Virus record (IMG/VR): IMGVR_UViG_3300043420_000984
Span: 27,487-91,486 of that record
Length of the DNA stretch: 64,000 nucleotides
Strand: one strand, 5' to 3'
Source of the DNA: a virus
In this document: piece after piece, positions 1-64,000 of the stretch
Numbering within the stretch: the first letter of the stretch is position 1
How the letters are laid out: each line of letters begins with the position of its first letter
Translations under genes and position numbers: made by a program
Notes under the pieces: model-generated
The model's input: the letters and a program-made list of their open reading frames with translations, nothing else
What the model was told of the DNA's origin: nothing
The model's database searches: none

Positions 1-3000
1 TACTATGTTGAGAGTGTTGAAGATGCTGGTGTTATTGAAGATACATTCTACGTCTTTAGTTATGAGACACTGCAGCGTAGAATTGCTGGCCAGCAAGATG
101 GTATTTACTACCTAAGCTGCCTACGTGGTAATATTTCTCCATTCCCAACTGGTGCTGGTTCTGGCGGCAACTTCAGAAACTTTAAGTTCTCGCAACCAGT
201 TAGCAAACTATATCCACTAAACTACAAAAACGATCCTCTGTGGTTTAATAAAGCTGGTACAACTCAGGAAGAGAAAGATTATGCTGCAGCATTGATCGAT
301 CCACCGCAAACTTATTCTGCCGCCGATAACTACATTCATGGACTTGTTACAACAAACGATTACAAGAACTCTGTAACTAGAGAACTTGTTGAAGATTTAA
401 TTAACCAACCAGCATTCATTCAGAATACTTATTCTGGAGCAACTGCTATCCAAGCACAGACTGGTAATGCTACTTCTGGTTCAGAAGATCGCCGTATTCC
501 TATTGCTGGTGCTAGTGATGTTTTATCGGATCAGAGATACTATGTTGAACTCCGCAGACCATCGATTGCTCGTGCTGGTAACCACACATTTGAGTATCTT
601 GGTTTCGGTCCAGGTAACTACTCTACAGGTCTTCCTGCGCGTCAGGAGATCGTCTTAAGTCCCACTGAGGACTTCTATGCTCAAAGTAAGAAACAAGACG
701 CTGGTATTGTCTTCTACACTGGTCTAAACTCTAACGGTGACCTCTATATTGGTAACCGTAAGATCAACGCTATTACTGGCGAAGAAACATTCTTAGAATC
801 TGCAGTTCTTGTAGAAAGTGAGGATGATAGTGAAGATATTGGAGCACTTGTAACCACTTTTGATACACCTGTAACATTTAATCAAAATATTACAGTTGTT
901 GGTGGAGATGGGTCACAGCAAAATACATTCCAGTCTCCAATTGTTGTTTCGGTACAAGACAATAATCTTACAGAGCAAAGAGACGCTTTAATTATTCGTT
1001 CTAATGTATCTTCTGTTGATCCAGTAACTGGATTTGAGCAAGATGAAAGTCTTGATAGAACTTCATTTAGACCTCCAACATCTGGTGACATTAAATTAAG
1101 CAAGAACAGAATTCAAGCTGCCGTCTTTGGATTTAATGCTAGAGGAAACGGACAGAGTTATGCAATTCAAACGCATATCACATCTGGAATTCCATCTAAT
1201 GTGACACCTAATAACAATCAACTAATTGCTGATGGTGGCAATAGATTATATACAAATCAGTTTGTTTCTTATGGTGGTGTTGCTCCTTCTGCTGGTGATA
1301 TTTTACTTAAGGGTATTGAAGTTGGAAAATCTGGATCTCTTGGATGGATTTACGCAAATTACTATGAAAAGATTGCAGATCAGAGCATCTTTACTATTGA
1401 ATTTGATGGTTCAAATGTTGTTAAGGTTACATTAGTTGACTTCAATAGTGGTCTAGACATTAAGAATGGAGATCTTGGAATTAATTCTGGATCTCAAATT
1501 AGAATTAGTAATTATCCAGACGCCAGACTAAATCAAATTTGGACTATCTTTAGTCCAAATGGCGATGCGTTTGATCCAAATAATAACTATTTCCATTTCC
1601 AAGTAATTGATCAAATTTCACTATCAACTTTGAATTGGTTGACTGATATTATTTCTCCTGTTCTTCCTGGAGCTCCATCACCAACCATAGAATTTTCCAA
1701 TTCTAGTTGGAAAGAAGTTGGAGTTATTGGTGCAGAAGCAATAAGAACTGAGACTGAAACTATTGGTGATTACAAAGTCGGTATCAATACTATTGCTCGT
1801 ACTCCACATAGTTCTACTCAGAAGGCATTTATCGATGAATATGCTGAGCCAAGAGCAAATCTTGATATTGTAGGTAACGTCTTCATCAGCGGTACTAAGT
1901 TTAACTCATATCTATCTGAAACTACAACAATTAAGACAGAAACAAATGATGATAACGCTCTGATTGTTGGTGGAGATAGTCTTGATCCCGATAGCAAGGC
2001 AACTCTGAGAGTGATGACCACAAATGGTGGTAGATTTGGAATTAATACTGCAGTTGTTGATAATATAAATCCACAGAACGTTCTTGATAAGAACTTAGTT
2101 GTCGTTGGAAATGGTAGAATTACTAGTAACTTCGAAGTCAAAGGAGATTTGGAAGTTAATGGTGGGGATATTACAACAACGTCTAACACGTTTAACTTAG
2201 TCAACAATACTGCAAATATTCTCAATATTGCAGGCGAGGGACAAGTACTTAGCATTGGAAATAATACTGCAGTTGCTCAAAACATTAATATTGGAAATAA
2301 TACTCCTAATCAAGTAGTTCAAATTGGTGGAGCTGCAACAGATACAACTCTTAGAATTCACAGAAATTCTACACAAGCTGTTGTTGATATTGCTAGTGTG
2401 AGGGATACAAACCCTGGAAACACCTGCGAAATTACAATTGGTGGTGCTTGGAGTAATACAGCATCGTTTACTCAAATTGGAACAAGACAAACACTAATTG
2501 CTGGAGACCTTGAGATTGGTACTAAGTTTGCCCCAGGAACAAGTCAAGCAAGAATATTCGCTCAGACAAGAACTGTAAATTTATTTGACGGAGACCAAAC
2601 AAACACTGTAAATCTTGCAACAAATGCAACAGCATTCACTCTTGGATCTACTGGTGGTAGTACTACTATACGAAACACTCTCAATGTTCTTGCTTCTGCT
2701 GTTGTTGAAGCAAATATTATTATTAACGGTGGATTAAATGCTGGAATTATTGAAATTGAGAGAGGTAGATTTGCAACATCTGTTGTTCCACATAATGTAG
2801 GAAGTGTTGAAAATTCTAATATTGACTTTTATCAATATGATGATACTGGAAAGTTAATTGATACTGGTGGTGTTTCTTTCTGGGGTTCTACTGCTTTCTT
2901 ACTTGCTGGTGGTCAAATTGCTGGTATTGATAATATTACAAATGATGGTGGTGAAAATAGAATTCCTGGAACTTATAGTTTTATTAATGCTACTGGTGGT

Positions 3001-4650
3001 ACTGGAAGTGGAGCGACATTTACTGTTTTAATTAGATTTGACAAGACTTTCGAAATTACAATTGAAAGTCCTGGATCTGGTTACACAGATAACGATCTGC
3101 TTACTATCACCAACAATCAACTTGGTGGAGGATCTGGCGGTGGAGATCTGACTTTTGAGATAAATGGAACTAACGATGCTGGCACTAATTACTTCTTGCC
3201 AATTACAACACCATCTCAATTAGATTTCCAAGTTGGTGATCTTTTATTGATTGATAGAGCAAATGAAGCATCTCCTGATATTGTTGGTAGTGGTGGAAAT
3301 GAGGTTACTGGACTTAGAGATGAATCTAAGAGTGAAATTGTTAGGGTTGTTGGACTTGCAAACCTAAGCAATCCTTATGATCCACTTGGTTACAGACTGA
3401 TTGTTTCTAGAGGTCAGGAAGGAACTCAAGTAAGAATAGATCACCCAGATAACTGTGTTATTGCAAGACTGATTAAACAGTCAAATGCAAGCTTTATCAC
3501 TGGTGCTGATTTGGATCTTGATGGAAATCTAGATGTTCCATCTTCTGGTATCAGCAATTCTCCTCTTAATGTTAGAATTGGTGTTGCTGAGTTTGGTGGA
3601 GTAATTACAACTAGAGATTATCTTAGACTTTCTGGATCTGAATTTGTTAGAGTTGCAAGTCTAATTTCTACAACTCCACAATCTTTAATTATTAATGATG
3701 GTGGACTTCCAGCTGCTGAAGTATTTAAAGTTGAATCAACAACAGGTGATACTTATATCTTCGGTGATATTAAATCTGGTTCTGGATTTAACAAGTTCGT
3801 GGTTGATTCCGCAACTGGTAACACAAACATCGCTGGAACTCTAACCACTGAAAATACACTAAAGATCAATGGTTCTACGATTGTAAATACTCAGTTCTTC
3901 ACGATCACAAATGGTGGATCTACTGGAGTTCCATTGAGAACTACTTTCCAAGTTGATACTGCAACTGGAGATCTGACAATTAATGGCGGTAATTTTAACA
4001 TTTTTGGTACAGATGGAACAACACCAAGACTAACATTTAATAATTCTTCTGGTGACTTTACAACATATGGATCATTCTCCGCTCTTGGAACTGGTCCGAG
4101 CACATTTGGTGGCGATATAGTTGTTGCTGGGGATGCTTATATCAATGGTGGTGATTTATCAATCACTTCCGATGATGATGAAATCTTTAGTGTTTCTAAT
4201 GACGGGGCAGTTAAGATTGCTGGAATTAATAATTACTTTACTAGAACTGGTGGTCCTAAGTGGGAGTATATTTCTGATACTACTATTACTGCTCAGGCAA
4301 ATGTAAATTATTTTGTAAATTCTACTGGTAATACTTTATTCAGACTACCACAAAATCCATTAATTGGTGATACAATTCGCATTATAGATATTAGTGGTAA
4401 TCTAACATATAATCTAAGTCTAGTAGTAAGAGCACCAGATAATGTAAGAGTTCAGGGAAGTTCTACAAACACAGCAAGAAGTCTCACTAGTGGAGTTCCA
4501 GTAAATAGCTTTATTGGATATAATGGCGGTGAACTTGTAGTACAAACTCCATATGCTGCTTTTGGTTTAGTATATGCTGGATCTTCAACTCCAGACGGAA
4601 ATCCTGGTGTTCCTTCTGGGTTAACTGGTTGGTATTTAATGGACGTATAA
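1..4650 (+). CDS. Large virion structural protein, probably tail fibre/baseplate associated (5' end outside window)
   Basis: The reading frame is open from the first base, so at least 1549 residues are present and the true start is upstream. The TTG at 292 is an internal codon, not a credible start. The protein is rich in Gly, Asn, Thr and Asp. From about residue 640 onward it carries many short beta-helix-like repeats of the type 'GDLTINGG' and 'SGDFTTYGSF', as in trimeric phage fibres. The first 150 residues (FSQPVSKLYPLNYKNDP, then TYSAADNYIHG) resemble conserved segments of giant cyanophage virion proteins; that is recalled family knowledge, not a search. Two collar-domain fibre genes follow with almost no spacing, which supports a role in the tail. 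It could be the C-terminal part of a protein like the one starting at 54082. Confidence 0.8.
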   Translation, partial: YYVESVEDAGVIEDTFYVFSYETLQRRIAGQQDGIYYLSCLRGNISPFPTGAGSGGNFRNFKFSQPVSKLYPLNYKNDPLWFNKAGTTQEEKDYAAALIDPPQTYSAADNYIHGLVTTNDYKNSVTRELVEDLINQPAFIQNTYSGATAIQAQTGNATSGSEDRRIPIAGASDVLSDQRYYVELRRPSIARAGNHTFEYLGFGPGNYSTGLPARQEIVLSPTEDFYAQSKKQDAGIVFYTGLNSNGDLYIGNRKINAITGEETFLESAVLVESEDDSEDIGALVTTFDTPVTFNQNITVVGGDGSQQNTFQSPIVVSVQDNNLTEQRDALIIRSNVSSVDPVTGFEQDESLDRTSFRPPTSGDIKLSKNRIQAAVFGFNARGNGQSYAIQTHITSGIPSNVTPNNNQLIADGGNRLYTNQFVSYGGVAPSAGDILLKGIEVGKSGSLGWIYANYYEKIADQSIFTIEFDGSNVVKVTLVDFNSGLDIKNGDLGINSGSQIRISNYPDARLNQIWTIFSPNGDAFDPNNNYFHFQVIDQISLSTLNWLTDIISPVLPGAPSPTIEFSNSSWKEVGVIGAEAIRTETETIGDYKVGINTIARTPHSSTQKAFIDEYAEPRANLDIVGNVFISGTKFNSYLSETTTIKTETNDDNALIVGGDSLDPDSKATLRVMTTNGGRFGINTAVVDNINPQNVLDKNLVVVGNGRITSNFEVKGDLEVNGGDITTTSNTFNLVNNTANILNIAGEGQVLSIGNNTAVAQNINIGNNTPNQVVQIGGAATDTTLRIHRNSTQAVVDIASVRDTNPGNTCEITIGGAWSNTASFTQIGTRQTLIAGDLEIGTKFAPGTSQARIFAQTRTVNLFDGDQTNTVNLATNATAFTLGSTGGSTTIRNTLNVLASAVVEANIIINGGLNAGIIEIERGRFATSVVPHNVGSVENSNIDFYQYDDTGKLIDTGGVSFWGSTAFLLAGGQIAGIDNITNDGGENRIPGTYSFINATGGTGSGATFTVLIRFDKTFEITIESPGSGYTDNDLLTITNNQLGGGSGGGDLTFEINGTNDAGTNYFLPITTPSQLDFQVGDLLLIDRANEASPDIVGSGGNEVTGLRDESKSEIVRVVGLANLSNPYDPLGYRLIVSRGQEGTQVRIDHPDNCVIARLIKQSNASFITGADLDLDGNLDVPSSGISNSPLNVRIGVAEFGGVITTRDYLRLSGSEFVRVASLISTTPQSLIINDGGLPAAEVFKVESTTGDTYIFGDIKSGSGFNKFVVDSATGNTNIAGTLTTENTLKINGSTIVNTQFFTITNGGSTGVPLRTTFQVDTATGDLTINGGNFNIFGTDGTTPRLTFNNSSGDFTTYGSFSALGTGPSTFGGDIVVAGDAYINGGDLSITSDDDEIFSVSNDGAVKIAGINNYFTRTGGPKWEYISDTTITAQANVNYFVNSTGNTLFRLPQNPLIGDTIRIIDISGNLTYNLSLVVRAPDNVRVQGSSTNTARSLTSGVPVNSFIGYNGGELVVQTPYAAFGLVYAGSSTPDGNPGVPSGLTGWYLMDV

Positions 4651-4654
4651 TCTA

Positions 4655-5869
4655 ATGTTTTATCAAGGTTCTAAAACTGCAAAAGCTGCTGTAATTGGCA
4701 CAATTATGCCTTGGAGTGGACCATTGGGTTCTATACCAGACGGATGGATTATTTGCGATGGTTCTACTAAGGTTGCTAGAAATTATCCACTTTTAGTTCA
4801 AGCAATTGGAGACACTTACAATGCTGGTGCTTCCAATCTTGGCGGATCATTTCCAAACTATAGTGGTGAATTTGTTCTTCCAGATTTAAACAACAGAATG
4901 TTAATGGATATTGAAGAGGAATATTTTGGTGAAGTTGATAATGGTGGAACTGGAAAAGATATAGATATAGATGTTGATGCTAGATCTATTATTTCTCCAT
5001 ATATTGGAGATAATATTGACAATGGAATACCTGTAGTTTACAATAATGTCTATACTGATGTTGTTTTTACATTAAATGATAGAACTGGATATTCGGGAAG
5101 AATACGAGGAAACACAATAATTCCAGGAGATTTTGAAAAAACAATATTTCTTGGTGGTAGAAAATTGGGAACTTCTCATGTTAGAAATCACAGTCACTCT
5201 GGATCATATGAAACCCTTGCAAATGCTGATCCAACAAGACCAGGAGAAGGTGTAGTTCCATATGAAAATGCAACAACAACTTTTACTATTCAGGCTGTGG
5301 ATACCTTTGGTGATTTAGACTCTAGTGATAATGGCAATGAGATCAGATTTACTTACAATTTAAGTCCTGCAAACTGGGGGCAAGTTGAAAATATTAATGG
5401 ATTTGGATCTGGTGTTCCTGGTAGAACTGTTGCTAGAGTTAGAACCGAACTCCCTCCAGCTAATTTAACTCCACAGAGAGTTATGTTTACCCCGATTAAA
5501 GATAATTTGGACAGTCCTCGTCTAGATTCTGGTACTACAATTCCATATGCTCTTGGTGGAAATACACTAACAGTGCCTACGGGATATAGAAATTATTATC
5601 CTGATATTCCAGGTGTTGGCAATTTCGGGACGTTAGTTAGTAATATAGCTGACAATTGGGATAGTCAGAATTTATTGGCTCATAATCATGATCCAATTGA
5701 TGTTCAATTTGATACTGGCAGTCTTAAACCAGCTTCTAGCCTCGTTGGTTCTGTTAATATTCCAGGGACAACAAATTTAGATAATGGAGCAAATGTTGCT
5801 GCATTTCAAATTGATATGAATACTACTCAACCTTCTTTAACATGTGTTTACCTCATAAGAGCATATTAA
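4655..5869 (+). CDS. Phage tail collar domain fibre protein (404 aa)
   Basis: Residues about 16-95 form a phage tail collar domain: GTIMPWSG, then PDGWIICDGS, a variable stretch, and FVLPDLNNRML. This order is typical of the short-tail-fibre (T4 gp12) collar family. The rest is Asn/Asp/Gly-rich beta structure with His-containing turns (VRNHSHSGSY, LLAHNHDP). Comparable His pairs coordinate metal in gp12-type fibres, but that is inference here. The gene starts 4 bases after the preceding stop and is followed within 10 bases by another collar gene, so the three are probably co-transcribed late. The C-terminus (CVYLIRAY) resembles those of the other collar proteins here. Confidence 0.85.
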   Translation: MFYQGSKTAKAAVIGTIMPWSGPLGSIPDGWIICDGSTKVARNYPLLVQAIGDTYNAGASNLGGSFPNYSGEFVLPDLNNRMLMDIEEEYFGEVDNGGTGKDIDIDVDARSIISPYIGDNIDNGIPVVYNNVYTDVVFTLNDRTGYSGRIRGNTIIPGDFEKTIFLGGRKLGTSHVRNHSHSGSYETLANADPTRPGEGVVPYENATTTFTIQAVDTFGDLDSSDNGNEIRFTYNLSPANWGQVENINGFGSGVPGRTVARVRTELPPANLTPQRVMFTPIKDNLDSPRLDSGTTIPYALGGNTLTVPTGYRNYYPDIPGVGNFGTLVSNIADNWDSQNLLAHNHDPIDVQFDTGSLKPASSLVGSVNIPGTTNLDNGANVAAFQIDMNTTQPSLTCVYLIRAY

Positions 5870-5878
5870 TTACTAAAA

Positions 5879-6769
5879 ATGGCAAACTACGCAAGAGAAA
5901 AATCTAGATATGGTGGTTGTACTGGATCTATTTTAGTACATTCTACTCCTGGTCTTGGATCTACAAATGATCCTGATTCCGCTGTTTTCAAGGAAAACTT
6001 GCCTGCTGGATATTTAAAATGTGATGGATCTGTACTTAATGCTAAAGATTACTTAGCATTATCTCAAATTCTTGGTGTTGGTGACGCATGTAGATTTGCC
6101 AAGGAGGGAGTAATCTTACGAAATCCAGATGAAAACACTGGAGATCTTGGAAGCTTCCAATTGCCAGATCTTGGATCTAAAGTAATTATTGGTGGTAGAG
6201 CAACTGGAACTTATAATAATGATACGGTAGAAACAGAAGTTATAACAACTGCTAGACCAGTTAATAGAGTTGGGCCTCAGATAGAAGTTATTTCTAATAT
6301 TGGAAATAGAGTTGAGGCTGGTTTTATTGGAAATATGACGCTTTCTGCAAGTGGAGAGATTTTTATGATTGGTTCTCCAAAGTACACTCTTGATAGAAAA
6401 ACTTCTTTGACTAGTTTGGATATTGAATATTTCCAAGGTCACGCACACAACTCATCTCAAAGATATCTAAACTATAGTGCATCACATGAAGTTGGTGGTG
6501 AAGGCGGTAAAGATCGTGGAAGAGCTCTTGCTAACAGTGGATCTGGCAATACTTTTGAAGAAACTGGAGATGGGGGAACTACGTCAATTCATCAACATAA
6601 CATGACACGACCATTTACATATTCTCATGATTTTTCTTATACTTATCCAGAAGTCAATATTGATATGTCTGGTGTTAGTGCATATATTGACGTTAAACTA
6701 TCTGAAGAAAACAAGTTAGATCAATTGGTAACTCCGTTTATACTCGTAGAGTATATCATTAAATTCTAG
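5879..6769 (+). CDS. Second phage tail collar domain fibre protein (296 aa)
   Basis: A collar-like motif lies near residues 40-110: LPAGYLKCDGSVLNAKDYLAL, then GSFQLPDLGSKVIIGG. It is the same architecture as the protein at 4655 but shorter and clearly divergent. Histidines cluster in GHAHNSSQ and STSIHQHN, a pattern seen in the metal-binding needle of short tail fibres. The C-terminus (PFILVEYIIKF) matches the family ending (CVYLIRAY, KTKYLIKAY). It sits between another collar protein and three adhesins, consistent with a minor fibre or fibre-tip subunit. Which T4 fibre it replaces cannot be told from sequence. Confidence 0.8.
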   Translation: MANYAREKSRYGGCTGSILVHSTPGLGSTNDPDSAVFKENLPAGYLKCDGSVLNAKDYLALSQILGVGDACRFAKEGVILRNPDENTGDLGSFQLPDLGSKVIIGGRATGTYNNDTVETEVITTARPVNRVGPQIEVISNIGNRVEAGFIGNMTLSASGEIFMIGSPKYTLDRKTSLTSLDIEYFQGHAHNSSQRYLNYSASHEVGGEGGKDRGRALANSGSGNTFEETGDGGTTSIHQHNMTRPFTYSHDFSYTYPEVNIDMSGVSAYIDVKLSEENKLDQLVTPFILVEYIIKF

Positions 6770-6771
6770 AA

Positions 6772-8487
6772 ATGCCAGTAACTACTAATATTTCTACCAC
6801 TCAAAACTATACAATTCCATCGGACGTTTTTAGTTTAACTATTCGTCTCTGGGGAGCTGGTGGCGGAGGTGAGTTTGTTAACACAAATGCCACTTTAACT
6901 GCTACTGCTGGTAGCAGTGGATCTGCTACTTCATTTATTGGACTTGTTGCTGGTGGTGGACAAGGTGGTGGTGTTGGTGGAAAAAATCAAGGTGGATCTG
7001 GTGGATCTGCCTCTACAACTTATAATTGGGCAACTGAGCATTCGGCAACGGTAAGTTCTAATGATGGTAATTCTGGTTCTATTAGTAGTGGTGGTGCTGG
7101 AAGAACATTAAATTCACTAACAAAAGGCGATGGTGGTAGTGGAACAACTGGTGCTGCAGAATACACCTCTAGCATATATCATGTATTTAATAATGATGCT
7201 AATGTTCATATCGTCACTAATAGTAGTTCAGATATTATAGTTGGATATGAATCTCCAGAGGCTCCAAATAGTCAACCATGTAGTACAAATTATAGCTATA
7301 AACACTATAGAATTACATTTGTATCTCCATTTGTAGATAGTAGTTACAGTATTAGTGTTTATGATATATGTCAGCAAGCTGCGGCTGGTGGAACTGGCGT
7401 ACCAATTACTGTTGCTGGATTTCGAGATAAAACATCTAGCGGATTTCGTATATGGTTTTGTAGAAATGCTAATAGTTATGTCAGATGCTTTTCTTTTACT
7501 GCGTCTGGAATTAAGTCTGGTGCTGCTGGTATGGGTGGTGGTAGTGGAGCTACTATACAAACTACACTAACACGTCAAATGTTTATTAATTCTACTACTT
7601 ATGCTCCTGGTACTGCACATTCTGTTACTATTGGATCTGGGGGTGCTCGCGGAGGAACCACTTCTGTAGCTGGATCTGATGGATATGCCCAAATTTATGC
7701 AATTATTATTCCTAAGGTAACTTTAACTGCTAGTTCATATGCAATAATTGTTGGTCAATCCACAACTCTTAGTTGGAGTACCAGTGGTGATGGTGACACC
7801 ATTACATGGACATCTGAAAATATTAATAATACTAATTTGACAAGTAGTGTTAGCGTTTCCCCACAAGAAACCACAACATATACTGCCGTTGCCTCTGGAT
7901 TGGGTGGATCATCTGCTCCAGCTAGTGTTACTATTGTTGTATATCAAGTTCCTACCGCTTCCATTACCGTTCCAGAAACTTTGAATTACGGTGAAGATGC
8001 TATAATATCATATACTACGAAATATGCAGATAGTAGTATTTTACTAAGACCATATTACACATATTTAAATGAAGATACTGAGGTTGCTGGAGACCCAATT
8101 TCTTTACCCAAAGCTACAAGTGCAGAAAATGGAAAACTAGATTCTGAAATTGTCAGGGAGAATAATTCTCTTACTGTCAGTATTCCATATAATGATTATG
8201 GACCTACTAGTGTAACATATGTTCTAGAAGCAAGCGGGTCTGGAGGATTTGTGAGTGTAGAACAATCGATTGATATTGTAATAGATCAATATCCTGAAAA
8301 TATTATTATTCCAGAAAAGGAAGATGCTTTTAAAAATCAAGATCCAGTATTTACTCCCGAAACCGAAGTTTTATCAGAATTGTTATTAATAAATGACATA
8401 GATATTCCAGTTGAAATTAAATCAAATTATCCAATTCAAGTTGATATCAATGGGCAAAGTGACTGGCAAAATTTGCGAGAAATCTGA
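6772..8487 (+). CDS. Modular adhesin with Gly-rich head, Ig-like domains and shared C-terminus (571 aa)
   Basis: The N-terminal ~300 residues are a glycine-rich beta domain (LWGAGGGGE, GLVAGGGQGGGVGG). Such sheets of poly-Gly motifs are known from phage receptor-binding tips. An Ig-like repeat follows (ITVGQSTTLSW-type strand, then TTTYTAVASGLGG), then a second beta domain (NYGEDAIISY). The last ~75 residues (PENIIIPE to VDINGQSDWQNLREI) are nearly identical to the C-termini of the next two genes. The spacing to the preceding stop is 2 bases. The likely role is host-surface binding; the shared C-terminus may be the attachment or trimerisation module. Confidence 0.75.
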   Translation: MPVTTNISTTQNYTIPSDVFSLTIRLWGAGGGGEFVNTNATLTATAGSSGSATSFIGLVAGGGQGGGVGGKNQGGSGGSASTTYNWATEHSATVSSNDGNSGSISSGGAGRTLNSLTKGDGGSGTTGAAEYTSSIYHVFNNDANVHIVTNSSSDIIVGYESPEAPNSQPCSTNYSYKHYRITFVSPFVDSSYSISVYDICQQAAAGGTGVPITVAGFRDKTSSGFRIWFCRNANSYVRCFSFTASGIKSGAAGMGGGSGATIQTTLTRQMFINSTTYAPGTAHSVTIGSGGARGGTTSVAGSDGYAQIYAIIIPKVTLTASSYAIIVGQSTTLSWSTSGDGDTITWTSENINNTNLTSSVSVSPQETTTYTAVASGLGGSSAPASVTIVVYQVPTASITVPETLNYGEDAIISYTTKYADSSILLRPYYTYLNEDTEVAGDPISLPKATSAENGKLDSEIVRENNSLTVSIPYNDYGPTSVTYVLEASGSGGFVSVEQSIDIVIDQYPENIIIPEKEDAFKNQDPVFTPETEVLSELLLINDIDIPVEIKSNYPIQVDINGQSDWQNLREI

Positions 8488-8500
8488 GAGGTAAAAAGTA

Positions 8501-9919
8501 ATGCCATATGTAGACTCTTACTATTATTCATTTGGTGGTACTCAGTGTGTTCAAATTAAAGCTTGGAGATGCTGTGGTGGTGGAGATGCTAATGATACCA
8601 CTAGAAATTCAATAACTAGTGCATATTTTTCTTTGTTTGGCAGGTATGGTGAGTTAGCTGGTGTAGAGGGTTATGTATCAACGTGGGTATACAACAATGG
8701 ACCAGCACTCTATGGCACCATTACTGAAATGGTCAGAAGAGGTGGGGATCGGAATGCAAGTCCCCCTGGTAGTGGTGAATGGAATGACGTTCAATCCAGA
8801 GGCAGGCATGTCTGGGGTGGAGCTGGTAGTTGCCCAGTTCTTGGATGTACGGATCCAGCAGCAACAAATTATAACCGAAACGCAACCCAGGACAATGGAT
8901 CTTGCACTTATCCTGCTCCAACGGTTAGTATATCGGTAAATCCATCTTCTATAATTAGGGGTAATTCATCTACGTTATCTTGGTCTGCTAGTGGAGTTGT
9001 TAGTAGCGTTACTGTAACTGATGTTTCTTCTCCATCGAATTCTGGATCTAGATCTGTATCCCCGCCAGATGATAAAACTTATTTTATAACAGCATCTGGT
9101 TCTGGAGGATCTAGTACCGCAAGCACTACTCTTGTAGTTTATATTCCTCCAGTAATAACTCTATCTTTAAACAAGACTTCAATTATTGCTGGTCAATGTA
9201 CCACTCTTAGTTGGTCTACTACTGGAGATGCAAGCAGTATTCAATGGAACTCTCAAAATGTAAATAACTTTAATCTTACCAGCAATACAACTGTTTGTCC
9301 TACAGATACAACAACATATACAGCAACAGTTAGTGGTCTTGGTGGTACAGATAATGATACAATAACCCTGACAGTAAATCAAATACCAACGTTGTCTTTA
9401 ACAACACCCGAATCATTAGATTATGGGAATACTGGTTCTTTTTCTTATGAATCTCAATATGTAGATATTAGTTTAAATTTAAAAATATATTATAGGTATG
9501 CATCCGAAACAGTTTTAGTTACAGACTTAGACTTGCCTACTGCATCATCAACTCAACTAAGTGCTTTAGATAGCGCAACAAAAAGATCTGGAACTATAGA
9601 TTTAAATATGGAATATAATGATTTTGGTCCTAGATATGTTGATGTAGTATTGACAGCTAATGCAAGTGGCGGAAATGCAACTGTTTCGAAAGAAATTGTT
9701 ATCAATATTGATGAGAGACCAGAAAATATTATTGTTCCAGAAAAAGATGATGCAATTAAAGCTGAAAATCCAGTATTTGCCCCCGAGACAGAAATTCTAT
9801 CTGAATTGTTATTAATAAGTGATATAGACATTCCAGTTGAAATTAAATCAAATTCTCCAATCCAAGTTGATATCAATGGGCAAAATAACTGGCAAAATTT
9901 AAGACAAATAATTGATTGA
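8501..9919 (+). CDS. Modular adhesin with Cys-rich head, Ig-like repeats and shared C-terminus (472 aa)
   Basis: Residues 1-110 are unlike the neighbours' heads; YFSLFGRYGELAGVEGYVS resembles a DUF4214-type helix, a tentative match. Residues ~113-135 read GCTDPAATNYNRNATQDNGSC, a Cys-paired Asp/Asn motif also common in adhesins of Bacteroidota. Two Ig-like repeats follow, each with 'TTLSWS' and 'TTTYTATVSGLGG' strands. The C-terminus from PENIIVPEKDD matches the genes at 6772 and 9931. A purine-rich stretch (GAGAGG) precedes the start. This is the middle of three paralogues that share tails but not heads. Confidence 0.75.
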   Translation: MPYVDSYYYSFGGTQCVQIKAWRCCGGGDANDTTRNSITSAYFSLFGRYGELAGVEGYVSTWVYNNGPALYGTITEMVRRGGDRNASPPGSGEWNDVQSRGRHVWGGAGSCPVLGCTDPAATNYNRNATQDNGSCTYPAPTVSISVNPSSIIRGNSSTLSWSASGVVSSVTVTDVSSPSNSGSRSVSPPDDKTYFITASGSGGSSTASTTLVVYIPPVITLSLNKTSIIAGQCTTLSWSTTGDASSIQWNSQNVNNFNLTSNTTVCPTDTTTYTATVSGLGGTDNDTITLTVNQIPTLSLTTPESLDYGNTGSFSYESQYVDISLNLKIYYRYASETVLVTDLDLPTASSTQLSALDSATKRSGTIDLNMEYNDFGPRYVDVVLTANASGGNATVSKEIVINIDERPENIIVPEKDDAIKAENPVFAPETEILSELLLISDIDIPVEIKSNSPIQVDINGQNNWQNLRQIID

Positions 9920-9930
9920 GGAAAATATAA

Positions 9931-11340
9931 ATGGCAATCATCTATACCAGTAGAGATCTTCCTGGGACTTATAGTGGATATACTAATACTAATTGGGGTT
10001 TTCTTATGAACTCTTATGCCGTTAGATTTACTCCTGGTGCTGGTGGTCAGGGTGGTGGAGCTTTTGAGGGAGTAACGCATTATTTTGGTGTTAGTGTATA
10101 TTTTCCAAATAGTGGAAATTACACAGTAAGGGCATCTGCTGATAACTTTGGAAGTTTAAGTGTTGCTGGCCAGAGTTGTGCAGTATCTGGACTTGCTAGT
10201 GATTCTTCAACTACACTTTACATAAACAGAGGGACTCATACTGTAAGTGGTAGTGTATATAATTCTTTTCATGGACCTAGCTATGCTACCAATCCTTATG
10301 GTATTGCTTTTACTATTGATGCGCCTCCTCCACCACCAGCACCAACAGTTAGTATTTCTGCTAGTCCATCGGCTATTATTCGGGGGAACTGTGTAACTCT
10401 TACATATTCTTCTTCTGGTGTAAATTTAAGTAGTGCTAGTCTTACTGATGTTAGTGATCCAGGATTTAGTGGGTCAGCAACAGTTTGTCCAAATAGTACT
10501 AGATCATATTCTTATGAAGTTTGTGGTGAGGGTGGTTGTACGACAAGAACAGCAACAGTTACTGTTTATATACCTCCAGTAGTTACTCTATCTTTAAACA
10601 AGACTTCAATTATTGCTGGTCAATGCACCACTCTTAGTTGGTATACGACTGGAGATGCCGATACTATACAGTGGATTTCTGGTTCTATTGATAATCTTAA
10701 TCTTACCAGCAATACAACTGTTTGTCCTGCAGATACAACAACATATACAGCAAAAGTTAGTGGTACTGGTGGTGAAGATACTGATTCCATTACAATAGTC
10801 GTAAATCAGGTCCCAACATTATCTTTTACTTTACCAGATACCATTAATTATGGAGACTCTTTATCTTTCTCATACGAAAGCCAGTATTCTAATACTTTGC
10901 TTGGATATACTGTTTCTTATGTTTATACAGACGATACTACATTTTTAGCAGATGAGATTGATCTTCCAAATCCTTCTTCTAGTGAGTTAAATGGCACAAA
11001 TACTTATGTATCTGGCACTACAACCGCAAATATTTCTTATAACGATTTTGGCCCTAAATTTATTGATATTGTTGTGACTGCCGCTGGAGGAGGCGGTCAA
11101 GTTACTCGAAGTGGAAGAGTTGAGGTTATAATAGATCAATATCCTGAAAATATTATTATTCCAGAAACAGAAGATGTAATCAAAAATCAAGATCCAGTAT
11201 TTACTCCCGAAACCGAAGTTTTATCAGAATTGTTATTAATAAATGACATAGATATTCCAGTTGAAATAAAATCAAATTATCCAATTCAAGTGGATATTAA
11301 CGGACAAGATGACTGGAAAGATGTCAGGCAGATAACTTAA
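9931..11340 (+). CDS. Modular adhesin with third head type, Ig-like repeats and shared C-terminus (469 aa)
   Basis: Residues 1-130 form a distinct beta head (GVSVYFPNSGNYTVRASADN, later GIAFTIDA), ending in a proline linker (PPPPPAP). This looks like a carbohydrate-binding or PA14-like beta sandwich, but no family is claimed. Two Ig-like repeats follow; the second (SLNKTSIIAGQCTTLSW) is almost identical in DNA to the same repeat of the gene at 8501. The C-terminus from PENIIIPETED is nearly the same as at 6772. A purine-rich GAGGAAAA lies just upstream of the start. It probably recognises a host surface ligand. Confidence 0.75.
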   Translation: MAIIYTSRDLPGTYSGYTNTNWGFLMNSYAVRFTPGAGGQGGGAFEGVTHYFGVSVYFPNSGNYTVRASADNFGSLSVAGQSCAVSGLASDSSTTLYINRGTHTVSGSVYNSFHGPSYATNPYGIAFTIDAPPPPPAPTVSISASPSAIIRGNCVTLTYSSSGVNLSSASLTDVSDPGFSGSATVCPNSTRSYSYEVCGEGGCTTRTATVTVYIPPVVTLSLNKTSIIAGQCTTLSWYTTGDADTIQWISGSIDNLNLTSNTTVCPADTTTYTAKVSGTGGEDTDSITIVVNQVPTLSFTLPDTINYGDSLSFSYESQYSNTLLGYTVSYVYTDDTTFLADEIDLPNPSSSELNGTNTYVSGTTTANISYNDFGPKFIDIVVTAAGGGGQVTRSGRVEVIIDQYPENIIIPETEDVIKNQDPVFTPETEVLSELLLINDIDIPVEIKSNYPIQVDINGQDDWKDVRQIT

Positions 11341-11345
11341 TGTGA

Positions 11346-11362
11346 GATAAATACTCTATACT
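11346..11362 (+). promoter_or_regulatory. T4-type late promoter element
   Basis: GATAAATA (11346-11353) fits the cyanophage/T4 late promoter NATAAATA and lies 30 bases before the ATG at 11383. A TATACT -10-like hexamer overlaps just downstream (11357-11362). It probably gives the collar fibre gene its own late transcription start. Confidence 0.55.
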
Positions 11363-11382
11363 GACACCTCTAAGCATCTGGA

Positions 11383-14349
11383 ATGGCGTATCAATATTCT
11401 ACAACACCGTTATATGTCAGAGAAGGTGATTTAATTCAATTTAGATACACCGCTCCTCCTTTTTGGGACTACACGGAAACTATTACAATCCAGATCGGTG
11501 AATTAATTCAATTTTGGTATATTACTACAATACCAGAAGACTTTCAACCAGATCCTTTTCCATTTCAAAAAGTTACTAATGCTGAACTAAGCACGATGTA
11601 CGTATATGGAGATGGTTCTAGGGCAGGAGAAGAAATCGTGACTGTTTCTGGACTAACTCCAACAACCCAGGCTGCAGTTAGCTTAGCATCAAATATTATT
11701 GGAGATGCAAGTGTTTATTCCTTAAGAATTGATTATGACGGTGATGGAACTTGGGATACCGCATGGTTTCAACCAGGAGAGTCTATAGTAGTTGAAAATG
11801 GAGCAAAAATACAGGTAAGATTAACTACTGGTCCAAATTCTAATCAAAATTCTAGATTAACTCTTGGTATTGGACTTGGTTATGAAACATGGAGAGTTCA
11901 AAATAAAGCAATCCCCCTCAATATACCAGAACCATTTCCAGAATTTACTGATTTGACGGGTCAACCAGTTGATACTCCAATTTATAGTAATGTAATCAGA
12001 ATACAAGGACTACTTGGCCCAGCATCGATTTCTGTTGATAATAGTGCAGAATATGCAATATCAAACTCTGATACTACATTTACAAATGATGATGGTTTTG
12101 ATGTATTGAGTGGAGTTACATTTACAAATACTGTTGGAACTATTGATAATGGACAATATTTACAGTTGAAATTGCAGAGTTCTGCAATTCAATTTACTAT
12201 AAATCAGACATCATTAAGTATTGGAGATCAAAGCGACGGATCTGTTTGGGAAGTTACGACTGGGGCAAATCCATCTACTACACCAATTACTTTCTCATTC
12301 CCAGATGTTCTTAGTGCAATCGAAGATTTTTTACAACCATCTCAGGCTAGACCTCTCGGTGGAATAACAGGTCTTGGTGATGGAATTTCTGTGCCAGTTA
12401 CTTTAGTTTCTACAACTGCTTCGGAAGTAAAAATTAAAATTAATAACCAATCGATTGGTGTATTTCCAGCATCTGTTCAAAATGGGGATACTATAACTCT
12501 GTATGCAAAGTCTTCTGCAACTTTTGGTGATCTTGTTGAAACTCAAATTCAAGTTGGAAATCTTGTTATTCCAACTTGGCAGGTTATCACAAATACTGGA
12601 CCAGATTATGATGCTGTATTTACTCCTCCAGCAGACAAGAGTAATGTTGTTCCAGAAAGCTTTGTATCTAGTAGTGTAGTAACAGTTACTGAGATTACTA
12701 GACCAATTACTATTACTGCGACAAACGGAGCTTTAATATCGATTGATTATGACACACCAGTAGAAGGACCAAGAGTATTTGATCCAACTGTAAATAGCAC
12801 TTTCTATCTTGTTTTGCAAGCAAATACGGGGTTGCTCACAGAAGTTGATACAACAGTTGTTGTTGGCACTGAAGCAGAAAATGTTGCTGCAGTGACATTT
12901 ACCTGGACAGTTACTACATATGCTGCTGTTCCACCAGCTGCTACAAATCTTGGTGTTTGGTATAGCAAAAAGACAGAAAAATTTGATGGATATCCTATTG
13001 GTACAGTAATACCTGTTTTAAAGCAAAATGTTATTGTTGGATATGGAGATGTTTCTGGAGATCTTGGTTCTAGATATGCTGGATTTGTTGAATGTGATGG
13101 ATCTTCTTATTCTGTAGATAGGTTCCCAGCACTTTGGGACGTTATTAAAAATACCTATGGTGGAAATGGATCTTATAACGAAGATACTGGAGAATATTCT
13201 GGCAGTTTTAATGTTCCTGATTATAGAAACAGAAGACTAACAGGAACTGGATTTGTTGATGGCACAAATCTTGGATCATCTTTCCTTCCAGTTACTACGG
13301 TAGGTAAAGGTATTTTTGATGTTGGTGCTGAAGGTGGGTATTGGTATTTCGACAAAGTGGATGTTGCTGGATCAGATCCATTGGAACAGGTTGAGGGAAC
13401 TGGAACATCTGGAACAGTTAGCAATTTCTTTACAATTGGAACAGTGAAGGTTTCTGGACTTGAAACTGTTACTGAAAATGTAACTTTTAATGTTAGTGGA
13501 ACTGTTACCGCTCAAGTCGGACCTATAGGAAATACATTAGTGTCTGTCCCACAGCATTCTCACCTTTTTGTTAGTGCTGTAATAGAACAGGATGGTGGAG
13601 ATCCATGTATTCCATGGAGAGCTAGAGCATTATTCTTTACTGGGGATACTGCTGGAAGAGATGATTATCGTGTAGATCCAAATCCAGGATATAGTTCTGA
13701 TAGAATTACCAAATTTAAGCAGTGGGTTAATAATAACCTAGGAGATTTCAATCAAGAAATTGCACTTTATAATCCAGCATATTCTGACCTAGATGTTTTT
13801 GCTTCTCAGATTAATTTTCCATCCCTTCCAGATGCACCTGGATCGGCACCTGAAGTAAATACTGATATTGAATGGATGGTTATCTGGACTAGTCCAGCAT
13901 CAAATTTGGATGGTCCAATCGCTGCGGGAAGATTTACGGATAATAATCTTGAGGTTCAAGGTGGCGCGAATATTGCAACGGGTGTTATTGACACAAACGC
14001 TACAACATTTAGAATTGATTCATATACGCCACCAACTGGATCTACAAATCCTCATAGTCACTATATTACAACAAGTCCAGTTGAAGATCCTAATACAGAT
14101 TATTCTGGTGGAAATACAGACGGTGCTGGCATAATTGGAGCTCCATTTGGTTCTGGTCTGGGTGGAGCGGCAACTAGCATTAATTTATCCTTTAATCAAT
14201 CTGAAGTTAATATAGAACTAACAGATGCTGTTTTTGAACTCAATACAAGTGTAAAGAAACCAGTTCCTGATGTTGCATTGTCGCCGCAAAGACAAGTTCC
14301 AATATTGAACCCATTTCACAAAACTAAATATCTCATTAAAGCATATTGA
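11383..14349 (+). CDS. Large tail fibre protein with internal collar domain (988 aa)
   Basis: The N-terminal half is a series of beta domains containing TITATNGALISIDYD and Ig-like segments. A collar domain lies at about residues 545-625 (RYAGFVECDGSSYSVDRFP, then FNVPDYRNRRLTGTGF). Histidine motifs follow (VPQHSHLFVS and NPHSHYITT), again like metal-binding fibre needles. The C-terminus KTKYLIKAY matches the other collar proteins. It has a late promoter and is followed within 6 bases by a 2OG oxygenase gene, so fibre and oxygenase are probably made together. It is the longest complete fibre gene in the window. Confidence 0.8.
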   Translation: MAYQYSTTPLYVREGDLIQFRYTAPPFWDYTETITIQIGELIQFWYITTIPEDFQPDPFPFQKVTNAELSTMYVYGDGSRAGEEIVTVSGLTPTTQAAVSLASNIIGDASVYSLRIDYDGDGTWDTAWFQPGESIVVENGAKIQVRLTTGPNSNQNSRLTLGIGLGYETWRVQNKAIPLNIPEPFPEFTDLTGQPVDTPIYSNVIRIQGLLGPASISVDNSAEYAISNSDTTFTNDDGFDVLSGVTFTNTVGTIDNGQYLQLKLQSSAIQFTINQTSLSIGDQSDGSVWEVTTGANPSTTPITFSFPDVLSAIEDFLQPSQARPLGGITGLGDGISVPVTLVSTTASEVKIKINNQSIGVFPASVQNGDTITLYAKSSATFGDLVETQIQVGNLVIPTWQVITNTGPDYDAVFTPPADKSNVVPESFVSSSVVTVTEITRPITITATNGALISIDYDTPVEGPRVFDPTVNSTFYLVLQANTGLLTEVDTTVVVGTEAENVAAVTFTWTVTTYAAVPPAATNLGVWYSKKTEKFDGYPIGTVIPVLKQNVIVGYGDVSGDLGSRYAGFVECDGSSYSVDRFPALWDVIKNTYGGNGSYNEDTGEYSGSFNVPDYRNRRLTGTGFVDGTNLGSSFLPVTTVGKGIFDVGAEGGYWYFDKVDVAGSDPLEQVEGTGTSGTVSNFFTIGTVKVSGLETVTENVTFNVSGTVTAQVGPIGNTLVSVPQHSHLFVSAVIEQDGGDPCIPWRARALFFTGDTAGRDDYRVDPNPGYSSDRITKFKQWVNNNLGDFNQEIALYNPAYSDLDVFASQINFPSLPDAPGSAPEVNTDIEWMVIWTSPASNLDGPIAAGRFTDNNLEVQGGANIATGVIDTNATTFRIDSYTPPTGSTNPHSHYITTSPVEDPNTDYSGGNTDGAGIIGAPFGSGLGGAATSINLSFNQSEVNIELTDAVFELNTSVKKPVPDVALSPQRQVPILNPFHKTKYLIKAY

Positions 14350-14354
14350 TTACT

Positions 14355-15020
14355 ATGACTGTTCAACCATTCAGACCAATTGAGTTGATGCAAGATGAAA
14401 GATTGACGAAATCTGATTTTACTGATTTTATTGGTGTTTGGGAAAATTTTATTCCGAGAAATTTTTGTGATAATGTTATTAAATATTTCGAGGACATTTA
14501 TTCTCAGAGGGGATGTTACATTCCCTCGGAAGAAGCACAAGATTTTGGTACATGTGAAGACATTACGAGATCTGAAGATGTTTATGGTGGGGCATTAAAC
14601 AGAAAAGATTATGCTCTTCTGCTTAACTACACAAATCCAGAACTTACATATCAAACAAATCAATTTCTAAAATCCTGCGTTCTCCATTACAGAGAAGTTT
14701 TTCCTCAGTTAAAACAAGCAGCACTTGTTTCTACAGATGTGAAAATTCAGAAAACTCCTCCTGGTGGTGGATATCATTTGTGGCACTATGAAAATAGTAC
14801 TATGAGCCATGCTATGAGGGAATTGACGTGGATGATTTATTTGAATGATATGCCAGAAGGTGATGGTGAAACTGAGTTTTTATATCAGAGAAGAAGAATT
14901 CGTCCCACTGCTGGAACAGTTGTTGTTTGGCCTGCAGGATATACTCACGTTCATAAAGGAAACACTGTATTCGCTCAAGATAAATACATATTGACTGGAT
15001 GGTATATCAAGAATAAGTAA
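14355..15020 (+). CDS. 2OG-Fe(II) oxygenase, prolyl-4-hydroxylase-like (221 aa)
   Basis: Predicted to hydroxylate a substrate using Fe(II), O2 and 2-oxoglutarate. The metal triad is visible: HYE (in LWHYENS, about residue 143) and a distal His in AGYTHVHKGN, followed by a basic residue in DKYILTGW that would bind 2OG. The first acidic ligand is Glu rather than the usual Asp. The gene begins 5 bases after the large fibre gene; I chose the ATG at 14355 over the upstream ATT. Tail fibres are an attractive substrate given the position, but this is inference. Many cyanophages carry such enzymes without a known target. Confidence 0.8.
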   Translation: MTVQPFRPIELMQDERLTKSDFTDFIGVWENFIPRNFCDNVIKYFEDIYSQRGCYIPSEEAQDFGTCEDITRSEDVYGGALNRKDYALLLNYTNPELTYQTNQFLKSCVLHYREVFPQLKQAALVSTDVKIQKTPPGGGYHLWHYENSTMSHAMRELTWMIYLNDMPEGDGETEFLYQRRRIRPTAGTVVVWPAGYTHVHKGNTVFAQDKYILTGWYIKNK

Positions 15021-15029
15021 GGTATCACA

Positions 15030-15929
15030 ATGACTATAATTAAAACATCTGTAATGGAAGTTGATTTTTTAAACGACTTTATTGTAATACTTCCTCATGA
15101 TAAAACCACTATTACTCTAGAGTTGAAAGAGAGATTTCTTTCTTCTCTCGATCCTTTCTGGCATAGCGATAAAGATCAACTTGATTTTTTCCAGGTTTTT
15201 AATACTGGTGAATATTTTTGTCAAAGAAAAAAGCTAAAATATGATTTTGCAGAAAATGTAAGTTATTGGTCTACTTATTCTTTTACTGGTGCAACAAAAG
15301 AACAAGCAGAGGAATTCAAAAATCTATTACAAGATTTCTTTGTTGTTTCGCGTGAAGTAAAATTATCGCAAATTAATCAAGCAATTGAAAAAATCGATAA
15401 AGAATTAATCTTTTTCGAGCAAAGATACGAGAAAAAAATCGCAGAAAAAAATGCAATGCTATCGGCATCTGATTGGAGAGTTCTTCCAGATGTAGAAGAT
15501 TCATATCCTGGCGAAAAAGATATGTGGATTGCTTGGAGAAATGCTTTGAGAAATCAAGTTATTAAGATGCCAAGTGATTTCGAAACTAACTTGGAATTCT
15601 TTAAATACAGCTTCAACATAAAGTATCCAATTGACCCAAAAAATTATTTCAAGAAATACCCAGACGGCAAACTAGAAGATGGATCTCCAGCACCCGCGTT
15701 CTTAGATCAAAACGATCCCAATCAGTGGGTTGGATATGATACGGAAGCTTCTGTTGACTTTGTTAATAAAAGGTTGCTTAATATTATTAGATATGCTGGT
15801 AACTACAAGCCGTCTTATATTAAGATAAAATCATCGATTTTGGAGTTGATGAAAAAACTGCAAGTTGATCAAATTTCTGAAATCGACTGGGATAATTATT
15901 ATGTAGATGAAACTGAAATTGTCCCATGA
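15030..15929 (+). CDS. Protein with tail-fibre-assembly-chaperone-like motif (299 aa)
   Basis: The central region (about residues 138-180) has NAMLSASDWRVLPDVEDSYP then WIAWRNALRNQ. This is the signature order of phage tail assembly chaperones (xxLAxTDWTxLPD...WxxYRQALR, Phage_tail_APC-like). The flanking N- and C-terminal regions are not recognised; residues ~112-140 are predicted helical and charged. Its place just after the fibre genes fits a fibre-folding factor. The gene overlaps the next oxygenase by 4 bases (ATGA). Naming it a chaperone rests on that one motif. Confidence 0.55.
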   Translation: MTIIKTSVMEVDFLNDFIVILPHDKTTITLELKERFLSSLDPFWHSDKDQLDFFQVFNTGEYFCQRKKLKYDFAENVSYWSTYSFTGATKEQAEEFKNLLQDFFVVSREVKLSQINQAIEKIDKELIFFEQRYEKKIAEKNAMLSASDWRVLPDVEDSYPGEKDMWIAWRNALRNQVIKMPSDFETNLEFFKYSFNIKYPIDPKNYFKKYPDGKLEDGSPAPAFLDQNDPNQWVGYDTEASVDFVNKRLLNIIRYAGNYKPSYIKIKSSILELMKKLQVDQISEIDWDNYYVDETEIVP

Positions 15930-16585
15930 TATATGAAATTGATTTATTTGATGATGATAATTTGAAATATATTATCTCTCATTACACTAAAAATAATTTT
16001 ATTGATGGATCAATAAGTAATTCTTCCCCATCAAAGAAAAATATGATGATGCGAGATTGTTATGAATACAGATTGATAAACAAATATTGCAACGAAATAC
16101 TTTTATCTAATTCTCGTTTTAGATCAGTTTTTATTCCAAAGCAAATATCGCAAATGTATTATCTTTGGTATGAAACTGGAATGAAATATGGATATCATAT
16201 TGACAATCATCCTATTGGTGGAGTTAATGCACATTATAGCATGACGTGCTTCTTATCCGACCCAGAAGATTATTCTGGTGGTGAACTAGTTTTAAAGATT
16301 GGATCCAAAGAATTGGAATATAAATTGAAACCTGGGAAAGCAGTTATATATTCAACTGGAATAAAGCATAAGGTGAATGAAGTAACAAGTGGTGACAGAA
16401 AAGTATTTGTATGTTGGATAGAATCTTGTGTGCAAAATAGTTTTATCCGCCAATATCTTATTGACTATGGAAATACAGTATTTGATATGAAAGTGGTTGA
16501 TGATAAAATTGAATGCGCTTCTGAAGTATTGGAAAATTTGGAGCAACTTAGAGTTAATTTAATTAGAGAATATGGATCGTTCTGA
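15926..16585 (+). CDS. PKHD-type 2OG-Fe(II) hydroxylase (YbiX/PiuC-like, 219 aa)
   Basis: The core matches the PKHD-type family. MKYGYHIDNHP carries the HxD metal pair, CFLSDPEDYSGGELVL is the family's signature strand-loop, and KPGKAVIYSTGIKHKVNEV supplies the distal His. Its substrate in phages is unknown; bacterial relatives are linked to iron regulation. It overlaps both its neighbours (15926-15929, and 16572-16585), which suggests tight translational coupling. It is the second of three consecutive but distantly related oxygenases. Confidence 0.85.
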   Translation: MIYEIDLFDDDNLKYIISHYTKNNFIDGSISNSSPSKKNMMMRDCYEYRLINKYCNEILLSNSRFRSVFIPKQISQMYYLWYETGMKYGYHIDNHPIGGVNAHYSMTCFLSDPEDYSGGELVLKIGSKELEYKLKPGKAVIYSTGIKHKVNEVTSGDRKVFVCWIESCVQNSFIRQYLIDYGNTVFDMKVVDDKIECASEVLENLEQLRVNLIREYGSF

Positions 16586-17096
16586 TATTATTGAATATGA
16601 TAACTTTTTTTCTAAAGAAGATTATTCCAAAATACTTGATTGTGTCTACGATGCAAAGTGGAAGTTTGGGCATGGAACATATCCACAATCGGATCCCAGA
16701 TATAAGACAGCATTTCCGTTTTGGGCTATGGGATTTGAAAATAATCCTTTCTTCACGGAATATCTTCTAAATATTATTGAAGAAAAAACAAATCAAAAAT
16801 ATGATTTGTTTGATGTTTATGCCAACGGGCATACCTTTGGGACCAAAGGATCTCTTCACCAAGATTGGTATGATGAACGTGGAAAAACATTTTTATATTA
16901 TGCAAACGAGATGTGGCATGTAGATTGGGGTGGTAAAACTATTTTTGATTTTGGGAATGGGGAATACTATTTCCATATGCCAAAACCAAATTCTGCTATA
17001 TTATTTCCTGGTGTTATCAATCATTCTGCAGAGGGTCCTTCTAGGAGTTTTCCTGGACTTCGTATAACAATTGCTTGGAAGTTGCTAGTAAAATGA
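16572..17096 (+). CDS. 2OG-Fe(II) oxygenase (174 aa)
   Basis: The likely metal triad is HQD (in GSLHQDWYDER), with the distal His in PGVINHSAEGPS and an Arg (GLRITIAW) in the 2OG-binding position. The WGGKTIFDFGNGE strand is typical of phage oxygenases that act on proteins or sugars. It starts inside the preceding gene and its stop overlaps the next ATG. It is only distantly similar to the two upstream oxygenases, so the trio is unlikely to be a recent tandem duplication. Confidence 0.8.
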   Translation: MDRSDIIEYDNFFSKEDYSKILDCVYDAKWKFGHGTYPQSDPRYKTAFPFWAMGFENNPFFTEYLLNIIEEKTNQKYDLFDVYANGHTFGTKGSLHQDWYDERGKTFLYYANEMWHVDWGGKTIFDFGNGEYYFHMPKPNSAILFPGVINHSAEGPSRSFPGLRITIAWKLLVK

Positions 17097-17434
17097 ATAC
17101 CGAATATCAAGTCTATTTTTTTGAAAACTTTATCGAGAAGTATGCACAAGCTACTGGTAAATGTGTTGCGTACATTAGAACATATGGATGGAACAATACA
17201 TCTGATGTTGACAAGATAAACGAATCAATTTCTTTATATGAAAATCTTCTTCCATTGGATTTCATTACAGTAATGAAAAATAGTGAGTTTATATTTGTAG
17301 AAATTGATGATATTGCCGAAGCGGTAGATTTCTTTGAGAGCTATTTCCCAGTGGATCAAGAAAATTGTGAACCAGCGAACTACGTTCACTTTACTTTGTA
17401 TAACAATCTAGGTCAAATAGTACTCTCTAACTAA
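17093..17434 (+). CDS. Unknown protein (113 aa) in oxygenase operon
   Basis: I do not recognise the family. The protein is acidic, with alternating strands and helices (CVAYIRTYGWN, FIFVEIDDIAEAVDFFESYFP), and could be a small alpha/beta fold. I start it at the ATG at 17093, which overlaps the preceding stop (ATGA), rather than at the upstream TTG. It is followed one base later by the next gene. Its co-expression with 2OG enzymes suggests a role in the same fibre or virion pathway. Confidence 0.6.
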   Translation: MNTEYQVYFFENFIEKYAQATGKCVAYIRTYGWNNTSDVDKINESISLYENLLPLDFITVMKNSEFIFVEIDDIAEAVDFFESYFPVDQENCEPANYVHFTLYNNLGQIVLSN

Positions 17435-17435
17435 A

Positions 17436-18317
17436 ATGTTTTCAGACAACTATATTGTATACGATAAATTTAGTCTTTTTGACAAGAAGTATATTTCTAC
17501 TGGAGAAGTGATGCCATGGAGATTTACTTCTTTGTATGATAATTCATACCTACCAGATATTAATGCAGACGTAGCGGATAAATTAAATTTATTTTTTAGA
17601 TATAAGTACATTCATTCAATTGAAAATTTATATGATGAATTTAAGAACTTAATCATAGAACATGATGGTGAAAATATTTTGGAATACAAAATATACAACA
17701 CCATGAAATATGCTACGGTAAATGGACATCGTTCCTTCTGGAACCATTTTACGAGTTCAATCGATTGTCCAGAACTAGATTTATGTCAGGAAAAGATTGA
17801 CCTGATGACAGATGAAACCGATGAATTGTCTACAAATATCGTTCAAATTAACTACACGACTGAAGGAGAATTTAAATCAGTAGTTATTCATGATTTGAAA
17901 TACGATCTCAACAACTATGAAAATAACACTGGTTTGCATTTAGTTAATGAATTATGCAAAAATAATCCTGGGACGTTTAAGGGACTAATCACCCTTTATC
18001 CAAACTCAGATAACATCACTTTTGATTTGATGGGAAATTATGCTCCTTATAGTATAGTTCCTTTCCGTGCTATCGATAAGAAGAGGCATGAAGTATTAGT
18101 GGTTCCTCATTCGAATAATTTTCACAATATCAACTTTAAAAAGATTTTATTTGATAAAGAAATTCTTACACAAGAGCAAGTTGATTACATCGATACGATA
18201 ATTACTGATAATTCTAGATTTGATCTTAGATTTGAAATAGATCAAAATGGAACATTTAACGACATTCGACTAATACATTACCGAGTTTACGAATTCGAGG
18301 ACTTGACAGAGGGTTGA
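17436..18317 (+). CDS. Unknown protein (293 aa), last gene of oxygenase operon
   Basis: No family is recognised. It is an AT-rich gene of the same base composition as the upstream fibre/oxygenase genes and unlike the GC-richer helicase downstream, so it belongs with the left module. GEVMPWRFTSLYDNS, NGHRSFWNHFTSS and RLIHYRVYEFED contain scattered His and Asp. These raise the thought of another degenerate oxygenase-like beta barrel, but no clear HxD triad was found. Confidence 0.55.
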   Translation: MFSDNYIVYDKFSLFDKKYISTGEVMPWRFTSLYDNSYLPDINADVADKLNLFFRYKYIHSIENLYDEFKNLIIEHDGENILEYKIYNTMKYATVNGHRSFWNHFTSSIDCPELDLCQEKIDLMTDETDELSTNIVQINYTTEGEFKSVVIHDLKYDLNNYENNTGLHLVNELCKNNPGTFKGLITLYPNSDNITFDLMGNYAPYSIVPFRAIDKKRHEVLVVPHSNNFHNINFKKILFDKEILTQEQVDYIDTIITDNSRFDLRFEIDQNGTFNDIRLIHYRVYEFEDLTEG

Positions 18318-18354
18318 CACCTGTGCTACTCTAGCAAAGCACAATTGAAACCAC

Positions 18355-18582
18355 ATGAAAGTTCCCACACAACCTGAGCTGATCCATCTTCAACTTCAAG
18401 CTATGTTGCGAGATCACAACATCCCAGAGACTGAGGTGAAGTATCTGGGTGATCGTGAATATACTATTGAGTATCAAGCACATCCTGAATATCATGGTCA
18501 AATCATGCCGTGGTATTTGATTGCAAACGAGCATGAGGTGCCTGTCTGTGATATAGCATCAGTTGATCGCGCGGACGATTGA
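18355..18582 (+). CDS. Unknown small protein (75 aa)
   Basis: A short acidic protein with two tryptophan/tyrosine-rich strands (KYLGDREYTIEYQAHPEYHG, IMPWYLIANEHEVPV). It begins a new transcription unit: the base composition changes here and a TTGACA hexamer lies at 18314-18319, though no good -10 sits 17 bases after it. A terminator and promoter cassette follows the stop directly. Confidence 0.5.
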   Translation: MKVPTQPELIHLQLQAMLRDHNIPETEVKYLGDREYTIEYQAHPEYHGQIMPWYLIANEHEVPVCDIASVDRADD

Positions 18583-18583
18583 A

Positions 18584-18640
18584 CAACTGTCACAGGGGGT
18601 CCAGCACCCCCTTTTTCGTGCCCTATACTATTCTCATCAA
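18584..18640 (+). promoter_or_regulatory. Intergenic cassette: box, terminator hairpin and -10 for the helicase gene
   Basis: An AACTGTCACAGG box is followed by a GGGGGT/ACCCCC stem (18595-18611), five T, and TATACT (18624-18629), 23 bases before the helicase ATG. This is the first copy of a punctuation element that recurs more than twenty times in the window. Confidence 0.65.
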
Positions 18641-18651
18641 CAGCGCACCAG

Positions 18652-19896
18652 ATGACCCTCACTCTTCGCCCCCATCAGCAGCGTATGCTCGATGCTCTGC
18701 TGACTGCCTCTAAAGGTCGCGTGACCTGCCCTACGGGCGGCGGCAAGACCCTTGTGATGATCCTTGACTGTCTGCGTCGCCTGCAGCAGGCAGACCGCCC
18801 TCAGACGATCGTGGTGGTCTCTCCTCGCATCCTGCTGTCGGTCCAACTCTATGAAGAGTTCTTTGCTGAACTGAATGGCAAGGTGAATGTGGAAGTTCTC
18901 CATGTTCATAGCGGTGAGGTTGATGGCATGAGCACCACCAAGATCGATATGATCCAGTGCCATGATGTTGTGTGTGAGACTGCTGGTGTTCATCAACTGA
19001 TCTTCACCACCTACAACTCTCTTCGCCGTGTGAATGAGGCAGGCATCGATGTAGATACTATCTACTATGATGAGGCGCACAACTCTGTTCGCCGTGACTT
19101 CTTCAAAGAAGTTGCTGCTGCTACTCTGACTGCCAAGAATGCTTACTATCTGACTGCCACCCCTAAGTTTCGTGGCGGTGTGATCAGCATGAACAACACT
19201 GATGTGTATGGTTCCGAGTTGATCTCTGTTCCTGCTCCTGAGTTGATCAACAACGGTAGCATCATTCCTCCTACTGTGCAAGCTCACGTTGTAGATTTCG
19301 AGCGTAACAAGTCTCTGCTCGCTGCAGAGAATGACCGTGAAGTGCTGATGGATATTGTCAGCAAACTCGATGGTGATAGTGCCCAGAAGATCCTGGTTGC
19401 TGCTCCCAACACTCGTGTGCTGTGGGCGCTGCTGTCGCAAACTAACGTGATGGCAGAGTTTGCTGCTCGTGGTTATGATGTGCTTCACATCACCAGCAAG
19501 CATGGTGCTTACATCAACAAAAAGAAAGTAGGTCGTCAAGAGTTCTTCGATACTCTTGATGCCTGGGGTAAAGATCCCAACCGTAAGTTCATCATGTTCC
19601 ACTACAGCATCCTGTCTGAAGGTATCAACGTCCCTGGTCTCACCCATACTATTCTCCTTCGCAATCTGCCCGTGATTGAGATGGCGCAAACCATCGGTCG
19701 TGTGATCCGTCTTGACCGTCAGGATGCTGCTGACATCGCTGCTGGTAAGATCACTCCTGGCAAACTGGAGATGTATCGCAAGCGTACTGGTTTCGTGACT
19801 GTGCCTGTCTTCACCAACTATGGTAAGCAGACTGAGAAGCGCCTGCAAGCGGTTGTGGATACCATCTTTGTCAAGGGTCAATCCCTTATCGGTTGA
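18652..19896 (+). CDS. SF2 DEAH-box helicase (414 aa), UvsW/ResIII-like
   Basis: Motifs are in order: Walker A CPTGGGKT (residues 26-33), DEAH (about 140-143, YYDEAHNS), motif III LTATP, and motif VI QTIGRVIRLDR near 345. This is a complete two-RecA-domain SF2 translocase, shorter than T4 UvsW and without its N-terminal domain. It probably unwinds branched DNA or RNA-DNA hybrids during replication and recombination. The codons are markedly GC-richer at third positions than in the left module, suggesting separate ancestry. The ATG follows a terminator-promoter cassette. The long antisense ORF here is a codon-bias shadow. Confidence 0.85.
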   Translation: MTLTLRPHQQRMLDALLTASKGRVTCPTGGGKTLVMILDCLRRLQQADRPQTIVVVSPRILLSVQLYEEFFAELNGKVNVEVLHVHSGEVDGMSTTKIDMIQCHDVVCETAGVHQLIFTTYNSLRRVNEAGIDVDTIYYDEAHNSVRRDFFKEVAAATLTAKNAYYLTATPKFRGGVISMNNTDVYGSELISVPAPELINNGSIIPPTVQAHVVDFERNKSLLAAENDREVLMDIVSKLDGDSAQKILVAAPNTRVLWALLSQTNVMAEFAARGYDVLHITSKHGAYINKKKVGRQEFFDTLDAWGKDPNRKFIMFHYSILSEGINVPGLTHTILLRNLPVIEMAQTIGRVIRLDRQDAADIAAGKITPGKLEMYRKRTGFVTVPVFTNYGKQTEKRLQAVVDTIFVKGQSLIG

Positions 19897-19925
19897 GTAA
19901 ATAGTAATCAATCATGGAGATTAGC

Positions 19926-20102
19926 ATGGACGACAAGCAACGTAAGCAGAAAGATGCTCTCGGTCTATTCATTGAGAGTGTCTTGAAACCAGACCATGAG
20001 CTACGCCAGTGTGCCCATAACCAGAAATGTTACAATGAACTGCTGGAATGGCGCGAAAGTGTGCTAGAATATCTCTACGCGAAGAGAAAAGACTTCGAAT
20101 GA
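19926..20102 (+). CDS. Small unknown protein (58 aa)
   Basis: A helical, charged protein (DDKQRKQKDALGLFIESVLK) with two Cys near its middle (RQCAHNQKCYNE). I chose the ATG at 19926 because GGAGA sits at optimal distance before it; an in-frame ATG at 19914 lacks this. The stop overlaps the next start (ATGA), so it leads a five-gene coupled operon. Function unknown. Confidence 0.55.
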   Translation: MDDKQRKQKDALGLFIESVLKPDHELRQCAHNQKCYNELLEWRESVLEYLYAKRKDFE

Positions 20103-20428
20103 AACTAAATCCCACTAACCCCTACGTTTTTACTATGACAGGACATGAGTACGTGACTGAAGGACGCCCTAATGTGAGTGTAGATTGGAAAGCGGAGTAT
20201 GCTAAGCAACGCAAAGATCGTTTGGCAGACAGTATCCACGAGTATCTTGAGGATAGTGACGTGAGTATCCTAGAATTCTATAACGATCTGCGCGATATTA
20301 TTGTGGAGATCAATACTTACCACAAAACCTTCGCTGAAAAGGCTGAGGGCGCCCTGCTGCTGGTCCATGGCAAACCCAAGACCGAAAATGGTGATGTTGA
20401 ACCTCCTGCGGAAGCCTGGAATGGATGA
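20099..20428 (+). CDS. Unknown protein (109 aa)
   Basis: The start at 20099 overlaps the upstream stop, preferred to the longer form from 20048. A helical segment (SIHEYLEDSDVSILEFYNDLRDIIVEI) precedes an Ala/Gly-rich tail. No family recognised. It is part of the coupled operon 19926-21050. Confidence 0.5.
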   Translation: MKLNPTNPYVFTMTGHEYVTEGRPNVSVDWKAEYAKQRKDRLADSIHEYLEDSDVSILEFYNDLRDIIVEINTYHKTFAEKAEGALLLVHGKPKTENGDVEPPAEAWNG

Positions 20429-20570
20429 GAAAACCAAACTGATCCTTGCACAGATGCAAATAAATAACCTCGTCGAACTGCTGAAAGGCAACGAATACGA
20501 GCAGTATTTGTATCACAAACTTATCACTGTCGATGTAGAACTGAAGCGCCAACTATCTCACCATGACTGA
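20421..20570 (+). CDS. Small helical protein (49 aa)
   Basis: It starts inside the end of the previous gene and ends inside the next one, with overlaps of 8 bases at each end. It is an almost wholly helical peptide (EKTKLILAQMQINNLVELL), possibly a small coiled coil that pairs with the next gene's product. Function unknown. Confidence 0.5.
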   Translation: MDEKTKLILAQMQINNLVELLKGNEYEQYLYHKLITVDVELKRQLSHHD

Positions 20571-20784
20571 AGACGATTTTAAGAAAGCAATCGAAAATGT
20601 TCTGATGATGCAGAATAATAACGATGCAAACTTCCAAATTTTACAAGCACAAAATGATAGATTGCAGTCTCAAATTGATGGACTGAAACAACAACTATCC
20701 GAATTGAATGATCTCAAGGAGATGTTCCGTCTTCCTAAACCAGAGAACAAAGATCGTCAATTGTTTGAAGTAATTGACGAATGA
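20563..20784 (+). CDS. Coiled-coil protein (73 aa)
   Basis: Residues ~20-55 show heptad spacing of hydrophobics (ILQAQNDRLQSQIDGLKQQL), a clear coiled coil. Together with the preceding 49-aa helical protein it could form a helical complex. It overlaps its neighbours by 8 and 4 bases. No enzymatic motif. Confidence 0.55.
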   Translation: MTEDDFKKAIENVLMMQNNNDANFQILQAQNDRLQSQIDGLKQQLSELNDLKEMFRLPKPENKDRQLFEVIDE

Positions 20785-21050
20785 CTTTCAAATATGGTAC
20801 GATGGTAGAATACCGCAACGTTCGCGGTTGGGTCAATTTCATTGACGATCAGTACATTACTATCTGTTATATTGACAGACCAGATAGATCATCTCATACT
20901 GGTCGTTACCAAGCAAACCTTGTAGTTTTTCGTGAGTATTGGAATGAAGTACGCAGTTGTGTGGATGAAACAAAAAAAGAACAAGCAGACGAAACAACAA
21001 GCTATTTTCTACAATCTAGAGGATGCGATTATGTGGGAGCAGCATGTTAA
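20781..21050 (+). CDS. Small unknown protein (89 aa)
   Basis: The N-terminal half is a short beta barrel-like pattern (YGTMVEYRNVRGWVNFIDDQYITICYI), as in small SH3-like or KOW-like folds; the C-terminal half is charged and helical with two Cys. It is the last gene of its operon; a hairpin-promoter cassette follows. Confidence 0.5.
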   Translation: MTFKYGTMVEYRNVRGWVNFIDDQYITICYIDRPDRSSHTGRYQANLVVFREYWNEVRSCVDETKKEQADETTSYFLQSRGCDYVGAAC

Positions 21051-21080
21051 TATGACAGAACATGCTAAAACAGAAATCCA

Positions 21081-21151
21081 CCCCGTCTTCGGGGACAGTT
21101 GAAAAAGTGGTACGGGGGGCGATTGACACCGCCCCTTTTTCATGCCATAAT
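21081..21151 (+). promoter_or_regulatory. Double hairpin and -10 element before the nuclease-like/methyltransferase pair
   Basis: There are two stems: CCCC/GGGG at 21081-21094, and GGGGC/GCCCC around 21115-21135 followed by TTTTT. CATAAT (21146-21151) then lies 22 bases before the ATG at 21174. This is a variant of the recurring terminator-promoter cassette (box GTTGAAAAAGTGGTACGG). Confidence 0.55.
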
Positions 21152-21173
21152 ACCAGTATCAACATAATCTATC

Positions 21174-22019
21174 ATGACACCACTCCAACGCCTTGAGTCT
21201 ATTCTAACTGCAGTTTATGATAATGCTAGACATCTAGAAACTGCTGCTGATCAGGTGTATATGTCATGCTTCCGAACAGGAACTGACCTCACTTCCTTGT
21301 TGGACAATATTCAATCTGACATGATGTTTGATGTAGATAATTTTAGTGAAGCATCTGCTGGTAATATTTTCGGTTATATACGAGAAGAATTTCGTGAATG
21401 TGTCTCACGTTTTGTCAATATTACTGCTGGTGGTAATGGTGGCATGGCATCTATAGGTCGTGGTGAATTCATGATTTCGTTTGCTAGTAACTTTAAAGCT
21501 AAGATTAGCAAGGCAGGTAAGGGTGATCTTGAATATGTCATCAATCTTATTAACGAAGAAGTAAAGCGGATTAACGAAGAAGTAAAGTGGAATGGTGGTA
21601 AAATCGAAGTATCTAAAACTCAGGGTAAGGAAGTTTATAAGGAGTTTATCTCCCTATTGAAAGAGAATAATGATATTGATCTTATCATCAAGGACTTTCT
21701 TCCCTTTCGCAAAAAAGATAAGAAGGTGTATGACGCTGACACTATCAATCTCCTGAATTCTTATTTCTGGCAAGCGGTTTCTGGGCAAAAATGTGGTCCT
21801 CTTACAGATGCTGAGTTGAAAAAACTCTGTCTCCGCTGTGCTTTTGATCTTACTTTTACTAAATCAGATTCTATTCTCATTGTCAATGAAGATGGTAAGT
21901 TTGTTCGCTTTACAAATGTAGATAATGCTGTAGAATATTACCAAAACAAAATTGATGAGGTTGATCTAGAAATTCGTGCTAAACAAACTAATCCCATTGC
22001 CATTTACTTATTTGTATGA
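21174..22019 (+). CDS. Possible PD-(D/E)XK nuclease-like protein (281 aa) paired with a methyltransferase
   Basis: The centre reads SIGRGEFMISF, then GKGDLEYV, then NGGKIEVSKTQGKE. That spacing of Glu, Asp and E-x-S-K after a beta hairpin resembles PD-(D/E)XK nucleases of restriction type (GE...GDL...KIEVK), but the last motif is not canonical. It overlaps the methyltransferase start by 4 bases (ATGA), the classic arrangement of a restriction-modification pair. It could instead be an inactive regulator or an unrelated protein. The family assignment is my inference. Confidence 0.4.
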   Translation: MTPLQRLESILTAVYDNARHLETAADQVYMSCFRTGTDLTSLLDNIQSDMMFDVDNFSEASAGNIFGYIREEFRECVSRFVNITAGGNGGMASIGRGEFMISFASNFKAKISKAGKGDLEYVINLINEEVKRINEEVKWNGGKIEVSKTQGKEVYKEFISLLKENNDIDLIIKDFLPFRKKDKKVYDADTINLLNSYFWQAVSGQKCGPLTDAELKKLCLRCAFDLTFTKSDSILIVNEDGKFVRFTNVDNAVEYYQNKIDEVDLEIRAKQTNPIAIYLFV

Positions 22020-22783
22020 CTTTTGATTTACAACTAGGTGACTGTCTGGAACTCATGAAAGAGATTCCAGACGAATTCATTGATTTTATTTGTTGCGATC
22101 CACCCTACGGCACTACCAGCATCAAATGGGACGAGATTTTGGATTTTGATGCTATGTGGGAGCAGTATGGTCGCATCATTAAGCCCAAGGGTATGATGTG
22201 TCTGTTTGGATCACAACCATTCTCCGCGCAGTTGATCTGTTCGAAGATCAATTGGTTCAAGTATGAACTGGTGTGGAATAAGAACAAGTGTGGTTCTCCT
22301 GGTCTTGCCAAGTATAGACCTATGAAAACACATGAGAATGTACTTTTATTTGCCAAGAATCCTGGTGGTATCTACAACCCACAGATGGAGGAGGGAGAAC
22401 CATATGCTCGCAAGAGCAAGAATCCCGAGGGATATGTTGGACGTAAGAATGACCATGGATATGGTATGAAACCACGCAAGGAGTTTGAGAACAAAGGTAC
22501 GCGCTACCCTAAGTCTGTTTTGAACATCTCACGCGACTTCAGCGCACAACAGCAAGTACATCCCACACAAAAGCCCGTGCCTTTGATGGAATGGTTGATC
22601 AACACATACTCCAATGAGGGTGATACCGTGCTTGATAATTGCATGGGATCTGGTTCTACTGGTGTTGCTGCCGTTAAATTGCGCCGTAATTTTATTGGTA
22701 TGGAATCTGACGCGGAATATTACTCCGTGGCAGAGAAAAGAATAAAAGAAGTAGATAGGGTTGACATTAATAATTTTTTGTGA
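22016..22783 (+). CDS. DNA adenine methyltransferase, beta class (255 aa)
   Basis: Methylates DNA at N6 of adenine (or N4 of cytosine) using S-adenosylmethionine. Motif IV DPPYG is at about residues 30-34 and motif I DNCMGSGSTG near 210. The order IV, target-recognition region, then I defines the beta class (CcrM/HinfI-like). The C-terminal GMESDAEYYSVAEKRI strand-helix is the usual ending. It probably protects phage DNA from host restriction, or partners the upstream nuclease-like gene. A sigma70 promoter for the next gene overlaps its last codons. Confidence 0.9.
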   Translation: MTFDLQLGDCLELMKEIPDEFIDFICCDPPYGTTSIKWDEILDFDAMWEQYGRIIKPKGMMCLFGSQPFSAQLICSKINWFKYELVWNKNKCGSPGLAKYRPMKTHENVLLFAKNPGGIYNPQMEEGEPYARKSKNPEGYVGRKNDHGYGMKPRKEFENKGTRYPKSVLNISRDFSAQQQVHPTQKPVPLMEWLINTYSNEGDTVLDNCMGSGSTGVAAVKLRRNFIGMESDAEYYSVAEKRIKEVDRVDINNFL

Positions 22784-22789
22784 TATAGT
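22761..22789 (+). promoter_or_regulatory. Consensus sigma70 promoter
   Basis: TTGACA (22761-22766), exactly 17 bases, then TATAGT (22784-22789). It overlaps the 3' end of the methyltransferase gene and drives the 363-aa gene at 22850. It is the best full -35/-10 match seen in the window; most other units have a -10 only. Confidence 0.75.
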
Positions 22790-22801
22790 AGTTCGGTAAT
22801 T

Positions 22802-22824
22802 AGAAATGGACAATTTCCATTTCT
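22802..22824 (+). promoter_or_regulatory. Hairpin in the 5' leader of the 363-aa gene
   Basis: AGAAATGGA and TCCATTTCT form a 9-bp stem with a 5-base loop between the promoter and the AAGGAG ribosome site (about 22837). It may stabilise the leader or act as an operator; no T run follows, so it is not a terminator. Confidence 0.45.
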
Positions 22825-22849
22825 CCCAAACAGTTTAAGGAGACCCATT

Positions 22850-23941
22850 ATGTCTTTCGCAAAACCACCAGAAATTAAGCGAGTTATGTTTAATGACTGG
22901 GTAGATGAAAAAAAGTACAGAGTCAATCCAATTGAAAGACCATACAAGCAACGAGCAAAAAGAGCTGATGTAATTGAACGGTTCAATCCATGGCAGCCTA
23001 CACATTATCTTGGACACGCTACTATTCTTCAAAATGATGACGTTGATGAAGTCAGTGGTATAAAATATAAAAAAGGAACCATATTCAAATTGGATATGCA
23101 CACCAGACCCCAAGTAATTATTAATGGGGATAGTGATGCAACTCCAGAACTAATTGATCAAAATGGCGGATTCATTATTTCCACGGAAAATGCTGATAGT
23201 ATCAAGGATGTGAAGAGACAATATAAGCAGCATGATAGCTCAGAAGCAGTTGAGAAGAGATCTGATGCAATGTATTCTGCTTTCTTTTCCGCTTACTGCG
23301 ATACTCTGATTCCACAACCAGACAATCCTGCTTTTATGAAAGCTCAACCACTTTCATATGCCGCACACTACACATTTGGATGGGATCCAGTAGAAAGAAC
23401 AGGATTCAAAACTGACAGTGGATTGGATCAAGAAACTCTTTCTTATGCTGTAAAAGAGTTTATGCCTTACTTTGATAAACTTGATAACATCACCTTTAAT
23501 ACTAAGAAGATGTCATCAAAAAATGATGCAGCACATGTTTATTCTTGCATCAAATGGGATAGTTGGTTGTATTTTGCCAGTTTGATGACTGGTCATTATC
23601 ATAACTGGTCTCCTGCTTGGTATCATACAGTTTTAAAGATCAACGATTGTGATCTGTCTGGTTTAGATCTTACTGGAAAAAAAGGATCTACAGCACTTGC
23701 TCTCCTCTGCCGCGAATGGGATCAAACTAATGGTGTTCCAGCACATCCAGACAAGCGTTTGAACAAAGGACAATTAGGTAGTGCTTTGATCGATCAATTG
23801 TTCTTTCTATTTGATACTTCTATCAATGAACCCAACAAAAGATTTAAGAGTATTTCATCTGAAAGTGCTGGTTATTTTGATAATTTCTATAAATTCAGGT
23901 TGAACAAAGGTAGGAAGAATAATCTCTCGTTTTTCTTTTGA
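22850..23941 (+). CDS. Unknown protein (363 aa) with its own strong promoter
   Basis: No family recognised. AAGGAG lies 7 bases before the ATG, the clearest Shine-Dalgarno site in this part. The protein is soluble, with many His/Trp/Tyr (SYAAHYTFGWDP, MTGHYHNWSPAWYHTV) and a basic C-terminus (NKGRKNNLSFFF). The strong promoter and following terminator make it a monocistronic unit, probably highly expressed early. Its place after a nuclease-like/methyltransferase pair hints at DNA defence or modification, but no motif shows this. Confidence 0.6.
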   Translation: MSFAKPPEIKRVMFNDWVDEKKYRVNPIERPYKQRAKRADVIERFNPWQPTHYLGHATILQNDDVDEVSGIKYKKGTIFKLDMHTRPQVIINGDSDATPELIDQNGGFIISTENADSIKDVKRQYKQHDSSEAVEKRSDAMYSAFFSAYCDTLIPQPDNPAFMKAQPLSYAAHYTFGWDPVERTGFKTDSGLDQETLSYAVKEFMPYFDKLDNITFNTKKMSSKNDAAHVYSCIKWDSWLYFASLMTGHYHNWSPAWYHTVLKINDCDLSGLDLTGKKGSTALALLCREWDQTNGVPAHPDKRLNKGQLGSALIDQLFFLFDTSINEPNKRFKSISSESAGYFDNFYKFRLNKGRKNNLSFFF

Positions 23942-23942
23942 T

Positions 23943-24000
23943 GTGACACTTTGAGAAGTGGCACAGGGGTCCTCGTGACCCCTTTTTTATGCTCTATACT
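23943..24000 (+). promoter_or_regulatory. Intergenic cassette: box, terminator and -10
   Basis: A GTGACACTTTGAGAAGTGG box is followed by a GGGGT/ACCCC stem (23966-23982), six T, and TATACT (23995-24000). The leader then reads ACTAAGGTAATCGAGAG before the ATG at 24025. Confidence 0.65.
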
Positions 24001-24024
24001 ACTAAGGTAATCGAGAGACACCCC

Positions 24025-24246
24025 ATGCAACTGGTCCAAGGCGCAATGCAAGTTGATTTCTATCCTGCTGCTGGATTGACTGGTAAGTTCGTTCAAGTAA
24101 CTTCTTTTGACGGTAAAGAAATGAGTGAGCGTCTGATCTCCAAGAAAGATATGGAGTATGAAGCAGACTCTCGTATTAACACTTATGGTTACAAAGTGAC
24201 CAAGTTTCACACTTTCCCCCGTGTTAAAGTTATGGTGTGCTGCTGA
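24025..24246 (+). CDS. Unknown protein (73 aa)
   Basis: The start is chosen just after the conserved leader, since an in-frame extension to 23989 would translate the promoter. A small beta-rich protein (MQVDFYPAAGLTGKFVQVTSFDGKE) ending VMVCC. The stop overlaps the next start. Function unknown. Confidence 0.5.
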   Translation: MQLVQGAMQVDFYPAAGLTGKFVQVTSFDGKEMSERLISKKDMEYEADSRINTYGYKVTKFHTFPRVKVMVCC

Positions 24247-24431
24247 TGTTTGCTCTCATTCTCGCCACAGTTACTGCTTATCAAGATCCTTATGTTGCAC
24301 CCGAGTTTGTACGTCGTCATTGCGCTGCTGTCGTTGGTATTCCTTATGCTTCCGACAACTTCACAGAAGAAGAATGGTTTGAATTCGTGGGATGCGTCCG
24401 TCGTCATTTAGATACTCAGATTGATGTTTGA
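24246..24431 (+). CDS. Small protein with possible signal peptide (61 aa)
   Basis: The N-terminus MFALILATVTAYQ looks like a short export signal or membrane anchor. The remainder has two Cys (RRHCAAVV, FVGCVRRH) that could form a disulfide if exported. It overlaps the previous and next genes. Function unknown. Confidence 0.5.
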   Translation: MFALILATVTAYQDPYVAPEFVRRHCAAVVGIPYASDNFTEEEWFEFVGCVRRHLDTQIDV

Positions 24432-24708
24432 ATTCCCATATAAACCACCTAAAGGATACACCTATGAGATCATGCCTCATAAGCGCAATGTTCTTTCTAT
24501 TTGGATCTGTAACCACGGTAAGTTTAGCTATACTGATGATACCCCAGTTAAGTCAATCTGGGGATTTTATAATACAAAAACCAATCAATACATTGCACCA
24601 GTTAATTCATCAACACCAGGAGAAGTGGTAGAATTTGATGCCACAACTCCCTACAGCGCCATGCAGATCCTGAAACCGCTGCGCCCCAGCGTCCTATCGT
24701 TCTGCTAG
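24424..24708 (+). CDS. Unknown protein (94 aa)
   Basis: Beta-rich with Trp/Tyr (KGYTYEIMPHKRNVLSIWIC, then FYNTKTNQYIAPVNSS). The ATG at 24424 overlaps the preceding gene by 8 bases. It ends a three-gene coupled unit. No family recognised. Confidence 0.5.
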   Translation: MFEFPYKPPKGYTYEIMPHKRNVLSIWICNHGKFSYTDDTPVKSIWGFYNTKTNQYIAPVNSSTPGEVVEFDATTPYSAMQILKPLRPSVLSFC

Positions 24709-24776
24709 AGGCACCTAGGAGCGCCTGTAACCCCCCTCTGACCGTTATGACCTATCTTTGCCCCTCTGTCGTCACC

Positions 24777-24941
24777 ATGGCGACCCTAGACACGCAGCAG
24801 CTCCAGTTCCTGATCGACCTGATGTGGGGGCACGATCCCAAGGATACCAGGAAACTGGCGAAGCACCATGGCGTTGATGAGATCAAGCTCCTGTGCCAGT
24901 TGGCAGAGTGTCTCAACAACGCCCTTGCTGAGCTCGACTGA
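24777..24941 (+). CDS. Small helical protein (54 aa)
   Basis: I start at 24777 (MATLDTQQLQFLIDLMWG); an upstream in-frame ATG at 24747 would begin within the likely promoter. The sequence switches here to GC-rich codons. Helical and Leu-rich (IKLLCQLAECLNNALAELD). Function unknown. Confidence 0.45.
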   Translation: MATLDTQQLQFLIDLMWGHDPKDTRKLAKHHGVDEIKLLCQLAECLNNALAELD

Positions 24942-24944
24942 CCC

Positions 24945-24975
24945 TATACTACTAAGGTACTCAAGGGAACGCCCC
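24945..24975 (+). promoter_or_regulatory. -10 element with ACTAAGGTA-type leader
   Basis: CTATACT sits just after the stop and the leader reads ACTAAGGTACTCAAGGGAAC, nearly the same as the leaders before 24025 and 40864. The ATG follows at 24976. Confidence 0.55.
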
Positions 24976-25179
24976 ATGATCAAAGACCTCCCCGCTGAGA
25001 TCTACGACATCTGCCCCAATACTGGTATGCCTCTCTTTCCTGGTCAATCTCCTATGACACAAGAAGAGATTGATGAGTTTCATCGTGTTTGTGAGATGAC
25101 TGAGGAAGAATACTACATGTATTGGAATGAGGGTGAAGACCACGCTCAAGATGCTATGTGGCATGAATCTCACAATTGA
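24976..25179 (+). CDS. Unknown acidic protein (67 aa)
   Basis: Contains a short Cys/Pro-rich N-terminal part (AEIYDICPNTGMPLFPG) and a very acidic helical rest (EMTEEEYYMYWNEGED). 'DLPAEIYDI' is echoed in the protein at 45331 (MPGEIFDIS), suggesting related short motifs. Function unknown. Confidence 0.5.
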   Translation: MIKDLPAEIYDICPNTGMPLFPGQSPMTQEEIDEFHRVCEMTEEEYYMYWNEGEDHAQDAMWHESHN

Positions 25180-25181
25180 TT

Positions 25182-25331
25182 ATGAAAACAACTTACATCT
25201 TTCTCGCGGTTATTGCCATTATCATGTATAATGGCATGTTGATCAACCGCGACAAACAACTATTTGAAGCATACGATAAAGTATGCGCTGAACTTCCCAA
25301 ACCCCATCCTGATTGCCGTTACTCCAAATGA
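25182..25331 (+). CDS. Small membrane-anchored protein (49 aa)
   Basis: MKTTYIFLAVIAIIMYNGML is a single membrane helix or signal anchor, followed by a short soluble tail with two Cys (KVCAELP, HPDCRYS). It is coupled by ATGA overlap to the next membrane protein. Confidence 0.5.
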   Translation: MKTTYIFLAVIAIIMYNGMLINRDKQLFEAYDKVCAELPKPHPDCRYSK

Positions 25332-25456
25332 CACCTGATACTTACAGTTTTGCTGGTGATGCTACCACCTTCCTTGGTCTGGTTGGTGTGGTTTCGTCGC
25401 TTGTTATTATTGTTACTGCTTTCCGCCGCTTTTACACTTCCCCCTTGAACAAATGA
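25328..25456 (+). CDS. Small membrane protein (42 aa)
   Basis: Residues ~14-31 (TFLGLVGVVSSLVIIVTA) form one membrane helix with a positively charged tail (FRRFY), predicting a cytoplasmic C-terminus. ATGA overlaps on both sides. Possibly a partner of the preceding small membrane protein. Confidence 0.5.
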   Translation: MTPDTYSFAGDATTFLGLVGVVSSLVIIVTAFRRFYTSPLNK

Positions 25457-25602
25457 TTGAAGAAGTTATGCTTGACCGTCAGATCCTAGAACAACTGGAT
25501 CGCTATGATATTTCCCTAGGATGGGATGACGAACTGCCTGATCTGGATACCGAGTGGGCAGTTGAACAACTGTCACAGGAGGCCCTCCTGCTCCTGTCCT
25601 GA
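25453..25602 (+). CDS. Small acidic protein (49 aa) whose end encodes an intergenic-type box
   Basis: An acidic N-terminal part (LGWDDELPDLDTEWA) runs into AVEQLSQEALLLLS. This end is encoded by a copy of the GTTGAACAACTGTCACAGG box and hairpin found elsewhere only between genes. The gene therefore seems to have captured the cassette by losing its earlier stop. The TATACT for the next gene follows at once. Confidence 0.45.
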   Translation: MIEEVMLDRQILEQLDRYDISLGWDDELPDLDTEWAVEQLSQEALLLLS

Positions 25603-25613
25603 TCCTCTATACT
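25562..25613 (+). promoter_or_regulatory. Cassette box, hairpin and -10 overlapping coding sequence
   Basis: Box AACAACTGTCACAGG, then CAGGAGG/CCTCCTG as an inverted repeat around one base, then TATACT (25608-25613) 27 bases before the ATG at 25641. Confidence 0.55.
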
Positions 25614-25640
25614 GATTACATCAGCGAAAGACACCGCACC

Positions 25641-26006
25641 ATGATCTCCCTGCCCAACCCCACCTTCGCCCAGTTCCAAGCAGAGCAAGACGCTCGCAAC
25701 ACTATCCAACTGAACATCGTCAAGTATGGTCTGATGCTGTGTGATGCTCTCCAGCAAGATGCTCCTGATGGTTACACTTACGCTCTGGATTCTTCTGGTC
25801 GTAAGTATCACAAAGTCTTCATGTATATTGATGGTAAGCGTAGCAGCATCCACGCTTTCATTGACAAGAAGACTGGTGAAGTCTACAAACCTGCTAGTCT
25901 CAAAGCGCCTGCCAAGGGTGTTCGTTACAACGTTCTCTCTATTTCTTCCCGCGAAGAGATGTTTGAGAAGTGTGACTGGGCGGGTGGTTATCTTTACATG
26001 CGTTGA
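25641..26006 (+). CDS. Conserved cyanophage protein (121 aa)
   Basis: A compact alpha/beta protein. The region YHKVFMYIDGKRSSIHAFID then KTGEVYKPASLKAP resembles a protein found in many cyanomyoviruses by recall, of unknown function. It follows a promoter cassette and is monocistronic; the next gene has its own promoter starting in the last codons. Confidence 0.6.
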   Translation: MISLPNPTFAQFQAEQDARNTIQLNIVKYGLMLCDALQQDAPDGYTYALDSSGRKYHKVFMYIDGKRSSIHAFIDKKTGEVYKPASLKAPAKGVRYNVLSISSREEMFEKCDWAGGYLYMR

Positions 26007-26031
26007 CATTCCGCCCCTCACCTGCTAAATT
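26003..26031 (+). promoter_or_regulatory. Sigma70-type promoter
   Basis: TTGACA (26003-26008), 17 bases, then TAAATT (26026-26031), overlapping the stop of the previous gene. It drives the run of coupled genes from 26060. Confidence 0.6.
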
Positions 26032-26059
26032 ACTACAGAGTTCAATCGCTTTCACTCCC

Positions 26060-26287
26060 ATGTTTTACATCGTTACTGGTGGTACTGCTTACGCCATGGA
26101 TCATTCCACGGATGTTATGTACGGCATGACCTGTTTTGACGACAATACGGTTGATGTTGATGACTGCTTCGAGATCGACTATGATAGCATGGATAATGAT
26201 GAACGTGAATATGTCGCTCATGTGGCGTATCACCTTCAGCAGATTGCTAAGTTGACCGAAGAGCACCGTGAGGTATTTGTCAAATGA
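26060..26287 (+). CDS. Unknown acidic protein (75 aa)
   Basis: Very acidic (NTVDVDDCFEIDYDSMDNDERE), with a helical C-terminus. The ATG is placed after the promoter. Its ATGA overlap with the next gene begins a chain of coupled genes. DNA mimicry is conceivable from charge alone but unsupported. Confidence 0.5.
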   Translation: MFYIVTGGTAYAMDHSTDVMYGMTCFDDNTVDVDDCFEIDYDSMDNDEREYVAHVAYHLQQIAKLTEEHREVFVK

Positions 26288-26532
26288 ATTTACTACAGGA
26301 TTACATCAGGGATTTCATAGAACCCTATCCCAATCGTTACACGATGGGTGAGTACGAGACCCGTGTTCGCCCCAAATCTACTCTAGATGACGATGGGGTA
26401 GCTAAGTTCTGGCGTCTGTTCGCTAAGTTTCCCAACGATTTTGCCGCTGCTGCAGTTTCGCTGCTTCCTCGTGATGTAGAATTCATCCAGTACGACCACC
26501 TCAACAACATCCTTTTCCTGAAAAAACTATGA
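26284..26532 (+). CDS. Unknown protein (82 aa)
   Basis: Mixed helix and strand (FWRLFAKFPNDFAAAAVSLL, FIQYDHLNNILFLKKL). Coupled on both sides by 4-base overlaps. No family recognised. Confidence 0.5.
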   Translation: MNLLQDYIRDFIEPYPNRYTMGEYETRVRPKSTLDDDGVAKFWRLFAKFPNDFAAAAVSLLPRDVEFIQYDHLNNILFLKKL

Positions 26533-26759
26533 ACGAAATTCAACGCCTCTCTGCCCAACGTGATGACATCTACGATTGGGCATGTGATCGCTTTCAGGAA
26601 TTGTTGGCGGCGGAAGATCATGATGGTGCTTTATCTATTGCTGATGAGTTTTTTGAGTGGTTGGACCCCGAACAACTGGAAGACGAACCTATTCACTACT
26701 ATGACGAACGAGAACTCATCCAACTCCACTACGAACTCTATCAGCAGCGAAATGCGTAG
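26529..26759 (+). CDS. Unknown acidic helical protein (76 aa)
   Basis: Two helices with aromatic residues (YDWACDRFQELLAAEDHDGAL, ELIQLHYELYQQRNA), strongly acidic in between. The next start lies 8 bases inside it. Function unknown. Confidence 0.5.
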   Translation: MNEIQRLSAQRDDIYDWACDRFQELLAAEDHDGALSIADEFFEWLDPEQLEDEPIHYYDERELIQLHYELYQQRNA

Positions 26760-26865
26760 TTTGATCCTAGATTACATGACAGCGTACAATTCTGATAATT
26801 ACGTATTGGCAGAAACTCTGCTACAAAAAATCAAGCAGATGAGGAAAAATGAAAGTAACGATTGA
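26752..26865 (+). CDS. Small helical protein (37 aa)
   Basis: MRSLILDYMTAYNSDNYVLAETLLQKIKQM is a helical hairpin-like peptide. It overlaps both neighbours, so it is probably translated by coupling. Function unknown. Confidence 0.4.
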   Translation: MRSLILDYMTAYNSDNYVLAETLLQKIKQMRKNESND

Positions 26866-27019
26866 ACTAGGTCCCGATCTCCAACTAGAATATCAGTCCT
26901 GGTTGGACGTAAAAGAAAGTCTTGGTATTGATCGTAGCATCAACAACTTTCTGTACTACACTTACAACTTTGGTACGTTTGCCAATCCTAAGAACCCTGA
27001 CGAAAACCAAGATGAATGA
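26849..27019 (+). CDS. Small unknown protein (56 aa)
   Basis: KVTIELGPDLQLEYQSWLDV then INNFLYYTYNFGTF. GAGGAAAA precedes the ATG. It is acidic at the C-terminus (NPDENQDE). It overlaps the preceding gene by 17 bases. Confidence 0.45.
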   Translation: MKVTIELGPDLQLEYQSWLDVKESLGIDRSINNFLYYTYNFGTFANPKNPDENQDE

Positions 27020-27102
27020 GAAAACATGTTGTAAAATCTCTCGCTTCGCCATGGTTTATAGTTGAGACATTTTTAGCACACTACTTACAGAAATGGAGAA
27101 AC

Positions 27103-27399
27103 ATGATTGATGTCAAACAAGAAGACGACGGCACCCTCACCATCAGCTGGGACGAAAACGACCCTCAAGAAAGCATCCTCAACACCTGGACCGAAGAAGA
27201 CTTCATCAACGCAATCCAAGACAAATGCAAGTCTCTCCAAGAACTTGGAGAAGCTGACAACGCAACCGAAGCGGTCAACCAAGTCACAGACTACTTCATC
27301 GACCAAACCCCAGAGGAAGTCCAGCAAGACATCCGCAACGCCCAAGAGTTCATCGAAAAGAAAGAATACAAGTCCACAGGAGCTCGTCTATTCTTCTGA
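27103..27399 (+). CDS. Conserved acidic phage protein (98 aa)
   Basis: The N-terminus DDGTLTISWDENDPQES is a motif I recall from cyanophage and T4-like small proteins of unknown role. I start at 27103 because GGAGAA lies just upstream; the longer frame from 27016 adds an odd basic stretch over what looks like a leader. It is helical and acidic afterwards (QTPEEVQQDIRNAQEF). Confidence 0.55.
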   Translation: MIDVKQEDDGTLTISWDENDPQESILNTWTEEDFINAIQDKCKSLQELGEADNATEAVNQVTDYFIDQTPEEVQQDIRNAQEFIEKKEYKSTGARLFF

Positions 27400-27406
27400 T
27401 CTGAAC

Positions 27407-27547
27407 TTGTTTCCCTATGTCGATACATTCCCGTATCGCCTAGAGGACAAGACCGAAAAGAAAACCTGTTACTTCCAAACTGAAAGCCATGCTCGAAAGT
27501 ACATTGACCGATACAAACCTGAATACCAACTATACTGTTTTGCTTGA
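27407..27547 (+). CDS. Small unknown protein (46 aa, start uncertain)
   Basis: FPYVDTFPYRLEDKTEKKTCYFQTES resembles a short conserved cyanophage protein with a DTFPYRLED motif. No ATG fits; TTG at 27407 is the nearest start codon, and the frame is open far upstream only because it shadows the previous gene. It overlaps the AbrB-like gene. Confidence 0.4.
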   Translation: MFPYVDTFPYRLEDKTEKKTCYFQTESHARKYIDRYKPEYQLYCFA

Positions 27548-27692
27548 GGAAGACGGAGATGATCTCATTCTCCCTATTCCCGATGAGATCCTTGATCAAC
27601 TGGGTTGGGATGACGGTTGCCTACTAGATTGGAGTGTTGATGAGGTAAATAATACTATTATCATCAGCAAGGTGAACGAGGAGGTGATGTAA
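27489..27692 (+). CDS. AbrB/MazE-type swapped-hairpin DNA-binding protein (67 aa)
   Basis: Residues 15-62 (YTVLLEEDGDDLILPIPDEI, LGWDDGCLLDWSVD, NTIIISKV) follow the SpoVT/AbrB pattern of four strands with the central 'ILPIPDEIL' loop. Such dimers bind DNA as regulators or toxin antitoxins. No toxin gene is adjacent, so a transcription regulator is more likely. The upstream gene overlaps its start by 59 bases. Confidence 0.65.
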   Translation: MLESTLTDTNLNTNYTVLLEEDGDDLILPIPDEILDQLGWDDGCLLDWSVDEVNNTIIISKVNEEVM

Positions 27693-27693
27693 T

Positions 27694-28086
27694 TTGGGTA
27701 TGTTCGACTATTTCAGATCATCTTATGACCTGGGACCACAACTAACAAACGTGGAGTGTCAAACCAAAGATATTGAAGATGGATATAGTGGCACCATGTC
27801 ACAATACTGGTTGTCACCCGATGGTTATCTGTATGTGGTAGACTACTCCAACACTCAGGATCTCAAGATGTACGAGCCAGGAGATCCTGAGTATAATGCT
27901 GAACGATCCTGGTTGAATTTTGCCTGGATACCAAACGGCAACCACGGAAAAATTAGAGTACATGCCCTCACCAAATATGTTGAAGTCTATACATCAGCAT
28001 GGGGAGGAGCATGGGAAGACTGGCCTCGTGCTAAACTACACTTCAAGTACGGTAAGTTACAAGACTATGAGCTTATTACGCGCTAG
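27694..28086 (+). CDS. Conserved phage protein (130 aa) with TTG start
   Basis: MGMFDYFRSSYDLG then ECQTKDIEDGYSGTMSQYWL match a widespread T4-like/cyanophage protein of unknown function. A near-perfect ribosome site GGAGGTGA (27680-27687) sits 9 bases before TTG 27694 but 15 before the ATG at 27700, so the TTG start is preferred. A beta-rich protein with many Trp and Tyr. Confidence 0.6.
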   Translation: MGMFDYFRSSYDLGPQLTNVECQTKDIEDGYSGTMSQYWLSPDGYLYVVDYSNTQDLKMYEPGDPEYNAERSWLNFAWIPNGNHGKIRVHALTKYVEVYTSAWGGAWEDWPRAKLHFKYGKLQDYELITR

Positions 28087-28375
28087 ACACCGTGAAGACT
28101 TCGGACATGAGTGGTACGTTCAAATCCTAAACACAGGTAAGCATGTACCTAGACCATTCAAAGATATGTCCCTGTTACAACTGTCTGTATCATGGAATGA
28201 TTATCCTAGTTGGCCCTACCTACAGATCAAATCTGGAACTGGTAGTCTATTGAGTATCCTGTTCTGGGCTTACAAACTAGGATTTGATATTGGATTTATT
28301 GAGCGCACCTGGGATTGGGGGCGCGTTGACAATTTGACTAATGACCCTGATTTTATTAGAATAGAGGATTGCTAA
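28067..28375 (+). CDS. Unknown protein (102 aa)
   Basis: Starts inside the previous gene (ATG 28067, preferred to much longer shadows). Contains EDFGHEWYVQILNTGKHVPRP and a hydrophobic patch (LLSILFWAYKLGFDIGF) that may be an amphipathic helix. Its stop overlaps the next ATG by one base. Function unknown. Confidence 0.5.
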   Translation: MSLLRARHREDFGHEWYVQILNTGKHVPRPFKDMSLLQLSVSWNDYPSWPYLQIKSGTGSLLSILFWAYKLGFDIGFIERTWDWGRVDNLTNDPDFIRIEDC

Positions 28376-28773
28376 TGGCACAAGATAACACTATTCGTAA
28401 CTTTGGTATTGTTGGGGTATCCTTTCTGGTATCCCTGTTTGTGATTAGTTCTATTATAGGACCAATCTACAACGTCTGGGCTCAGTCTCTTGATGGTAAG
28501 GCAGAGCTACAGAAAGCAGAATACACTCGCCAGGTTGCTGTGCTTGAAGCACAAGCAAAGAAAGATAGTGCTCAGCAACTTGCTGATGCTGAAATTATCC
28601 GTGCTCAAGGTGTGGCAAAAGCAAACTCTATCATCGGTGAGAGTCTGAAGGACAATCCTGCTTATCTTCAGTATCTGTGGATTACCGAGGGTGAGAAAGA
28701 TTCTAACCGCACGGTGTATATGGTCCCCAGCAATGGTGGCGCTCCAGTTCCTACATTTGATATTCAAAAATGA
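28375..28773 (+). CDS. SPFH/prohibitin-like small membrane protein (132 aa)
   Basis: One N-terminal membrane helix (FGIVGVSFLVSLFVISSIIG) precedes a long Ala/Gln/Lys-rich helix. A tail reading EIIRAQGVAKANSIIGESL then AYLQYLWI is the hallmark of HflC/prohibitin C-termini. The SPFH domain itself is absent, so this is a minimal form. Such proteins recur in cyanophages and may protect phage proteins from host membrane proteases; that role is inferred. Confidence 0.65.
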   Translation: MAQDNTIRNFGIVGVSFLVSLFVISSIIGPIYNVWAQSLDGKAELQKAEYTRQVAVLEAQAKKDSAQQLADAEIIRAQGVAKANSIIGESLKDNPAYLQYLWITEGEKDSNRTVYMVPSNGGAPVPTFDIQK

Positions 28774-29138
28774 CCTTCAGTAGAGCAGTGCTTGGTACAG
28801 CAAATAAGAAAACCAAACTCAGTTGGTGGGACTATTGGATCAACCACTGCTGGATGACTGGTTGGCAGAGCATCAGGCACTCATTCTACAACTGGGCTGA
28901 CCTGATGACTGGTAACTGGAAAGATTACGGTCTCATGTTTTATGATGATCCTTTTGAAGAGTGTCGTGATTGCTTCTGGTCTTACCTTGGTGAGGATGAC
29001 ACTCTACCGAAAGAGTTTTTAGAGCATCTACAAGAACTGGTAGATCGTATTGAGCGTGGTGAAGAGAAACTCATCCCCATGGATGAAGTCATGAAAAATC
29101 TTAGAGAAGATGATGAACCTCCCAGTATTTCTGAATAG
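28770..29138 (+). CDS. Unknown Trp-rich protein (122 aa)
   Basis: Many tryptophans in its first half (WWDYWINHCWMTGW, NWADLMTGNWKDYG) and an acidic C-terminus (KNLREDDEPPSISE). It overlaps both neighbours. Related in style to the Trp-rich protein at 29110. Function unknown. Confidence 0.5.
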   Translation: MTFSRAVLGTANKKTKLSWWDYWINHCWMTGWQSIRHSFYNWADLMTGNWKDYGLMFYDDPFEECRDCFWSYLGEDDTLPKEFLEHLQELVDRIERGEEKLIPMDEVMKNLREDDEPPSISE

Positions 29139-29322
29139 ATTAGTAATTGGATCTAAATTGATTAGACACACTCCATTCTGGTGGTGGTACAGGTTGATCT
29201 CACATGAAGGATTTCGCTTTGATGATTATCATGTGTGGAGAGAGTTCTGGCATTCACTCAATCATGGATGGCAGCACATGGAATATGTAAATGAGTTTGA
29301 AACGTTCTGGGGCAAGCGATGA
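29110..29322 (+). CDS. Unknown Trp/His-rich protein (70 aa)
   Basis: HTPFWWWYRLISHEGF and FWHSLNHGWQHMEY give it an unusual aromatic and His content, suggesting membrane-surface or ligand binding. It overlaps the previous gene by 29 bases. Start at 29110 or 29113. Confidence 0.45.
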   Translation: MMNLPVFLNRLVIGSKLIRHTPFWWWYRLISHEGFRFDDYHVWREFWHSLNHGWQHMEYVNEFETFWGKR

Positions 29323-29513
29323 AGGAATTTCCCGACAAACTAGACCTCAGAATTATGTGGACGGTAGCCACATCGACCAGTATCGAAACTGGCACACCTG
29401 CCTACGAAGGCTTCGCCAGGATGCTGTATGATTACATCACAGACAAAAAACCCCTCGTTGAACTGAACTATGACCTCTATCCGTCAGAAACAAGCACTGA
29501 TCAAGAAACTTGA
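29319..29513 (+). CDS. Unknown protein (64 aa)
   Basis: Short alpha/beta protein (LRIMWTVATSTSIETG, FARMLYDYITDKKP). Overlaps its neighbours by 4 and 44 bases; the long overlap with the zinc-ribbon gene makes the 3' end less certain. Confidence 0.4.
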   Translation: MKEFPDKLDLRIMWTVATSTSIETGTPAYEGFARMLYDYITDKKPLVELNYDLYPSETSTDQET

Positions 29514-29745
29514 GAATGCTTACAAAACATGCTTTGATTGTGGACGAACCTATGGTGTTTATTCTGTAGGTTGTTCTTCTGTTTATGAAGCAGTCTGTGA
29601 TGTATGTGGAGAAACTAAACCTATTACTGAAACACGAGACTTTGGTTATTTCATCACAGGTATTCGCAAACTCAAAATGGAGGTTCTGAATGAAAAGAGT
29701 AACAGTAAGACCAAAAAGCAAAAAGGCCAAGAACCGCCTTTGTAA
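29470..29745 (+). CDS. Zinc-ribbon-like protein (91 aa)
   Basis: CFDCGRTYG then VCDVCGETK place two CxxC pairs about 22 residues apart, a zinc ribbon. The C-terminus is basic (KSNSKTKKQK), consistent with nucleic-acid binding. It overlaps both neighbours. A role in transcription takeover is possible but unproven. Confidence 0.55.
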   Translation: MTSIRQKQALIKKLENAYKTCFDCGRTYGVYSVGCSSVYEAVCDVCGETKPITETRDFGYFITGIRKLKMEVLNEKSNSKTKKQKGQEPPL

Positions 29746-29884
29746 TATCATGGACAACAATCCTATTTGTATTGTTGAACAGGACAAAGGCGATGGTATG
29801 ATGTTCCTTGCATCTGAAAACAAAAAATACTTCTTCTGGGTTAATGTAAATGATTTCTGGGAGTGTGACTGGGAAGTGCTATGA
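29690..29884 (+). CDS. Unknown protein (64 aa)
   Basis: A basic N-terminus (MKRVTVRPKSKKAKNR) followed by a beta-rich part ending in aromatic residues (YFFWVNVNDFWECDWEVL). It overlaps the zinc-ribbon gene by 56 bases. The 'VRPKSKKAKNR' start is a common small-phage-protein pattern. Confidence 0.45.
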   Translation: MKRVTVRPKSKKAKNRLCNIMDNNPICIVEQDKGDGMMFLASENKKYFFWVNVNDFWECDWEVL

Positions 29885-30060
29885 AACCTAAAACTCGTGT
29901 CATCTTGGAGATGGCAATTGAACAAGGCATACAACGTGGTTGGCGTCTTGCTCACAAGCATATGGATAATCCCCAAGAATATGTCATCGTTGAGCGGATT
30001 AACTTTGCTGTGATGGAACAAATCTACGAATACTTTACTTTTGACGACGAGGATCTATGA
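29881..30060 (+). CDS. Small helical protein (59 aa)
   Basis: VILEMAIEQGIQRGWRLAHKH then INFAVMEQIYEYFTFDDEDL: helical, acidic end. ATGA overlaps on both sides put it in the same coupled run. Function unknown. Confidence 0.5.
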   Translation: MKPKTRVILEMAIEQGIQRGWRLAHKHMDNPQEYVIVERINFAVMEQIYEYFTFDDEDL

Positions 30061-30332
30061 GTTTTAGCAAGACTATTTCTGTGTTTGCCGCACTCGCTAG
30101 CATCTTTGGTGCTGGAGCTGCTGGATGGAAACTGTCTCAAGAAAATCAAACCAAACCTGTGGAAGTACAACAAGATATATCTGTATTTGAGAATAAGATC
30201 AACGAACTTGAAAAGAAACTAGAAGAAGCAGAAAAACCACAAGAACAACCTGTGATCGTGCAGCAACCTCAACCGCAGATCCTACCACCTCTCCCCCCTA
30301 TGCCCGAACCCAAACCAGGAGAGTTTGAGTGA
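30057..30332 (+). CDS. Membrane-anchored coiled-coil protein with proline-rich tail (91 aa)
   Basis: Residues 6-24 form a membrane helix (TISVFAALASIFGAGAAG), 45-58 a short coiled coil (KINELEKKLEEAEK), and the last 25 residues are a Pro/Gln tail (LPPLPPMPEPKPG). The layout resembles phage spanin or holin-accessory proteins, but no lysis neighbour is present. It ends the operon; a cassette follows. Confidence 0.5.
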   Translation: MSFSKTISVFAALASIFGAGAAGWKLSQENQTKPVEVQQDISVFENKINELEKKLEEAEKPQEQPVIVQQPQPQILPPLPPMPEPKPGEFE

Positions 30333-30386
30333 CACTCTGACAACTGGCACACCACCCCATGAGGCAGGGGGGTTTCGCCTTATAAT
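30330..30386 (+). promoter_or_regulatory. Intergenic cassette: box, terminator and -10
   Basis: Box GACACTCTGACAACTGGCAC, a CCACCCC/GGGGGG stem followed by TTT, and TATAAT (30381-30386) 23 bases before the ATG at 30410. Confidence 0.65.
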
Positions 30387-30409
30387 AAACACATCAACCA
30401 AGGCACTCC

Positions 30410-30580
30410 ATGACTGACCGCCTCCAGCAGATCCTCAACCGCCCTGAAGACCGTGCTCGCTATGCTCTCCAGTTCTACTACGATTTCATGGATCCTAAGA
30501 TGAATGAGAAGGCGCTCAACCGCTTCCAAGAGTTCCTGGATGTGATTGAGTACAACGTTGAACCCTACGAACTTTACTGA
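30410..30580 (+). CDS. Small unknown protein (56 aa)
   Basis: RLQQILNRPEDRARYALQFY: helical, acidic at the end (VIEYNVEPYELY). First gene after a promoter cassette; three bases separate it from the next gene. Function unknown. Confidence 0.5.
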   Translation: MTDRLQQILNRPEDRARYALQFYYDFMDPKMNEKALNRFQEFLDVIEYNVEPYELY

Positions 30581-30583
30581 ACT

Positions 30584-30787
30584 ATGTCTAACTCTTCTTC
30601 CTCTTCCTCCAGCGGCATCGGTTTCCCTGGTCTGCTGACTGTTCTCTTCATCGGTCTGAAACTCACAGGCCATATTACCTGGAGCTGGTGGTGGGTGCTG
30701 TCTCCCCTGTGGATTAGTGCTCTGCTTGCTATTGCTATTCTTGGATTTGCTTTGATCATTCTTCTCATTCAAGGTGCTTTCAAATGA
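30584..30787 (+). CDS. Small membrane protein with poly-Ser N-terminus (67 aa)
   Basis: After MSNSSSSSSSGIGF there are two membrane helices (LLTVLFIGLKLTG and ISALLAIAILGFALIILLI) around SWWWVLSPLW. This is a protein I recall from several cyanophages and other myoviruses, function unknown. ATGA overlap with the next gene. Confidence 0.6.
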   Translation: MSNSSSSSSSGIGFPGLLTVLFIGLKLTGHITWSWWWVLSPLWISALLAIAILGFALIILLIQGAFK

Positions 30788-30969
30788 CCTACACTATCAC
30801 CAAACACATCAAAATTGAACACGAAGAAGATGGTTGGAGTTTTGATTTTACTGCTGATGAATGTGGAACTGTGAGTGTGCGTGATGGTAATGGACCAGAA
30901 TACCAAACCATTCACATTCCCAAAGATTGTATTCAACACTTTATTGATGTTCTGGAGCAATTCAAATGA
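30784..30969 (+). CDS. Unknown protein (61 aa)
   Basis: Beta-rich (ITKHIKIEHEEDGWSFDFTA, then EYQTIHIPKDCIQHFIDVLEQF). The pattern is like small phage proteins that end in a helix after 'IPKD'. ATGA overlaps on both sides. Confidence 0.5.
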   Translation: MTYTITKHIKIEHEEDGWSFDFTADECGTVSVRDGNGPEYQTIHIPKDCIQHFIDVLEQFK

Positions 30970-31145
30970 CCGTTGCTGAATGGATTGAAAAACTCAAAGA
31001 GTTTCCACTTGATCAAGAAGTAAGAATTACTGATGGACACAAGTATCACTTCTATGAAGGTGATTTTGACTTCCAACTTTTTGAGGATGTTGATGGTTCT
31101 ACCTTCGTAGATATTGGTATTGGTGGATTTGAGGAAGAAGAATGA
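30966..31145 (+). CDS. Small unknown protein (59 aa)
   Basis: MTVAEWIEKLKEFPLDQEVRI is the common 'TVAELIEKLKxFPxD' start of small phage/bacterial proteins of unknown function. It is followed by an acidic tail (IGIGGFEEEE). Coupled by ATGA on both sides. Confidence 0.55.
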   Translation: MTVAEWIEKLKEFPLDQEVRITDGHKYHFYEGDFDFQLFEDVDGSTFVDIGIGGFEEEE

Positions 31146-31342
31146 CCTACGATGAACTCTACGAGCATGTGCTAAAGTATGTTGCCATGCCAATAGATGA
31201 CAAACGCCGTGCCTGTCTCATTCTAGGAGCATTTATGGAGTTTATCATGGATTGTACTGATGCTGGTATTGATCCACGCACACTTGATATGACTGGTATT
31301 ATGAATGAGAAACTTGATCAACTGGAGAACAAAAACAAATGA
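31142..31342 (+). CDS. Small helical protein (66 aa)
   Basis: Helical throughout (YDELYEHVLKYVAMPIDDKR, FMEFIMDCTDAG). It overlaps the RNA ligase start by 4 bases, so it is translated directly ahead of the ligase. Function unknown. Confidence 0.5.
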   Translation: MTYDELYEHVLKYVAMPIDDKRRACLILGAFMEFIMDCTDAGIDPRTLDMTGIMNEKLDQLENKNK

Positions 31343-32391
31343 CTATCCGCAAACTCGCCAGTATCGCTGAAATCACTTACATCAAACCTATTGAAGGTGC
31401 TGATGCTATTGAATGTGCCATCGTGAATGGTGGTTGGCCAGTTGTGGTCAAGAAAGGTGAATATCAAGTTGGTGATGTTGCCATCTATCTTGAGATTGAT
31501 AGTTGGGTGCCACATGAACTTGCTCCTTTCCTGAGCAAAGGTCAAGAACCCCGTGAATATAATGGTGTGAAGGGTGAGCGTCTTCGTACTGTGAAACTTC
31601 GTGGGCAAATCAGTCAGGGACTTCTGCTTCCCATCAACCTGGATTCGCCTCTTGCTGATGCTGTTTCGTTGGGTGATGATGTAACAGAGATGCTCAAAAT
31701 CCAGAAGTGGGAACCACCTATCCCTGCTCAACTTGCTGGTACGATGAAGGGTAACTTCCCTCACTTCATCCCTAAAACTGACCAGGAACGTTGCCAGAAC
31801 CTTCGTAAGGACATCTTTGAGATCCACAAAGATGAAATCTATGAAGTTACCACTAAACTTGATGGTAGCAGTATGACTGTGTATGTCAAAGATGGTGAGA
31901 TTGGTGTCTGTTCTCGTAATATTGACCTGAAGGAAACTGAAGGCAATAGTTTCTGGAAAGCAGCACGGGAACAGAATATCGTTGATGCTCTGCTTGCTTT
32001 GTGTTCCAAGCATGGTGAAGAGTATGCTATTCAGGGTGAGTTGATTGGTGAAGGTATTCAGGGCAATCCTGAGAAACTCAAAGGTCAGCGTTTCTATCTG
32101 TTTGACATCTTCAGCATCACTTATGGATACTATCTGAAACCAGAAGAACGTTACACTGTTCTTGAAATGCTGGGTGATATGGGTGCCGATATTGAGCATG
32201 TTCCCATTATTGATCAAGATGTTCGTGTTGCTCAAGCATATGATACCATTGATGAACTTCTGGAGTTTGCTGAAGGTCCATCGCTGAACCCTCAAACTAA
32301 GCGTGAGGGACTTGTATTCAAGTCCTGGGAGAGTGATTTCACTTTCAAGGCGATTGCTAACTCTTATCTTCTGAAGCACAAAGACCGATGA
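31339..32391 (+). CDS. RNA ligase, DRB0094-type (350 aa)
   Basis: Joins RNA ends through a lysine-AMP intermediate. The nucleotidyltransferase motif I KLDGSS places the adenylated Lys at residue 173; motif III-like YAIQGELIG and motif V-like EGLVFKSW follow. Before the catalytic domain are ~150 residues with OB-like strands (GDVAIYLEIDSWVPHE), the layout of the Deinococcus DRB0094 family rather than T4 Rnl1/Rnl2. It probably repairs RNA cut by host anticodon nucleases. It is the largest gene in an operon of tiny ones. The long antisense frame is a shadow. Confidence 0.85.
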   Translation: MTIRKLASIAEITYIKPIEGADAIECAIVNGGWPVVVKKGEYQVGDVAIYLEIDSWVPHELAPFLSKGQEPREYNGVKGERLRTVKLRGQISQGLLLPINLDSPLADAVSLGDDVTEMLKIQKWEPPIPAQLAGTMKGNFPHFIPKTDQERCQNLRKDIFEIHKDEIYEVTTKLDGSSMTVYVKDGEIGVCSRNIDLKETEGNSFWKAAREQNIVDALLALCSKHGEEYAIQGELIGEGIQGNPEKLKGQRFYLFDIFSITYGYYLKPEERYTVLEMLGDMGADIEHVPIIDQDVRVAQAYDTIDELLEFAEGPSLNPQTKREGLVFKSWESDFTFKAIANSYLLKHKDR

Positions 32392-32594
32392 CTGACAAAA
32401 CTAAACTACTCAAGATGATTGAGAATGCTCTCCAAACAGCACCACCTAATGAAGAGGCAGAAGCACAAGCAGTAATTGACACTATGGCAGATTGGTTTGA
32501 AGAAGTTTTGAGCCAAATTGGTATTCAACCTTCATGTATCCCCACTCTGCTACGATGGCAAGCACACCAACACGAGTATCTGAACGATGACTGA
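32388..32594 (+). CDS. Small acidic protein (68 aa)
   Basis: Helical and acidic (LQTAPPNEEAEAQAVIDTMA, then WFEEVLSQIG). ATGA overlap with the ligase and an 8-base overlap with the next gene. Possibly a ligase-associated small protein by position only. Confidence 0.45.
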   Translation: MTDKTKLLKMIENALQTAPPNEEAEAQAVIDTMADWFEEVLSQIGIQPSCIPTLLRWQAHQHEYLNDD

Positions 32595-32910
32595 CATCAC
32601 CAACCTTACTTACAAAGAACTTCAACAACTTGAAAAACAGATTGAAGAACGCAAAAAGGCACTGCGTTATTCAAAGGATTGTGTTGAAGGGTATAAAATC
32701 ACCTTCTGTGTGAAATTCAATCCTGCTACTCATTCAGATTCTCAACTGGAAAATCCCGTAGATTTCGGTGATTATCTGGCAAATGATATAGCAAACACAA
32801 TTGTTGATTATTTTTGCCTTCGTCAATCTGATGTAAGTGGTTTTGAAGTTGAAGAGATGACTGATGAGTATAAGGTAGAATGGAAGGACTTCTGGGAGAA
32901 TGATGAATGA
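32587..32910 (+). CDS. Unknown protein (107 aa)
   Basis: A coiled-coil start (YKELQQLEKQIEERKKALRY), then a beta segment (YKITFCVKFNP) and an acidic helix. Its C-terminus overlaps the next gene. No family recognised. Confidence 0.5.
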   Translation: MTDITNLTYKELQQLEKQIEERKKALRYSKDCVEGYKITFCVKFNPATHSDSQLENPVDFGDYLANDIANTIVDYFCLRQSDVSGFEVEEMTDEYKVEWKDFWENDE

Positions 32911-33107
32911 AACTCACAGCACACGAACTCGCAGTTATTATTGATACACTCAACCATTCTCTAATGGTATCAAACTGGAATGGATATTATACTGCCCAAT
33001 CAAGGGAAAATGTAAGGAATACGATTGCTGTGATTATGAATGAAATGAGTGTAGAGATTATCACAGACAAACCAAACTTCACTATTGATGCTGACGCAGG
33101 TATTTAA
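32907..33107 (+). CDS. Unknown protein (66 aa)
   Basis: LTAHELAVIIDTLNHSLMVS then ENVRNTIAVIMNEMSVEI: two helices of the small-phage-protein type. ATGA overlap at its start; one base separates it from the next gene. Confidence 0.5.
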   Translation: MKLTAHELAVIIDTLNHSLMVSNWNGYYTAQSRENVRNTIAVIMNEMSVEIITDKPNFTIDADAGI

Positions 33108-33108
33108 A

Positions 33109-33324
33109 ATGACTGACATAAAACTCTGTAAGGATTGTAAGCACTACAAGAAAGATTGGTATGCTCGTATCACTGGATATGGAGACACATTTGATATTTG
33201 CGTCAATCCTCATTTGATTGCTGTAAATCCTGTGAGTGGAAAGACCAAAGGTGATTTTTGTGATACAATGAGAAAGTATCACGGATGTGGTATGGAAGGT
33301 AAGTATTGGGAGGCACGAAAATGA
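33109..33324 (+). CDS. Cys-rich protein, probable zinc binder (71 aa)
   Basis: LCKDCKHYKKDWYARI, then a single Cys in FDICVNPH and two more (DFCDT, HGCG). CxxC plus spaced Cys/His suggests a small zinc knuckle, a type often found in phage genomes. Start at 33109 right after the preceding stop. Confidence 0.5.
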   Translation: MTDIKLCKDCKHYKKDWYARITGYGDTFDICVNPHLIAVNPVSGKTKGDFCDTMRKYHGCGMEGKYWEARK

Positions 33325-33419
33325 GCAAATCTGAAACATTCCTCATTATCTCACAGATTTATTGTGTAGGTGATCTTATTGTTGAAGGTAAAAAAACATT
33401 TTTATATGGTGTGGGATGA
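33321..33419 (+). CDS. Very small hydrophobic peptide (32 aa)
   Basis: MSKSETFLIISQIYCVGDLIVEGKK. It overlaps both neighbours by four bases (ATGA), so translation by coupling is plausible. Too short to classify. Confidence 0.35.
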   Translation: MSKSETFLIISQIYCVGDLIVEGKKTFLYGVG

Positions 33420-33601
33420 AAGAACTTGAAATAGGTTCTAAATGGAAACATAAGACCTCAAATGATGTTTATGTTGTGAAAGAACAGTATTCTCATAGAG
33501 TAGTGTTAGAGCATGAACTTACTGGTGAAACTGTAAAACTAACTGTGGGGCATTTCAATCCTCAAGGTTTTGATGAGTATGAGTATTATGAAACTAACTA
33601 A
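33416..33601 (+). CDS. Small beta-barrel-like protein (61 aa)
   Basis: GSKWKHKTSNDVYVVKEQYS then RVVLEHELTGETVKLTVGHF: an SH3-like pattern (GSKWxH...VY.V) often seen in small phage and plasmid proteins. It ends the operon before a cassette. Confidence 0.5.
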   Translation: MKELEIGSKWKHKTSNDVYVVKEQYSHRVVLEHELTGETVKLTVGHFNPQGFDEYEYYETN

Positions 33602-33632
33602 ACTAATCTTTGATTATAAGTGGTATTATTTG

Positions 33633-33690
33633 AGGACACTTGAAGAACTGGCACAGGAGCATCCCACAGGTGCTCCTTTTGCCCTATAAT
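33633..33690 (+). promoter_or_regulatory. Intergenic cassette (upstream twin): box, terminator and -10
   Basis: GACACTTGAAGAACTGG box, AGGAGCA/TGCTCCT stem (33655-33677), TTTT, and TATAAT (33685-33690). Nearly identical over about 80 bases to the copy at 34241. Confidence 0.7.
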
Positions 33691-33713
33691 ACTCTCATAC
33701 ACACAGAAACCTG

Positions 33714-34244
33714 ATGACCTACACACCAGAACAGATTTCTCAAATTGTCCTTAAGGTTCTTAAGGAAATTGAAGAACCTGATATTCTTAAACTTTCTTAC
33801 CTAGAGAAACTTAAACTTGCAAAAGACCCAAACACATCACAAGAAACTTTAGCAATTCTTGCGACTGATGAGAATTTTGATGTTCGTTATCGGGTTGTAG
33901 TACATCCAAACACATCACAAGAAACTCTAGCAGTTCTTGTAACTGATGAGTATTGGGGTGTTCGTTATGGGGTTGCACAACATCCAAATACATCAACAGA
34001 AACTATAGCAGTTCTTGCAACTGATGAGGATCCTGATGTTCGTTGTTGGGTCGCAAAACACCCAAACACATCACAAGAAACTCTAAATGTTCTTGCAACT
34101 GATGAGGATTCGAGTGTTCGCTATTATGTTAAACAAAACCCAAACTATAAGAAGCAAACTCTTGAACTGAATACAAAACAGTATGATGCCCTGAAGAAAC
34201 TGATTGAGTCTTCACAAGATGAGTCTCTTAAGGATATTATGTGA
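33714..34244 (+). CDS. Leucine-rich-variant (LRV) / HEAT-like repeat protein (176 aa)
   Basis: Four tandem ~24-residue repeats of the form 'HPNTSxETLAVLATDExxxVRYxVAx' occupy residues ~38-140, matching the LRV pattern of alternating helices. They form a curved scaffold for protein or nucleic-acid binding. It lies alone between two almost identical cassettes, so it looks like a self-contained insert. The repeat DNA is also similar between copies, suggesting recent expansion. Confidence 0.7.
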   Translation: MTYTPEQISQIVLKVLKEIEEPDILKLSYLEKLKLAKDPNTSQETLAILATDENFDVRYRVVVHPNTSQETLAVLVTDEYWGVRYGVAQHPNTSTETIAVLATDEDPDVRCWVAKHPNTSQETLNVLATDEDSSVRYYVKQNPNYKKQTLELNTKQYDALKKLIESSQDESLKDIM

Positions 34245-34298
34245 CACTTGAAAAACTGGCACAGGAGCATCCCACAGGTGCTCCTTTTTCCCTATAAT
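34241..34298 (+). promoter_or_regulatory. Intergenic cassette (downstream twin): box, terminator and -10
   Basis: GACACTTGAAAAACTGG box, AGGAGCA/TGCTCCT stem (34263-34285), five T, and TATAAT (34293-34298), 24 bases before the ATG at 34322. Confidence 0.7.
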
Positions 34299-34321
34299 AC
34301 TCTCATACACACAGACACCTG

Positions 34322-34672
34322 ATGACTATCAAACGCATCAAAGTCAAAGAAACCGCAGAGATTGACGCATCTAACTTCACAGGTAAGTTAGAGAATCTTA
34401 TCGCACAACTTCAAGATTGGATAAATGAAGGTGAGTGGGAAGGGATTGAGGAATATTATGATGGTGGTTATGACCTTTCTTCTCCTATCGTAGAGTATTA
34501 TCGTCTTTACAAGTTCCGCGAAGAAAACGACCAAGAGTATAATAAAAGAGTAAAACAACTGGAGAAAGAAAAAGCAGAAAAAGCAAAAGCAAAGGAACGA
34601 AAACTTCAACAACTCAAGAAAGACCTTGCTAATCTAACTGAAGACGAACTCAAACAACTTGGAGTAAAATGA
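34322..34672 (+). CDS. Coiled-coil protein (116 aa)
   Basis: After an N-terminal acidic domain (IAQLQDWINEGEWEGIEEYY) the C-terminal third is a highly charged helix (KQLEKEKAEKAKAKERKLQQ). No family recognised. First gene after the cassette; overlaps the next by 4 bases. Confidence 0.5.
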   Translation: MTIKRIKVKETAEIDASNFTGKLENLIAQLQDWINEGEWEGIEEYYDGGYDLSSPIVEYYRLYKFREENDQEYNKRVKQLEKEKAEKAKAKERKLQQLKKDLANLTEDELKQLGVK

Positions 34673-34854
34673 CTGAACGAGTAAAATTCACACACATCAC
34701 ACGAGTGATTGACCCAAAGACACGCATTCATTATCTTGACGCAATAGACACCAACGGAAATCATTGGAGTGCTGAAATGCAAACTGGTGTAGAACGATGG
34801 ATTATCTACAAGGAAGTTTGGAAAGAAGACCCACAGCAACCTTACATTCTATGA
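34669..34854 (+). CDS. Unknown protein (61 aa)
   Basis: Beta-rich (FTHITRVIDPKTRIHYLDAI, SAEMQTGVERWIIYKEVW), a small sheet pattern. ATGA overlaps with both neighbours. Function unknown. Confidence 0.5.
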   Translation: MTERVKFTHITRVIDPKTRIHYLDAIDTNGNHWSAEMQTGVERWIIYKEVWKEDPQQPYIL

Positions 34855-35075
34855 AACATCCTACAAAAGATTGGGAATGGGAAGAAACTGCCGAAGTCGC
34901 ATTTCAGGAATGGTTCAACGGAGAGTATGGTAATTTTACATTCCGTTGTGAATGGTTCTTTGGTGATTGTGAAGTTGAGGATGTGAATACTCGTAAGGAT
35001 TTGATGACTAAGTGGGTTCATTCCGCATTTTTGACGGGTTATAATACTGGGAGATGCTCCAAGACAGATGAGTGA
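34851..35075 (+). CDS. Unknown protein (74 aa)
   Basis: Aromatic-rich (DWEWEETAEVAFQEWFNGEY, FRCEWFFGDCEVED). Start at 34851 by ATGA overlap rather than the longer frame. Its end overlaps the next gene by 8 bases. Confidence 0.5.
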   Translation: MKHPTKDWEWEETAEVAFQEWFNGEYGNFTFRCEWFFGDCEVEDVNTRKDLMTKWVHSAFLTGYNTGRCSKTDE

Positions 35076-35694
35076 TCTAATCTTCTACACAAATAATGAG
35101 GAAACATACCGTATTTCTTTTCCAACTCTTGGAACCAAATGTCCTGAAACTAAACTTGAAATCAAAATGACTGAAACCGACATCTCAAAAGTTCTCATAG
35201 AAGGAGAATACGCAACCATTATGGGTGTGAAGTATAAGAGAGTGGAAGAACCAAAAAGTTTCTATGATAAACTTTGGGAAGAACTTGGAAAGAAAGTAGG
35301 ATATGGTATTGATTGTGATGAACTGACTGATAGGGTTATGGACTTGATTAAAGATAATATTCCAGAACCTACGGGAGAGTTTCAACCATCTCCTCAAACA
35401 CCAGAACAAGTTGCTGATGGTTTGAAAGAAGCATTCCGTGAAGCAGTCAAGCAAGGTGTGGTATCATCTACTAAATCAAAAACTCTCACAGATCTCATTT
35501 ATCGTTGGTGGGATGATATATTCACAACTCATAGTAGTCGGGGTATGGAAACTTCTATTGAAGATTTGGTAGACCAGATTGAGTTATTTCTACCTAAAGA
35601 ACAATCTGCTGCTGGTTCTCAAAATGCTTATGTTGAATCTGCTGTGGAGGGATTTAATGATGCGATTAAACAAATCAAATCAAAGTTGAGGTAA
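35068..35694 (+). CDS. Unknown acidic protein (208 aa)
   Basis: FYDKLWEELGKKVGYGIDCDELTD then a helical C-terminal half (ALRE-type helices, QNAYVESAVEGFNDAIKQIK). No motif. It is the last gene before an AT-rich gap with a late promoter and an inserted HNH gene. Confidence 0.5.
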   Translation: MSDLIFYTNNEETYRISFPTLGTKCPETKLEIKMTETDISKVLIEGEYATIMGVKYKRVEEPKSFYDKLWEELGKKVGYGIDCDELTDRVMDLIKDNIPEPTGEFQPSPQTPEQVADGLKEAFREAVKQGVVSSTKSKTLTDLIYRWWDDIFTTHSSRGMETSIEDLVDQIELFLPKEQSAAGSQNAYVESAVEGFNDAIKQIKSKLR

Positions 35695-35711
35695 ATAAAT
35701 AATAATGTCTG

Positions 35712-35791
35712 TTTGGACGGCAATCTCTACAGACAAAGATTGGGTGCTCTTTTGGGCACCTTTTCTATTATAAATAGTATTGCCGTCCAAA
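35712..35791. repeat. Inverted repeat with nested terminator upstream of the HNH gene
   Basis: TTTGGACGGCAAT (35712-35724) pairs with ATTGCCGTCCAAA (35779-35791), and the match extends outward with one mismatch. Between the arms is a GGTGC/GCACC stem with TTTTCT (about 35742-35765), a terminator. A late element TATAAATA lies just before the right arm. Confidence 0.6.
35769..35776 (+). promoter_or_regulatory. T4-type late promoter for HNH endonuclease gene
   Basis: TATAAATA fits NATAAATA, 26 bases before the ATG at 35802. Homing endonuclease genes of T4-like phages are often expressed late. Confidence 0.55.
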
Positions 35792-35801
35792 TAGAATAGA
35801 A

Positions 35802-36497
35802 ATGAACTACCTAAAGGTATATTGTAACCTTATTAGGAAAGCAGAGAATAGAAATCCTCCTGAAGGATATACGGAAAAACATCATACATTTCCAAAAAGT
35901 ATCTTTGGAAAGAATAATAAAATTGTTGTGCTTACTGGAAGGGAACATTACATAGCACACGCATTATTGGAAAAGGCATTTATCAAAAGATATGGATTGA
36001 ATAATATAAAAACACAAAAAATGATAAAAGCATTTTGGTGTATGAATAATCAAAAAACAAAAAATACATATCTTAATTCCCATTTATATGAAAGTTCAAA
36101 AATAAGATACATTGAAAATATAAAAGGAGAAAATCACCACTGGTATGGGAAAAAACATTCCCAAGAAACCAAAGAAAAAATGAGAAAAAGAGAAACACAT
36201 CCTATGAGTGGAAAAACTCATAGTGACGAAACGAAAATAAAAATGAGTAAATCTCATATAGGAAAACCTTCACCAAAAGGAATGTTAGGAAAAAATCATA
36301 CAAAAGAGACAAAACAAAAACTACAACAAAGTAAGGAAGTTAAATCTTTTTCAGTAATAAGTCCTACTGGTGAAATAATTCATTCTAAAAATACTAAACA
36401 ATTTTGTAGAGATAATAATCTGGATAAAGGTCACTTTTCTCAAGTTTTGAATGGAAAACGACCATCCCATAAGGGATTTCGTCTCTATACTGGATAA
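35802..36497 (+). CDS. HNH homing endonuclease with NUMOD3 repeats (231 aa)
   Basis: A His-rich N-terminal nuclease core (YTEKHHTFPKSIFG, then LTGREHYIAHALL) has the HNH-type pattern. Three NUMOD3 DNA-binding motifs follow (HWYGKKHSQETKEKMRK, HPMSGKTHSDETKIKMS, GMLGKNHTKETKQKLQ). A C-terminal module (FSVISPTGEIIHSKNTKQFC...KGFRLY) is the IENR/NUMOD1-like helix-turn-helix used for target recognition. The AT-rich codons differ from the flanking genes, consistent with mobility. It is free-standing between genes, preceded by an inverted repeat and its own late promoter. Confidence 0.85.
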   Translation: MNYLKVYCNLIRKAENRNPPEGYTEKHHTFPKSIFGKNNKIVVLTGREHYIAHALLEKAFIKRYGLNNIKTQKMIKAFWCMNNQKTKNTYLNSHLYESSKIRYIENIKGENHHWYGKKHSQETKEKMRKRETHPMSGKTHSDETKIKMSKSHIGKPSPKGMLGKNHTKETKQKLQQSKEVKSFSVISPTGEIIHSKNTKQFCRDNNLDKGHFSQVLNGKRPSHKGFRLYTG

Positions 36498-36555
36498 GGA
36501 CACTTCCAAAACTGACACAAGGGCACTTGAACTTGGTGCCCTGATGCCCTATAAT
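36498..36555 (+). promoter_or_regulatory. Intergenic cassette: box, hairpin and -10
   Basis: GACACTTCCAAAACTGACAC box, GGGCAC/GTGCCC stem, and TATAAT (36550-36555), 24 bases before the ATG at 36579. Confidence 0.65.
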
Positions 36556-36578
36556 ACTCTTATACTCATAAAATCCAA

Positions 36579-36977
36579 ATGAAAATCAAAGTTCTTGAGT
36601 GTCCTCTATGGATTAAACACAAATTCTCTTCGAGGTATTCTTCTAGTTATTTAAAATTTGAATTTGATGAAATTGAACCACTTTTTCATAGAGATGGTTA
36701 TTATTTGATTGATAATAAGTATGTTGTTGTTGAGTATCAGGGATTTGCTTGGAAATGTAAAGATACACAAAATTCCGTAAGGGCATTTCGTTGGGAACTT
36801 GAAGATGCTGAGTATGAAGACATCAATATACTCAGCAAAGAGCAAAGTGATGCGATTTTCACTTTGATGAAGATAAATCTTGCGAGTGAAATGCAGAAAA
36901 ATATTTTTGGAAGGGATTACACTAAAAAACACTCAAAAAAGTTTTCCTTTAAACTAAAAAAGATGGAAGACACTTGA
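36579..36977 (+). CDS. Unknown protein (132 aa)
   Basis: Beta-rich with Phe/Tyr (YLKFEFDEIEPLFHRDGYYL, VVVEYQGFAWKCKD), then a basic C-terminus (DYTKKHSKKFSFKLKKM). Its cassette upstream and another downstream make it a single-gene unit. No family recognised. Confidence 0.5.
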   Translation: MKIKVLECPLWIKHKFSSRYSSSYLKFEFDEIEPLFHRDGYYLIDNKYVVVEYQGFAWKCKDTQNSVRAFRWELEDAEYEDINILSKEQSDAIFTLMKINLASEMQKNIFGRDYTKKHSKKFSFKLKKMEDT

Positions 36978-37025
36978 AGAACTGTCCCACTGACCCCTGC
37001 GGTTGGTGGTTTTATGGTTTATAAT
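36968..37025 (+). promoter_or_regulatory. Intergenic cassette with -10
   Basis: GACACTTGAAGAACTGTCCC box, then TATAAT (37020-37025). The hairpin is weak in this copy. The ATG at 37051 follows the usual short leader. Confidence 0.6.
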
Positions 37026-37050
37026 ACTCTTGTAAACACAAACACACCTT

Positions 37051-37218
37051 ATGAGAAGCCTTGTTATTCAACGACTGACTACTATTATTGAAGATTGTGA
37101 GGGTATTCCACGATTTTTTGAATCTGATGATTACATTACTGATGCTGAAGAACTTGAAAGTATGAGTGATGAAGAACTTTTGGAGGCATTTGAAACTGCA
37201 GTAGGTTTTGCAGGTTGA
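37051..37218 (+). CDS. Small acidic helical protein (55 aa)
   Basis: RSLVIQRLTTIIEDCEGIPR then DAEELESMSDEELLEAFETA: acidic and helical, of the kind that mimics DNA or binds a host protein, without proof. It is a single-gene unit between two cassettes. Confidence 0.5.
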   Translation: MRSLVIQRLTTIIEDCEGIPRFFESDDYITDAEELESMSDEELLEAFETAVGFAG

Positions 37219-37265
37219 CGAACTGGAACAGGGAGACCCCACAAGGTCTCCTATTGCCTTATAAT
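37213..37265 (+). promoter_or_regulatory. Intergenic cassette: box, terminator-like stem and -10
   Basis: GTTGACGAACTGGAACAGG box, GGAGACC/GGTCTCC stem (37232-37251), and TATAAT (37260-37265), before the ATG at 37293. Confidence 0.65.
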
Positions 37266-37292
37266 ACTCTCGTACACACAAAGGAACATTTT

Positions 37293-37439
37293 ATGGACGA
37301 TTGGATGCTTGAGTTACGAACTGTTGAGTTAGAGAAGGATGTTATATGTGAGACAACTTATCGTAAAATTATTTCCCACGACAACTTTGATTACGATGAA
37401 CACCTCGTTGATGACAAAATTAGGATGAATTATTTCTGA
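37293..37439 (+). CDS. Small acidic protein (48 aa)
   Basis: DDWMLELRTVELEKDVICET then NFDYDEHLVDDKIRM. The first gene after its promoter; coupled to the next membrane protein by a one-base overlap (TGATG). Function unknown. Confidence 0.5.
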   Translation: MDDWMLELRTVELEKDVICETTYRKIISHDNFDYDEHLVDDKIRMNYF

Positions 37440-37639
37440 TGACTAAAACACAGGTGTTTCAAATTTCTTGGTTTATCATGAAATATGGATTTTTAATTTA
37501 TGTTTCTTGTCTTTTACTGAACTTGGGTGTCATTATTCCATCAATTCTTATTTGGGGTTTTGTTTTTGTTGATTTGGGGTATGAATTTTTAAGAATGGTT
37601 GAGTATTATCAACCAACAAACCGTGAGAAAGTAAAATGA
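37439..37639 (+). CDS. Small membrane protein (66 aa)
   Basis: Two membrane helices (FIMKYGFLIYVSCLLLNLGV and IIPSILIWGFVFVDLGYEFL) with a basic C-terminus (NREKVK). Possibly holin-like in size and layout, but no lysis context. Coupled to the preceding small gene. Confidence 0.5.
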   Translation: MTKTQVFQISWFIMKYGFLIYVSCLLLNLGVIIPSILIWGFVFVDLGYEFLRMVEYYQPTNREKVK

Positions 37640-37661
37640 CTGAATACCTGAAACTACGCTA

Positions 37662-37856
37662 ATGCCATTTTTTCCCGATTGCTATGATGAGTGGGGACTC
37701 TATAAAATTACATATGATGGAGACCACAAGATGTATGAAATGCTATTTGAGGGCACAGAAGAAGAGTGTCGTCAGTATGCTTATGAGAACTACACAGATA
37801 AGGAGCAAGGTGAAATGTGCCTGATGGATTATGAAGCAAGGGAATGGCAAGTATGA
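37662..37856 (+). CDS. Unknown acidic protein (64 aa)
   Basis: YDEWGLYKITYDGDHKMYEM then TEEECRQYAYENYTDKEQGE, an acidic alpha/beta protein of a type that recurs in cyanophages. Overlaps the next gene by 4 bases. Confidence 0.5.
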   Translation: MPFFPDCYDEWGLYKITYDGDHKMYEMLFEGTEEECRQYAYENYTDKEQGEMCLMDYEAREWQV

Positions 37857-38035
37857 GTAAAAGAAACTTCAAACAAGAACTTTTCTATTCTCAATATATT
37901 GATAATGAAAATGGACGAGACACAGAAACAATTGATAATCTTGCGTTGATTGAACTTCTGCAAGAGATGAATGAACGAATTGAACAACTTGAAAAAGATA
38001 ATGAGCTGCTAAAGTCCTACGCATGGGAACAATGA
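37853..38035 (+). CDS. Small coiled-coil protein (60 aa)
   Basis: The C-terminal half is a heptad helix (ELLQEMNERIEQLEKDNELL). Start at 37853 by ATGA overlap. The next gene starts within its last codons. Confidence 0.5.
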   Translation: MSKRNFKQELFYSQYIDNENGRDTETIDNLALIELLQEMNERIEQLEKDNELLKSYAWEQ

Positions 38036-38736
38036 CTGAGCACAATTTACCAGATAAAGATGATGCTCCGTGGTTGGATACAACCTATGATGGTTTTATG
38101 ACCCATGGGGAAATGTTAGAAGTTGCTGCTCAACGAGAAGCAGAGAATAAGGCATTAGAAGCACTTGATAAACTCTATGAGGAGAATGGTGAAGGTATGA
38201 AACAACTTGCTGAACATGAAAGGATCAAAGTAATTCAAACTGCTTGCGGTGCGATTGACAAGTATTCTGATGCACTCAAAGCACTTGCTGAAACAGAGAA
38301 GGTGGAATTGCGAGAAGAACTTGAAAAGAAAAAAAAGGAAAACTTCCAACTGGTTGCTGATGCTTGTATGTTAGAATATAGCAAAAAGTACAACCGTGAT
38401 GTATTCCCAGTAGATGAATACTGGGTGTATATGGTTGGTGAATACTTCGGCACGGGTGAAGGTCAAACCACTTGTATTATGATGACACAAGCAACGCCAT
38501 ATGGTGATGACTTCACAGAAGAAAATCGTTATGTGCCCATCAATTCTAAAGAGTATCGTGCTGTAAGGAAGTTCCACGAACAGTTTGGTACATGGTATCT
38601 CCATGGTCTGAAGTTCCTGTCTAAAGAAGATTTTCTCACAGAGTGTGCTTATTTCATTCCACCTGTGATGATGAAGCTAGCAAATGCTAATTGCTTCAAA
38701 GAGTTCCACACCCGCGTTCATTACAATTTCTCATGA
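38032..38736 (+). CDS. Unknown protein (234 aa)
   Basis: A helical charged N-terminal half (EAENKALEALDKLYEENGEG, LREELEKKKKENFQLV) precedes a beta-rich half (DEYWVYMVGEYFGTGEG, YVPINSKEYRAVRKF). No catalytic motif seen. Start at 38032, overlapping the preceding stop. Overlaps the next gene by 4 bases. Confidence 0.5.
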   Translation: MTEHNLPDKDDAPWLDTTYDGFMTHGEMLEVAAQREAENKALEALDKLYEENGEGMKQLAEHERIKVIQTACGAIDKYSDALKALAETEKVELREELEKKKKENFQLVADACMLEYSKKYNRDVFPVDEYWVYMVGEYFGTGEGQTTCIMMTQATPYGDDFTEENRYVPINSKEYRAVRKFHEQFGTWYLHGLKFLSKEDFLTECAYFIPPVMMKLANANCFKEFHTRVHYNFS

Positions 38737-38990
38737 AAATCACATTCAAAGGCCACTCCCCATCAGATCGTGAAGTAGAATTCACACAAGACGACCAAGT
38801 GCGTCTGTTTGAGATTATGAAACAAGAGTTCATTGAACATATCACCTATACTAGGTTTACCAGCATTTATCCCACATCAACTGAAAAGCAACTTCAAGAC
38901 TTCTGTAATGATTATGGTGTAGATATTGAATATGGTAAAGATCGTGTAGCTTTCTTTACTGCTCTAATTAAGGAGATGAAGTATGACTGA
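38733..38990 (+). CDS. Unknown protein (85 aa)
   Basis: ITFKGHSPSDREVEFTQDDQ then a helical rest (QLQDFCNDYGVDIEYGK). Start at 38733 (ATGA). No family recognised. Confidence 0.45.
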   Translation: MKITFKGHSPSDREVEFTQDDQVRLFEIMKQEFIEHITYTRFTSIYPTSTEKQLQDFCNDYGVDIEYGKDRVAFFTALIKEMKYD

Positions 38991-39177
38991 TAAAGAACTA
39001 TACAATCCAGACGAATTCCTATTAGATAATATCAAGGAATATCATTATGAAGTGATGGATGAAGGACATCATGTGTGGATGGCATTCTATTTCACTAACG
39101 GTAACACAGGACACTTGAATATCTTCCTCAATGATGGTAAGATCAATACCCGATACGAGGAATGGGTGAATGAGTAG
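38983..39177 (+). CDS. Unknown protein (64 aa)
   Basis: Acidic with a central strand pair (HHVWMAFYFTNGNTGHLNIF). Overlaps both neighbours by 8 bases. Function unknown. Confidence 0.45.
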   Translation: MTDKELYNPDEFLLDNIKEYHYEVMDEGHHVWMAFYFTNGNTGHLNIFLNDGKINTRYEEWVNE

Positions 39178-39370
39178 AGCACAAACACTAATGGATGAGA
39201 TCTGGCATGAAAGAAATACGTGGGCGGATACTGAAACAAAACTCGTAGCAGCAATCCTCCGTAAAGCTGTCACTCATGCTAAAACACTAACAGCATCTAA
39301 GCTCAACAATTTAAAGGTAATCGACCTCAATGATTTAATCACACTGTCAGTAGAACTAGAAAAACTGTAA
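39170..39370 (+). CDS. Small helical protein (66 aa)
   Basis: RAQTLMDEIWHERNTWADTE then LNDLITLSVELEKL. Its last base is the first of the next ATG, so it is tightly coupled to the oxygenase gene. Confidence 0.45.
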   Translation: MSRAQTLMDEIWHERNTWADTETKLVAAILRKAVTHAKTLTASKLNNLKVIDLNDLITLSVELEKL

Positions 39371-39936
39371 TGAATACATATCACCATCAATATGTCAAAC
39401 TGTCACTTGAAGATGATGTATTTGATGAAATCATTGAAATCACAAACAAACAAACAGATTTTGTCTCAAGTGAAGCAGCAATCTATGATGGTAATGATTA
39501 CGTCCCTGATCCACACAAACGACGTAAATCTAAGTCATGTGTATTCAGAGATACCAATCTGATTGATATTATTGAAAACATCATCAGAGTAACAAACATT
39601 AAATGTAATTGGAACTTTGATCTCTCACTCATTGAAGATCTAGATCTAATTCACTATCATCCTGGTGATTACTTCTCATGGCACACAGATGAAATAAGCT
39701 GGACGCCTGGTAAACGAAAGTTTAATCTCATGAGAAAGCTCAGTTTCACCATCCTACTCAATGATGATTTCACTGGTGGCGAATTTGATGTATTCACAAC
39801 CAAAGAATACACAATACCACTCAAAAAGAAAGATATTATCATCTTCCATTCTGATATACTACATCAAATAAGACCAATCCAAACAGGCATAAGACATGCA
39901 CTAGTAGGATGGATAGAAGGACCACCATGGAGATAA
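39370..39936 (+). CDS. 2OG-Fe(II) oxygenase (188 aa)
   Basis: The triad is clear: HTD (in YFSWHTDEISW), and the distal His with 2OG-binding Arg in DILHQIRPIQTGIRHALVGW. LTILLNDDFTGGEFDVF is the typical strand before the second His. It is related to phage and bacterial prolyl-4-hydroxylase-like enzymes and is far from the fibre-linked trio. It is followed by a thioredoxin-like gene, so a shared redox context is possible. Confidence 0.85.
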   Translation: MNTYHHQYVKLSLEDDVFDEIIEITNKQTDFVSSEAAIYDGNDYVPDPHKRRKSKSCVFRDTNLIDIIENIIRVTNIKCNWNFDLSLIEDLDLIHYHPGDYFSWHTDEISWTPGKRKFNLMRKLSFTILLNDDFTGGEFDVFTTKEYTIPLKKKDIIIFHSDILHQIRPIQTGIRHALVGWIEGPPWR

Positions 39937-39940
39937 ACAA

Positions 39941-40216
39941 ATGACTGAAATTCATCTATTCGTACAAGAAGGTTGCAGACCATGTATGTACGCAGAAACA
40001 CAACTAAAAAAAGTCCCAAACTGGGATAAAGTAATCAAGATCACCAACGCAAAAGAAAATAACGTATGGTCTGATTTTGCTAGAGATTGTGGTGTAGATG
40101 TAACACCTACTCTCATCGCCCTCATAGATGGAGTAATCGTAGCAAAGATGACTGGTTCAAAAGAAATGACATCTGATTTCTGGAGACAAACAATTGAAAA
40201 ACATTCTCAACAATAA
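39941..40216 (+). CDS. Thioredoxin-like protein (91 aa)
   Basis: Residues 12-15 are CRPC, the CxxC redox centre, after the first strand HLFVQEGC. The cis-Pro loop (VDVTPTLIALIDG) near residue 62 completes the thioredoxin fold. It probably reduces disulfides in the takeover of host metabolism, or keeps the adjacent oxygenase active. Four bases separate it from the oxygenase gene. Confidence 0.8.
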   Translation: MTEIHLFVQEGCRPCMYAETQLKKVPNWDKVIKITNAKENNVWSDFARDCGVDVTPTLIALIDGVIVAKMTGSKEMTSDFWRQTIEKHSQQ

Positions 40217-40241
40217 TAAACTGACACTCACACTACTACTC

Positions 40242-40367
40242 ATGAATAATATCATTACAGTAGTCACATTCATCAAATTACCTGAACCACCACCACAATA
40301 CTTCTGTCAACCAGGAAAGGATATGTATGGCAATCAATATAATTACATCATATGTAATCCAAGCTAA
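40242..40367 (+). CDS. Short peptide (41 aa)
   Basis: MNNIITVVTFIKLPEPPPQY then NQYNYIICNPS. A hydrophobic start may be a membrane anchor. Two bases separate it from the next small gene. Existence rests on spacing and codon style only. Confidence 0.35.
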   Translation: MNNIITVVTFIKLPEPPPQYFCQPGKDMYGNQYNYIICNPS

Positions 40368-40369
40368 CC

Positions 40370-40528
40370 ATGTACCGAGTACAAACCTGGAATAAAAGAA
40401 CAAACGCAACTGTCTACCATGATGTACCAGATGCAATAGATGCCTATGATGCAGAACAAATCATCAAGCATCAATACCCAGAAGAAAAAGTACTAGCAAT
40501 TATTACAACAAGAGATGATCAACAGTAA
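40370..40528 (+). CDS. Short protein (52 aa)
   Basis: YRVQTWNKRTNATVYHDVPD then AIDAYDAEQIIKHQYPEEKV. It has the strand-loop-helix pattern common in small cyanophage proteins with 'DAYDAEQI'. Overlaps the next gene by 14 bases. Confidence 0.45.
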   Translation: MYRVQTWNKRTNATVYHDVPDAIDAYDAEQIIKHQYPEEKVLAIITTRDDQQ

Positions 40529-40658
40529 TACACCATACAAATTAGCAGAAATAATCAGAGATACATGGCCTCAACTCTATCATCTGAAGCAACGTGATAA
40601 TGACGTTGATAATGATTCTGAACCAGATTGTCAAGGTGTTCCGCGTCAGTATCAGTAA
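40515..40658 (+). CDS. Short acidic protein (47 aa)
   Basis: KLAEIIRDTWPQLYHLKQRD then DVDNDSEPDCQG. Weakly supported: overlap with the previous gene and similar codon use. No family recognised. Confidence 0.35.
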   Translation: MINSNTPYKLAEIIRDTWPQLYHLKQRDNDVDNDSEPDCQGVPRQYQ

Positions 40659-40863
40659 GGGTTCTTGATACTAATTCGTATCATTATTGAAATGTTTTTA
40701 AATCATAATAAAAATAGGGTTAAGGTGCGGTAGAGATGTTGGCTTAGCACGCTACCACTCGAAAGTCAAGAAGCACTGTGACACTACCCATAGTGTCCCA
40801 AAACCCTCTGCTGGCCTCCCAGGTGCCCTATAATACTAAGGTAGTCAAGGGAACACCCCAAAG
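40659..40863 (+). promoter_or_regulatory. Non-coding gap with hairpins and a cassette promoter
   Basis: TGATAC/GTATCA (40666-40683) and GACACTA/TAGTGTC (about 40780-40797) form stems. Between them GGTAG and CTACC frame a region that looks structured but is not a full tRNA. TATAAT (40829-40834) with an ACTAAGGTAGTCAAGGG leader precedes the ATG at 40864. Confidence 0.5.
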
Positions 40864-41037
40864 ATGCTGACTGTTACTGAGACCATTACCCGCCCTCTGA
40901 ATACTGATGAGAGCCTTGCCCTGGACCCTTCTGAGGTCTTTGCAGAATACTCCAGTGCCAGGGTGGCAGGGGACAAGAAAACCGCCGTCGAGTGTGCTAA
41001 GATTATGATGCTCCAGGCGATGTCTATGGGTCGCTGA
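40864..41037 (+). CDS. Unknown protein (57 aa), GC-rich codons
   Basis: LTVTETITRPLNTDESLALD then AVECAKIMMLQAMSMGR. Single-gene unit with a clear -10. Its stop is immediately followed by the inverted DnaA-box-like repeats. Function unknown. Confidence 0.5.
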   Translation: MLTVTETITRPLNTDESLALDPSEVFAEYSSARVAGDKKTAVECAKIMMLQAMSMGR

Positions 41038-41038
41038 G

Positions 41039-41218
41039 TTTTCCACAACCCTGTGGAAAACTTTCTTAGTTTTTCCACAACCCTGTGGAAAACTCAAAAT
41101 CTCAAAAAGTCAAAAATCCCACTTTTTTGCTTTTTTGAAAAACTGAGAAATCTCAAAATCTTAAATTTTAAGGTTTTTCAGTTTTTTATCCTTTAAACAT
41201 TAACAAAACACACACATC
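41039..41218. other. Candidate replication origin: paired inverted DnaA-box-like sites and an AT-rich stretch
   Basis: TTTTCCACA occurs four times: 41039-41047 (+), 41052-41060 (-), 41071-41079 (+) and 41084-41092 (-). They are arranged as two hairpins of identical stem with ACCC loops, 32 bases apart. The nonamer fits the bacterial DnaA box TTWTNCACA. A very A/T-rich, low-complexity region follows to 41218. The hairpins lack a T run directly after them, so plain terminators are less likely. Confidence 0.45.
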
Positions 41219-41467
41219 ATGACGAAAACCTACGAAAATCTTAACAGTAGTGCTATTAATAGCATTAATGTAGAAGATAATGTAGTTAAAGTAGTGTATA
41301 ATAGTAATACTGACAAAGAATATACGTTTATTTGTCAAAATGTAGATCAATTCATTGAACAACTGTCTGCAGAATTGATCGATGTAGAACTCAACAACGG
41401 CAAAGGATCTGTTGGTCGTTTTCTATACCAACAGATCCGAAATGGTGTCCTTGTTGAATCTAAATAA
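41219..41467 (+). CDS. KTSC-like domain protein (82 aa)
   Basis: INSINVEDNVVKVVYNSNTD then EYTFICQNVDQF and GSVGRFLYQQIRNGVLVE. The strand pair and the C-terminal GRFxxxxIR motif resemble KTSC domains. It is more AT-rich than the KTSC genes at 46219 and 48769. It sits directly downstream of the putative origin. The function of KTSC proteins is unknown. Confidence 0.5.
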   Translation: MTKTYENLNSSAINSINVEDNVVKVVYNSNTDKEYTFICQNVDQFIEQLSAELIDVELNNGKGSVGRFLYQQIRNGVLVESK

Positions 41468-41500
41468 TCACACAGTTTGAGTAAGTAACTACCCAAGAAA

Positions 41501-41662
41501 ATGAGCAACAAAAACTATCGCTACAACAGCAACGATAAGTTTACTGAATTCGACGATGATTTTGAAGACTACGGTTACGACGTAAAGAATATTCGAAGGC
41601 AGAGTAAAAAGAAAGTTACCAAATTCAAGACGCGAGACGACGAATACTATGACAGTTATTGA
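41501..41662 (+). CDS. Small charged protein (53 aa)
   Basis: SNKNYRYNSNDKFTEFDDDF then KNIRRQSKKKVTKFKTRDDE, an acidic half followed by a basic half, as in small nucleic-acid-associated phage proteins. Single gene between the KTSC-like gene and a cassette. Confidence 0.45.
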   Translation: MSNKNYRYNSNDKFTEFDDDFEDYGYDVKNIRRQSKKKVTKFKTRDDEYYDSY

Positions 41663-41706
41663 AGTGGCACAGTAGGGGTTGTGGATGGTCCCTGGTGATG
41701 TATTCT
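41660..41706 (+). promoter_or_regulatory. Intergenic cassette variant with -10
   Basis: TTGAAGTGGCACAGTAGGGG box directly after the stop, then TATTCT (41701-41706), 26 bases before the ATG at 41732. The hairpin is imperfect (GGTCCCTG with CAGGGATC). Confidence 0.45.
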
Positions 41707-41731
41707 ACAGAAGTCGTCAGGGATCACCCCA

Positions 41732-42004
41732 ATGAACACCAAATACATGGTCATCGGTTTTGGTAGAACTGAGACTGGTTTCTTCAACCAGAAAGCATTC
41801 GCAGGTAGCATCGGATATGCCTGTGGTTTCTATAACGGTCACCTGCAAGATCCTGAGATGGATGGTGCTGTACTGATCAGGATTAATCATGAGGATTGGG
41901 AAGTGATTCAAGAGTTTAATCGTGAGCACTATCCTATCAGCATCGAATACAGCGCCTTGGGTACATTTAGCGTCAAGCAATCCCCTGATCTGGTGATGGT
42001 GTGA
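41732..42004 (+). CDS. Unknown protein (90 aa)
   Basis: NTKYMVIGFGRTETGFFNQK then VLIRINHEDWEVIQEFNREH: alpha/beta, single-gene unit. No recognised family. Confidence 0.5.
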   Translation: MNTKYMVIGFGRTETGFFNQKAFAGSIGYACGFYNGHLQDPEMDGAVLIRINHEDWEVIQEFNREHYPISIEYSALGTFSVKQSPDLVMV

Positions 42005-42059
42005 CGGTCTAGGAACTGGTACAGGGGGTGCCACAGGTGCCCCTACCACCCCTTATAAT
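42004..42059 (+). promoter_or_regulatory. Intergenic cassette with CAGTTCAAAC leader
   Basis: GGTCTAGGAACTGGTACAGG box, a GGGG/CCCC stem, and TATAAT (42054-42059) followed by TACTTCAGTTCAAACAAACC. First appearance of the CAGTTCAAAC leader. Confidence 0.6.
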
Positions 42060-42081
42060 TACTTCAGTTCAAACAAACCAA

Positions 42082-42270
42082 ATGCCTACTGCTTCCGAAG
42101 TCCACATGTTTGACCTTGAGATTGCTCCTGCTCTACGTGATTTCATGAGCAATAACATCTGTGACGCAAACGATTGTGTTGATTGGGTGTGTGAGGTGTT
42201 TGATATCAATGCCTCTGATTTTATCATCGATCGTGTGTGTGATGAGTTTGAAGAATTCTTCGGTGAGTGA
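42082..42270 (+). CDS. Acidic helical protein (62 aa)
   Basis: SEVHMFDLEIAPALRDFMSN then FIIDRVCDEFEEFFGE, with three Cys. Start at 42082, after the leader. Acidic single-gene unit; function unknown. Confidence 0.5.
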   Translation: MPTASEVHMFDLEIAPALRDFMSNNICDANDCVDWVCEVFDINASDFIIDRVCDEFEEFFGE

Positions 42271-42326
42271 CGGTCTGAGAACTGTCACAAGGGGGGTTGC
42301 AAGGACCCCCCACCCCCTGTTATCTT
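42270..42326 (+). promoter_or_regulatory. Intergenic cassette: box, GGGGGG/CCCCCC stem, -10-like hexamer
   Basis: GGTCTGAGAACTGTCACAAGG box, GGGGGG (42291-42296) with CCCCCC (about 42306-42311), then TATCTT (42321-42326) before the ATG at 42350. Confidence 0.55.
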
Positions 42327-42349
42327 ACATTTGTTCCTGAGGAATCCCA

Positions 42350-42535
42350 ATGGCAGTCATTCTCAACGGCGGATGCATTCGTATGGCACTGATGGATCGT
42401 CGCTCCGAATTGATTCGTTGTGCCAGCATCACTAAAGATGCAACATTCGACCAAAAGATTCAAGAACTGGACGATGCGTTAATGCAACTTTGGGATGCAA
42501 AAGAAGTGTTGCTCTCCCCAAGTGTGACGGTCTGA
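42350..42535 (+). CDS. Unknown helical protein (61 aa)
   Basis: MAVILNGGCIRMALMDRRSE then FDQKIQELDDALMQLWDAKE. The C-terminal helix could be a coiled coil. Single-gene unit. Function unknown. Confidence 0.5.
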   Translation: MAVILNGGCIRMALMDRRSELIRCASITKDATFDQKIQELDDALMQLWDAKEVLLSPSVTV

Positions 42536-42582
42536 CAAGTGGCACAGGGGGGATTGACCTTCTCCCTGATCTCTGATACATT
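42526..42582 (+). promoter_or_regulatory. Cassette with TTGACC-17-TACATT promoter
   Basis: GGTCTGACAAGTGGCACAGG box, then TTGACC (42554-42559), 17 bases, TACATT (42577-42582). One of few copies with a recognisable -35. ATG at 42604. Confidence 0.55.
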
Positions 42583-42603
42583 ACATTTGTTGCTGAGGAA
42601 TTC

Positions 42604-42783
42604 ATGACTGGTAATTACTTCAACACCAAGATCATTGAGAACCATGATTCTCACATGTACCTGAACAACAGCATGGCAGAGTGCTATGATTTCTGCCTAG
42701 GTGTTGCTGAGGTGATGGAAAGTGTGCCTGATCAGGCATGGTGGGCGGATCAAAAGAAAGGTCACATCTGCTACGACGTGTGA
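42604..42783 (+). CDS. Unknown acidic protein (59 aa)
   Basis: NYFNTKIIENHDSHMYLNNS then VMESVPDQAWWADQKKGHIC. Single-gene unit between two cassettes. No family recognised. Confidence 0.5.
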   Translation: MTGNYFNTKIIENHDSHMYLNNSMAECYDFCLGVAEVMESVPDQAWWADQKKGHICYDV

Positions 42784-42838
42784 CAGTCTGACAAGTGGCA
42801 CACAGGGGGTTGCAATTGCCCCCGATATCCATCATACT
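42782..42838 (+). promoter_or_regulatory. Intergenic cassette: box, stem and -10
   Basis: CAGTCTGACAAGTGGCACAC box, GGGGG/CCCCC stem, CATACT (42833-42838), before the ATG at 42861. Confidence 0.6.
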
Positions 42839-42860
42839 ACCCAAGTAAACACAAATTCAA

Positions 42861-43136
42861 ATGACTCTCACTGACATTCAAGTTCAAGAGTTGCTGACTG
42901 CTCACTGCTATCGTGTGTTGAGTAGCATGAATGAGGATGATTTGCTGTCCTATGCCATGCAAATGATGTCACAGTCATTTGATAAGAATCCTGGTCAATA
43001 TGATGTTGATTTGGATATGCTTATCGGTGACATTCTGATTGCAGAGGATGAGGATGAAGAATCCGCTGCTGAATTTATCGTGGGCACTGGTATCGATCCT
43101 GAGGTGGCCGATGCCCTGGTTAACCGCCAGGTGTGA
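42861..43136 (+). CDS. Acidic protein (91 aa)
   Basis: VQELLTAHCYRVLSSMNEDD then a strongly acidic stretch (LIAEDEDEESAAEF) and IDPEVADALVNRQV. Helical, acidic; possibly a DNA mimic by charge only. Single-gene unit. Confidence 0.5.
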   Translation: MTLTDIQVQELLTAHCYRVLSSMNEDDLLSYAMQMMSQSFDKNPGQYDVDLDMLIGDILIAEDEDEESAAEFIVGTGIDPEVADALVNRQV

Positions 43137-43190
43137 CACCTTCCAAACTGTCCACCAAACCCCCCACGGTGCCCCTGAGGGTGCCATACT
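43137..43190 (+). promoter_or_regulatory. Intergenic cassette with -10
   Basis: GACACCTTCCAAACTGTCCAC box after the stop, GC-rich stem, CATACT (43185-43190), leader AACAGAGTCAACCAAAGG before the ATG at 43218. Confidence 0.5.
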
Positions 43191-43217
43191 AACAGAGTCA
43201 ACCAAAGGGACACCCCC

Positions 43218-43547
43218 ATGCGTAAGATCGAACGCCAAATGAACGCTGCCATTCGTGACAGCAAGGATTGGAAGTCTGCCAACACCATGGTTACCACTGT
43301 TAATGGTGTTTCCCATGTGTTTCTTCATGGTAACAAGATTGCTGAGGTTGGTGACAACTTCATCGTGCTGATGGATGGTGGTTGGCAATCTAACACCACT
43401 AAATCTCGCCTGAATGCTATCCTGTGTGAGCATGGTTGCCCTGGTGAGTGTGTGTTTCAAGAGAAGTTTCAGTGGTTCGTTAACATGAAGAACGCCAAAG
43501 GTGAGAATATGAAGGTTCCTTTCTTTTCTGGGATGCGTCTAAACTAG
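43218..43547 (+). CDS. Unknown protein (109 aa)
   Basis: KIERQMNAAIRDSKDWKSAN, TVNGVSHVFLHGNKIAEVGD and DGGWQSNTTKSRLNAILCEHG. The 'V.N..S.VFLHGN.IA..G....ML.DGGW.SNTTKSRLNA' pattern is widespread in phages and plasmids as a small protein of unknown function. A strong terminator follows. Confidence 0.6.
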   Translation: MRKIERQMNAAIRDSKDWKSANTMVTTVNGVSHVFLHGNKIAEVGDNFIVLMDGGWQSNTTKSRLNAILCEHGCPGECVFQEKFQWFVNMKNAKGENMKVPFFSGMRLN

Positions 43548-43562
43548 GAAATTCCTAAAATT

Positions 43563-43607
43563 TAGAATTCTCAATAAAATGAAATTATTGAGAATTCTAT
43601 TTTTTTA
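43563..43607 (+). terminator. Strong intrinsic terminator
   Basis: TAGAATTCTCAATAA (43563-43577) pairs perfectly over 15 bp with TTATTGAGAATTCTA (43585-43599) around a 7-base loop, followed by a run of T to 43607. The strongest terminator in the window. Confidence 0.9.
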
Positions 43608-43676
43608 TAAAATAAGAAAGTTATAACTTATAATATCTTTATTATAATAACTAACAAACAATTGAGGTTTATTCTA

Positions 43677-43787
43677 ATGACCATTCAAGAAATGTATCAA
43701 GAGTTAAAAGAACAAACCGAAGAAGATAATATAGATCTATACGATGATTGTTATATCTTCGATATAGAATATACTACTCTGGAGTAG
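43677..43787 (+). CDS. Small acidic AT-rich protein (36 aa)
   Basis: TIQEMYQELKEQTEEDNIDL then YIFDIEYTTLE. TGAGG lies 11 bases upstream of the ATG. It lies between the strong terminator and a run of palindromes; its last codons are part of the first palindrome. AT-rich unlike its neighbours. Confidence 0.45.
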   Translation: MTIQEMYQELKEQTEEDNIDLYDDCYIFDIEYTTLE

Positions 43788-43858
43788 TATATTATACTAT
43801 ACTAGTACTAGTATAGTATAAGTCAAGTATAACTGTGCCAGTTTGAGAGCTGGCACAG
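43771..43858. repeat. Three consecutive perfect hairpins
   Basis: ATACTACTC/GAGTAGTAT (43771-43790, loop TG). A perfect 30-bp palindrome with half TTATACTATACTAGT (43792-43821). ACTGTGCCAG/CTGGCACAGT (about 43831-43858). The last contains the CTGGCACAG box of the intergenic cassettes together with its complement. No gene explains them. Confidence 0.75.
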
Positions 43859-43875
43859 TAGGCCAGAAGCGCCCT

Positions 43876-43957
43876 GGATCCCTCCCTCGCCTCCCTCTAG
43901 TCTAGAGGTCGCCGCGGCCAATTCAAGGGGGTTGCAGACGGTTTGAGAGGTGGCACA
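43876..43957. repeat. GC-rich repeat block A with GCCGCGGCC core
   Basis: Starts GGATCCCTCCCTC, includes CTAGAGG and GCCGCGGCC, continues CAAGGGGGTTG and ends at the GTGGCACA box. Diverged copy of block B at 45186-45270, in the same order. Confidence 0.7.
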
Positions 43958-43987
43958 GAGATGGTCGCAAAGGTGCTGACCCGTGCT

Positions 43988-43993
43988 TATAAT
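43988..43993 (+). promoter_or_regulatory. -10 element (CCGTGCTTATAAT type)
   Basis: TATAAT in the context GACCCGTGC, followed by GATCAAGACAACC leader; ATG at 44018. Confidence 0.6.
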
Positions 43994-44017
43994 GATCAAG
44001 ACAACCACATTCACCTG

Positions 44018-44251
44018 ATGACTGACACTTTCTTCAAGACCTTCGCTAACACTTTGGTCTACAACATCGCCACGATTGTTGCTATCATCGTGGCAGTAGT
44101 TAGCTATACTTACCGTGCTGCCCGAGTTTGGTATAATGAAGGCGGTCGTGAGTTTCTGATCACTAACGCCTGTAAGTGCATGGCATTTGTTAACAAAATG
44201 GCAGAACAGGCATACTACCGTCTGGAGGATGCTGAGACCGCCGCGGCCTAG
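44018..44251 (+). CDS. Small membrane protein (77 aa)
   Basis: NTLVYNIATIVAIIVAVVSY is one membrane helix, followed by a basic YRAARVWYN. The rest has two Cys and ends ETAAA, encoded by a GCCGCGGCC element overlapping the stop. Start at 44018 since longer frames would translate the promoter. Confidence 0.5.
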   Translation: MTDTFFKTFANTLVYNIATIVAIIVAVVSYTYRAARVWYNEGGREFLITNACKCMAFVNKMAEQAYYRLEDAETAAA

Positions 44252-44309
44252 TACAGTCTGACAAGTGGCACAGGGTCAGTCGCAACCTGCCTCACCCTGT
44301 GCCTATAAT
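44252..44309 (+). promoter_or_regulatory. Cassette box and -10
   Basis: CAGTCTGACAAGTGGCACAGG box, then CCTGTGCC-TATAAT (44304-44309) and leader GACCTCAGTTCAATTC before the ATG at 44332. Confidence 0.65.
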
Positions 44310-44331
44310 GACCTCAGTTCAATTCACTTCA

Positions 44332-44487
44332 ATGGACCGCCTCGAAATGCTCATGTCGCGAGAACAGTTAATGGAGGATATTGATTGTATCATCAGCGGT
44401 TATTTTCAGGGCATCGATGAAGATGAACTGAATGAAGTTACCCGCATCCTGTGTGATGCTGTCTGTGCCAACTTCCCCGCTAACTGA
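44332..44487 (+). CDS. Acidic helical protein (51 aa)
   Basis: DRLEMLMSREQLMEDIDCII then FQGIDEDELNEVTRILCDAV: acidic and helical. Two bases separate it from the next gene. Start after the leader; the upstream in-frame ATG lies in the -10 element. Confidence 0.5.
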   Translation: MDRLEMLMSREQLMEDIDCIISGYFQGIDEDELNEVTRILCDAVCANFPAN

Positions 44488-44489
44488 TC

Positions 44490-44792
44490 ATGTACCGCAC
44501 ACTTTCTGAACTTCGTGATAGTGTCAATCAGATGATTGATGCTCAAGGTGAGAACGCTCCCTGTGCTGCGTTTGTATTCACTCAGCACGATGTATTTGAG
44601 TTCAATGAGGAAACCAATCAGGATGATTATTTCTCCTCTCTTTTCACTCAAGATGTGCTCGCTGATGTAGGTGGTTCTTCCTACATCTACGAACAGGTAG
44701 GTGAGATGATTGATGATACAATCCGTCTCCGTAAGAATCTGACTGTCTATTCTGGAAAGATGTGGCAGCATAATGATGAGGATGACAACTGA
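44490..44792 (+). CDS. Acidic protein (100 aa)
   Basis: YRTLSELRDSVNQMIDAQGE is a helix of the type found in small phage/plasmid proteins with 'AAFVFTQHDVFEF'. Acidic C-terminus (HNDEDDN). Its last base starts the next ATG. No function known. Confidence 0.5.
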   Translation: MYRTLSELRDSVNQMIDAQGENAPCAAFVFTQHDVFEFNEETNQDDYFSSLFTQDVLADVGGSSYIYEQVGEMIDDTIRLRKNLTVYSGKMWQHNDEDDN

Positions 44793-44965
44793 TGAACCGC
44801 ACTGAACTCCAGGATCAACTCATTCAGACAATTCTGGATGGTATGGACATGAAAACCCTCGAACAGTATGCTTACGACATGCTGGTGAATTGCTTTGAGG
44901 GTTATACTGATGAAGAACTGATCACAGAGGTTAGTGATCATTACCCTGAACTTCTGGAGGACTGA
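44792..44965 (+). CDS. Acidic helical protein (57 aa)
   Basis: RTELQDQLIQTILDGMDMKT, LEQYAYDMLVNCFEGYTDEE. A helical small protein similar in style to the gene at 42861. Coupled on both sides (TGATG). Confidence 0.5.
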   Translation: MNRTELQDQLIQTILDGMDMKTLEQYAYDMLVNCFEGYTDEELITEVSDHYPELLED

Positions 44966-45144
44966 TGTTAGCTCTACTTAGCATGGGCGTTGATAGTTTC
45001 AAAGACGCACTTTACTGGTGGCGTGAGAATGAAATGCCTGCGTTCTGGATTGAACTGAACAGCGGCTATTATCAGCTCAATCCTAAACTCTACGCTGCAG
45101 CGATGCTAGGCAACAACTATGCAGACGTAGTTTATACAAACTAG
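44965..45144 (+). CDS. Unknown protein (59 aa)
   Basis: LALLSMGVDSFKDALYWWRE then FWIELNSGYYQLNPKLYAAA. Starts with TGATG overlap. Its stop is directly followed by a GCGGCCGCGGCC element. Confidence 0.5.
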   Translation: MLALLSMGVDSFKDALYWWRENEMPAFWIELNSGYYQLNPKLYAAAMLGNNYADVVYTN

Positions 45145-45185
45145 GCGGCCGCGGCCAGTACGTTCATACTACTGGCCCTAGAGGG

Positions 45186-45270
45186 GGATCCCGCCCTCTT
45201 GCCTCCCTCCAGCATAGAGGCGGCCGCGGCCGATTGCAAGGGGGTTGTGGGCAGTTCGACTGGTGGCACA
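45186..45270. repeat. GC-rich repeat block B with GGCCGCGGCC core
   Basis: GGATCCCGCCCTC, GCCTCCCTC, ATAGAGG, CGGCCGCGGCC, CAAGGGGGTTG, GGTGGCACA: same elements and order as block A. A second GGCCGCGGCC and an 8-bp stem GGCCAGTA/TACTGGCC (45153-45177) lie just upstream. Confidence 0.7.
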
Positions 45271-45299
45271 CTGGTGGTTGTGGTGGGGTCGCTCCACCC

Positions 45300-45305
45300 T
45301 ATACT
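45300..45305 (+). promoter_or_regulatory. -10 element
   Basis: TATACT followed by AAGGGAGTCAAACGC leader, 25 bases before the ATG at 45331. Confidence 0.55.
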
Positions 45306-45330
45306 AAGGGAGTCAAACGCACCGAGACCC

Positions 45331-45516
45331 ATGTGGGATGAGATCCAAGACATGCCTGGTGAGATCTTCGACATCTCAGACGAGACCCGCGACGAGATGG
45401 CCGCGGCCTGGGCAGACGATGCCGAGGAGGAGCCAGGGTGGGATCTGATGGGATGGGACGATGATCAGGCCCTGGAGGAGTTCTCCCTGGAGTGCGCCTT
45501 CGGCCCTGAGGAGTGA
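45331..45516 (+). CDS. Very acidic protein (61 aa)
   Basis: DEIQDMPGEIFDISDETRDE then AAAWADDAEEEPGWDL: about a third Asp/Glu. The EMAAAWAD segment is encoded by a GGCCGCGGCC element inside the gene. DNA mimicry is possible by charge; no fold evidence. Confidence 0.5.
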   Translation: MWDEIQDMPGEIFDISDETRDEMAAAWADDAEEEPGWDLMGWDDDQALEEFSLECAFGPEE

Positions 45517-45572
45517 CAGTCTAAGGGGTGGCACACCTGCTGCCCCTTCCCTCTCCACCCTGTGCCTATAAT
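45516..45572 (+). promoter_or_regulatory. Cassette box and -10 before ArdA-like gene 1
   Basis: CAGTCTAAGGGGTGGCACACC box, CACCCTGTGCC-TATAAT (45567-45572), leader GATCAAGTCAACC; ATG at 45598. Confidence 0.6.
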
Positions 45573-45597
45573 GATCAAGTCAACCACAAACGACACC

Positions 45598-46032
45598 ATG
45601 ACCGTGACCCTCACCTCTAACTACCGCGAGATGCTCGCTGCTGCTACTGTTGAGAAGATCGATGAACTGATCGATGAGACTTACTGCCTCGATGACATGC
45701 TGGTGTTCATCGATGAGTATAACGAACGTGCCTTTGTAGAAGTCTATGAAGAGTATGTGCGTTGTGGTGAAGCGATTGGGTATGAAGCAGTAGATGCCCT
45801 TGCTAGTGAGTCTGGCATCGATTACATCGATTGCTGTGATGAACGCTACCAGGGTTGCTATCAGTCTACCGCTGATTTTGCAGAGGAGTTTCATACCTCT
45901 ATCGGCAACCATGTTCCTGAGGGTATTGAAGTCGATTGGGAAGCGACTTGGGATCGTAATCTCTACTACGATTTCACCGCATGTAACGATGGCACGACTT
46001 ACTGCCCCATCCACATCTTCCGCGATATGTGA
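45598..46032 (+). CDS. ArdA-like antirestriction protein, copy 1 (144 aa)
   Basis: ArdA proteins are acidic dimers that mimic DNA and block type I restriction enzymes. DYIDCCDERYQGCYQSTADF followed by AEEFHTS matches the central ArdA motif (DERYxGxYDSxxDFAEEF), and VDWEATWDRNLYYDFTA the C-terminal (DxExxxRDLxxxDY) motif. The N-terminus is shorter than in plasmid ArdA (about 165 aa). A paralogue lies at 47527. A GGGGGC/GCCCCC terminator follows. Activity against type I enzymes is inferred. Confidence 0.7.
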   Translation: MTVTLTSNYREMLAAATVEKIDELIDETYCLDDMLVFIDEYNERAFVEVYEEYVRCGEAIGYEAVDALASESGIDYIDCCDERYQGCYQSTADFAEEFHTSIGNHVPEGIEVDWEATWDRNLYYDFTACNDGTTYCPIHIFRDM

Positions 46033-46064
46033 TCACAACTGATCACCACTAAGTAAACACTACA

Positions 46065-46090
46065 GGGGGGCAACTCTGCCCCCTTTTTTT
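46065..46090 (+). terminator. Intrinsic terminator after ArdA-like copy 1
   Basis: GGGGGGC and GCCCCC around an AACTCT loop, followed by seven T. Confidence 0.8.
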
Positions 46091-46190
46091 ATTGTCTCAT
46101 TTCAACCTGCCTCACCTGCCCGTCGTCAAGGCATCGGGGACAGTAGACGAGCTGGCACTCGGTCTCCTGCGATCGGTCCTCACCCGTGCC

Positions 46191-46196
46191 TATAAT
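46191..46196 (+). promoter_or_regulatory. -10 element, CACCCGTGCC-TATAAT class
   Basis: Preceded by CTCACCCGTGCC and followed by GACTGCAGTTCAGACAAGC; ATG at 46219. Confidence 0.65.
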
Positions 46197-46218
46197 GACT
46201 GCAGTTCAGACAAGCACC

Positions 46219-46422
46219 ATGCACAAGATCAACACCCTCGGCAGCGACGCCATCAAGCGAATGACCGTCGATCCCTTGAAGGGCAGCGTTCGCGTTTGCT
46301 TCTGGAGCGGCGGTAAGGTCTACCGCTTCGATGGCGTCTCCCGTCGTGCCATCCTCTCCCTGATGGCATGGCAGGATCGCAGCTTGGGCCAGTGGGTGAA
46401 CCGTCACTGCCTCGCTCGCTGA
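46219..46422 (+). CDS. KTSC-domain protein, copy 1 (67 aa)
   Basis: GSVRVCFWSGGKVYRFDGVS then RRAIL and GQWVNRHCLAR: the KTSC strand pair with 'YRF.GVS' and a C-terminal 'G.W.NRH'. KTSC proteins are widespread and of unknown function. It closely matches the gene at 48769, which is in a different order of neighbours. GC-rich codons. Confidence 0.65.
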   Translation: MHKINTLGSDAIKRMTVDPLKGSVRVCFWSGGKVYRFDGVSRRAILSLMAWQDRSLGQWVNRHCLAR

Positions 46423-46438
46423 CCCCATCCCGACCCTG

Positions 46439-46456
46439 TAGACTAACCTCAGTTCA
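46439..46456 (+). promoter_or_regulatory. -10 (TAGACT) with CAGTTCAAACG leader
   Basis: CCCTGTAGACT then AACCTCAGTTCAAACGACC; ATG at 46467. No Shine-Dalgarno site is visible in the leader. Confidence 0.65.
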
Positions 46457-46466
46457 AACGACCACG

Positions 46467-46655
46467 ATGAACCTGACCGAATCGACCGCCCTCGCCATCG
46501 CCATCGTTCACGCCAACTGCCCCCATGCCGCTGATGGGCACGTTCGCTCCCTCCATCAGACCACTGAGGGTGCCGAGATGCTGCGCCTGATCGTTCGGGA
46601 TGATCTGGCGGGTGCTGCCGACATCATCGCCAACGCCCTGATGGGCAATCTCTGA
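46467..46655 (+). CDS. Unknown protein (62 aa)
   Basis: TESTALAIAIVHANCPHAAD then GAADIIANALMGNL. Ala-rich, helical. Single-gene unit. GC-rich codons like its neighbours. Function unknown. Confidence 0.5.
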   Translation: MNLTESTALAIAIVHANCPHAADGHVRSLHQTTEGAEMLRLIVRDDLAGAADIIANALMGNL

Positions 46656-46656
46656 A

Positions 46657-46701
46657 GTGGCACAAGAGGGGGCAGAGATGCCCCCATCCTGGCTCTAGAC
46701 T
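46657..46701 (+). promoter_or_regulatory. Terminator stem and -10 (TAGACT)
   Basis: AGTGGCACAAG box, GGGGGCA/TGCCCCC stem, then TAGACT (46696-46701) and leader CAACAGCAAACGACCC; ATG at 46723. Confidence 0.6.
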
Positions 46702-46722
46702 TCTCTCAACAGCAAACGACCC

Positions 46723-46851
46723 ATGAAAACCGCTCTCCTCCTCCCAACCGCCTTCGCTGCCCTGATCATCGGCACCCTGTTCGCAGGGCACGTCGCTAGC
46801 GAGTTTCACGGGCAGCGAGCAGCAGAGGCACACTTCGCTGCCACTCGCTGA
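46723..46851 (+). CDS. Small exported or membrane protein, copy 1 (42 aa)
   Basis: MKTALLLPTAFAALIIGTLF then AGHVASEFHGQRAAEAHF: a signal anchor with a small soluble tail. Nearly identical to the gene at 49464, so duplicated within the array. Function unknown. Confidence 0.55.
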   Translation: MKTALLLPTAFAALIIGTLFAGHVASEFHGQRAAEAHFAATR

Positions 46852-46890
46852 ACCGTCCACAGGGGGACCGAGATCCCCCTTCCCTGCCTG

Positions 46891-46908
46891 TAGACTAACC
46901 TCAGTTCA
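46891..46908 (+). promoter_or_regulatory. -10 (TAGACT) with CAGTTCAAACG leader
   Basis: CCTGCCTGTAGACT, then AACCTCAGTTCAAACGAAACG; preceded by a GGGGG/CCCCC stem. ATG at 46922. Confidence 0.65.
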
Positions 46909-46921
46909 AACGAAACGACCC

Positions 46922-47107
46922 ATGATCAACCGCGCTCGCGTCATCGCTTCCCTGCTCGCCATGTTCAAGGCAGAGCACGGCAGCACCCCTCAGTGGTTGC
47001 TCGAACTCCACCACCGCTCTGATGATGAAGTGCTGGTGGCACGTCTCGCCAACTGGCGCACCAACTATCCCAACCACTATCAGCGCCACGGTCTCTATGT
47101 GATGTGA
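46922..47107 (+). CDS. Unknown protein, copy 1 of a pair (61 aa)
   Basis: RVIASLLAMFKAEHGSTPQW, LLELHHRSDDEVLVARLANW, then GLYVM. Clearly paralogous to the gene at 48491 (AIASLCAMFNDYHGN, VLELHHRSTDEE, GTYVM). Helical, GC-rich. Function unknown. Confidence 0.6.
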   Translation: MINRARVIASLLAMFKAEHGSTPQWLLELHHRSDDEVLVARLANWRTNYPNHYQRHGLYVM

Positions 47108-47117
47108 CGATCAGCAG

Positions 47118-47173
47118 GGTGGCCGCGGCCGCCCTGATCTGCCCTCACCCGTGCCTATAATGACCTCAGTTCA
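47118..47173 (+). promoter_or_regulatory. GGCCGCGGCC element and -10 (TATAAT)
   Basis: GGTGGCCGCGGCCGCC, then CACCCGTGCC-TATAAT (47156-47161) and GACCTCAGTTCAAACG; ATG at 47187. Confidence 0.65.
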
Positions 47174-47186
47174 AACGAAACGAACC

Positions 47187-47459
47187 ATGACCGCTTCCAC
47201 CCTCTCCACCTACAACGGTTGGGCAACCTACGAAACCTGGAACGCTGCCCTGTGGATCCAGAACGACGAGTTCCTCTACAACACCGCTCGGGCATGTGTG
47301 GAGTTCTGCGGCGATAACGAGACCCCATGGGACAAGTTCCAACGGTGCATGATGGACGGTCAGATCGGACGGATGCTCGGTCAGACCCGTGACGGCGTGG
47401 CATGGGATAGCGTCGCCATCGATGCAGACGAGATGAACGCCATGATGGTCGATCTCTGA
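47187..47459 (+). CDS. Conserved 'YNGWxxYETWN' protein (90 aa)
   Basis: TYNGWATYETWNAALWIQND is a strongly conserved opening of a small protein family of phages and plasmids (DUF7249-like by recall) that often lies near antirestriction genes, as here next to ArdA-like copy 2. Role unknown. The start follows the leader; the longer frame translates the promoter. Confidence 0.65.
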   Translation: MTASTLSTYNGWATYETWNAALWIQNDEFLYNTARACVEFCGDNETPWDKFQRCMMDGQIGRMLGQTRDGVAWDSVAIDADEMNAMMVDL

Positions 47460-47498
47460 ACCGACCACTAGGGGGCGCGACCTGCCCCCACCCGTGCC

Positions 47499-47520
47499 TA
47501 TAATGACCTCAGTTCAAACG
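47499..47520 (+). promoter_or_regulatory. -10 (TATAAT) with CAGTTCAAACG leader before ArdA-like copy 2
   Basis: CACCCGTGCC-TATAAT (47499-47504) then GACCTCAGTTCAAACGAACCCC; ATG at 47527, a leader of about 15 bases. Confidence 0.65.
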
Positions 47521-47526
47521 AACCCC

Positions 47527-47967
47527 ATGACCGTGACCCTCACTTCCAACTATCGTGACTGCCTGGATGCTCACACTGTAGATTTCATTGATGAGCGTAT
47601 CGATGAGAACTATGCTCTGGACGACATGCTGGAGTTCATCGACACTCACAACGAAACTGATTTCTGCAACTATTACGAGGAGTATGTGCGTTGTGGTGAA
47701 GCGATCGGGTACGAGGCAGTTGATGCTCTGATTGAAGAGATGGGCGACATGTCCTACATCGATTGCTGCGATGAGCGTTACCAGGGACACTATGATGATG
47801 AGGCAGAGTTTGCAGAGGAGTTCATGACTAGCACGATGGGTTATGAAATCCCTGCTGCAATCGTTGTCGATTGGGAGGCAACTTGGGACGCTAATCTGCG
47901 TTATGATTTCACTGCCTGCCGCGATAAGACTTCCTACCGTCCCTGCCACATCTTCGCTGACAACTGA
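47527..47967 (+). CDS. ArdA-like antirestriction protein, copy 2 (146 aa)
   Basis: The same motifs as the copy at 45598: YIDCCDERYQGHYDDEAEF then AEEF, and VVDWEATWDANLRYDFTA. The N-termini are near identical (MTVTLTSNYR) and the middle is diverged, indicating an older duplication with both genes kept. Acidic throughout. Single-gene unit with its own promoter and terminator. Confidence 0.7.
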   Translation: MTVTLTSNYRDCLDAHTVDFIDERIDENYALDDMLEFIDTHNETDFCNYYEEYVRCGEAIGYEAVDALIEEMGDMSYIDCCDERYQGHYDDEAEFAEEFMTSTMGYEIPAAIVVDWEATWDANLRYDFTACRDKTSYRPCHIFADN

Positions 47968-47974
47968 ATCAAAC

Positions 47975-48005
47975 GGGGGCAACTCTGCCCCCTATTCTTT
48001 ACACT
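47975..48005 (+). terminator. Terminator stem, then TACACT -10
   Basis: GGGGGC/GCCCCC around AACTCT (47975-47992), the same stem as after ArdA-like copy 1 but with a weaker T run; TACACT follows at 48000-48005 for the gene at 48021. Confidence 0.6.
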
Positions 48006-48020
48006 AACTGATCGCCACTG

Positions 48021-48170
48021 ATGAACACTGCCTCGCTGATTCGCCTCGCCCTAGTTGCAGGCATCCTGATGATGTTCTCTCAAACTGTAGGATCGGTGTT
48101 TGCCCTTGCCCAGACCCTAGACCGTGTGACAGCAGACAAGGTGGCACAGATGGCATCGCTGAGCGACTGA
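48021..48170 (+). CDS. Small membrane or exported protein (49 aa)
   Basis: ASLIRLALVAGILMMFSQTV is a signal or membrane helix, then a short helix (LAQTLDRVTADKVAQM). Similar in layout to the MKTA proteins but not the same sequence. Function unknown. Confidence 0.5.
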   Translation: MNTASLIRLALVAGILMMFSQTVGSVFALAQTLDRVTADKVAQMASLSD

Positions 48171-48179
48171 CCCTGCCTG

Positions 48180-48197
48180 TAGAATGACCTCAGTTCA
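48180..48197 (+). promoter_or_regulatory. -10 (TAGAAT) with CAGTTCAAACG leader
   Basis: CCTGCCTGTAGAATGACCTC, directly after the upstream stop; ATG at 48208. Confidence 0.65.
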
Positions 48198-48207
48198 AAC
48201 GACCGAC

Positions 48208-48441
48208 ATGACCAGCACCGCCTTCGCCTTCTACCGTGTGGAACTCGACAAGGCAGACGGTAGCACCGCTGTAGAGTATCGCAAGCGTCGCAAGGCAACC
48301 ACCGCTAAGGGCATGTCCCGCCAGCATGACAACGTGGTGAATGCCGTTATTGAGGAACTGCGCTATTATCGCATCGAGGGATGGAAGCGCCTCACCGTGA
48401 CCCGTGTGCCTGCTGCAGAGGTGGCACAAGCGACTCGCTAA
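48208..48441 (+). CDS. Unknown protein (77 aa)
   Basis: STAFAFYRVELDKADGSTAV then HDNVVNAVIEELRYYRIEGW: basic and mixed alpha/beta. Start chosen after the leader. Single-gene unit; no family recognised. Confidence 0.5.
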   Translation: MTSTAFAFYRVELDKADGSTAVEYRKRRKATTAKGMSRQHDNVVNAVIEELRYYRIEGWKRLTVTRVPAAEVAQATR

Positions 48442-48458
48442 GGGGTCGCCCCTGCCTC

Positions 48459-48476
48459 TAGACTAACCTCAGTTCA
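48459..48476 (+). promoter_or_regulatory. -10 (TAGACT) with CAGTTCAAACG leader
   Basis: CCCCTGCCTCTAGACTAACC then CTCAGTTCAAACGACACG; ATG at 48491. Confidence 0.65.
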
Positions 48477-48490
48477 AACGACACGAGACC

Positions 48491-48688
48491 ATGACCAGCA
48501 CTCAACGCACCCGTGCCATCGCTTCCCTCTGTGCCATGTTCAATGATTACCATGGCAACGACATCACCCCTGCCTGGGTTCTGGAACTGCATCATCGCAG
48601 CACTGATGAGGAGATCGCTCAGCGCCTCAGCACCTGGCGTGAGAACTATCCCCAGCAGTTCGCTCGCTTCGGCACCTATGTGATGTGA
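48491..48688 (+). CDS. Unknown protein, copy 2 of a pair (65 aa)
   Basis: RAIASLCAMFNDYHGND and VLELHHRSTDEEIAQRLSTW align with the gene at 46922. A GGCCGCGGC element follows its stop, as it also follows the stop of copy 1, so gene and element were duplicated together. Confidence 0.6.
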   Translation: MTSTQRTRAIASLCAMFNDYHGNDITPAWVLELHHRSTDEEIAQRLSTWRENYPQQFARFGTYVM

Positions 48689-48699
48689 CAATCGACGGG

Positions 48700-48756
48700 G
48701 TGGCCGCGGCGACCCGCTGACCGCCACCCTACCCTCTAGACTGACCTCAGTTCAAA
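48700..48756 (+). promoter_or_regulatory. GGCCGCGGC element, -10 (TAGACT) and leader
   Basis: GGTGGCCGCGGCGACC, then TAGACT (48737-48742) and GACCTCAGTTCAAACGACACG; ATG at 48769. Confidence 0.65.
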
Positions 48757-48768
48757 CGACACGAGACC

Positions 48769-48972
48769 ATGCTCCCCATCGACTCCAAATACAGCAGCGC
48801 CGCTCGCAAGGTGACCGCCAACCCCTTCACTGGCAGCGTTCGCGTTCGCTTCAAGTCTGGCAGCAAGGAGTATCGCTTCACTGGCGTCTCCCGTCGTGCC
48901 ATCATCAGCGCCGCGATCATCCCCCCTCTCAGCGTGGGACAGTGGATCAACCGTCACTGCTGGTCGCTCTGA
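48769..48972 (+). CDS. KTSC-domain protein, copy 2 (67 aa)
   Basis: TGSVRVRFKSGSKEYRFTGV then SRRAIIS and VGQWINRHCWSL, closely matching the KTSC protein at 46219. Basic, GC-rich. Function unknown. Confidence 0.65.
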   Translation: MLPIDSKYSSAARKVTANPFTGSVRVRFKSGSKEYRFTGVSRRAIISAAIIPPLSVGQWINRHCWSL

Positions 48973-48988
48973 CCGCCAACCCTGCCTG

Positions 48989-49006
48989 TAGAATGACCTC
49001 AGTTCA
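48989..49006 (+). promoter_or_regulatory. -10 (TAGAAT) with CAGTTCAAACG leader
   Basis: CCCTGCCTGTAGAAT then GACCTCAGTTCAAACGACC; ATG at 49020. Confidence 0.65.
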
Positions 49007-49019
49007 AACGACCAAGACC

Positions 49020-49190
49020 ATGACCCGTTACAACCCCAACGCCTACGAAGCCCAGATCCTCGCCAAGGGTCGGGACCTGCCCACCGCTCCTGCCCCCAAG
49101 GCACAGTACCCCCGTACTATCGGGCACCGTACTTTCCAGACTGAGGCAGAATACCAGGAGGCGCTGGCAGACTTCCTGAATGGCATGTGA
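49020..49190 (+). CDS. Small Pro/Tyr-rich protein (56 aa)
   Basis: TRYNPNAYEAQILAKGRDLP then YPRTIGHRTFQTEAEYQEAL. Basic, probably partly unfolded. Single-gene unit; no family recognised. Confidence 0.45.
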   Translation: MTRYNPNAYEAQILAKGRDLPTAPAPKAQYPRTIGHRTFQTEAEYQEALADFLNGM

Positions 49191-49239
49191 CGGTGGAGGG
49201 GGTGTCCCCTGATGCCCCTTTCCCCCCCTCACCCGTGCC

Positions 49240-49257
49240 TATAATGACCTCAGTTCA
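49240..49257 (+). promoter_or_regulatory. -10 (TATAAT) with CAGTTCAAACG leader
   Basis: CACCCGTGCC-TATAAT (49240-49245), then GACCTCAGTTCAAACGACC; ATG at 49271. Confidence 0.65.
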
Positions 49258-49270
49258 AACGACCAAGACC

Positions 49271-49423
49271 ATGACCAAGACCAAACTCGACATGTCTGCC
49301 ATCCTCGCCCGCTACACCCAGCAGGTCATCGCTGAGGACCAGCGCTGTCGGGCAATCCGTGAGGGTCGCCTCCCTGCCGCTCAGGGACAGTCGGGCACCT
49401 GGAACATCAGCGATCGGGACTGA
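49271..49423 (+). CDS. Small basic protein (50 aa)
   Basis: TKTKLDMSAILARYTQQVIA then RCRAIREGRLPAAQGQSGTW. Helical and basic. Single-gene unit. Function unknown. Confidence 0.45.
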   Translation: MTKTKLDMSAILARYTQQVIAEDQRCRAIREGRLPAAQGQSGTWNISDRD

Positions 49424-49436
49424 CCCGACCTGCCTG

Positions 49437-49454
49437 TAGAATTCTCTCAGTTCA
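49437..49454 (+). promoter_or_regulatory. -10 (TAGAAT) with CAGTTCAGAC leader
   Basis: CCTGCCTGTAGAATTCTCTC then AGTTCAGACAACCCC; ATG at 49464. Confidence 0.6.
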
Positions 49455-49463
49455 GACAACCCC

Positions 49464-49595
49464 ATGAAAACCGCCTTCCTCCTTCCCGCCGCCTTCGCTG
49501 CCCTGATCATCGGCACCCTGTTCGCTGGGCACGTCGCCAGCGAGATGCACACCCAGCGGGCAGTAGAGGCACACCTGCAGCAGACCGCCAACTGA
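49464..49595 (+). CDS. Small exported or membrane protein, copy 2 (43 aa)
   Basis: MKTAFLLPAAFAALIIGTLF then AGHVASEMHTQRAVEAHL, nearly identical to the gene at 46723. A duplicated single-gene module. Function unknown. Confidence 0.55.
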   Translation: MKTAFLLPAAFAALIIGTLFAGHVASEMHTQRAVEAHLQQTAN

Positions 49596-49645
49596 TCAGG
49601 GGTCGCCCCCCATGCTACACTAACCAAGACACACACAGACAGACC

Positions 49646-49822
49646 ATGCCCAAGCGCAACCCCACCTGCTTTCGCCTCGCCTCTGACCTCGCCACCCGTG
49701 AGCGTGTATGGGTCAGCAGCAACCCCCTCACTGGTCAGGGTCACACCGCTGCCATGATCGCAGGCGCGTATGCTGAGCACTTCCACGATGAGGCAGTCGC
49801 TGCCCTGCCCACGTTCGGTTGA
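49646..49822 (+). CDS. Small basic protein (58 aa)
   Basis: PKRNPTCFRLASDLATRERV then GHTAAMIAGAYAEHFHDEAV. The -10 TACACT (49616-49621) and a CA-rich leader (AGACACACACAGACAGACC) precede it, different from the CAGTTCAAACG leaders. Function unknown. Confidence 0.45.
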   Translation: MPKRNPTCFRLASDLATRERVWVSSNPLTGQGHTAAMIAGAYAEHFHDEAVAALPTFG

Positions 49823-49828
49823 TTTCTC

Positions 49829-49834
49829 TACACT
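49829..49834 (+). promoter_or_regulatory. -10 (TACACT) for a nearly leaderless gene
   Basis: TACACT lies only 5 bases before the ATG at 49840, so transcription would begin at or very near the start codon. Confidence 0.5.
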
Positions 49835-49839
49835 AACTG

Positions 49840-50013
49840 ATGACAGACAAGCAACTAAAGCGCCTGGCAGCAGCGAACGATTGGACCCTCGCCCGTAGGG
49901 GCAAGCACGAGATCTGGAGACGTGGCAGGGTGGAGCAGATCGCCATACCCTACCGACCCAACCACCAGACCGCCCGCCTCATCGGCCGACGCCTAGAGGC
50001 AGCGCCTGCCTGA
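49840..50013 (+). CDS. HicA-like toxin-fold protein (57 aa), no HicB neighbour
   Basis: TDKQLKRLAAANDWTLARRG then KHEIWRRG and AIPYRPNHQTARLIGRRLE follow HicA. That family has a dsRBD-like fold with a conserved Gly-x-His before an aromatic strand (GKHEIWRR here). HicA proteins are mRNA interferases held by HicB; no HicB is visible. A solo phage form could degrade host mRNA or be inactive. GC-rich. The assignment rests on length and pattern. Confidence 0.5.
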   Translation: MTDKQLKRLAAANDWTLARRGKHEIWRRGRVEQIAIPYRPNHQTARLIGRRLEAAPA

Positions 50014-50171
50014 CGCCGTGGGGGCACACCCGCCCCCTGGCAGTTATTTTATAACGTTATCGTTATAACGGCGGGGCCGAGCGAAAAGTTCGGGTCCTTC
50101 CTAACCTACAAACGTTTCCCAGAGGGGGCTATTTTGTATGCTATAATATTCGAAAAATAAAAAATTTCGCC
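50014..50171 (+). promoter_or_regulatory. Operator-like double palindrome and extended -10 promoter
   Basis: ATAACGTTAT (50051-50060) abuts CGTTATAACG (50061-50070), two perfect 10-bp palindromes within a wider inverted repeat (50049-50068). Further on, TGCTATAAT (50139-50147) is a perfect extended -10 before the HNH ATG at 50172. The palindromes could bind a dimeric repressor such as the AbrB-type protein. Confidence 0.55.
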
Positions 50172-50684
50172 ATGAAAATTCTCCCCACAAAGTTCGCAAG
50201 GTATTCAGTATCGGATACTGGAATAGTTTTCAGGGATGGTAAAGAATTAAAAAGTCATCCCAGGGGTGCCATTACAAATAACGGCACAAGGTATCAAGCA
50301 GTTAACATATCAATCTATGATGAAAACGGAAAGTTTGCGAAACAAATAAAGTATTACGTACATCGCCTGGTTGCCGAAACATTCATAGAAAATCCAAACA
50401 ATTTATCAGATGTTGACCATATAGATCGAAACAAAGAGAATAATTGCGTAGATAATCTACGATGGTGTAGTAGAGTAGATAACATGGCATGGAACGCCAA
50501 AAGATTTAAAATTACCGATGTAAAAACTGGAAGAGTTTACGAAGGAGATAATAACATCACATGGATCAAAGAAAATTGGGAATGGATCTCAAAGAGGACT
50601 AAAATGGACATAGTAGATTATACTAAGTATCTAAACTATAGAAAGAAGGCATGTGGTCTAGTGATTGAGAAGTATGACCGATAA
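50172..50684 (+). CDS. HNH homing endonuclease (170 aa)
   Basis: The N-terminal part (ARYSVSDTGIVFRDGKELKS) is NUMOD4-like, and VHRLVAETFIENPNNLSDVD then HIDRNKENNCVDNLRWCS is the HNH_3 core with catalytic His and Asn. A C-terminal basic region binds DNA. It is AT-rich between GC-rich small genes and the late module, with its own extended -10, marking it as an insertion at a module border. Confidence 0.85.
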   Translation: MKILPTKFARYSVSDTGIVFRDGKELKSHPRGAITNNGTRYQAVNISIYDENGKFAKQIKYYVHRLVAETFIENPNNLSDVDHIDRNKENNCVDNLRWCSRVDNMAWNAKRFKITDVKTGRVYEGDNNITWIKENWEWISKRTKMDIVDYTKYLNYRKKACGLVIEKYDR

Positions 50685-50687
50685 ATA
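50680..50687 (+). promoter_or_regulatory. T4-type late promoter of the baseplate module
   Basis: GATAAATA overlaps the stop of the HNH gene and precedes the ATG at 50733 by about 45 bases. Confidence 0.55.
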
Positions 50688-50732
50688 TTTCTGAAAAACC
50701 CGAATTAAAAAAATTCGCCCAGAAAAAAAATC

Positions 50733-50978
50733 ATGGAAAAACCCGCGTTTGAAAATTTCGATAATATTCTTAGTAACTTTGATGCTTTCTGTGATGAGTT
50801 TGAAAATCGTGCCGCAGAGGCATTTATGAGAGGAGATCAAAATGATGGAAGAGTTACAAAAGCAGCAGCAGAGTCTGGAGAAGGCACTCCTAGCGTTGTC
50901 CGAGAGATTGCAGAGCCTGGACCAGCGGATATCGCAATTAGAGCGCCCATCATTAATGTATCGCCGCCCATCGAGTAG
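50733..50978 (+). CDS. Possible small protein overlapping the coiled-coil gene (81 aa)
   Basis: EKPAFENFDNILSNFDAFCD then EFENRAAEAF looks like real protein; the second half (from residue 37) lies over the coiled-coil gene in another frame and reads like a shadow (GDQNDGRVTKAAAESGEG). It may be a genuine overlapping gene, or its start may join the other frame by frameshift. Confidence 0.4.
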   Translation: MEKPAFENFDNILSNFDAFCDEFENRAAEAFMRGDQNDGRVTKAAAESGEGTPSVVREIAEPGPADIAIRAPIINVSPPIE

Positions 50979-51072
50979 AGATTATGAAAGTCTCTCAGAT
51001 ACTTTAGATTATCTTCACAATAATGTAGAAGGTATTAAGAAAGATTTACTAAAAGTCGCTAAAGCAGTCTAA
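50842..51072 (+). CDS. Coiled-coil protein upstream of PAAR (76 aa)
   Basis: EELQKQQQSLEKALLALSER, LQSLDQRISQLE, then DYLHNNVEGIKKDLLKVAKA: a two-segment coiled coil. GAGAGGAG precedes the ATG pair at 50842. Its stop overlaps the PAAR start (TAATG), so it is likely a baseplate or spike assembly factor. No family recognised. Confidence 0.6.
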   Translation: MMEELQKQQQSLEKALLALSERLQSLDQRISQLERPSLMYRRPSSRDYESLSDTLDYLHNNVEGIKKDLLKVAKAV

Positions 51073-51374
51073 TGGCAGTAGGAGCAGCAAGAGTTGGAGA
51101 TGCAGTTGCAACTGGTCATCTCTGCGATACCACAACAACAATCGCAAGTGGTGCCACTACCGTATTAATTAATGGCAGACCAGCTGCGAGGGCATTGGAT
51201 CCCCTCGCACCCCATACCAGTGGTATTCCTCCAATATGTCTCCCACACTCTGCTGTAGTCAATGCAGGTCGTCTGGATATTTTGGTAGAGGGGAAACCAT
51301 TGGCAACATTTGGAAGTTCTGCGGATGCTGGATCTATAACATCTTCTTCTGAGAATGTTGCAGTATCAATTTGA
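51072..51374 (+). CDS. PAAR-repeat baseplate spike-tip protein (100 aa)
   Basis: GDAVATGHLCDTTTTIASGA, VLINGRPAARALDPLAPH and ICLPHSAVVNAGRLDILVEG show the PAAR pattern (P-A-A-R-x-x-D, with His/Cys metal ligands). It caps the central spike (T4 gp5.4 counterpart) and pierces the cell envelope. One-base overlap with the coiled-coil gene; late module. Confidence 0.85.
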   Translation: MAVGAARVGDAVATGHLCDTTTTIASGATTVLINGRPAARALDPLAPHTSGIPPICLPHSAVVNAGRLDILVEGKPLATFGSSADAGSITSSSENVAVSI

Positions 51375-51409
51375 ATATGTTAAAATAATAGAGTCAAACG
51401 TCAAAGAAT

Positions 51410-51556
51410 ATGGCAAAATCTAAAATTGGTATCAGCGGTCTGAAGTTTGAGCCTGGTCCTCCTAAGAAATCCCGTCAAGGTCGTTCAAAGAATACCAGTC
51501 TCAGTGCTACATCCCGTAATGGACGCAAGAAGCGTTATCGTGGTCAGGGGAGTTAA
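51410..51556 (+). CDS. Small basic cyanophage protein (48 aa)
   Basis: AKSKIGISGLKFEPGPPKKS then RQGRSKN and GRKKRYRGQG: a very basic peptide recalled as conserved in T4-like cyanophages and some marine picocyanobacteria. Probably nucleic-acid or ribosome associated; function unknown. Confidence 0.6.
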   Translation: MAKSKIGISGLKFEPGPPKKSRQGRSKNTSLSATSRNGRKKRYRGQGS

Positions 51557-51582
51557 TCTCCGAGAACGAAAGCGCCGAGAAA

Positions 51583-51644
51583 CTAAATATTTAAAGAGAT
51601 AGCAACCTCTCTAAAAGTTCTGGAAACAGACTCTTAGAGAGGTT
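51583..51644 (+). terminator. Late element and hairpin that also covers the next ribosome site
   Basis: CTAAATA (51583-51589), then AACCTCTCTAA (51604-51614) with TTAGAGAGGTT (51634-51644), an 11-bp stem followed by ATTTTT. The 3' arm contains AGAGAGG, 8 bases before the ATG at 51651, so the hairpin can terminate or hide the ribosome site. Confidence 0.65.
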
Positions 51645-51650
51645 ATTTTT

Positions 51651-51857
51651 ATGGGACTCTTCCCTGTAGATAAAGGCAACGATTTCTTAGAAGAAGGTAG
51701 AACACTAATCACAGAAACAGACAGTGAGAGGTATCTACAAGCGCACCAGAAGCGCAAGAAAAGGGATGAACTATACGATCTACCAGAGGACAGAATGAGT
51801 CGCCCCTGTGGCGGTCCTGGGGGATTTGATGATTTTGTAGAGCGTTGGCATCAGTGA
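51651..51857 (+). CDS. Small charged protein (68 aa)
   Basis: GLFPVDKGNDFLEEGRTLIT, LQAHQKRKKRDELYDLPED, then CGGPGGFDDFVERWHQ. Lies between spike and gp25 genes, so likely late. Possibly under hairpin control. No family recognised. Confidence 0.5.
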   Translation: MGLFPVDKGNDFLEEGRTLITETDSERYLQAHQKRKKRDELYDLPEDRMSRPCGGPGGFDDFVERWHQ

Positions 51858-51864
51858 ATAAATA
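51857..51864 (+). promoter_or_regulatory. T4-type late promoter for gp25
   Basis: AATAAATA, 25 bases before the ATG at 51889; fits NATAAATA. Confidence 0.6.
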
Positions 51865-51888
51865 ATAGCATCCTACTGTTGTGTCTAA

Positions 51889-52281
51889 ATGCCAACTTTT
51901 CAGACGTTCAAAGATTTGAGCGTTACTTTTAAGAAGCATCCAGTTACCGATGATCTAGTCACGGTAAAAGATAAGGCAGCTATCGTGCAGTCGATTACTG
52001 CCTTGCTTCTTACTAGGAAAGGAGAAAGACCATTTCAACCTCAACTTGGTTGCGGCATTCAAAATGCATTATTTGAACCACTAGATTATGCAACCGCTGG
52101 TCTAATTCGTTCAGAAATTGCTGAAGTTTTAACTAAGTATGAACCACGAATTTTAATTGAAAACATTATCGTTAGACCAGACGATATGAGTAATGGATAT
52201 GAGGTAGAATTATTTTACAGAATTGTTGGCAGAGATGATGTACCAGTAGCCGTAGAATTCTTCCTAGAGCGTACTCGATAA
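51889..52281 (+). CDS. 25: Baseplate wedge protein gp25 (130 aa)
   Basis: The gp25/IraD lysozyme-like fold of contractile baseplates: FKKHPVTDDLVTVKDKAAIV then SITALLLTRKGERPFQPQLG and GIQNALFEP are family signatures. It initiates sheath polymerisation on the wedge. It overlaps gp6 by one base (TAATG), the usual T4-like order 25-6. Confidence 0.9.
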   Translation: MPTFQTFKDLSVTFKKHPVTDDLVTVKDKAAIVQSITALLLTRKGERPFQPQLGCGIQNALFEPLDYATAGLIRSEIAEVLTKYEPRILIENIIVRPDDMSNGYEVELFYRIVGRDDVPVAVEFFLERTR

Positions 52282-54077
52282 TGCCATATACACAAGTTGC
52301 TAATCTGGACTTTGAAGATATCAAAGCAGCTCTGAAAGATTATCTCAGAGCACAATCCGATTTTACGGATTATGACTTTGATGGATCGGTATTATCAACT
52401 ATTATAGACACTCTTGCCTATAATACGTACTACACAGCATTTAACACCAATATGGTGATAAATGAGTTGTTTATTGATTCTGCTACTCTAAGGGACAATG
52501 TAGTAGCAATCGCAAAGCAACTTGGTTATAGACCAAAATCAATAACCTCACCAACTGCTTATGTATCATTTACTGTTGATTACACAAATCCAACAAATGA
52601 TACTGAACTTTTATTAAAAAAAGGAACTGGATTTATTTCTTCATTTGATAATACAATCTATCAGTACGTTGTGTTAGATGATGTAAAAGCTTTAGTCTCA
52701 AACCAAAAAGCAATTTTTGAGAATGTTGCTCTGAGAGAAGGAAATCAGATTGTCAGTACCTTTACTGTTAACACTTCGTTAACAACACAAAGATTTATTT
52801 TAGATAACACGAATATCGATACCAATACTATTAGAGTTAAGGTTTTCCCAACTGGAGGATCTTTCAGTGAGCCTTATCTTGTAGCAAACAATATTATTGG
52901 AATAGATGGAAATTCTAAGATCTTTTTTATCGATGAAATTGAAGACCAGAGATACGAATTACTCTTTGGCGATGGAGTTTTAGGTAAGAAACTTGAAAAT
53001 GGAGCAAGAATTGAAGTTTCTTATTTGAGAACCGCTGGTCCAGAATCAAATGGTGTTAAAACATTTGTTTTCAGTGGTGTTTTAGAAAATCCAGATGGAG
53101 TTTCTCCAAATGCATTTGATGTAACCATTAATTCCACAGTTGCAGCATCTGGTGGAGAAGAATTAGAATCAACTAGCAAAATTCGTTATAACGCACCAAA
53201 AGCATATGGTACACAAGACCGCGCTGTGACCGCCCAGGACTACTCCGTGATCGTTCGTAGGGTATATCCCTCTACAAGCGATATAATCATCTTTGGAGGC
53301 GAAGATCAAGACCCCCCACAGTATGGAAAAGTTTTTATTGTATTAAAACCCAAGGATGCATCATATTTGACATCATTAACCAAGAAGCAAATTACAGATG
53401 AAGTAAAGAAGTATGTTGTTGCATCCGTAGAACCAGTTATCGTAGATCCTTCTATTCTGTATGTTGAGATTGATAGTAAAATATTTTATAGTGGGGTATC
53501 AACAGATCAATCTCCGTCTCAAATTAGAGACAAAGTTATTGGTTCGGTTCAGAATTATTTGAATACTACAGACACAGAAAAATTTAACGGCAAATTTAGA
53601 TATAGTAAAATTGTTGGTGTTATTGATGATGCAGATCGTAGTATCAATTCCAATTTAACTACGGTAACAATGAGGAAAGATTTTTACCCTCAACTCAATT
53701 CGACATTCTATTATGAGATTTGTTTCCAGAATGCATTTGATATTGAATGTGATGATCCTGTTCTTTCAACAACTGGATTTAGAGTTACAGAATACCCCAA
53801 TTTTGATGTCTATTTGGAAGACAGGGATAGCAAAATTGTCCTATATAGACTAGATGCTGCAACTGGTGAAAAGGTCGTTCTCGACAAGGAAATTGGAGAT
53901 ATCGATTATGAAAAAGGTGAACTCAGAATATACAATTTGACTATTATTAAAGGAACATCCTTTGATAATCGTATTTCCGTAAGAGTAAAGCCTCTTTCGA
54001 ATGACATTAAGGCACTCCGCGAGGTTTATCTTGATGTTGATGTAGCAAATTCAAGTTTCATCGCATACAAAGAGTAA
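52281..54077 (+). CDS. 6: Baseplate wedge protein gp6 (598 aa)
   Basis: The gp6/baseplate J family: an N-terminal DFEDIKAALKDYLRAQSDFT then DGSVLSTIIDTLAYNTYY, a central GDGVLGKKLENGARIEVSYLR, and QDRAVTAQDYSVIVRRVYPS before the C-terminal repeats. It forms the ring that joins the wedges around the hub. Size typical for T4-like cyanophages. Upstream gp25 and downstream giant gene keep the canonical order. Confidence 0.92.
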   Translation: MPYTQVANLDFEDIKAALKDYLRAQSDFTDYDFDGSVLSTIIDTLAYNTYYTAFNTNMVINELFIDSATLRDNVVAIAKQLGYRPKSITSPTAYVSFTVDYTNPTNDTELLLKKGTGFISSFDNTIYQYVVLDDVKALVSNQKAIFENVALREGNQIVSTFTVNTSLTTQRFILDNTNIDTNTIRVKVFPTGGSFSEPYLVANNIIGIDGNSKIFFIDEIEDQRYELLFGDGVLGKKLENGARIEVSYLRTAGPESNGVKTFVFSGVLENPDGVSPNAFDVTINSTVAASGGEELESTSKIRYNAPKAYGTQDRAVTAQDYSVIVRRVYPSTSDIIIFGGEDQDPPQYGKVFIVLKPKDASYLTSLTKKQITDEVKKYVVASVEPVIVDPSILYVEIDSKIFYSGVSTDQSPSQIRDKVIGSVQNYLNTTDTEKFNGKFRYSKIVGVIDDADRSINSNLTTVTMRKDFYPQLNSTFYYEICFQNAFDIECDDPVLSTTGFRVTEYPNFDVYLEDRDSKIVLYRLDAATGEKVVLDKEIGDIDYEKGELRIYNLTIIKGTSFDNRISVRVKPLSNDIKALREVYLDVDVANSSFIAYKE

Positions 54078-54081
54078 TTAA

Positions 54082-57000
54082 ATGGCTGCTAAGACCAAAA
54101 GAATTTCTACTCTTGTTGAGTCGCAACTCCCAGAGTTTATTTCTACTGAATATGAGCTTTTCGGAAAGTTCCTTCAGAAGTATTATGAAGCTCAGGAAGT
54201 ACAAGGCGGTCCATTGGATATTATAAGTAATATCCAAAAATATTCTGATATTGATTTTTACGAAAAAAATTTACTAAAGCAAAATGATGAACTTGCTGTA
54301 GGAATAACAGCAACTGATAATATTATTGTACTAAACGATGCATCTTCTTTCCCAGAAAAGAATGGATATGTCAGAATTCAAGATGAGATCATCTTTTATG
54401 CTTACAGAACAGACACGACATTAGAAGAATGTTCTAGGGGAGTTAGTGGAAATACCACTCTAGGAGATTTATACTCAGAGTCTGATTTTAAGAGTACTTC
54501 AGCAGCACCACATGTTGCTGGACATAAAGTACATAATGTAAGTAATCTATTCTTGTATGCTTTTATAAAAAGTTTCGAGAATCAATATCTAGGATCTTTT
54601 CCAGAAAAATATTTGAAGGGTGATGTAGATAAAAGAACCCTCATCAAAAATATTCAAAAGTTTTACAAGACAAAGGGAACTGATAGCTCTATTAAGTTTA
54701 TCTTTAACACCATTGTTGCTAAAGATATTAACAATAAACCATCTGTATATAATCCAAAGGACTTTACATATAAGTCATCTAACTCAGATTGGGTCAATAT
54801 TTACGCATTAAAAGTAAAAGTTATTTCTGGAGATCCAAAAAATCTTATTGGATTGAAGATTGTTCAAAACCCAACTGATGAATATGATTATGCTTCTGCT
54901 ACTGTAGATAATGTATTTCCTGATGGAACAATTGATGGTGAAAGAATTTGGAACATTGTATTAGCACCAGAGACTGTTAATGGTTCATTTGCTATTTCAA
55001 CAAAAACTAGATTAGAAAAAGATTTATCTTCTACTGAAACTACAGGAGGAAGAGTTGATGCTTTCTCTACAATAGGGTGGGAACCTGTTGGTGAAATTTT
55101 AATTGAAGAAGAAGTAATAACATTTGAAGATAAAAATGCAACTCAGTTTTACATTAAAAACAGGGGTCCAGTTCCAGTAGAGCACAAACAAGGATCTTCG
55201 ATTTATAAACCAGTTATCATTGACGGATCTGGGATCAAATTATTGACTTTAGGAGTCGTTTATAATTTACTACCATCCACAAAAAACCCATATTCGTCCC
55301 CAGGAGATAAAATTCAAGTTTCCAATCCAGGATTCGAAACTTCAAATCAAAAAATAGTAAAAACTGGAACTAATAATCCAAGATGGATATTAAATCAAGG
55401 AAATCCTATTATTTCCCCAACAAATACTTCTGTACAGAATTCTCTCAATCAAGTCAAGTCTGACGTTTCGGGAATCTTTGAAGATGATCAGTATTATTAT
55501 ATTGCTAGTTCTAGTTACCCATCTTACAAAATTCTTGATGGTTCTACGGTAACACAGAATGTACAAGATCAAAAACTACTTAAAATTATTAGAAAAGAAT
55601 CAACAAGAACAACAGAAATTTATCAGTCTTCTAAGAGAGATGTTGGTATTCTTGTAAATGGTGTTCCTATTTACGGATTTAGAGATACAGAAAGTATCAG
55701 ATATGGAAAATTAGAAGAGATTCGAGTTAATACTCGTGGTAGAGGTTATAACAATCCACCGTTTGTTCTTATCAATGGACAACCAAATAAAGCTAGGTCA
55801 TTTTTATCTGGACAAGTTTTAGACAGAATTGTAGTTACTACGAATGAAATCTTCTTGAAGGAACCAGATATAACGGTAACTTCTGGATTTGGAGCAGAAG
55901 TTAGAGCAGTCGTAACTAAAGGAGAAATTACTAGTCTTGTTATTGATGATCCTGGAAAGTTTTATTCTTCTCCACCATTAGTTCAAATTAGAGATAATGC
56001 AGGTCAAGGAAGATTTGCAAATTTCACTGCAGTAGTCGATATCAATGGTAAAATTATTGATTTCATCAAAGTATCTGGTGGAAATTTTTATACACAAGAA
56101 AATGTTGTTGTTGATATAATTCCAGTTGGATCTGATGCGACTGCTATTCCCGTATTGAAAGAATGGAATTTCAATAGGTTTGAAAAATACAAAAATAATT
56201 TGGATGATCAGTATGGTTTCTTGTTTGAGAACTATAATAGACTTTTAGAATATGGATATGGACATGTTGGAAATCCAAAAGCTCTTAGAGTTTTATTAAA
56301 TGACAATTTATCAAATTCTGGTGTTGCGCCACAAAATCCATCACATTCGCCAGTAATCGGTTTTGCTTATGATGGAAATCCAATTTATGGACCATACGGA
56401 TATGAGAATGGTCTTGATTCTTCTTCACCGATTGTCAGGATGACATCTAGTTATGTTTTGAATGCAAATAGACAAGATAGACAAGATAGACCACCAATAT
56501 CTAGGTATCCTATTGGATCTTTTGTGAATGACTACACATATAAGCATAGTAGTGGATCACTAGATAAAAATAATGGAAGGTTTTGCGTTACACCAGATTA
56601 TCCAGAAGGAGTTTATGCATATTTTTTAACTATTGATTCTTCGCAAAACCCAGTATTCCCATATTTTATTGGTGAGAATTTTTATTCATTGCCTGTAGAT
56701 AGTAACTATAATTCAAATATCAATCAAAATGATTTACCAAAAAATGCCAAGAGATTTTTCGTTCCTGGTATGCCTGGAAATGGTGGTGGTTTAATTGCAA
56801 AAATTAATGAAGTAAGATCTGGGTCAGTTGATAGAATTTCCATTGATTCATCCTCAGATAATTTTTCTGTCAATTCTAAAATTTATTTTGATAATAAAGG
56901 AACTGAAGGTTTTGATGTTGAGTCAATTGTCTCATCTGTAAAAGGAAAAAATGTAAATTACTTAGAAAGCAAAGAAGATAAAGTAGTAAAACTCACTACA

Positions 57001-60000
57001 ATCCAAAATGCTTACTTATTTACTGATGATGTTTTGAGACAACCTGCTTCTGGAGCGTCTGGTCAAATTGTCGGAACCGTTCAGAATGATAATGAAATTG
57101 TTTTAAGAAACGTCATAGGAACTTTCAACAATACAGGAACATTTTCTGCTGATATTAAAACTTTCATAATACTACTAGATCAAGATAGTTCTTATACAGA
57201 AGGAGCGGTTTTAAGTCTCACTGATGGACTAAATCCACCAATTGCTACAGCAGAAGTTCTGGAAAGTACTGGTCGACAAAACACAGTTACTATAAAAGTT
57301 CTCACTGGAGTGTGGATTGTAGATGATGATTATTTCTTGCAGTCTAGCAACTTGTTTAATACTGCTGGATCTAAAATTATTACATTAACTTCACTTAGTG
57401 ATAACTTAGAGCCATTTGAAGTCAATCAGAATGTTGCTTTAATAGAAACAGATTCTCCTCATGGTCTTGGTGTTGGTGATAGAGTAACAGTTTCTATCTC
57501 CCCAGATGATTCCACAAAGACAAAAAATTATTATATCAGAAAAAGACTTTATCAATCTGTTAAATTTAAAGAACCATCAAACTCAACAGTAATAGACTAT
57601 ACTGGAATTGGAAGATTTCAAATACTGAATGGTGGTGCTGATTACACTCCTGGTGTTTATACTAACGTTCCTCTTACTGGAGGTTCTGGATCAGGAGCAA
57701 CAGCAACTATAACAGTATCAGATGAAGGTGTAGTTTCACAATTACAAATTCAAGATGGTGGATCAAATTATGAAAAAGCAGATTTTGTCGGTGTAGATGA
57801 TCAGGAGTTACAAAGATCTGGCGCTTCATTAAGTTCTTCTAGATTGACACTTTATATCGATCATGTCGGAGTGTCTTTGGAATCCTCAGTATTTCCATTA
57901 AAAACTACTATAGGTTTTGCTGAAGGTGATCTGGTAAAGGTTGGTCAAGAGATTATAGAGATAACATCTATTAATGGTGATAGAATATCTGTTCTAAGGG
58001 GTATTGAAAATACTATTCCCGTAGATCATTTTGATGGACAATCAGTAACTCTATACAAACCAAAGTATAATTTTCCAGATAACTACAGAATTTCCACCAA
58101 TTCTGGATCTGGATTCATTCAATCATATAATCCAGATACACAAGAGGCGGTGATTGTATATGAATACTCAACTCAATTATTGACAGCGGAAAAAATTGAA
58201 CTTAGGACAACATTTTTTGATGTTAGTTCTCCACAAAGCAGATTGGTTAGAATTCAGGAAATACAAGATATAAACTTCAAATTTGAATTTTCTGAAGATA
58301 ATGTAGAATTTACACCAAACCCAACAATAAACATTCAAGAGTATTATAGGTATCTTTTTGATACTTCACATCCATCTTTAACTGGAGTTTATTTTGATTT
58401 GAGTCCAAGTAAAAGTTTTAATTTGGAAACCACAGAAAAAATAGAATCTACTATTTTACCTGGAAATCCTGGATCTTTCACAGACCTAAAGTTTGGTTTT
58501 GGAGCTCGATTAGCGAATAATAACTACAATAATAGAGTTGGTACAGATTTTGCTAATTTTTACTATTTCGACAGAAATGGTATAGTTAATTCTGATGGAT
58601 CTTACTTAAGAATTATTGACGATCCTTTACAGGGAACAAAAAGAGTTTCCTACGTAACTCCAAATCGTTTTGTTTATCATTTAAGTTCTGTACCTCTATG
58701 GGATGGATCTGGAGATATCTCATATACCACAAATGGTCAATTTGCTGTTGGTAAAATTAATTCCGTCAATATTACAAATTTTGGATCCAACTATAAGAAA
58801 GTTCCAGTAATTTTAGGTTGTTCTCCAAATAGCAATTTTGAAGGAAAAGCAAATGTTATATTTGATGAAAATATCAAAAAAATAGTTGGAGTCGAAATAA
58901 CTGAACTTGGATCCAATTATGTCAATCCAAAAGTAATAATTACAGATGGTGATGGTGTTGATGCAAGTTTTAAAGTAGTTGCTAGAGGAGGAAAGTTATT
59001 TTCTATTACAGTAGAAAATCCTGGTAGAGGATATACATATGCACCGAAAATAAAAATTATTGAAGGTGAATTAAAAGCATATGTCGAGAGTGACACTATT
59101 GGCATACCTCTGAGCGTAACTATTGTTAGAAATGGAGGATCTTTCCATTTAGATAAAACAGTTTCTTCAAATTACACAACAAATTATACAGTTTCTCTAA
59201 AAGACTTTACTGGAGATTTTCAGAGTGGTGAAGTTGTAACGCAAGAAATTAATAATGTAGAAGTCTTGAGAGCAAGAGTCTCAGAATGGAGAATTGGCAG
59301 TAACCTGTTAAAACTAGAAAATATCCAGGGAACAATTAGAGAAGGACTATTAATCAAAGGGAGAATATCAAGAACTGAAGGAACAGTAAAGTCTATATTT
59401 GTTACCAATTTTACAAATAATATTACAAGCTTCTATGATAATCTTGGATATTATACATCAGACAGAGGAAGACTTGGCGTTTCAAATCAGAGATTGACAG
59501 ATAGCTTTTTCTATCAAGATTATTCATATGTTGTAAAATCAAAAACTCCAATAGAACAATGGAGAGATTTAATTAAATCCACCACACACCCATCTGGATT
59601 TAAATTATTTGGTCAAGTTGATGTAGAATCTTCTGGCAATAACGTAATGCCAGAAGTAAAACCAGATCAGAAAGCAAGTCGTTTCTCGATTATCCAACTC
59701 TGGGATCCAGAAAAAAATAAGATAACTGTTGAAAATACTAGAAGAACGGTTACACAGACTGTACAAAAAGTAGAGAATACTAGAGTTAGAAAAGGAATTG
59801 GATCTGCCGCAACATCAGAGTTTAACTTCAATGAAACAAGGGCATTTACATTTACTCTTGCTGCTCCTTTAGATGGATATTATGATTCTGATGGAAGACT
59901 TCAGGGAACAACAGTTTTCCAAGTTTTAGATGATAATGGAACACCATTCAATCCAATTAGTGCGGAAAGTTTGATTGTTACTTTAGATGGCATTTTGCAA

Positions 60001-63000
60001 GAGCCAAATGTTGCATATACAGTTGAAGATGATAAAATTATATTTTCGCAACCACCCCTTGGACCAGGAATAAAACAAACGGGAGATAATTTATCTGATG
60101 TTACTTCATATAAAGGAGTAACTTTCTATGGCAAATGCTTCTACTTTAGAGACAGTCAGTATAACACAAGATATCTGAGAAAAATTAGAAACATCTTCCA
60201 AAGAAATGGAAGATGGATTGATGCATCCAATCAGCTCGAGAGAAATAAACAATTTATTATTGAGGAGTCTATTGGATATGGTAGAGAAAAATATCCAAAT
60301 TTACAGTGGAATACAAAATTAGAAGATTACAAAGAGATTGTAGAATTTTTCCTCGATGCATATAATCATGATTTGAGATTCGGTGGTAACTCAAAAACGG
60401 TAGATTATACTAATATTTTCGCGAAATCCAGAGAATACCAATTCTCCTTAAAGAATAAAAGTGAAACTTTAGATATTATAAAATATGCCACAAAACTAAC
60501 TTCTCTTTCGATTAGAAATTGGGACATTGTAGAAACTACAGTTTCTTATTTACAAGGATCTGACAAGATTAATGTAGTCGATTCTGATAGATTAGCAGTT
60601 GGAATGTATGTAAGTTCTGGAAGGGCTTTCCCTTCAGACACAAGAATTATTTCAATTGATAGTAACACACAAGTAACTGTATCAAAACAAGCATTAGTTA
60701 ACTCTGGAGGTGGCGGCGGTGCTCCAACTAGTGCTACTTTTTATATGAGTGGTATTAATAGTGGAACATTCTATGATGCTTCCAATTTAATTATTGCAAA
60801 TAAAGAATATCTACAGGAAGAAATTAGTGAGTATATTTACGATAATTATAACTTACCACAAAATGATAAAGCAAAATGCCGTAGAGATTTGGGGTACTTG
60901 ATAGACGCTGTTGTTTATCATTTAAGATTTGGTGGTAACAGAAGAGTTGTTGAATTTGCTCAATTATACTATACAAATGTTGGATATCCATATGGAGAAG
61001 AATTAACTTATATTAATAGAACCCCAGAAGAAACAACTGCTGCTATAGATGCTTGGACAAAACTCCAAGAAAAAATGATTCTTGCAATGAGAAATAGTTT
61101 AGGTGCTGGAACATATACGCAGATAGCACCATTTACAGATAATACAGTATCTACAGATACACAGTTCCCATATTGTGTTGAAGTAGCATCTTCTATAACT
61201 GAGATGATAAACATCGTAAAAGAAATTATCGATAGAGGAACAGGTATTGTAGAAATTACTGAGGTAAATCCAAATAAGAGTGGATTTTGGACTAATACAC
61301 TATCATACTCAAACTACAACATAATTGATGATCCTCTGATTTATGATCAGGAATGCGATGATGTTGTTTCATCCGTAAATTCTTTATATGAAAATTTGAA
61401 CAATATTGTAAATTCAAATCCTGTTATTAGAACTACTCCAGATTATATTGATGGCGAGACAACTACATTTGATCTATACTGGGAGAATGGTGATCCAGTT
61501 ATTACAGAAGAAGATGAAGATTTATTCTTGACAATCAATGCAGTTTTACAAAAACCAAAATATAATGAGTTTTATCCAGGACCAGACGCATATTATATTG
61601 ACAGAAATTTTGTTCCCAACAAGATTGTATTTGATGTCGCTCCTATATGGGATCAAGACTTTGGTGCCAGAACTATTGGAGAAGCAACAGCTGTTGAAAA
61701 AGTAGTTGGAATTGGAGTTGGAAACTATAAGAGACTCACTATTGATTATGATTTAGTTGATGGTAAGAGGACTGGACCTTTCTTAATTCTAGATTTAGAA
61801 GATTTAACAGTTGAGAATATTGAAGAGCCAGACTACATGTTTGTGTTTGTTGATGGCGTATTACAAAGAGAAAATTATTCATATACAGTTTCTGGTCCAA
61901 ATATTTACTTTACTGTTCCGTTAGTAGAGCAAAATAAAGTAGATATCAGATATCTCTATGGAAGAAATGTTGGTCAGATTCTGAGAATTTATGATTTTGA
62001 TCCAGATGGATTATTTGCAAAATCATCTGTTTCAATTGAAGTTACATCTGGATTATCAAACTTACTCTCATACTCTTGGTTGGGTGGAGATTTTGGAAGA
62101 CCAATTCATGCTTTCCAATTTAATCCAGACGGAACTTTCAATATGATTGGATCTGTTAAGAATTTGAAGGGTGTTGGTAATACATTAACTTTTGATTGTT
62201 CTGGAAATAAAAGTGAAATACTCCCAGGTGTCGATGTCTATTTTGCTTCGGCTGGAAAATATACTAGTCTTAATACTTCAATATCGATAACTTCTGGAAT
62301 TATAAATTATGAAACTGATGAAGATGGAAGGACTATCTTAGAAGACAATGAATCTTGGAAAGGAACTTTTTACAAGTGGAGATACAAAAATCCATTCATC
62401 AATATTTCTAATGGAGATAAGATCAGGCTAGAAGGTCAGAATAAGTTTAGAACTATTAAACAAATTCCAAGAAAAGCAACATCTAAAGAAGAAAGACTAC
62501 AAAATCAAGTATCGAATAATTTCTATTCTGCCGTAGAAATTGAAAGATATAATGGAATAACTCGTGGTGAAGGTCTGAGTGTTGTTGCTATTGTCGAAAA
62601 CGGTGTTGTTGTTGATTTACAATGGAATCAGCGTAATTATGACCCAATAACACAACCAACTGCATATCAATATTTCACTCCTCCTGTACTACATTTTATA
62701 CCAAAAAATGGAAATGGCGGTGGCGCAAAGGCAAATGTTTTAGTAAGTAAAGGTCAAGTTATAAGTGTTGATCTAATAAATGGTGGATCTGGATACACAG
62801 AACCTCCACAAGTTGTAGTTGCCAGAAGATTTGACGTTTTAGATGATAAAGATATAGGTGTCAGTGTTATTAACGCTGGACTAAATTTAGAGATTACTGG
62901 TTTTACAATGACCAGCAGCTCTAGAATTGACACGGCAGGAAATCAAGTACCTGGCATTAATACATTTGTGTCTATTATATTCGATAGTCCTATTGATTCA

Positions 63001-64000
63001 GATAGGACTATCACAGCGATAATCCAACTAGTTGAAGAAAACAATAATCTAGATTTGGTTGAAAGTGAACTCTTCAAAACAACCACACCAGGAGTAGATG
63101 AAATCAACAGAAACAGAATTGATGTATTCCTAGATACTTCAGAATTTGTTTCTGTTATCTCTGGCAGGGTAGAGGATGTAATTTCTAACTCTATTATTAC
63201 AACTGGAAGACAAATTACATCAACTATAATCCATGAAATTGATAATACATCTCTATCTAACATCAATTACTTTGAAGTTGGTGCATATCTTGATATTGAT
63301 TTGGATCCTACCGACAACATTGTTTATATCCCAAACACTTACAAGTTTAAAACAAATGGTTATCTGTTAGTTGGTAATGAGGTAGTAAGATACTATAAGA
63401 AACTATCTGATCGTTTCTTAACTGTTCAGAGAGGTCAGAATAATACCATTGCACAATTCTGGCCAGCGGGAACTTTCTTGCGTCAAATCCCAGATCCAGT
63501 ATCTTTAGCATTCGCTGGTGTATCTGTAATTGAATCCGACAGTAAAACAGTCGGTATATCGGAAGTTAGACTTTCAGAAAGAGGAAAGAGATTACAAATC
63601 TTACAAAATGCATCTCTGAATACTGTTACAAAAAATATCGCAACTGTCATTGAACCAACACTAAATGTTGAATCGATATCCAGTGTCACATTTAATAAAG
63701 TTACTAAGTTAGAACCATCTTTTGATGTTGTTCCTATTGCATCTATCACGAGAGGAGAATCTAGAGTTTTTGAAATTTTCCAAATAGTAACTTCTGAATT
63801 TGTTGTCAGAACTGTTACAAAAAATATCGCAACTGTCATTGAACCAACACTAAATGTTGAATCGATATCCAGTGTGACATTTAATAAAGTTACTAAGTTA
63901 GAACCACCTTTTGATGTTGTTCCTATTGCATCTATCACAAGAGGAGAATCTAGAGTTTTCGAAATTTTACAAATAGTAACTTCTGAATTTGTTGTCAGAA
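54082..64000 (+). CDS. Giant virion structural protein with YHYH domain (>3306 aa, 3' end outside window)
   Basis: Starts 4 bases after gp6; the frame is open to the window end. The N-terminus (STLVESQLPEFISTEYELFG, KFLQKYYE) and KNIQKFYKTKGTDSSIKFIF are typical of the giant protein that follows gp6 in cyanomyoviruses. A YHYH domain lies at about residues 750-880 (GFAYDGNPIYGPYGYEN, VTPDYPEGVYAYFLT). Many beta repeats of the type 'GGSGSGATATITVS' follow, and two 'HLRFGGN'-type segments near residues 2100 and 2280 (the second after KCRRDLGYLIDAVVY). The last part enters a 189-bp tandem repeat. Probably a baseplate-attached fibre or wedge extension; its exact role is unknown. Confidence 0.85.
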   Translation, partial: MAAKTKRISTLVESQLPEFISTEYELFGKFLQKYYEAQEVQGGPLDIISNIQKYSDIDFYEKNLLKQNDELAVGITATDNIIVLNDASSFPEKNGYVRIQDEIIFYAYRTDTTLEECSRGVSGNTTLGDLYSESDFKSTSAAPHVAGHKVHNVSNLFLYAFIKSFENQYLGSFPEKYLKGDVDKRTLIKNIQKFYKTKGTDSSIKFIFNTIVAKDINNKPSVYNPKDFTYKSSNSDWVNIYALKVKVISGDPKNLIGLKIVQNPTDEYDYASATVDNVFPDGTIDGERIWNIVLAPETVNGSFAISTKTRLEKDLSSTETTGGRVDAFSTIGWEPVGEILIEEEVITFEDKNATQFYIKNRGPVPVEHKQGSSIYKPVIIDGSGIKLLTLGVVYNLLPSTKNPYSSPGDKIQVSNPGFETSNQKIVKTGTNNPRWILNQGNPIISPTNTSVQNSLNQVKSDVSGIFEDDQYYYIASSSYPSYKILDGSTVTQNVQDQKLLKIIRKESTRTTEIYQSSKRDVGILVNGVPIYGFRDTESIRYGKLEEIRVNTRGRGYNNPPFVLINGQPNKARSFLSGQVLDRIVVTTNEIFLKEPDITVTSGFGAEVRAVVTKGEITSLVIDDPGKFYSSPPLVQIRDNAGQGRFANFTAVVDINGKIIDFIKVSGGNFYTQENVVVDIIPVGSDATAIPVLKEWNFNRFEKYKNNLDDQYGFLFENYNRLLEYGYGHVGNPKALRVLLNDNLSNSGVAPQNPSHSPVIGFAYDGNPIYGPYGYENGLDSSSPIVRMTSSYVLNANRQDRQDRPPISRYPIGSFVNDYTYKHSSGSLDKNNGRFCVTPDYPEGVYAYFLTIDSSQNPVFPYFIGENFYSLPVDSNYNSNINQNDLPKNAKRFFVPGMPGNGGGLIAKINEVRSGSVDRISIDSSSDNFSVNSKIYFDNKGTEGFDVESIVSSVKGKNVNYLESKEDKVVKLTTIQNAYLFTDDVLRQPASGASGQIVGTVQNDNEIVLRNVIGTFNNTGTFSADIKTFIILLDQDSSYTEGAVLSLTDGLNPPIATAEVLESTGRQNTVTIKVLTGVWIVDDDYFLQSSNLFNTAGSKIITLTSLSDNLEPFEVNQNVALIETDSPHGLGVGDRVTVSISPDDSTKTKNYYIRKRLYQSVKFKEPSNSTVIDYTGIGRFQILNGGADYTPGVYTNVPLTGGSGSGATATITVSDEGVVSQLQIQDGGSNYEKADFVGVDDQELQRSGASLSSSRLTLYIDHVGVSLESSVFPLKTTIGFAEGDLVKVGQEIIEITSINGDRISVLRGIENTIPVDHFDGQSVTLYKPKYNFPDNYRISTNSGSGFIQSYNPDTQEAVIVYEYSTQLLTAEKIELRTTFFDVSSPQSRLVRIQEIQDINFKFEFSEDNVEFTPNPTINIQEYYRYLFDTSHPSLTGVYFDLSPSKSFNLETTEKIESTILPGNPGSFTDLKFGFGARLANNNYNNRVGTDFANFYYFDRNGIVNSDGSYLRIIDDPLQGTKRVSYVTPNRFVYHLSSVPLWDGSGDISYTTNGQFAVGKINSVNITNFGSNYKKVPVILGCSPNSNFEGKANVIFDENIKKIVGVEITELGSNYVNPKVIITDGDGVDASFKVVARGGKLFSITVENPGRGYTYAPKIKIIEGELKAYVESDTIGIPLSVTIVRNGGSFHLDKTVSSNYTTNYTVSLKDFTGDFQSGEVVTQEINNVEVLRARVSEWRIGSNLLKLENIQGTIREGLLIKGRISRTEGTVKSIFVTNFTNNITSFYDNLGYYTSDRGRLGVSNQRLTDSFFYQDYSYVVKSKTPIEQWRDLIKSTTHPSGFKLFGQVDVESSGNNVMPEVKPDQKASRFSIIQLWDPEKNKITVENTRRTVTQTVQKVENTRVRKGIGSAATSEFNFNETRAFTFTLAAPLDGYYDSDGRLQGTTVFQVLDDNGTPFNPISAESLIVTLDGILQEPNVAYTVEDDKIIFSQPPLGPGIKQTGDNLSDVTSYKGVTFYGKCFYFRDSQYNTRYLRKIRNIFQRNGRWIDASNQLERNKQFIIEESIGYGREKYPNLQWNTKLEDYKEIVEFFLDAYNHDLRFGGNSKTVDYTNIFAKSREYQFSLKNKSETLDIIKYATKLTSLSIRNWDIVETTVSYLQGSDKINVVDSDRLAVGMYVSSGRAFPSDTRIISIDSNTQVTVSKQALVNSGGGGGAPTSATFYMSGINSGTFYDASNLIIANKEYLQEEISEYIYDNYNLPQNDKAKCRRDLGYLIDAVVYHLRFGGNRRVVEFAQLYYTNVGYPYGEELTYINRTPEETTAAIDAWTKLQEKMILAMRNSLGAGTYTQIAPFTDNTVSTDTQFPYCVEVASSITEMINIVKEIIDRGTGIVEITEVNPNKSGFWTNTLSYSNYNIIDDPLIYDQECDDVVSSVNSLYENLNNIVNSNPVIRTTPDYIDGETTTFDLYWENGDPVITEEDEDLFLTINAVLQKPKYNEFYPGPDAYYIDRNFVPNKIVFDVAPIWDQDFGARTIGEATAVEKVVGIGVGNYKRLTIDYDLVDGKRTGPFLILDLEDLTVENIEEPDYMFVFVDGVLQRENYSYTVSGPNIYFTVPLVEQNKVDIRYLYGRNVGQILRIYDFDPDGLFAKSSVSIEVTSGLSNLLSYSWLGGDFGRPIHAFQFNPDGTFNMIGSVKNLKGVGNTLTFDCSGNKSEILPGVDVYFASAGKYTSLNTSISITSGIINYETDEDGRTILEDNESWKGTFYKWRYKNPFINISNGDKIRLEGQNKFRTIKQIPRKATSKEERLQNQVSNNFYSAVEIERYNGITRGEGLSVVAIVENGVVVDLQWNQRNYDPITQPTAYQYFTPPVLHFIPKNGNGGGAKANVLVSKGQVISVDLINGGSGYTEPPQVVVARRFDVLDDKDIGVSVINAGLNLEITGFTMTSSSRIDTAGNQVPGINTFVSIIFDSPIDSDRTITAIIQLVEENNNLDLVESELFKTTTPGVDEINRNRIDVFLDTSEFVSVISGRVEDVISNSIITTGRQITSTIIHEIDNTSLSNINYFEVGAYLDIDLDPTDNIVYIPNTYKFKTNGYLLVGNEVVRYYKKLSDRFLTVQRGQNNTIAQFWPAGTFLRQIPDPVSLAFAGVSVIESDSKTVGISEVRLSERGKRLQILQNASLNTVTKNIATVIEPTLNVESISSVTFNKVTKLEPSFDVVPIASITRGESRVFEIFQIVTSEFVVRTVTKNIATVIEPTLNVESISSVTFNKVTKLEPPFDVVPIASITRGESRVFEILQIVTSEFVVR
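63622..64000 (+). repeat. 189-bp tandem repeat within the giant gene
   Basis: The unit beginning ACTGTTACAAAAAATATCGC (63622) recurs at 63811 with only a few substitutions, and a third unit would start at the window edge. It encodes 63-residue repeats (TVTKNIATVIEPTLNVESIS and so on), in frame. Confidence 0.9.

Follow-up and report, generated by a model that had tools for sequence, protein, structure and literature searches.

A palindromic box at a fixed distance from the −10 element in early-region cassettes of a T4-like cyanophage, probably an activator operator

T4-like cyanophages are among the most abundant viruses in the ocean, and the virus from which the DNA studied here derives infects marine cyanobacteria. 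How early transcription proceeds in such phages without the T4 takeover proteins has been described as unclear (PMC2984593). In the window, by which we mean the whole 64,000-nt stretch that was analysed, a short conserved box recurs between genes ahead of a −10 element, frequently with a hairpin in between. We asked what this box does.

Cassettes in the window

A scan with a weight matrix for the box, combined with a −10 at +50 to +53, found 32 plus-strand places spanning 18,573–49,385, and the same scan of the reversed or complemented window sequence found none. Two of these places are doubtful as cassettes: 29,375, which is weak and intracoding, and 43,836, which is the box of a divergent promoter. 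In total, about 31 cassettes lie at 18,573–49,442, with almost none in the remainder of the window. The cassette of box, spacer and −10 is thereby confirmed as real and as more extensive than first described; the sequence-only reading had reported more than 20 recurrences between 18.6 and 46.7 kb, and the copies are indeed there, but the series extends to 49.4 kb. The places, with matrix scores for some boxes, are as follows.

18573–18629, +: cassette; box 18573–18594, T-run terminator-like hairpin, −10 TATACT (upstream stop within the box; downstream gene is the helicase ORF 18652)
21093–21151, +: cassette; box, hairpin GGGGGCG-ATTGACAC-CGCCCC and T run, −10 CATAAT (−35 TTGACA in the hairpin loop, N17 to the −10)
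23944–24000, +: cassette; box, hairpin and T run, −10 TATACT
24894–24950, +: cassette with inverted box, no hairpin; −10 TATACT at +51 (reverse score 29.1, forward 15.9; box within the end of ORF 24747–24941)
25556–25613, +: cassette; box, hairpin, −10 TATACT
29375–29432, +: doubtful cassette in coding DNA; box score 17.9, TATGAT at +52
30330–30386, +: cassette; box TGA is the upstream stop, hairpin, −10 TATAAT
33634–33690, +: cassette; box, hairpin and T run, −10 TATAAT
34242–34298, +: cassette; box TGA is the upstream stop, hairpin and T run, −10 TATAAT
36498–36555, +: cassette; box, hairpin, −10 TATAAT
36968–37025, +: cassette; box, hairpin and T run, −10 TATAAT
37209–37265, +: cassette; box, hairpin, −10 TATAAT
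40779–40834, +: cassette; box better on the minus strand, no strong hairpin, −10 TATAAT (box apparently common to a divergent minus-strand element)
41650–41706, +: cassette; box, hairpin, −10 TATTCT
42002–42059, +: cassette; box, hairpin, −10 TATAAT
42268–42326, +: cassette; box, hairpin containing TTGCAA, weak −10 TATCTT
42525–42582, +: cassette; box, hairpin with −35 TTGACC, N17, −10 TACATT
42781–42838, +: cassette; box, hairpin with TTGCAA, N17, −10 CATACT
43134–43190, +: cassette with inverted box; reverse score 19.9, forward 9.8, −10 CATACT (precedes the Kyano_Gp96 gene 43218)
43836–43857, no strand assigned: box only, no plus-strand −10, divergent promoter (minus reading: TTGACT, then TAGTAT at +51)
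43936–43993, +: cassette; box, no strong hairpin, −10 TATAAT
44251–44309, +: cassette; box, −10 TATAAT
45249–45305, +: cassette; box, −10 TATACT
45514–45572, +: cassette; box TGA is the upstream stop, no hairpin, −10 TATAAT
46138–46196, +: cassette; box, no significant hairpin, −10 TATAAT
46387–46444, +: cassette with inverted box; reverse score 21.3, no hairpin, −10 TAGACT
46643–46701, +: cassette; box, strong hairpin, −10 TAGACT
48127–48185, +: cassette past the range first described; box, −10 TAGAAT
48407–48464, +: cassette; box, hairpin, −10 TAGACT
48937–48994, +: cassette; box (better inverted), −10 TAGAAT
49188–49245, +: cassette; weak box (6.6), TGA is the upstream stop, −10 TATAAT
49385–49442, +: cassette; weak box, −10 TAGAAT

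When up to three mismatches were allowed, the exact box string had three matches in the window and none in 100 shuffles. Random occurrence of the box in coding DNA, named beforehand as evidence against the cassettes, was not observed: just five matrix matches scoring at least 12 lie outside the 30 cassettes, two of them being the two strands of the 43,836 box. The cassette region is located between the tail-fibre/helicase genes and gp25/gp6 and is also variable in S-PM2, S-WAM2 and S-H9-1. The element precedes early or hypothetical genes, helicase, gp32 and CobS, and no box/−10 composite was found among the structural genes of the window or of S-PM2. An Rfam search of 15–54 kb gave no match.

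The box, its spacing and the optional hairpin

At the DNA level the box forms a palindrome, TGMCASTT-N4-AASTGKCA, with the half-site TGTGMCASTT; the matrix of 440 sites reads TGMCASTT-N4-AASTGGCACA. The correlation of the matrix with its own reverse complement is 0.83, a value reached by none of 5,000 column permutations. The left edge of the box lies 50–53 bp ahead of the −10, independently of the intervening sequence, and among the first 25 window copies the distance from box start to −10 is 51–53 in 24. In unbiased scans, 47 strong −10s were found at +50 to +53 of the box, with at most two at any other offset. Eight related cyanophages and the window together hold 85 box/−10 pairs at 50–53 when both box orientations are counted, against 1, 4, 2, 4 and 5 pairs at five control spacings. 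In IMG/VR, at least 120 stretches have the right gap, compared with 8 for a gap of 35–37 and 18 for a gap of 23–25. These last 18 form a separate class in which the box abuts the −35.

The orientation of the box is free, since 29 of the 85 boxes score higher when inverted, including the intracoding box at 24,894. A palindrome, free orientation and a fixed distance to the core promoter, features of the dimeric activator operator class, are present. Across the 30 cassettes, pairwise identity is 62% for the box and 79% for the −10, compared with 32–34% for the hairpin/spacer and 25% for the upstream flank; the earlier statement that the box is conserved and the stems are not was therefore right. 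The boxes had also been placed directly after stop codons, which needs amending in one respect: the upstream stop ends at −3 to +12 of the box start in 17 of the 32 places, and so often lies inside the box.

Nearly every cassette has a −10, the pooled sites share a conserved CATA initiator, and an ATG follows the −10 by 21–27 bp in nearly all cases (mostly 21–25). A −35 matching at least four of six positions is present in 33% of 416 sites, compared with 9% at shifted positions. A strong stem is found in about 40–43% of the same 416 sites versus 12% in shuffles; in the window, a strong hairpin is present in about 17–18 copies and absent in about a dozen. Hairpin presence, previously described as part of the cassette and as under selection, therefore holds for about half of the window copies but not as a universal feature, and selection on it for a subset but not for the rest. 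The hairpin appears to be an optional part, which would often be an intrinsic terminator embedded in the promoter. The −35 sometimes falls within the hairpin loop.

A sigma-54 promoter was considered, as TGGCAC resembles the −24 element, and was rejected because the downstream element is TATAAT at a fixed distance. Cyanobacteria are not known to possess sigma-54.

Distribution among phages and hosts

The box/−10 composite occurs in the T4-like cyanophages S-PM2, S-WAM2, S-H9-1, S-RSM4, ACG-2014e/h, S-CREM1 and Syn9. Syn9 has seven plus-strand places (1134, 48560, 51002, 51213, 52998, 127494 and 148744), several of which are in the early cluster and ahead of gp32 and gp150. Neither P-SSP7 nor the 50 kb of T4 that were scanned gave a match to the box.

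The full palindrome occurs three times in 300 Cyanobiaceae genomes, which is about chance, and the half-site with a −10 occurs four times in 400 Cyanobiaceae genomes, compared with 11 times in nine phage records. Three of the four host matches are on one contig of one genome, where one stretch matches cyanophage genes. A genome-wide palindrome scan returned 44 stretches, many in Nostocales and Acidobacteriota, with no common neighbouring gene at the palindromes of these two groups. In some genomes of both groups the palindrome is above chance; a broader binding protein could therefore exist, which counts against a site private to phages.

A defined operator that keeps an exact spacing, is shared by many cyanophages and is missing from their hosts makes the question of early transcription directly testable. 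The box/−10 motif can also be used to search uncultured phages for early genes.

What reads the box

Judging by this arrangement, the box probably serves early promoters as an activator operator at about −53, read in all probability by a phage protein, within a promoter/terminator composite like the PeSL (promoter-early stem-loop). Among the options of the sequence-only reading, the activator site is well supported (by the palindrome, the rigid −10 spacing, the orientation independence and the confinement to early genes), the RNA-processing site and the recombination joint are not, and hairpin selection stands for a subset only. Each cassette would form a complete boundary between early transcription units of a T4-like cyanophage, with the centre of the palindromic operator about 53–55 bp upstream of the predicted start. 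The box would be bound by an activator dimer, most likely encoded by the phage, which would bring the host RNA polymerase of sigma-70 type to promoters in which the −10 and the initiator are usually good and the −35 is poor. If the gene ahead requires a terminator, an intrinsic hairpin would occupy the spacer between box and −10, both transcript ends being predicted ones. Because the terminator lies in the spacer and the stop often in the box, one element of about 60 bp would end one gene and start the next; the cassettes illustrate how a terminator, a stop codon, an operator and a promoter may fit into so short a length.

CRP-type class I promoters, which depend on an activator, carry a palindromic operator ahead of the −35, centred at −61.5. 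The cassettes share with them a dimer-type operator that precedes a weak −35, with fixed spacing and free orientation, but the operator centre is at about −53 and the palindrome differs. In T4 and T4-like phages (RB49, RB69 and others), early promoters combine a −35 with a UP-like, A-rich stretch between −40 and −44 (PMC1524935). They share with the cassettes a sigma-70-type −10 ahead of early and novel genes, whereas in the cassettes the palindrome, which is GC-rich, lies near −53 and a −35 is mostly missing. No conserved column was seen in the 416 sites at the location of a MotA box (TGCTTTA, 11–13 bp before the −10).

A screen of the conserved unknown proteins of Syn9 and S-PM2 yielded a candidate reader, which the window also encodes:

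27489–27692, +: MazE/AbrB-type DNA-binding protein, candidate box reader

Each of the nine box-bearing phages examined has one copy of the MazE/AbrB-like family. This co-occurrence is not discriminating, because Kyano_Gp96, encoded in the window at 43218–43547, is likewise found in all nine. A phage-made early activator would also have to arrive with the virion or be expressed from an immediate-early promoter that works without an activator, which counts against it. We hold tentatively, at somewhat less than an even chance, that T4-like cyanophages possess a private operator and a phage-encoded activator governing an early or delayed-early regulon, packed together with stop, terminator and −35; the activator would perhaps be virion-borne and perhaps the small MazE/AbrB-like protein.

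A host transcription factor could instead read the box, the phage exploiting an existing host activator. Early genes have to be transcribed before phage proteins accumulate, alt, modA, motA and asiA are missing from cyanomyoviruses (PMC2984593), and it has been suggested that cyanophages carry NtcA sites (PMC3037559). We consider this unlikely, as both the palindrome and the half-site with a −10 are at or below chance in the Cyanobiaceae genomes, and the box resembles neither the NtcA consensus GTA-N8-TAC, which the 440-site matrix does not match, nor the CRP site TGTGA-N6-TCACA, the gap here being 14.

It is less probable still that the box is a repressor operator through which a late-made phage protein turns early promoters off. 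The site is palindromic, phage-specific and limited to early genes, as such an operator would be, but its centre near −53, the rigid spacing and a good −35 in only one third of sites favour activation, which we infer over repression; a simple repressor site would not require such exact spacing. A dual regulator may act at −53, and this counts against a purely activating role.

Comparably improbable is a PeSL-type mobile joint, in which the cassette would be kept mainly for homologous recombination that shuffles modules, with the box as the crossover sequence. Similarity to S-PM2 is confined to the cassette in non-homologous contexts, for example at 33632–33719 and 37215–37287, the 33634 and 34242 cassettes are near-identical (96% across 84 nt, from 33635 and 34243), and the modules of 46–49.5 kb stand in a different order from those of S-PM2, their ends lying at cassettes. 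Compared with random shifts, alignment ends are 2.1 times as frequent at cassettes (p = 0.0008), but their density is 10.2 per kb there and 8.7 at other gene junctions, about equal, and this control removes most of the signal; the recombination joint proposed earlier is thus not specifically supported. Crossover homology, moreover, needs no 50–53 bp spacing, palindromy or free box orientation, and in the view of Puxty et al. the S-PM2 ORFanage is unlikely to be accounted for by PeSLs (PMC4503421).

By the account in PMC4503421, PeSLs (Arbiol et al. 2010; Comeau et al. 2014) are cassettes in which T4-type phages combine a promoter with a terminator. The present cassettes resemble them in having a compact early promoter and, in a subset of copies, a stem-loop, set among the small, variable genes of a hyperplastic region. 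A predicted sigma-70-like early promoter ahead of a small gene and a novel-gene-rich hyperplastic location are both present. Relative to that account, the cassettes add a palindromic operator at a fixed distance, and the stem-loop is optional.

An RNA-level element for processing or termination, forming part of the 3′ end of the preceding gene's transcript, would suit boxes that sit at gene 3′ ends, adjoin terminator hairpins and contain the stop codon, but this option of the earlier reading is contradicted, and very nearly ruled out, because about one third of the boxes are inverted, two are common to divergent promoters, one is inside coding DNA, and the spacing is tied to the −10 independently of the hairpin, which many copies lack.

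With regard to the activator operator, Doron et al. 2016 (ISME J 10:1437), working on Syn9 and P-TIM40, reportedly found at early genes a novel element, one that many T4-like cyanophages carry in abundance. The box may be this ‘novel regulatory element’, as both it and the composite are located at early genes of Syn9. The palindrome, orientation freedom, terminator overlap and absence from host genomes are what the present computation sets beside that element.

The box and its distance from the −10

The window (G000:C1:27487-91486, from a parent IMG/VR virus record of 91,486 bp) is most closely related to the T4-like Synechococcus cyanophages S-PM2, S-H9-1, S-WAM2, S-CREM1, ACG-2014h/e and S-RSM4. 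The cassettes occupy a variable region, flanked by tail-fibre/helicase genes and by gp25/gp6, whose position matches the variable regions of S-PM2, S-WAM2 and S-H9-1. Downstream of gp25 and gp6, at 54082–64000, no complete long ORF is listed up to the window end; from synteny with S-PM2p081, this is probably a single giant virion-protein ORF extending past the window.

Window copies were gathered starting with the box string of the sequence-only reading and used to seed a weight matrix, which on refinement with 440 unique sites became TGMCASTT-N4-AASTGGCACA. A joint scan for the box with a −10 at +50..53 gave 32 plus-strand places in the window, from 18,573 to 49,385; of these, 29,375 is weak and lies within coding DNA, and 43,836 is a box that serves a divergent promoter. 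The same scan of the reversed or complemented window sequence gave none. Mean pairwise identity among 30 cassettes was 62% for the box and 79% for the −10, compared with 32–34% for the hairpin-bearing spacer and 25% upstream. Constraint therefore falls on the box and not on the stems, in agreement with the sequence-only reading.

The distance from box start to −10 was 51–53 bp in 24 of 25 window copies and, where spacing was left unconstrained, strong −10s clustered at box+50..53, with hardly any at other offsets. A pattern search of IMG/VR with the correct gap matched at least 120 stretches, compared with 8 for a gap of 35–37 and 18 for a gap of 23–25. These last 18 form a separate class (L145–L162), mostly upstream of one conserved gene family, where the box adjoins a TTGACT −35 and the −10 is 6 bp closer, ∼46 bp from the box start. 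It is thus the −10, rather than the hairpin, from which the box keeps its distance. With a start site 7 bases past the −10, as the conserved CATA initiator would suggest, the palindrome centre would lie at approximately −53 to −55.

Of 416 unique sites, 43% had a strong stem, compared with 12% of shuffles, and 33% had a −35 matching at 4/6 or more, compared with 9% at shifted positions; neither feature was present at 155 sites. In several copies (window 21,093; S-CREM1; S-H9-1; ACG-2014h) the two are fused, e.g. GGGGTC-TTGACA-GACCCC plus a T run, with the −35 in the loop. In 17 of the 32 window copies the upstream stop codon, often the box's own TGA, ends at −3 to +12 relative to the start of the box. 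The first ATG lies 21–27 bp after the −10 in nearly all copies.

Palindrome and orientation

The box is a DNA palindrome: its matrix and the reverse complement of that matrix correlate at 0.83, a value that 5,000 column permutations never reached. Across the window and eight named cyanophages, with both box orientations counted, box/−10 pairs at 50–53 bp were found at 85 places, against 1–5 at control spacings; at 29 of these places the inverted box reading scored higher. An inverted copy at 24,894 has no hairpin and falls within the final part of a coding region, and the boxes at 40,779 and 43,836 each seem to serve a divergent promoter.

Of the roles proposed earlier, an activator site is best supported, by the palindrome, the fixed −10 spacing and the freedom of orientation: the box would be the activator operator of early promoters. 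The suggestion of an RNA-processing site did not hold up, since the box is often inverted, which an RNA signal would not tolerate, and since it also occurs inverted in a coding region and appears to be shared between divergent promoters.

On the minus strand at 40700–40800, the box is followed by CTTGACTTTCGAKWGGTAGCGTGCTAAGCCAACATCTC, strongly conserved in seven cyanophages. Behind this element there is no long ORF and no Rfam match; it is perhaps the divergent promoter of an unknown RNA.

Distribution and a candidate activator

In S-PM2 and Syn9, the composites lie upstream of early/hypothetical genes, in the region ahead of gp32, and upstream of a helicase gene, CobS and the gp150/Peptidase family; none precedes a structural gene. 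No box matches were found in P-SSP7 or in the 50 kb of T4 tested. The full palindrome occurred three times in 300 Cyanobiaceae genomes, approximately the chance expectation. The half-site with a −10 occurred four times in 400 Cyanobiaceae genomes, three of these on one contig of one genome, where one locus matches cyanophage genes; the same query gave 11 occurrences in nine phage records. On these counts the operator appears to be phage-private, and a phage-encoded binding protein is therefore favoured.

The strict 24-bp palindrome TGTGMCASTTNNNNAASTGKCACA occurred 44 times in genome contigs (L167–L210), several-fold above chance. These occurrences cluster in Nostocales-type cyanobacteria and Acidobacteriota, beside unrelated genes.

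In the proposed mechanism, host sigma-70 RNA polymerase would transcribe the early promoters that bear the activator operator, and an intrinsic terminator for the upstream gene would be combined with operator and promoter where needed. The genes alt, modA, motA and asi are missing from cyanomyoviruses, and how these phages control early/middle expression has been called unclear (PMC2984593); a dedicated activator would therefore close a real gap. One candidate was found:

27489–27692: MazE/AbrB-type small DNA-binding protein (its S-WAM2 homologue scores above cut-off for Pfam MazE_antitoxin)

It is present in one copy in each of the nine box-bearing cyanomyoviruses, whereas P-SSP7 and the 50 kb of T4 searched gave no match to it. 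Kyano_Gp96 has an identical distribution, and the MazE/AbrB-type protein is therefore a lead only, as activator or orphan antitoxin.

Early Syn9 genes reportedly carry a 'novel regulatory element' (Doron et al. 2016), which is plausibly this operator; no description of the box motif was found in a literature search that covered texts other than that paper. The composite resembles the promoter-early stem-loop (PeSL) cassettes of T4-type phages in its working but differs in its added operator and optional stem-loop. PeSL cassettes are cited by Puxty et al. 2015, with few found in S-PM2 and their role in its ORFanage doubted (PMC4503421).

Possible module exchange at the cassettes

The further proposal, that the box is a recombination joint, gained no specific support. 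Some similarities to S-PM2 cover the cassette alone, and the modules at 46–49.5 kb are permuted. Alignment ends fell at cassettes 36 times, compared with 17.3 for random shifts (p=0.0008), but their density (10.2 per kb) was not clearly enriched over that at other gene junctions (8.7 per kb). Module shuffling may happen at cassettes; the data do not show that it is their purpose.

Between window 46183–49454 and S-PM2 (L009:21534–24330), small GC-rich genes occur in permuted order, and many alignment ends lie within cassette leaders (TATAATGACCTCAGTTCAAACGA). An LRV/HEAT-repeat protein gene at 33714–34244, with internal 78-bp repeats, is bordered on both sides by near-identical 84-nt cassettes (96%), which gives it the look of an insertion between two copies. 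A NUMOD3/I-HmuI-like homing-endonuclease-type ORF at 35700–36497, with an inverted repeat upstream (GACGGCAATCTCTA...ATTGCCGTC), looks like a separate insertion.

Follow-up and report, generated by a model that had tools for sequence, protein, structure and literature searches.

An array of putative single-gene cassettes with a shared promoter-leader in an S-PM2-like cyanophage

Mobile regulatory cassettes of T4-like phages, called PeSL (promoter early stem-loop), are said to have been described by Arbiol in 2010 and Comeau in 2014. Compared by description, the cyanophage array analyzed here resembles these elements, in which an early promoter and a stem-loop are reportedly repeated among small variable genes and tied to the shuffling of variable regions. 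An early-gene exchange mechanism of this kind has been considered and then set aside for the ORFanage of cyanophage S-PM2, where a high PeSL density was not seen (PMC4503421). The original S-PM2 ORFanage comprises ORF 002-078 (PMC2984593), and the literature on it deals with orphan genes and a single early promoter rather than with a repeated promoter-leader (PMC2984593, PMC4503421). The cyanophage array sits downstream of the features listed in PMC4503421. In cluster K mycobacteriophages, a start-associated sequence (SAS/ESAS), GGGATAGGAGCCC with a purine-rich stretch, is tied to translation starts; like the leader described below, it is an asymmetric repeat before the starts of many unrelated small genes, mostly in one orientation and conserved between phages (PMC3203893). 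Halovirus HF2, compared by description (PMC8707807), similarly has intergenic repeats carrying promoters, but both the virus and its promoter type are archaeal, and the repeats are 29-58 bp long. A text search of the literature did not find the leader 14-mer or 12-mer string in phage papers.

The window, a 64-kb stretch of DNA from a 91.5-kb viral record, belongs to an S-PM2-like T4-type cyanophage. Its array is listed below, each promoter-leader being given as -10 box, three spacer bases and leader; all of them except the one at 46696 are weight-matrix sites.

42054..42081 (+), promoter-leader TATAAT tac TTCAGTTCAAACAA, diverged outlier
42082..42270 (+), unit 1 ORF, 62 aa, no Pfam match
44304..44331 (+), promoter-leader TATAAT gac CTCAGTTCAATTCA, diverged outlier
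44332..44487 (+), unit 2 ORF, 51 aa, behind the weight-matrix site
45598-46032, sister ArdA-like gene, phrog_36653 anti-restriction (E 9e-66)
46066..46090 (+), intrinsic terminator GGGGGCAACTCTGCCCCCTTTTTTT, 3' of the first ArdA-like gene and just ahead of the dense array; RNA MFE -15.9 kcal/mol, z -2.5
46191..46218 (+), promoter-leader TATAAT gac TGCAGTTCAGACAA
46219..46422 (+), 67-aa protein, phrog_7365, weakly KTSC-like; paralogue of 48769-48972
46439..46466 (+), promoter-leader TAGACT aac CTCAGTTCAAACGA
46467..46655 (+), 62-aa protein, leader family 15 (at least 10 members)
46668..46685 (+), inter-unit hairpin GGGGGCAGAGATGCCCCC, identified by reading the sequence
46696..46722 (+), sister promoter-leader TAGACT tct CTCAACAGCAAACGA
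46723..46851 (+), 42-aa protein, hydrophobic segment; DNA 88% identical to 49461-49574 over 114 nt, leader allele different
46861..46880 (+), hairpin AGGGGGACCGAGATCCCCCT, 5' of the next -10
46891..46921 (+), promoter-leader TAGACT aac CTCAGTTCAAACGA
46922..47107 (+), 61-aa protein; paralogue of 48491-48688
47156..47186 (+), promoter-leader TATAAT gac CTCAGTTCAAACGA
47187..47459 (+), 90-aa DUF7249 protein (E 4.7e-35), largest leader family (at least 42 distinct members)
47471..47489 (+), hairpin GGGGGCGCGACCTGCCCCC
47499..47526 (+), promoter-leader TATAAT gac CTCAGTTCAAACGA
47527..47967 (+), 146-aa ArdA-like anti-restriction protein (ArdA E 0.003, below cut-off); relative of 45598-46032
48180..48207 (+), promoter-leader TAGAAT gac CTCAGTTCAAACGA
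48208..48441 (+), 77-aa protein, phrog_5495; family median dN/dS 0.10
48459..48490 (+), promoter-leader TAGACT aac CTCAGTTCAAACGA
48491..48688 (+), 65-aa protein; paralogue of 46922-47107
48737..48768 (+), promoter-leader TAGACT gac CTCAGTTCAAACGA
48769..48972 (+), 67-aa protein, phrog_7365; paralogue of 46219-46422
48989..49019 (+), promoter-leader TAGAAT gac CTCAGTTCAAACGA
49020..49190 (+), 56-aa protein, phrog_649
49240..49270 (+), promoter-leader TATAAT gac CTCAGTTCAAACGA
49271..49423 (+), 50-aa protein, phrog_14769
49437..49463 (+), promoter-leader TAGAAT tct CTCAGTTCAGACAA
49464..49595 (+), 43-aa protein; paralogue of 46723-46851

The original prediction of at least 13 small genes behind a shared -10 and leader was borne out. 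The weight matrix identified 13 sites in the window (a -10 box, then a three-base spacer, then CTCAGTTCAAACGA or a close variant), all on the + strand and none on the - strand, against a chance expectation of 0-0.4 in Markov-random sequence, and a fourteenth unit, at 46696, bears CTCAACAGCAAACGA, a sister of that leader. Four of the 13 leaders are diverged (42054, 44304, 46191 and 49437). Exact CAGTTCAAACGA occurs nine times in the window, on the + strand only, spanning 46450-49262, and the whole record contains nine forward and no reverse exact copies of CTCAGTTCAAACGA, with none of the reversed control. The 12-mer alone with three mismatches is uninformative (75 matches vs 66.8 expected). 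The -10 boxes fall into two classes, TATAAT (T, six sites) and TAGAAT or TAGACT (G, seven sites), which do not alternate as had been proposed: along the array they run T T T G G T T G G G G T G. That the class is set by the genome alone or by the gene alone was rejected, both effects being weak.

Spacing distinguishes between the possible roles of the leader. Among the matches to the leader 14-mer listed from IMG/VR, which were taken without conditioning on a -10, TANNNT lies exactly 3 nt upstream in 66 of the 76 that precede an ORF vs 1 of the 40 that do not, and the distance from leader to ATG varies from 4 to 12 nt. Of 60 orthologues retrieved through their proteins, whatever their leader, 58 have a -10 18-33 nt before the ATG (chance, 12%); the upstream regions hold 12.5 bits of information when aligned on the -10 vs 8.5 bits on the ATG, and the peaks fall on CA (positions 6-7 past the -10) and on CAAAC. 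The -10 of the window units ends 21-26 nt before the ATG. Standing at a constant distance from the -10 but at varying distances from the ATG, the leader appears to be a transcription-start/5'-UTR element, and we read it as a putative host-sigma70 promoter plus start site and 5' UTR, although a -35 is only weakly present (at least 4 of 6 matches in 22% vs 11%). The same spacing weakens the proposal that the leader itself recruits ribosomes to a defined position or binds a phage factor.

The absence of a Shine-Dalgarno (SD) sequence was confirmed, with SD-like matches in none of the 12 window units scored and, overall, in 8.4% of leaders, 6.8% of shuffled sequences and 31% of core ORFs. Thus, unlike SAS, the cyanophage leader is tied to the -10 and has SD-like matches at shuffle level. 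Leaders are rich in A (36%) and C (36%) and fold weakly, at a mean of -3.7 kcal/mol vs -10.4 inside genes and -5.3 after shuffling. A generic unstructured CA-rich leader would be enough to explain SD-less translation.

Hairpins occur in 76% of the long intergenic gaps (17% when shuffled) and in 1.5% of the short ones; they differ in sequence from unit to unit and mostly lack a T run where a promoter follows. Gap length tracks the upstream gene (0.253 vs a baseline of 0.038), and the -10 allele tracks the downstream gene (0.262 vs 0.180; 0/500 permutations). A stem-loop over the stop codon was dropped as a general cassette part (8% vs 4% shuffled). At about one-third of junctions, just 3-26 nt separate the stop codon from the -10 and a hairpin is absent, so read-through transcripts are likely alongside monocistronic ones. 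These short gaps, and the co-orientation and tight packing of the genes, would suit one or few operons read from upstream, the repeats being internal translation-start motifs as in cluster K mycobacteriophages. However, we regard such an arrangement as very improbable, given the -10 at a nearly invariant 3-nt gap, the anchoring of the motif on the -10 rather than the ATG, the lack of SD, the hairpins in long gaps and the strong terminator ahead of the array.

The leader had been described as more conserved than the genes, which holds between unrelated genes of one phage; between orthologues of different phages, the leader occurs in several alleles. Thus, only 6 of 49 DUF7249 upstream regions carry CTCAGTTC, and GTTC, TACC, TCAA, ACAA and TCGA, each placed after CA, serve one and the same gene. 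Leaders are homogenized within genomes, their alleles being similar within a locus (0.374 vs 0.142; 0/1000 permutations). The retention of the exact 12-mer behind many unrelated genes in many phages, with first-transcribed bases seemingly under more constraint than a generic CA-rich stretch would need, might point to a specific signal. As an operator in DNA or an element in RNA, it would be recognized by a protein of phage or host origin or by a small RNA, and would switch the cassettes in concert. We consider this quite unlikely, as several alleles serve the same gene, the leader has no dyad symmetry of note and no antisense exact 14-mer was found elsewhere in the 91.5-kb record. Conversely, the leader might have no function, one promoter copy having spread in each genome by recent duplication and gene conversion and the remainder reflecting shared ancestry. 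Homogeneous alleles within a locus and paralogous cassette pairs within the window are consistent with that view, as is the pair 46723/49464, whose leaders differ despite the similarity of the genes. Nevertheless, the fixed -10 spacing, the CA start, CAAAC and the lack of SD and folding are kept across phages and alleles, and drift would blur a segment that is preserved in orthologues unselected for the leader, making a functionless leader decidedly unlikely.

A search of related cyanophages for the leader followed by different genes supported the cassette idea. Scans of viral contigs for the 14-mer and TATACTGATCTCAGTTCAA, whose family and contig counts are lower bounds, found the same promoter-leader ahead of at least 438 distinct small genes (median, 63 aa) of at least 80 families from at least 125 sources. 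These units are coding, with a median dN/dS of 0.36 for the leader families. A scan of genome contigs (257 Gb), for which the pattern is too short, returned apparent chance matches in unrelated bacteria, and probing 37 of the matched genomes for D1 revealed no cyanobacterium. S-PM2 has the same array, with seven units found at 22.0-24.6 kb, directly before gp25-gp6, and the array likewise precedes gp25-gp6, on their strand, in each of 12 further leader-bearing records examined. Apart from one ArdA-like protein, most array products are without a known domain: a Pfam scan of family representatives matched five families, each through 1 of 31 members and strongly in only two, and PADLOC gave a single weak match. 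The GC3 of array genes is 74% (about 71-74%) vs 27% for core genes, and the GC content of arrays is 58% vs 40% for the remainder, a gap present in 45 of 45 contigs measured.

Cassette order is shuffled between phages. Among 302 neighbor pairs, 128 are distinct and ten occur in both orders; kin phages were counted as independent in the neighbor-pair statistics, identical copies alone being removed, and the permutation figures are hence optimistic. An indel junction coincides with a -10 in 10 of 25 well-flanked cases (16% expected; P=0.002), and in nearly identical phages the leader repeat borders some of the indels that involve a single cassette; one such difference, between L081 and L221, is a 218-nt cassette with a 35-nt leader repeat at its borders. 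The layout alone would partly account for leader repeats at junctions, since every cassette-precise indel is bounded by them, and as the other 15 well-flanked indels lie away from promoters, other routes also operate. We infer that recombination, rather than selection alone, caused the repeats. Single-cassette indels, constant orientation and duplicated cassettes could also be accounted for if the leader were the site of a dedicated recombinase and the array an integron-like device. Yet indel overlaps span 0-79 nt without a constant recombination point, many indels lie elsewhere and the sites lack symmetry; moreover, unlike integron cassettes, the units have no attC-like folded site, the leader being unstructured and the hairpins varied and missing from most short gaps. 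A recombinase site therefore seems scarcely credible.

We conclude that the array probably consists of self-contained, exchangeable gene cassettes in a variable region, each with a host-sigma70-type promoter and an SD-less leader. A cassette would open with a -10, its -35 faint or lacking, followed by a constant transcription-start segment, a short, unstructured, CA-rich SD-less 5' UTR and one small gene, often ending in a terminator-like hairpin. The predicted transcription start is the A of CAG in CTCAGTTCAAACGA, 15-33 nt before the ATG. Each gene would be read separately by host RNA polymerase, probably as soon as the DNA has entered, and ribosomes would initiate on the open, SD-less leader. 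Co-expression early in infection is suggested by the host-type -10 together with published statements on cyanophage early transcription: cyanomyoviruses are without alt, modA, modB, motA and asi homologues, and their early genes are thought to be transcribed by unmodified host RNA polymerase (PMC2984593). Because the same ~30-40 bp opens every cassette, cassettes could be gained, lost, duplicated and reordered without losing expression. A more far-reaching proposal, a pan-cyanophage pool of GC3-distinct, immediate-early plug-in genes, mobile via the promoter-leader as a socket, with the leader a specific signal for favored expression in the first minutes, seems rather unlikely.

In this cassette arrangement, as in PeSL, a putative host sigma70-type promoter is repeated between small genes (58 of 60 orthologues and 13 sites in the window, as seen in sequence and with a weak -35), within a hyperplastic region marked by neighbor shuffling, indel junctions at promoters and an island upstream of gp25-gp6. 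Unlike PeSL, the conserved block of the cyanophage extends beyond the start site to include a CA-rich leader without SD, its hairpin is optional and goes with the upstream gene, and the hosts differ. By this analogy, the arrangement would work like PeSL cassettes, in a new cyanophage form. If correct, it would provide a concrete mechanism for rapid early-gene exchange among cyanophages. The leader would also serve as a sequence tag to find ~80 families of tiny, mostly uncharacterized proteins, and the array as a natural system to study SD-less translation in cyanobacteria.

The window spans 27487-91486 in an IMG/VR virus record of 91.5 kb and carries structural and other genes, including those for a short tail fibre, the baseplate wedge protein gp6, an RNA ligase and a helicase. 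This content, together with blastn matches restricted to Synechococcus and Prochlorococcus phages (S-PM2 at the top), identifies it as a T4-type cyanomyovirus. ARAGORN found no tRNA within the window. Among the ORFs listed, none longer than 60 aa is closed on the + strand at 54078-64000, which is compatible with a single giant ORF exceeding the window end; S-PM2 has a 9.1-kb CDS after gp6 at the matching position.

A weight matrix comprising a -10 box, 3 nt and the leader CTCAGTTCAAACGA identified 13 sites on the + strand of the window and none on the - strand; Markov-random sequence yielded practically none. The exact 12-mer is present in 9 of the 13. At every site an ATG 21-26 nt past the -10 opens an ORF of 43-146 aa. 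The coordinates and unit count of the original prediction were correct; the alternation of two -10 classes that it described was absent among these sites.

Promoter-leader units in the window
46.19-49.60 kb, + strand: dense array of weight-matrix sites
42054 and 44304, + strand: outlier weight-matrix sites
46696: 14th unit, with the sister (variant) leader CTCAACAGCAAACGA

We scanned IMG/VR for the leader 14-mer using a pattern devoid of any -10. Among the matches listed, 66 of 76 with an ORF had TANNNT at a distance of exactly 3 nt before the leader, as did 1 of 40 without; the leader-to-ATG distance varied from 4 to 12 nt. Orthologues of two cassette proteins were also gathered by protein similarity, and hence without selection for the leader. 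A -10 was found 18-33 nt from the ATG in 58 of 60 upstream regions (12% by chance), and information content was 12.5 bits when they were aligned on the -10 vs 8.5 bits on the ATG. Positions 6-7 downstream of the -10, where transcription typically begins, are CA, and a CAAAC-like tract comes next. The fixed place of the -10, the better alignment on it and the CA argue that the motif combines a promoter core, the predicted start site and the first-transcribed bases. The leader has several alleles, of which CTCAGTTCAAACGA is the most frequent (134 sites: GTTC 41, TACC 22, TCAA 15, ACAA 13, TCGA 9). At a HicA-like gene (49840-50013; weak Pfam HicA match, below cut-off), a TACACT box ends 5 nt before the ATG (49829-49840), and 6 nt before it in the apparent S-H9-1 counterpart (L350, ~2584-2599), making its mRNA a candidate leaderless transcript.

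SD-like matches occurred in 8.4% of 438 leaders vs 6.8% of shuffled sequences; among the window's core ORFs the figure was 31%. Counted from the predicted start, leaders average 18 nt and comprise 36% A, 36% C, 15.5% G and 13% T. Mean folding energy of the leader plus 30 nt of gene was -3.7 kcal/mol (internal windows, -10.4; shuffled, -5.3), and ACC is the second codon in 171 of the 438 units. By sequence, the leaders are compatible with SD-less initiation on an open leader.

In all, we found at least 438 distinct units from at least 125 sources, in at least 80 protein families (median 63 aa), with up to 16 units per locus. The families look coding, since median dN/dS is 0.36 across 31 of them (0.10 for the 48208 family). 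The 302 adjacencies comprise 128 kinds of neighbour pair, ten of which occur in both orders. Four window genes have internal copies, three detected through a DNA repeat; a profile match revealed the ArdA-like pair. The gap from a stop codon to the next -10 has a bimodal distribution, in most cases 5-26 or 34-54 nt, and hairpins occur in 76% of long gaps (shuffled, 17%) and 1.5% of short ones. As gap length tracks the upstream gene and the -10 allele the downstream gene, the mobile unit is best drawn as promoter-leader-gene-hairpin. Near-identical terminators (46066-46090 and 47975-47999) lie one behind each ArdA-like gene, which suggests that gene and terminator were duplicated together. An element at gene ends, consisting of GTGAC-GTCTGA-AACTGGCACA and then a GGGG...CCCC hairpin, recurs at 23943-24000, 18588-18630 and 42267-42820; the copies at 18.6 and 23.9 kb end in a T run, forming intrinsic terminators.

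A -10-like site was present at 10 of 25 well-flanked single-locus length differences (expected 16%, P=0.002), whose inserts were mostly 187-267 nt, i.e., one cassette.

Clear cases of length difference between paired loci
L081/L221: flanks 98%, 218-nt difference, 35-nt leader repeat
L181/L043: flanks 97%, 531-nt difference, 44-nt repeat
L114/L198: flanks 94-95%, 265-nt difference, 37-nt repeat

Leader alleles resemble one another within a locus (0.374 vs 0.142). The paralogues at 46723 and 49464 carry different alleles despite 88% identity over 114 nt. The length differences reflect exchange at cassette ends; recombination through the leader is not proven, because every cassette-precise gain or loss is repeat-bounded anyway.

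The arrays are GC-rich islands within AT-rich phages: mean GC is 57.8% vs 39.7% for the remainder of the same loci, and the array was the richer part in 45 of 45 contigs with at least five units. In the window, the array (46180-49600) has 58.3% GC vs 37.6% for the rest, and its genes have a GC3 of 74%, against 27% for the core genes (71% in units from other phages). This composition could stem from codon usage resembling that of the host, suited to immediate translation, or from a distinct pool of genes.

S-PM2 is one of 12 other large leader-bearing records in which the array shares the strand of gp6 and precedes it by ~3-17 kb; two of the large records (G004 and G006) have single extra sites farther off, and S-H9-1 has one copy ~20 kb upstream. 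Exact leader matches were absent from S-WAM2, S-RIM32 and S-SZBM1, where cassette orthologues carry sister leaders. In S-PM2 (AJ630128), a DUF7249 gene and its leader at 23.7-24.1 kb (L127, ~10826-11120) are unannotated and overlain by the annotated minus-strand ORF S-PM2p074; S-PM2p071 may be a similar annotation, and further array units likewise lack annotation.

Neither leader string was found in the phage literature searched. Shuffling of promoter early stem-loop (PeSL) cassettes was weighed for the S-PM2 ORFanage and deemed unlikely, their density being too low (PMC4503421); the promoter and stem-loops listed in that study come from a stretch that does not include the S-PM2 array (22.0-24.6 kb). 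Compared with PeSLs as described there, the array works in a similar way but differs in its distinct SD-less leader and base composition. The T4 genes for modifying host RNA polymerase are missing from cyanomyoviruses, whose early genes are thought to be transcribed by the unmodified enzyme (PMC2984593). Gene products of the region include a DUF7249 protein (E 4.7e-35), a pair of ArdA-like anti-restriction proteins (Pfam matches weak; sister gene at 45598, phrog_36653, E 9e-66) and families of unknown function (phrog_7365, 5495, 649 and 14769); Pfam and PADLOC gave few matches among 31 family representatives. A reasonable guess is that the cassette genes serve early host takeover or anti-defence.
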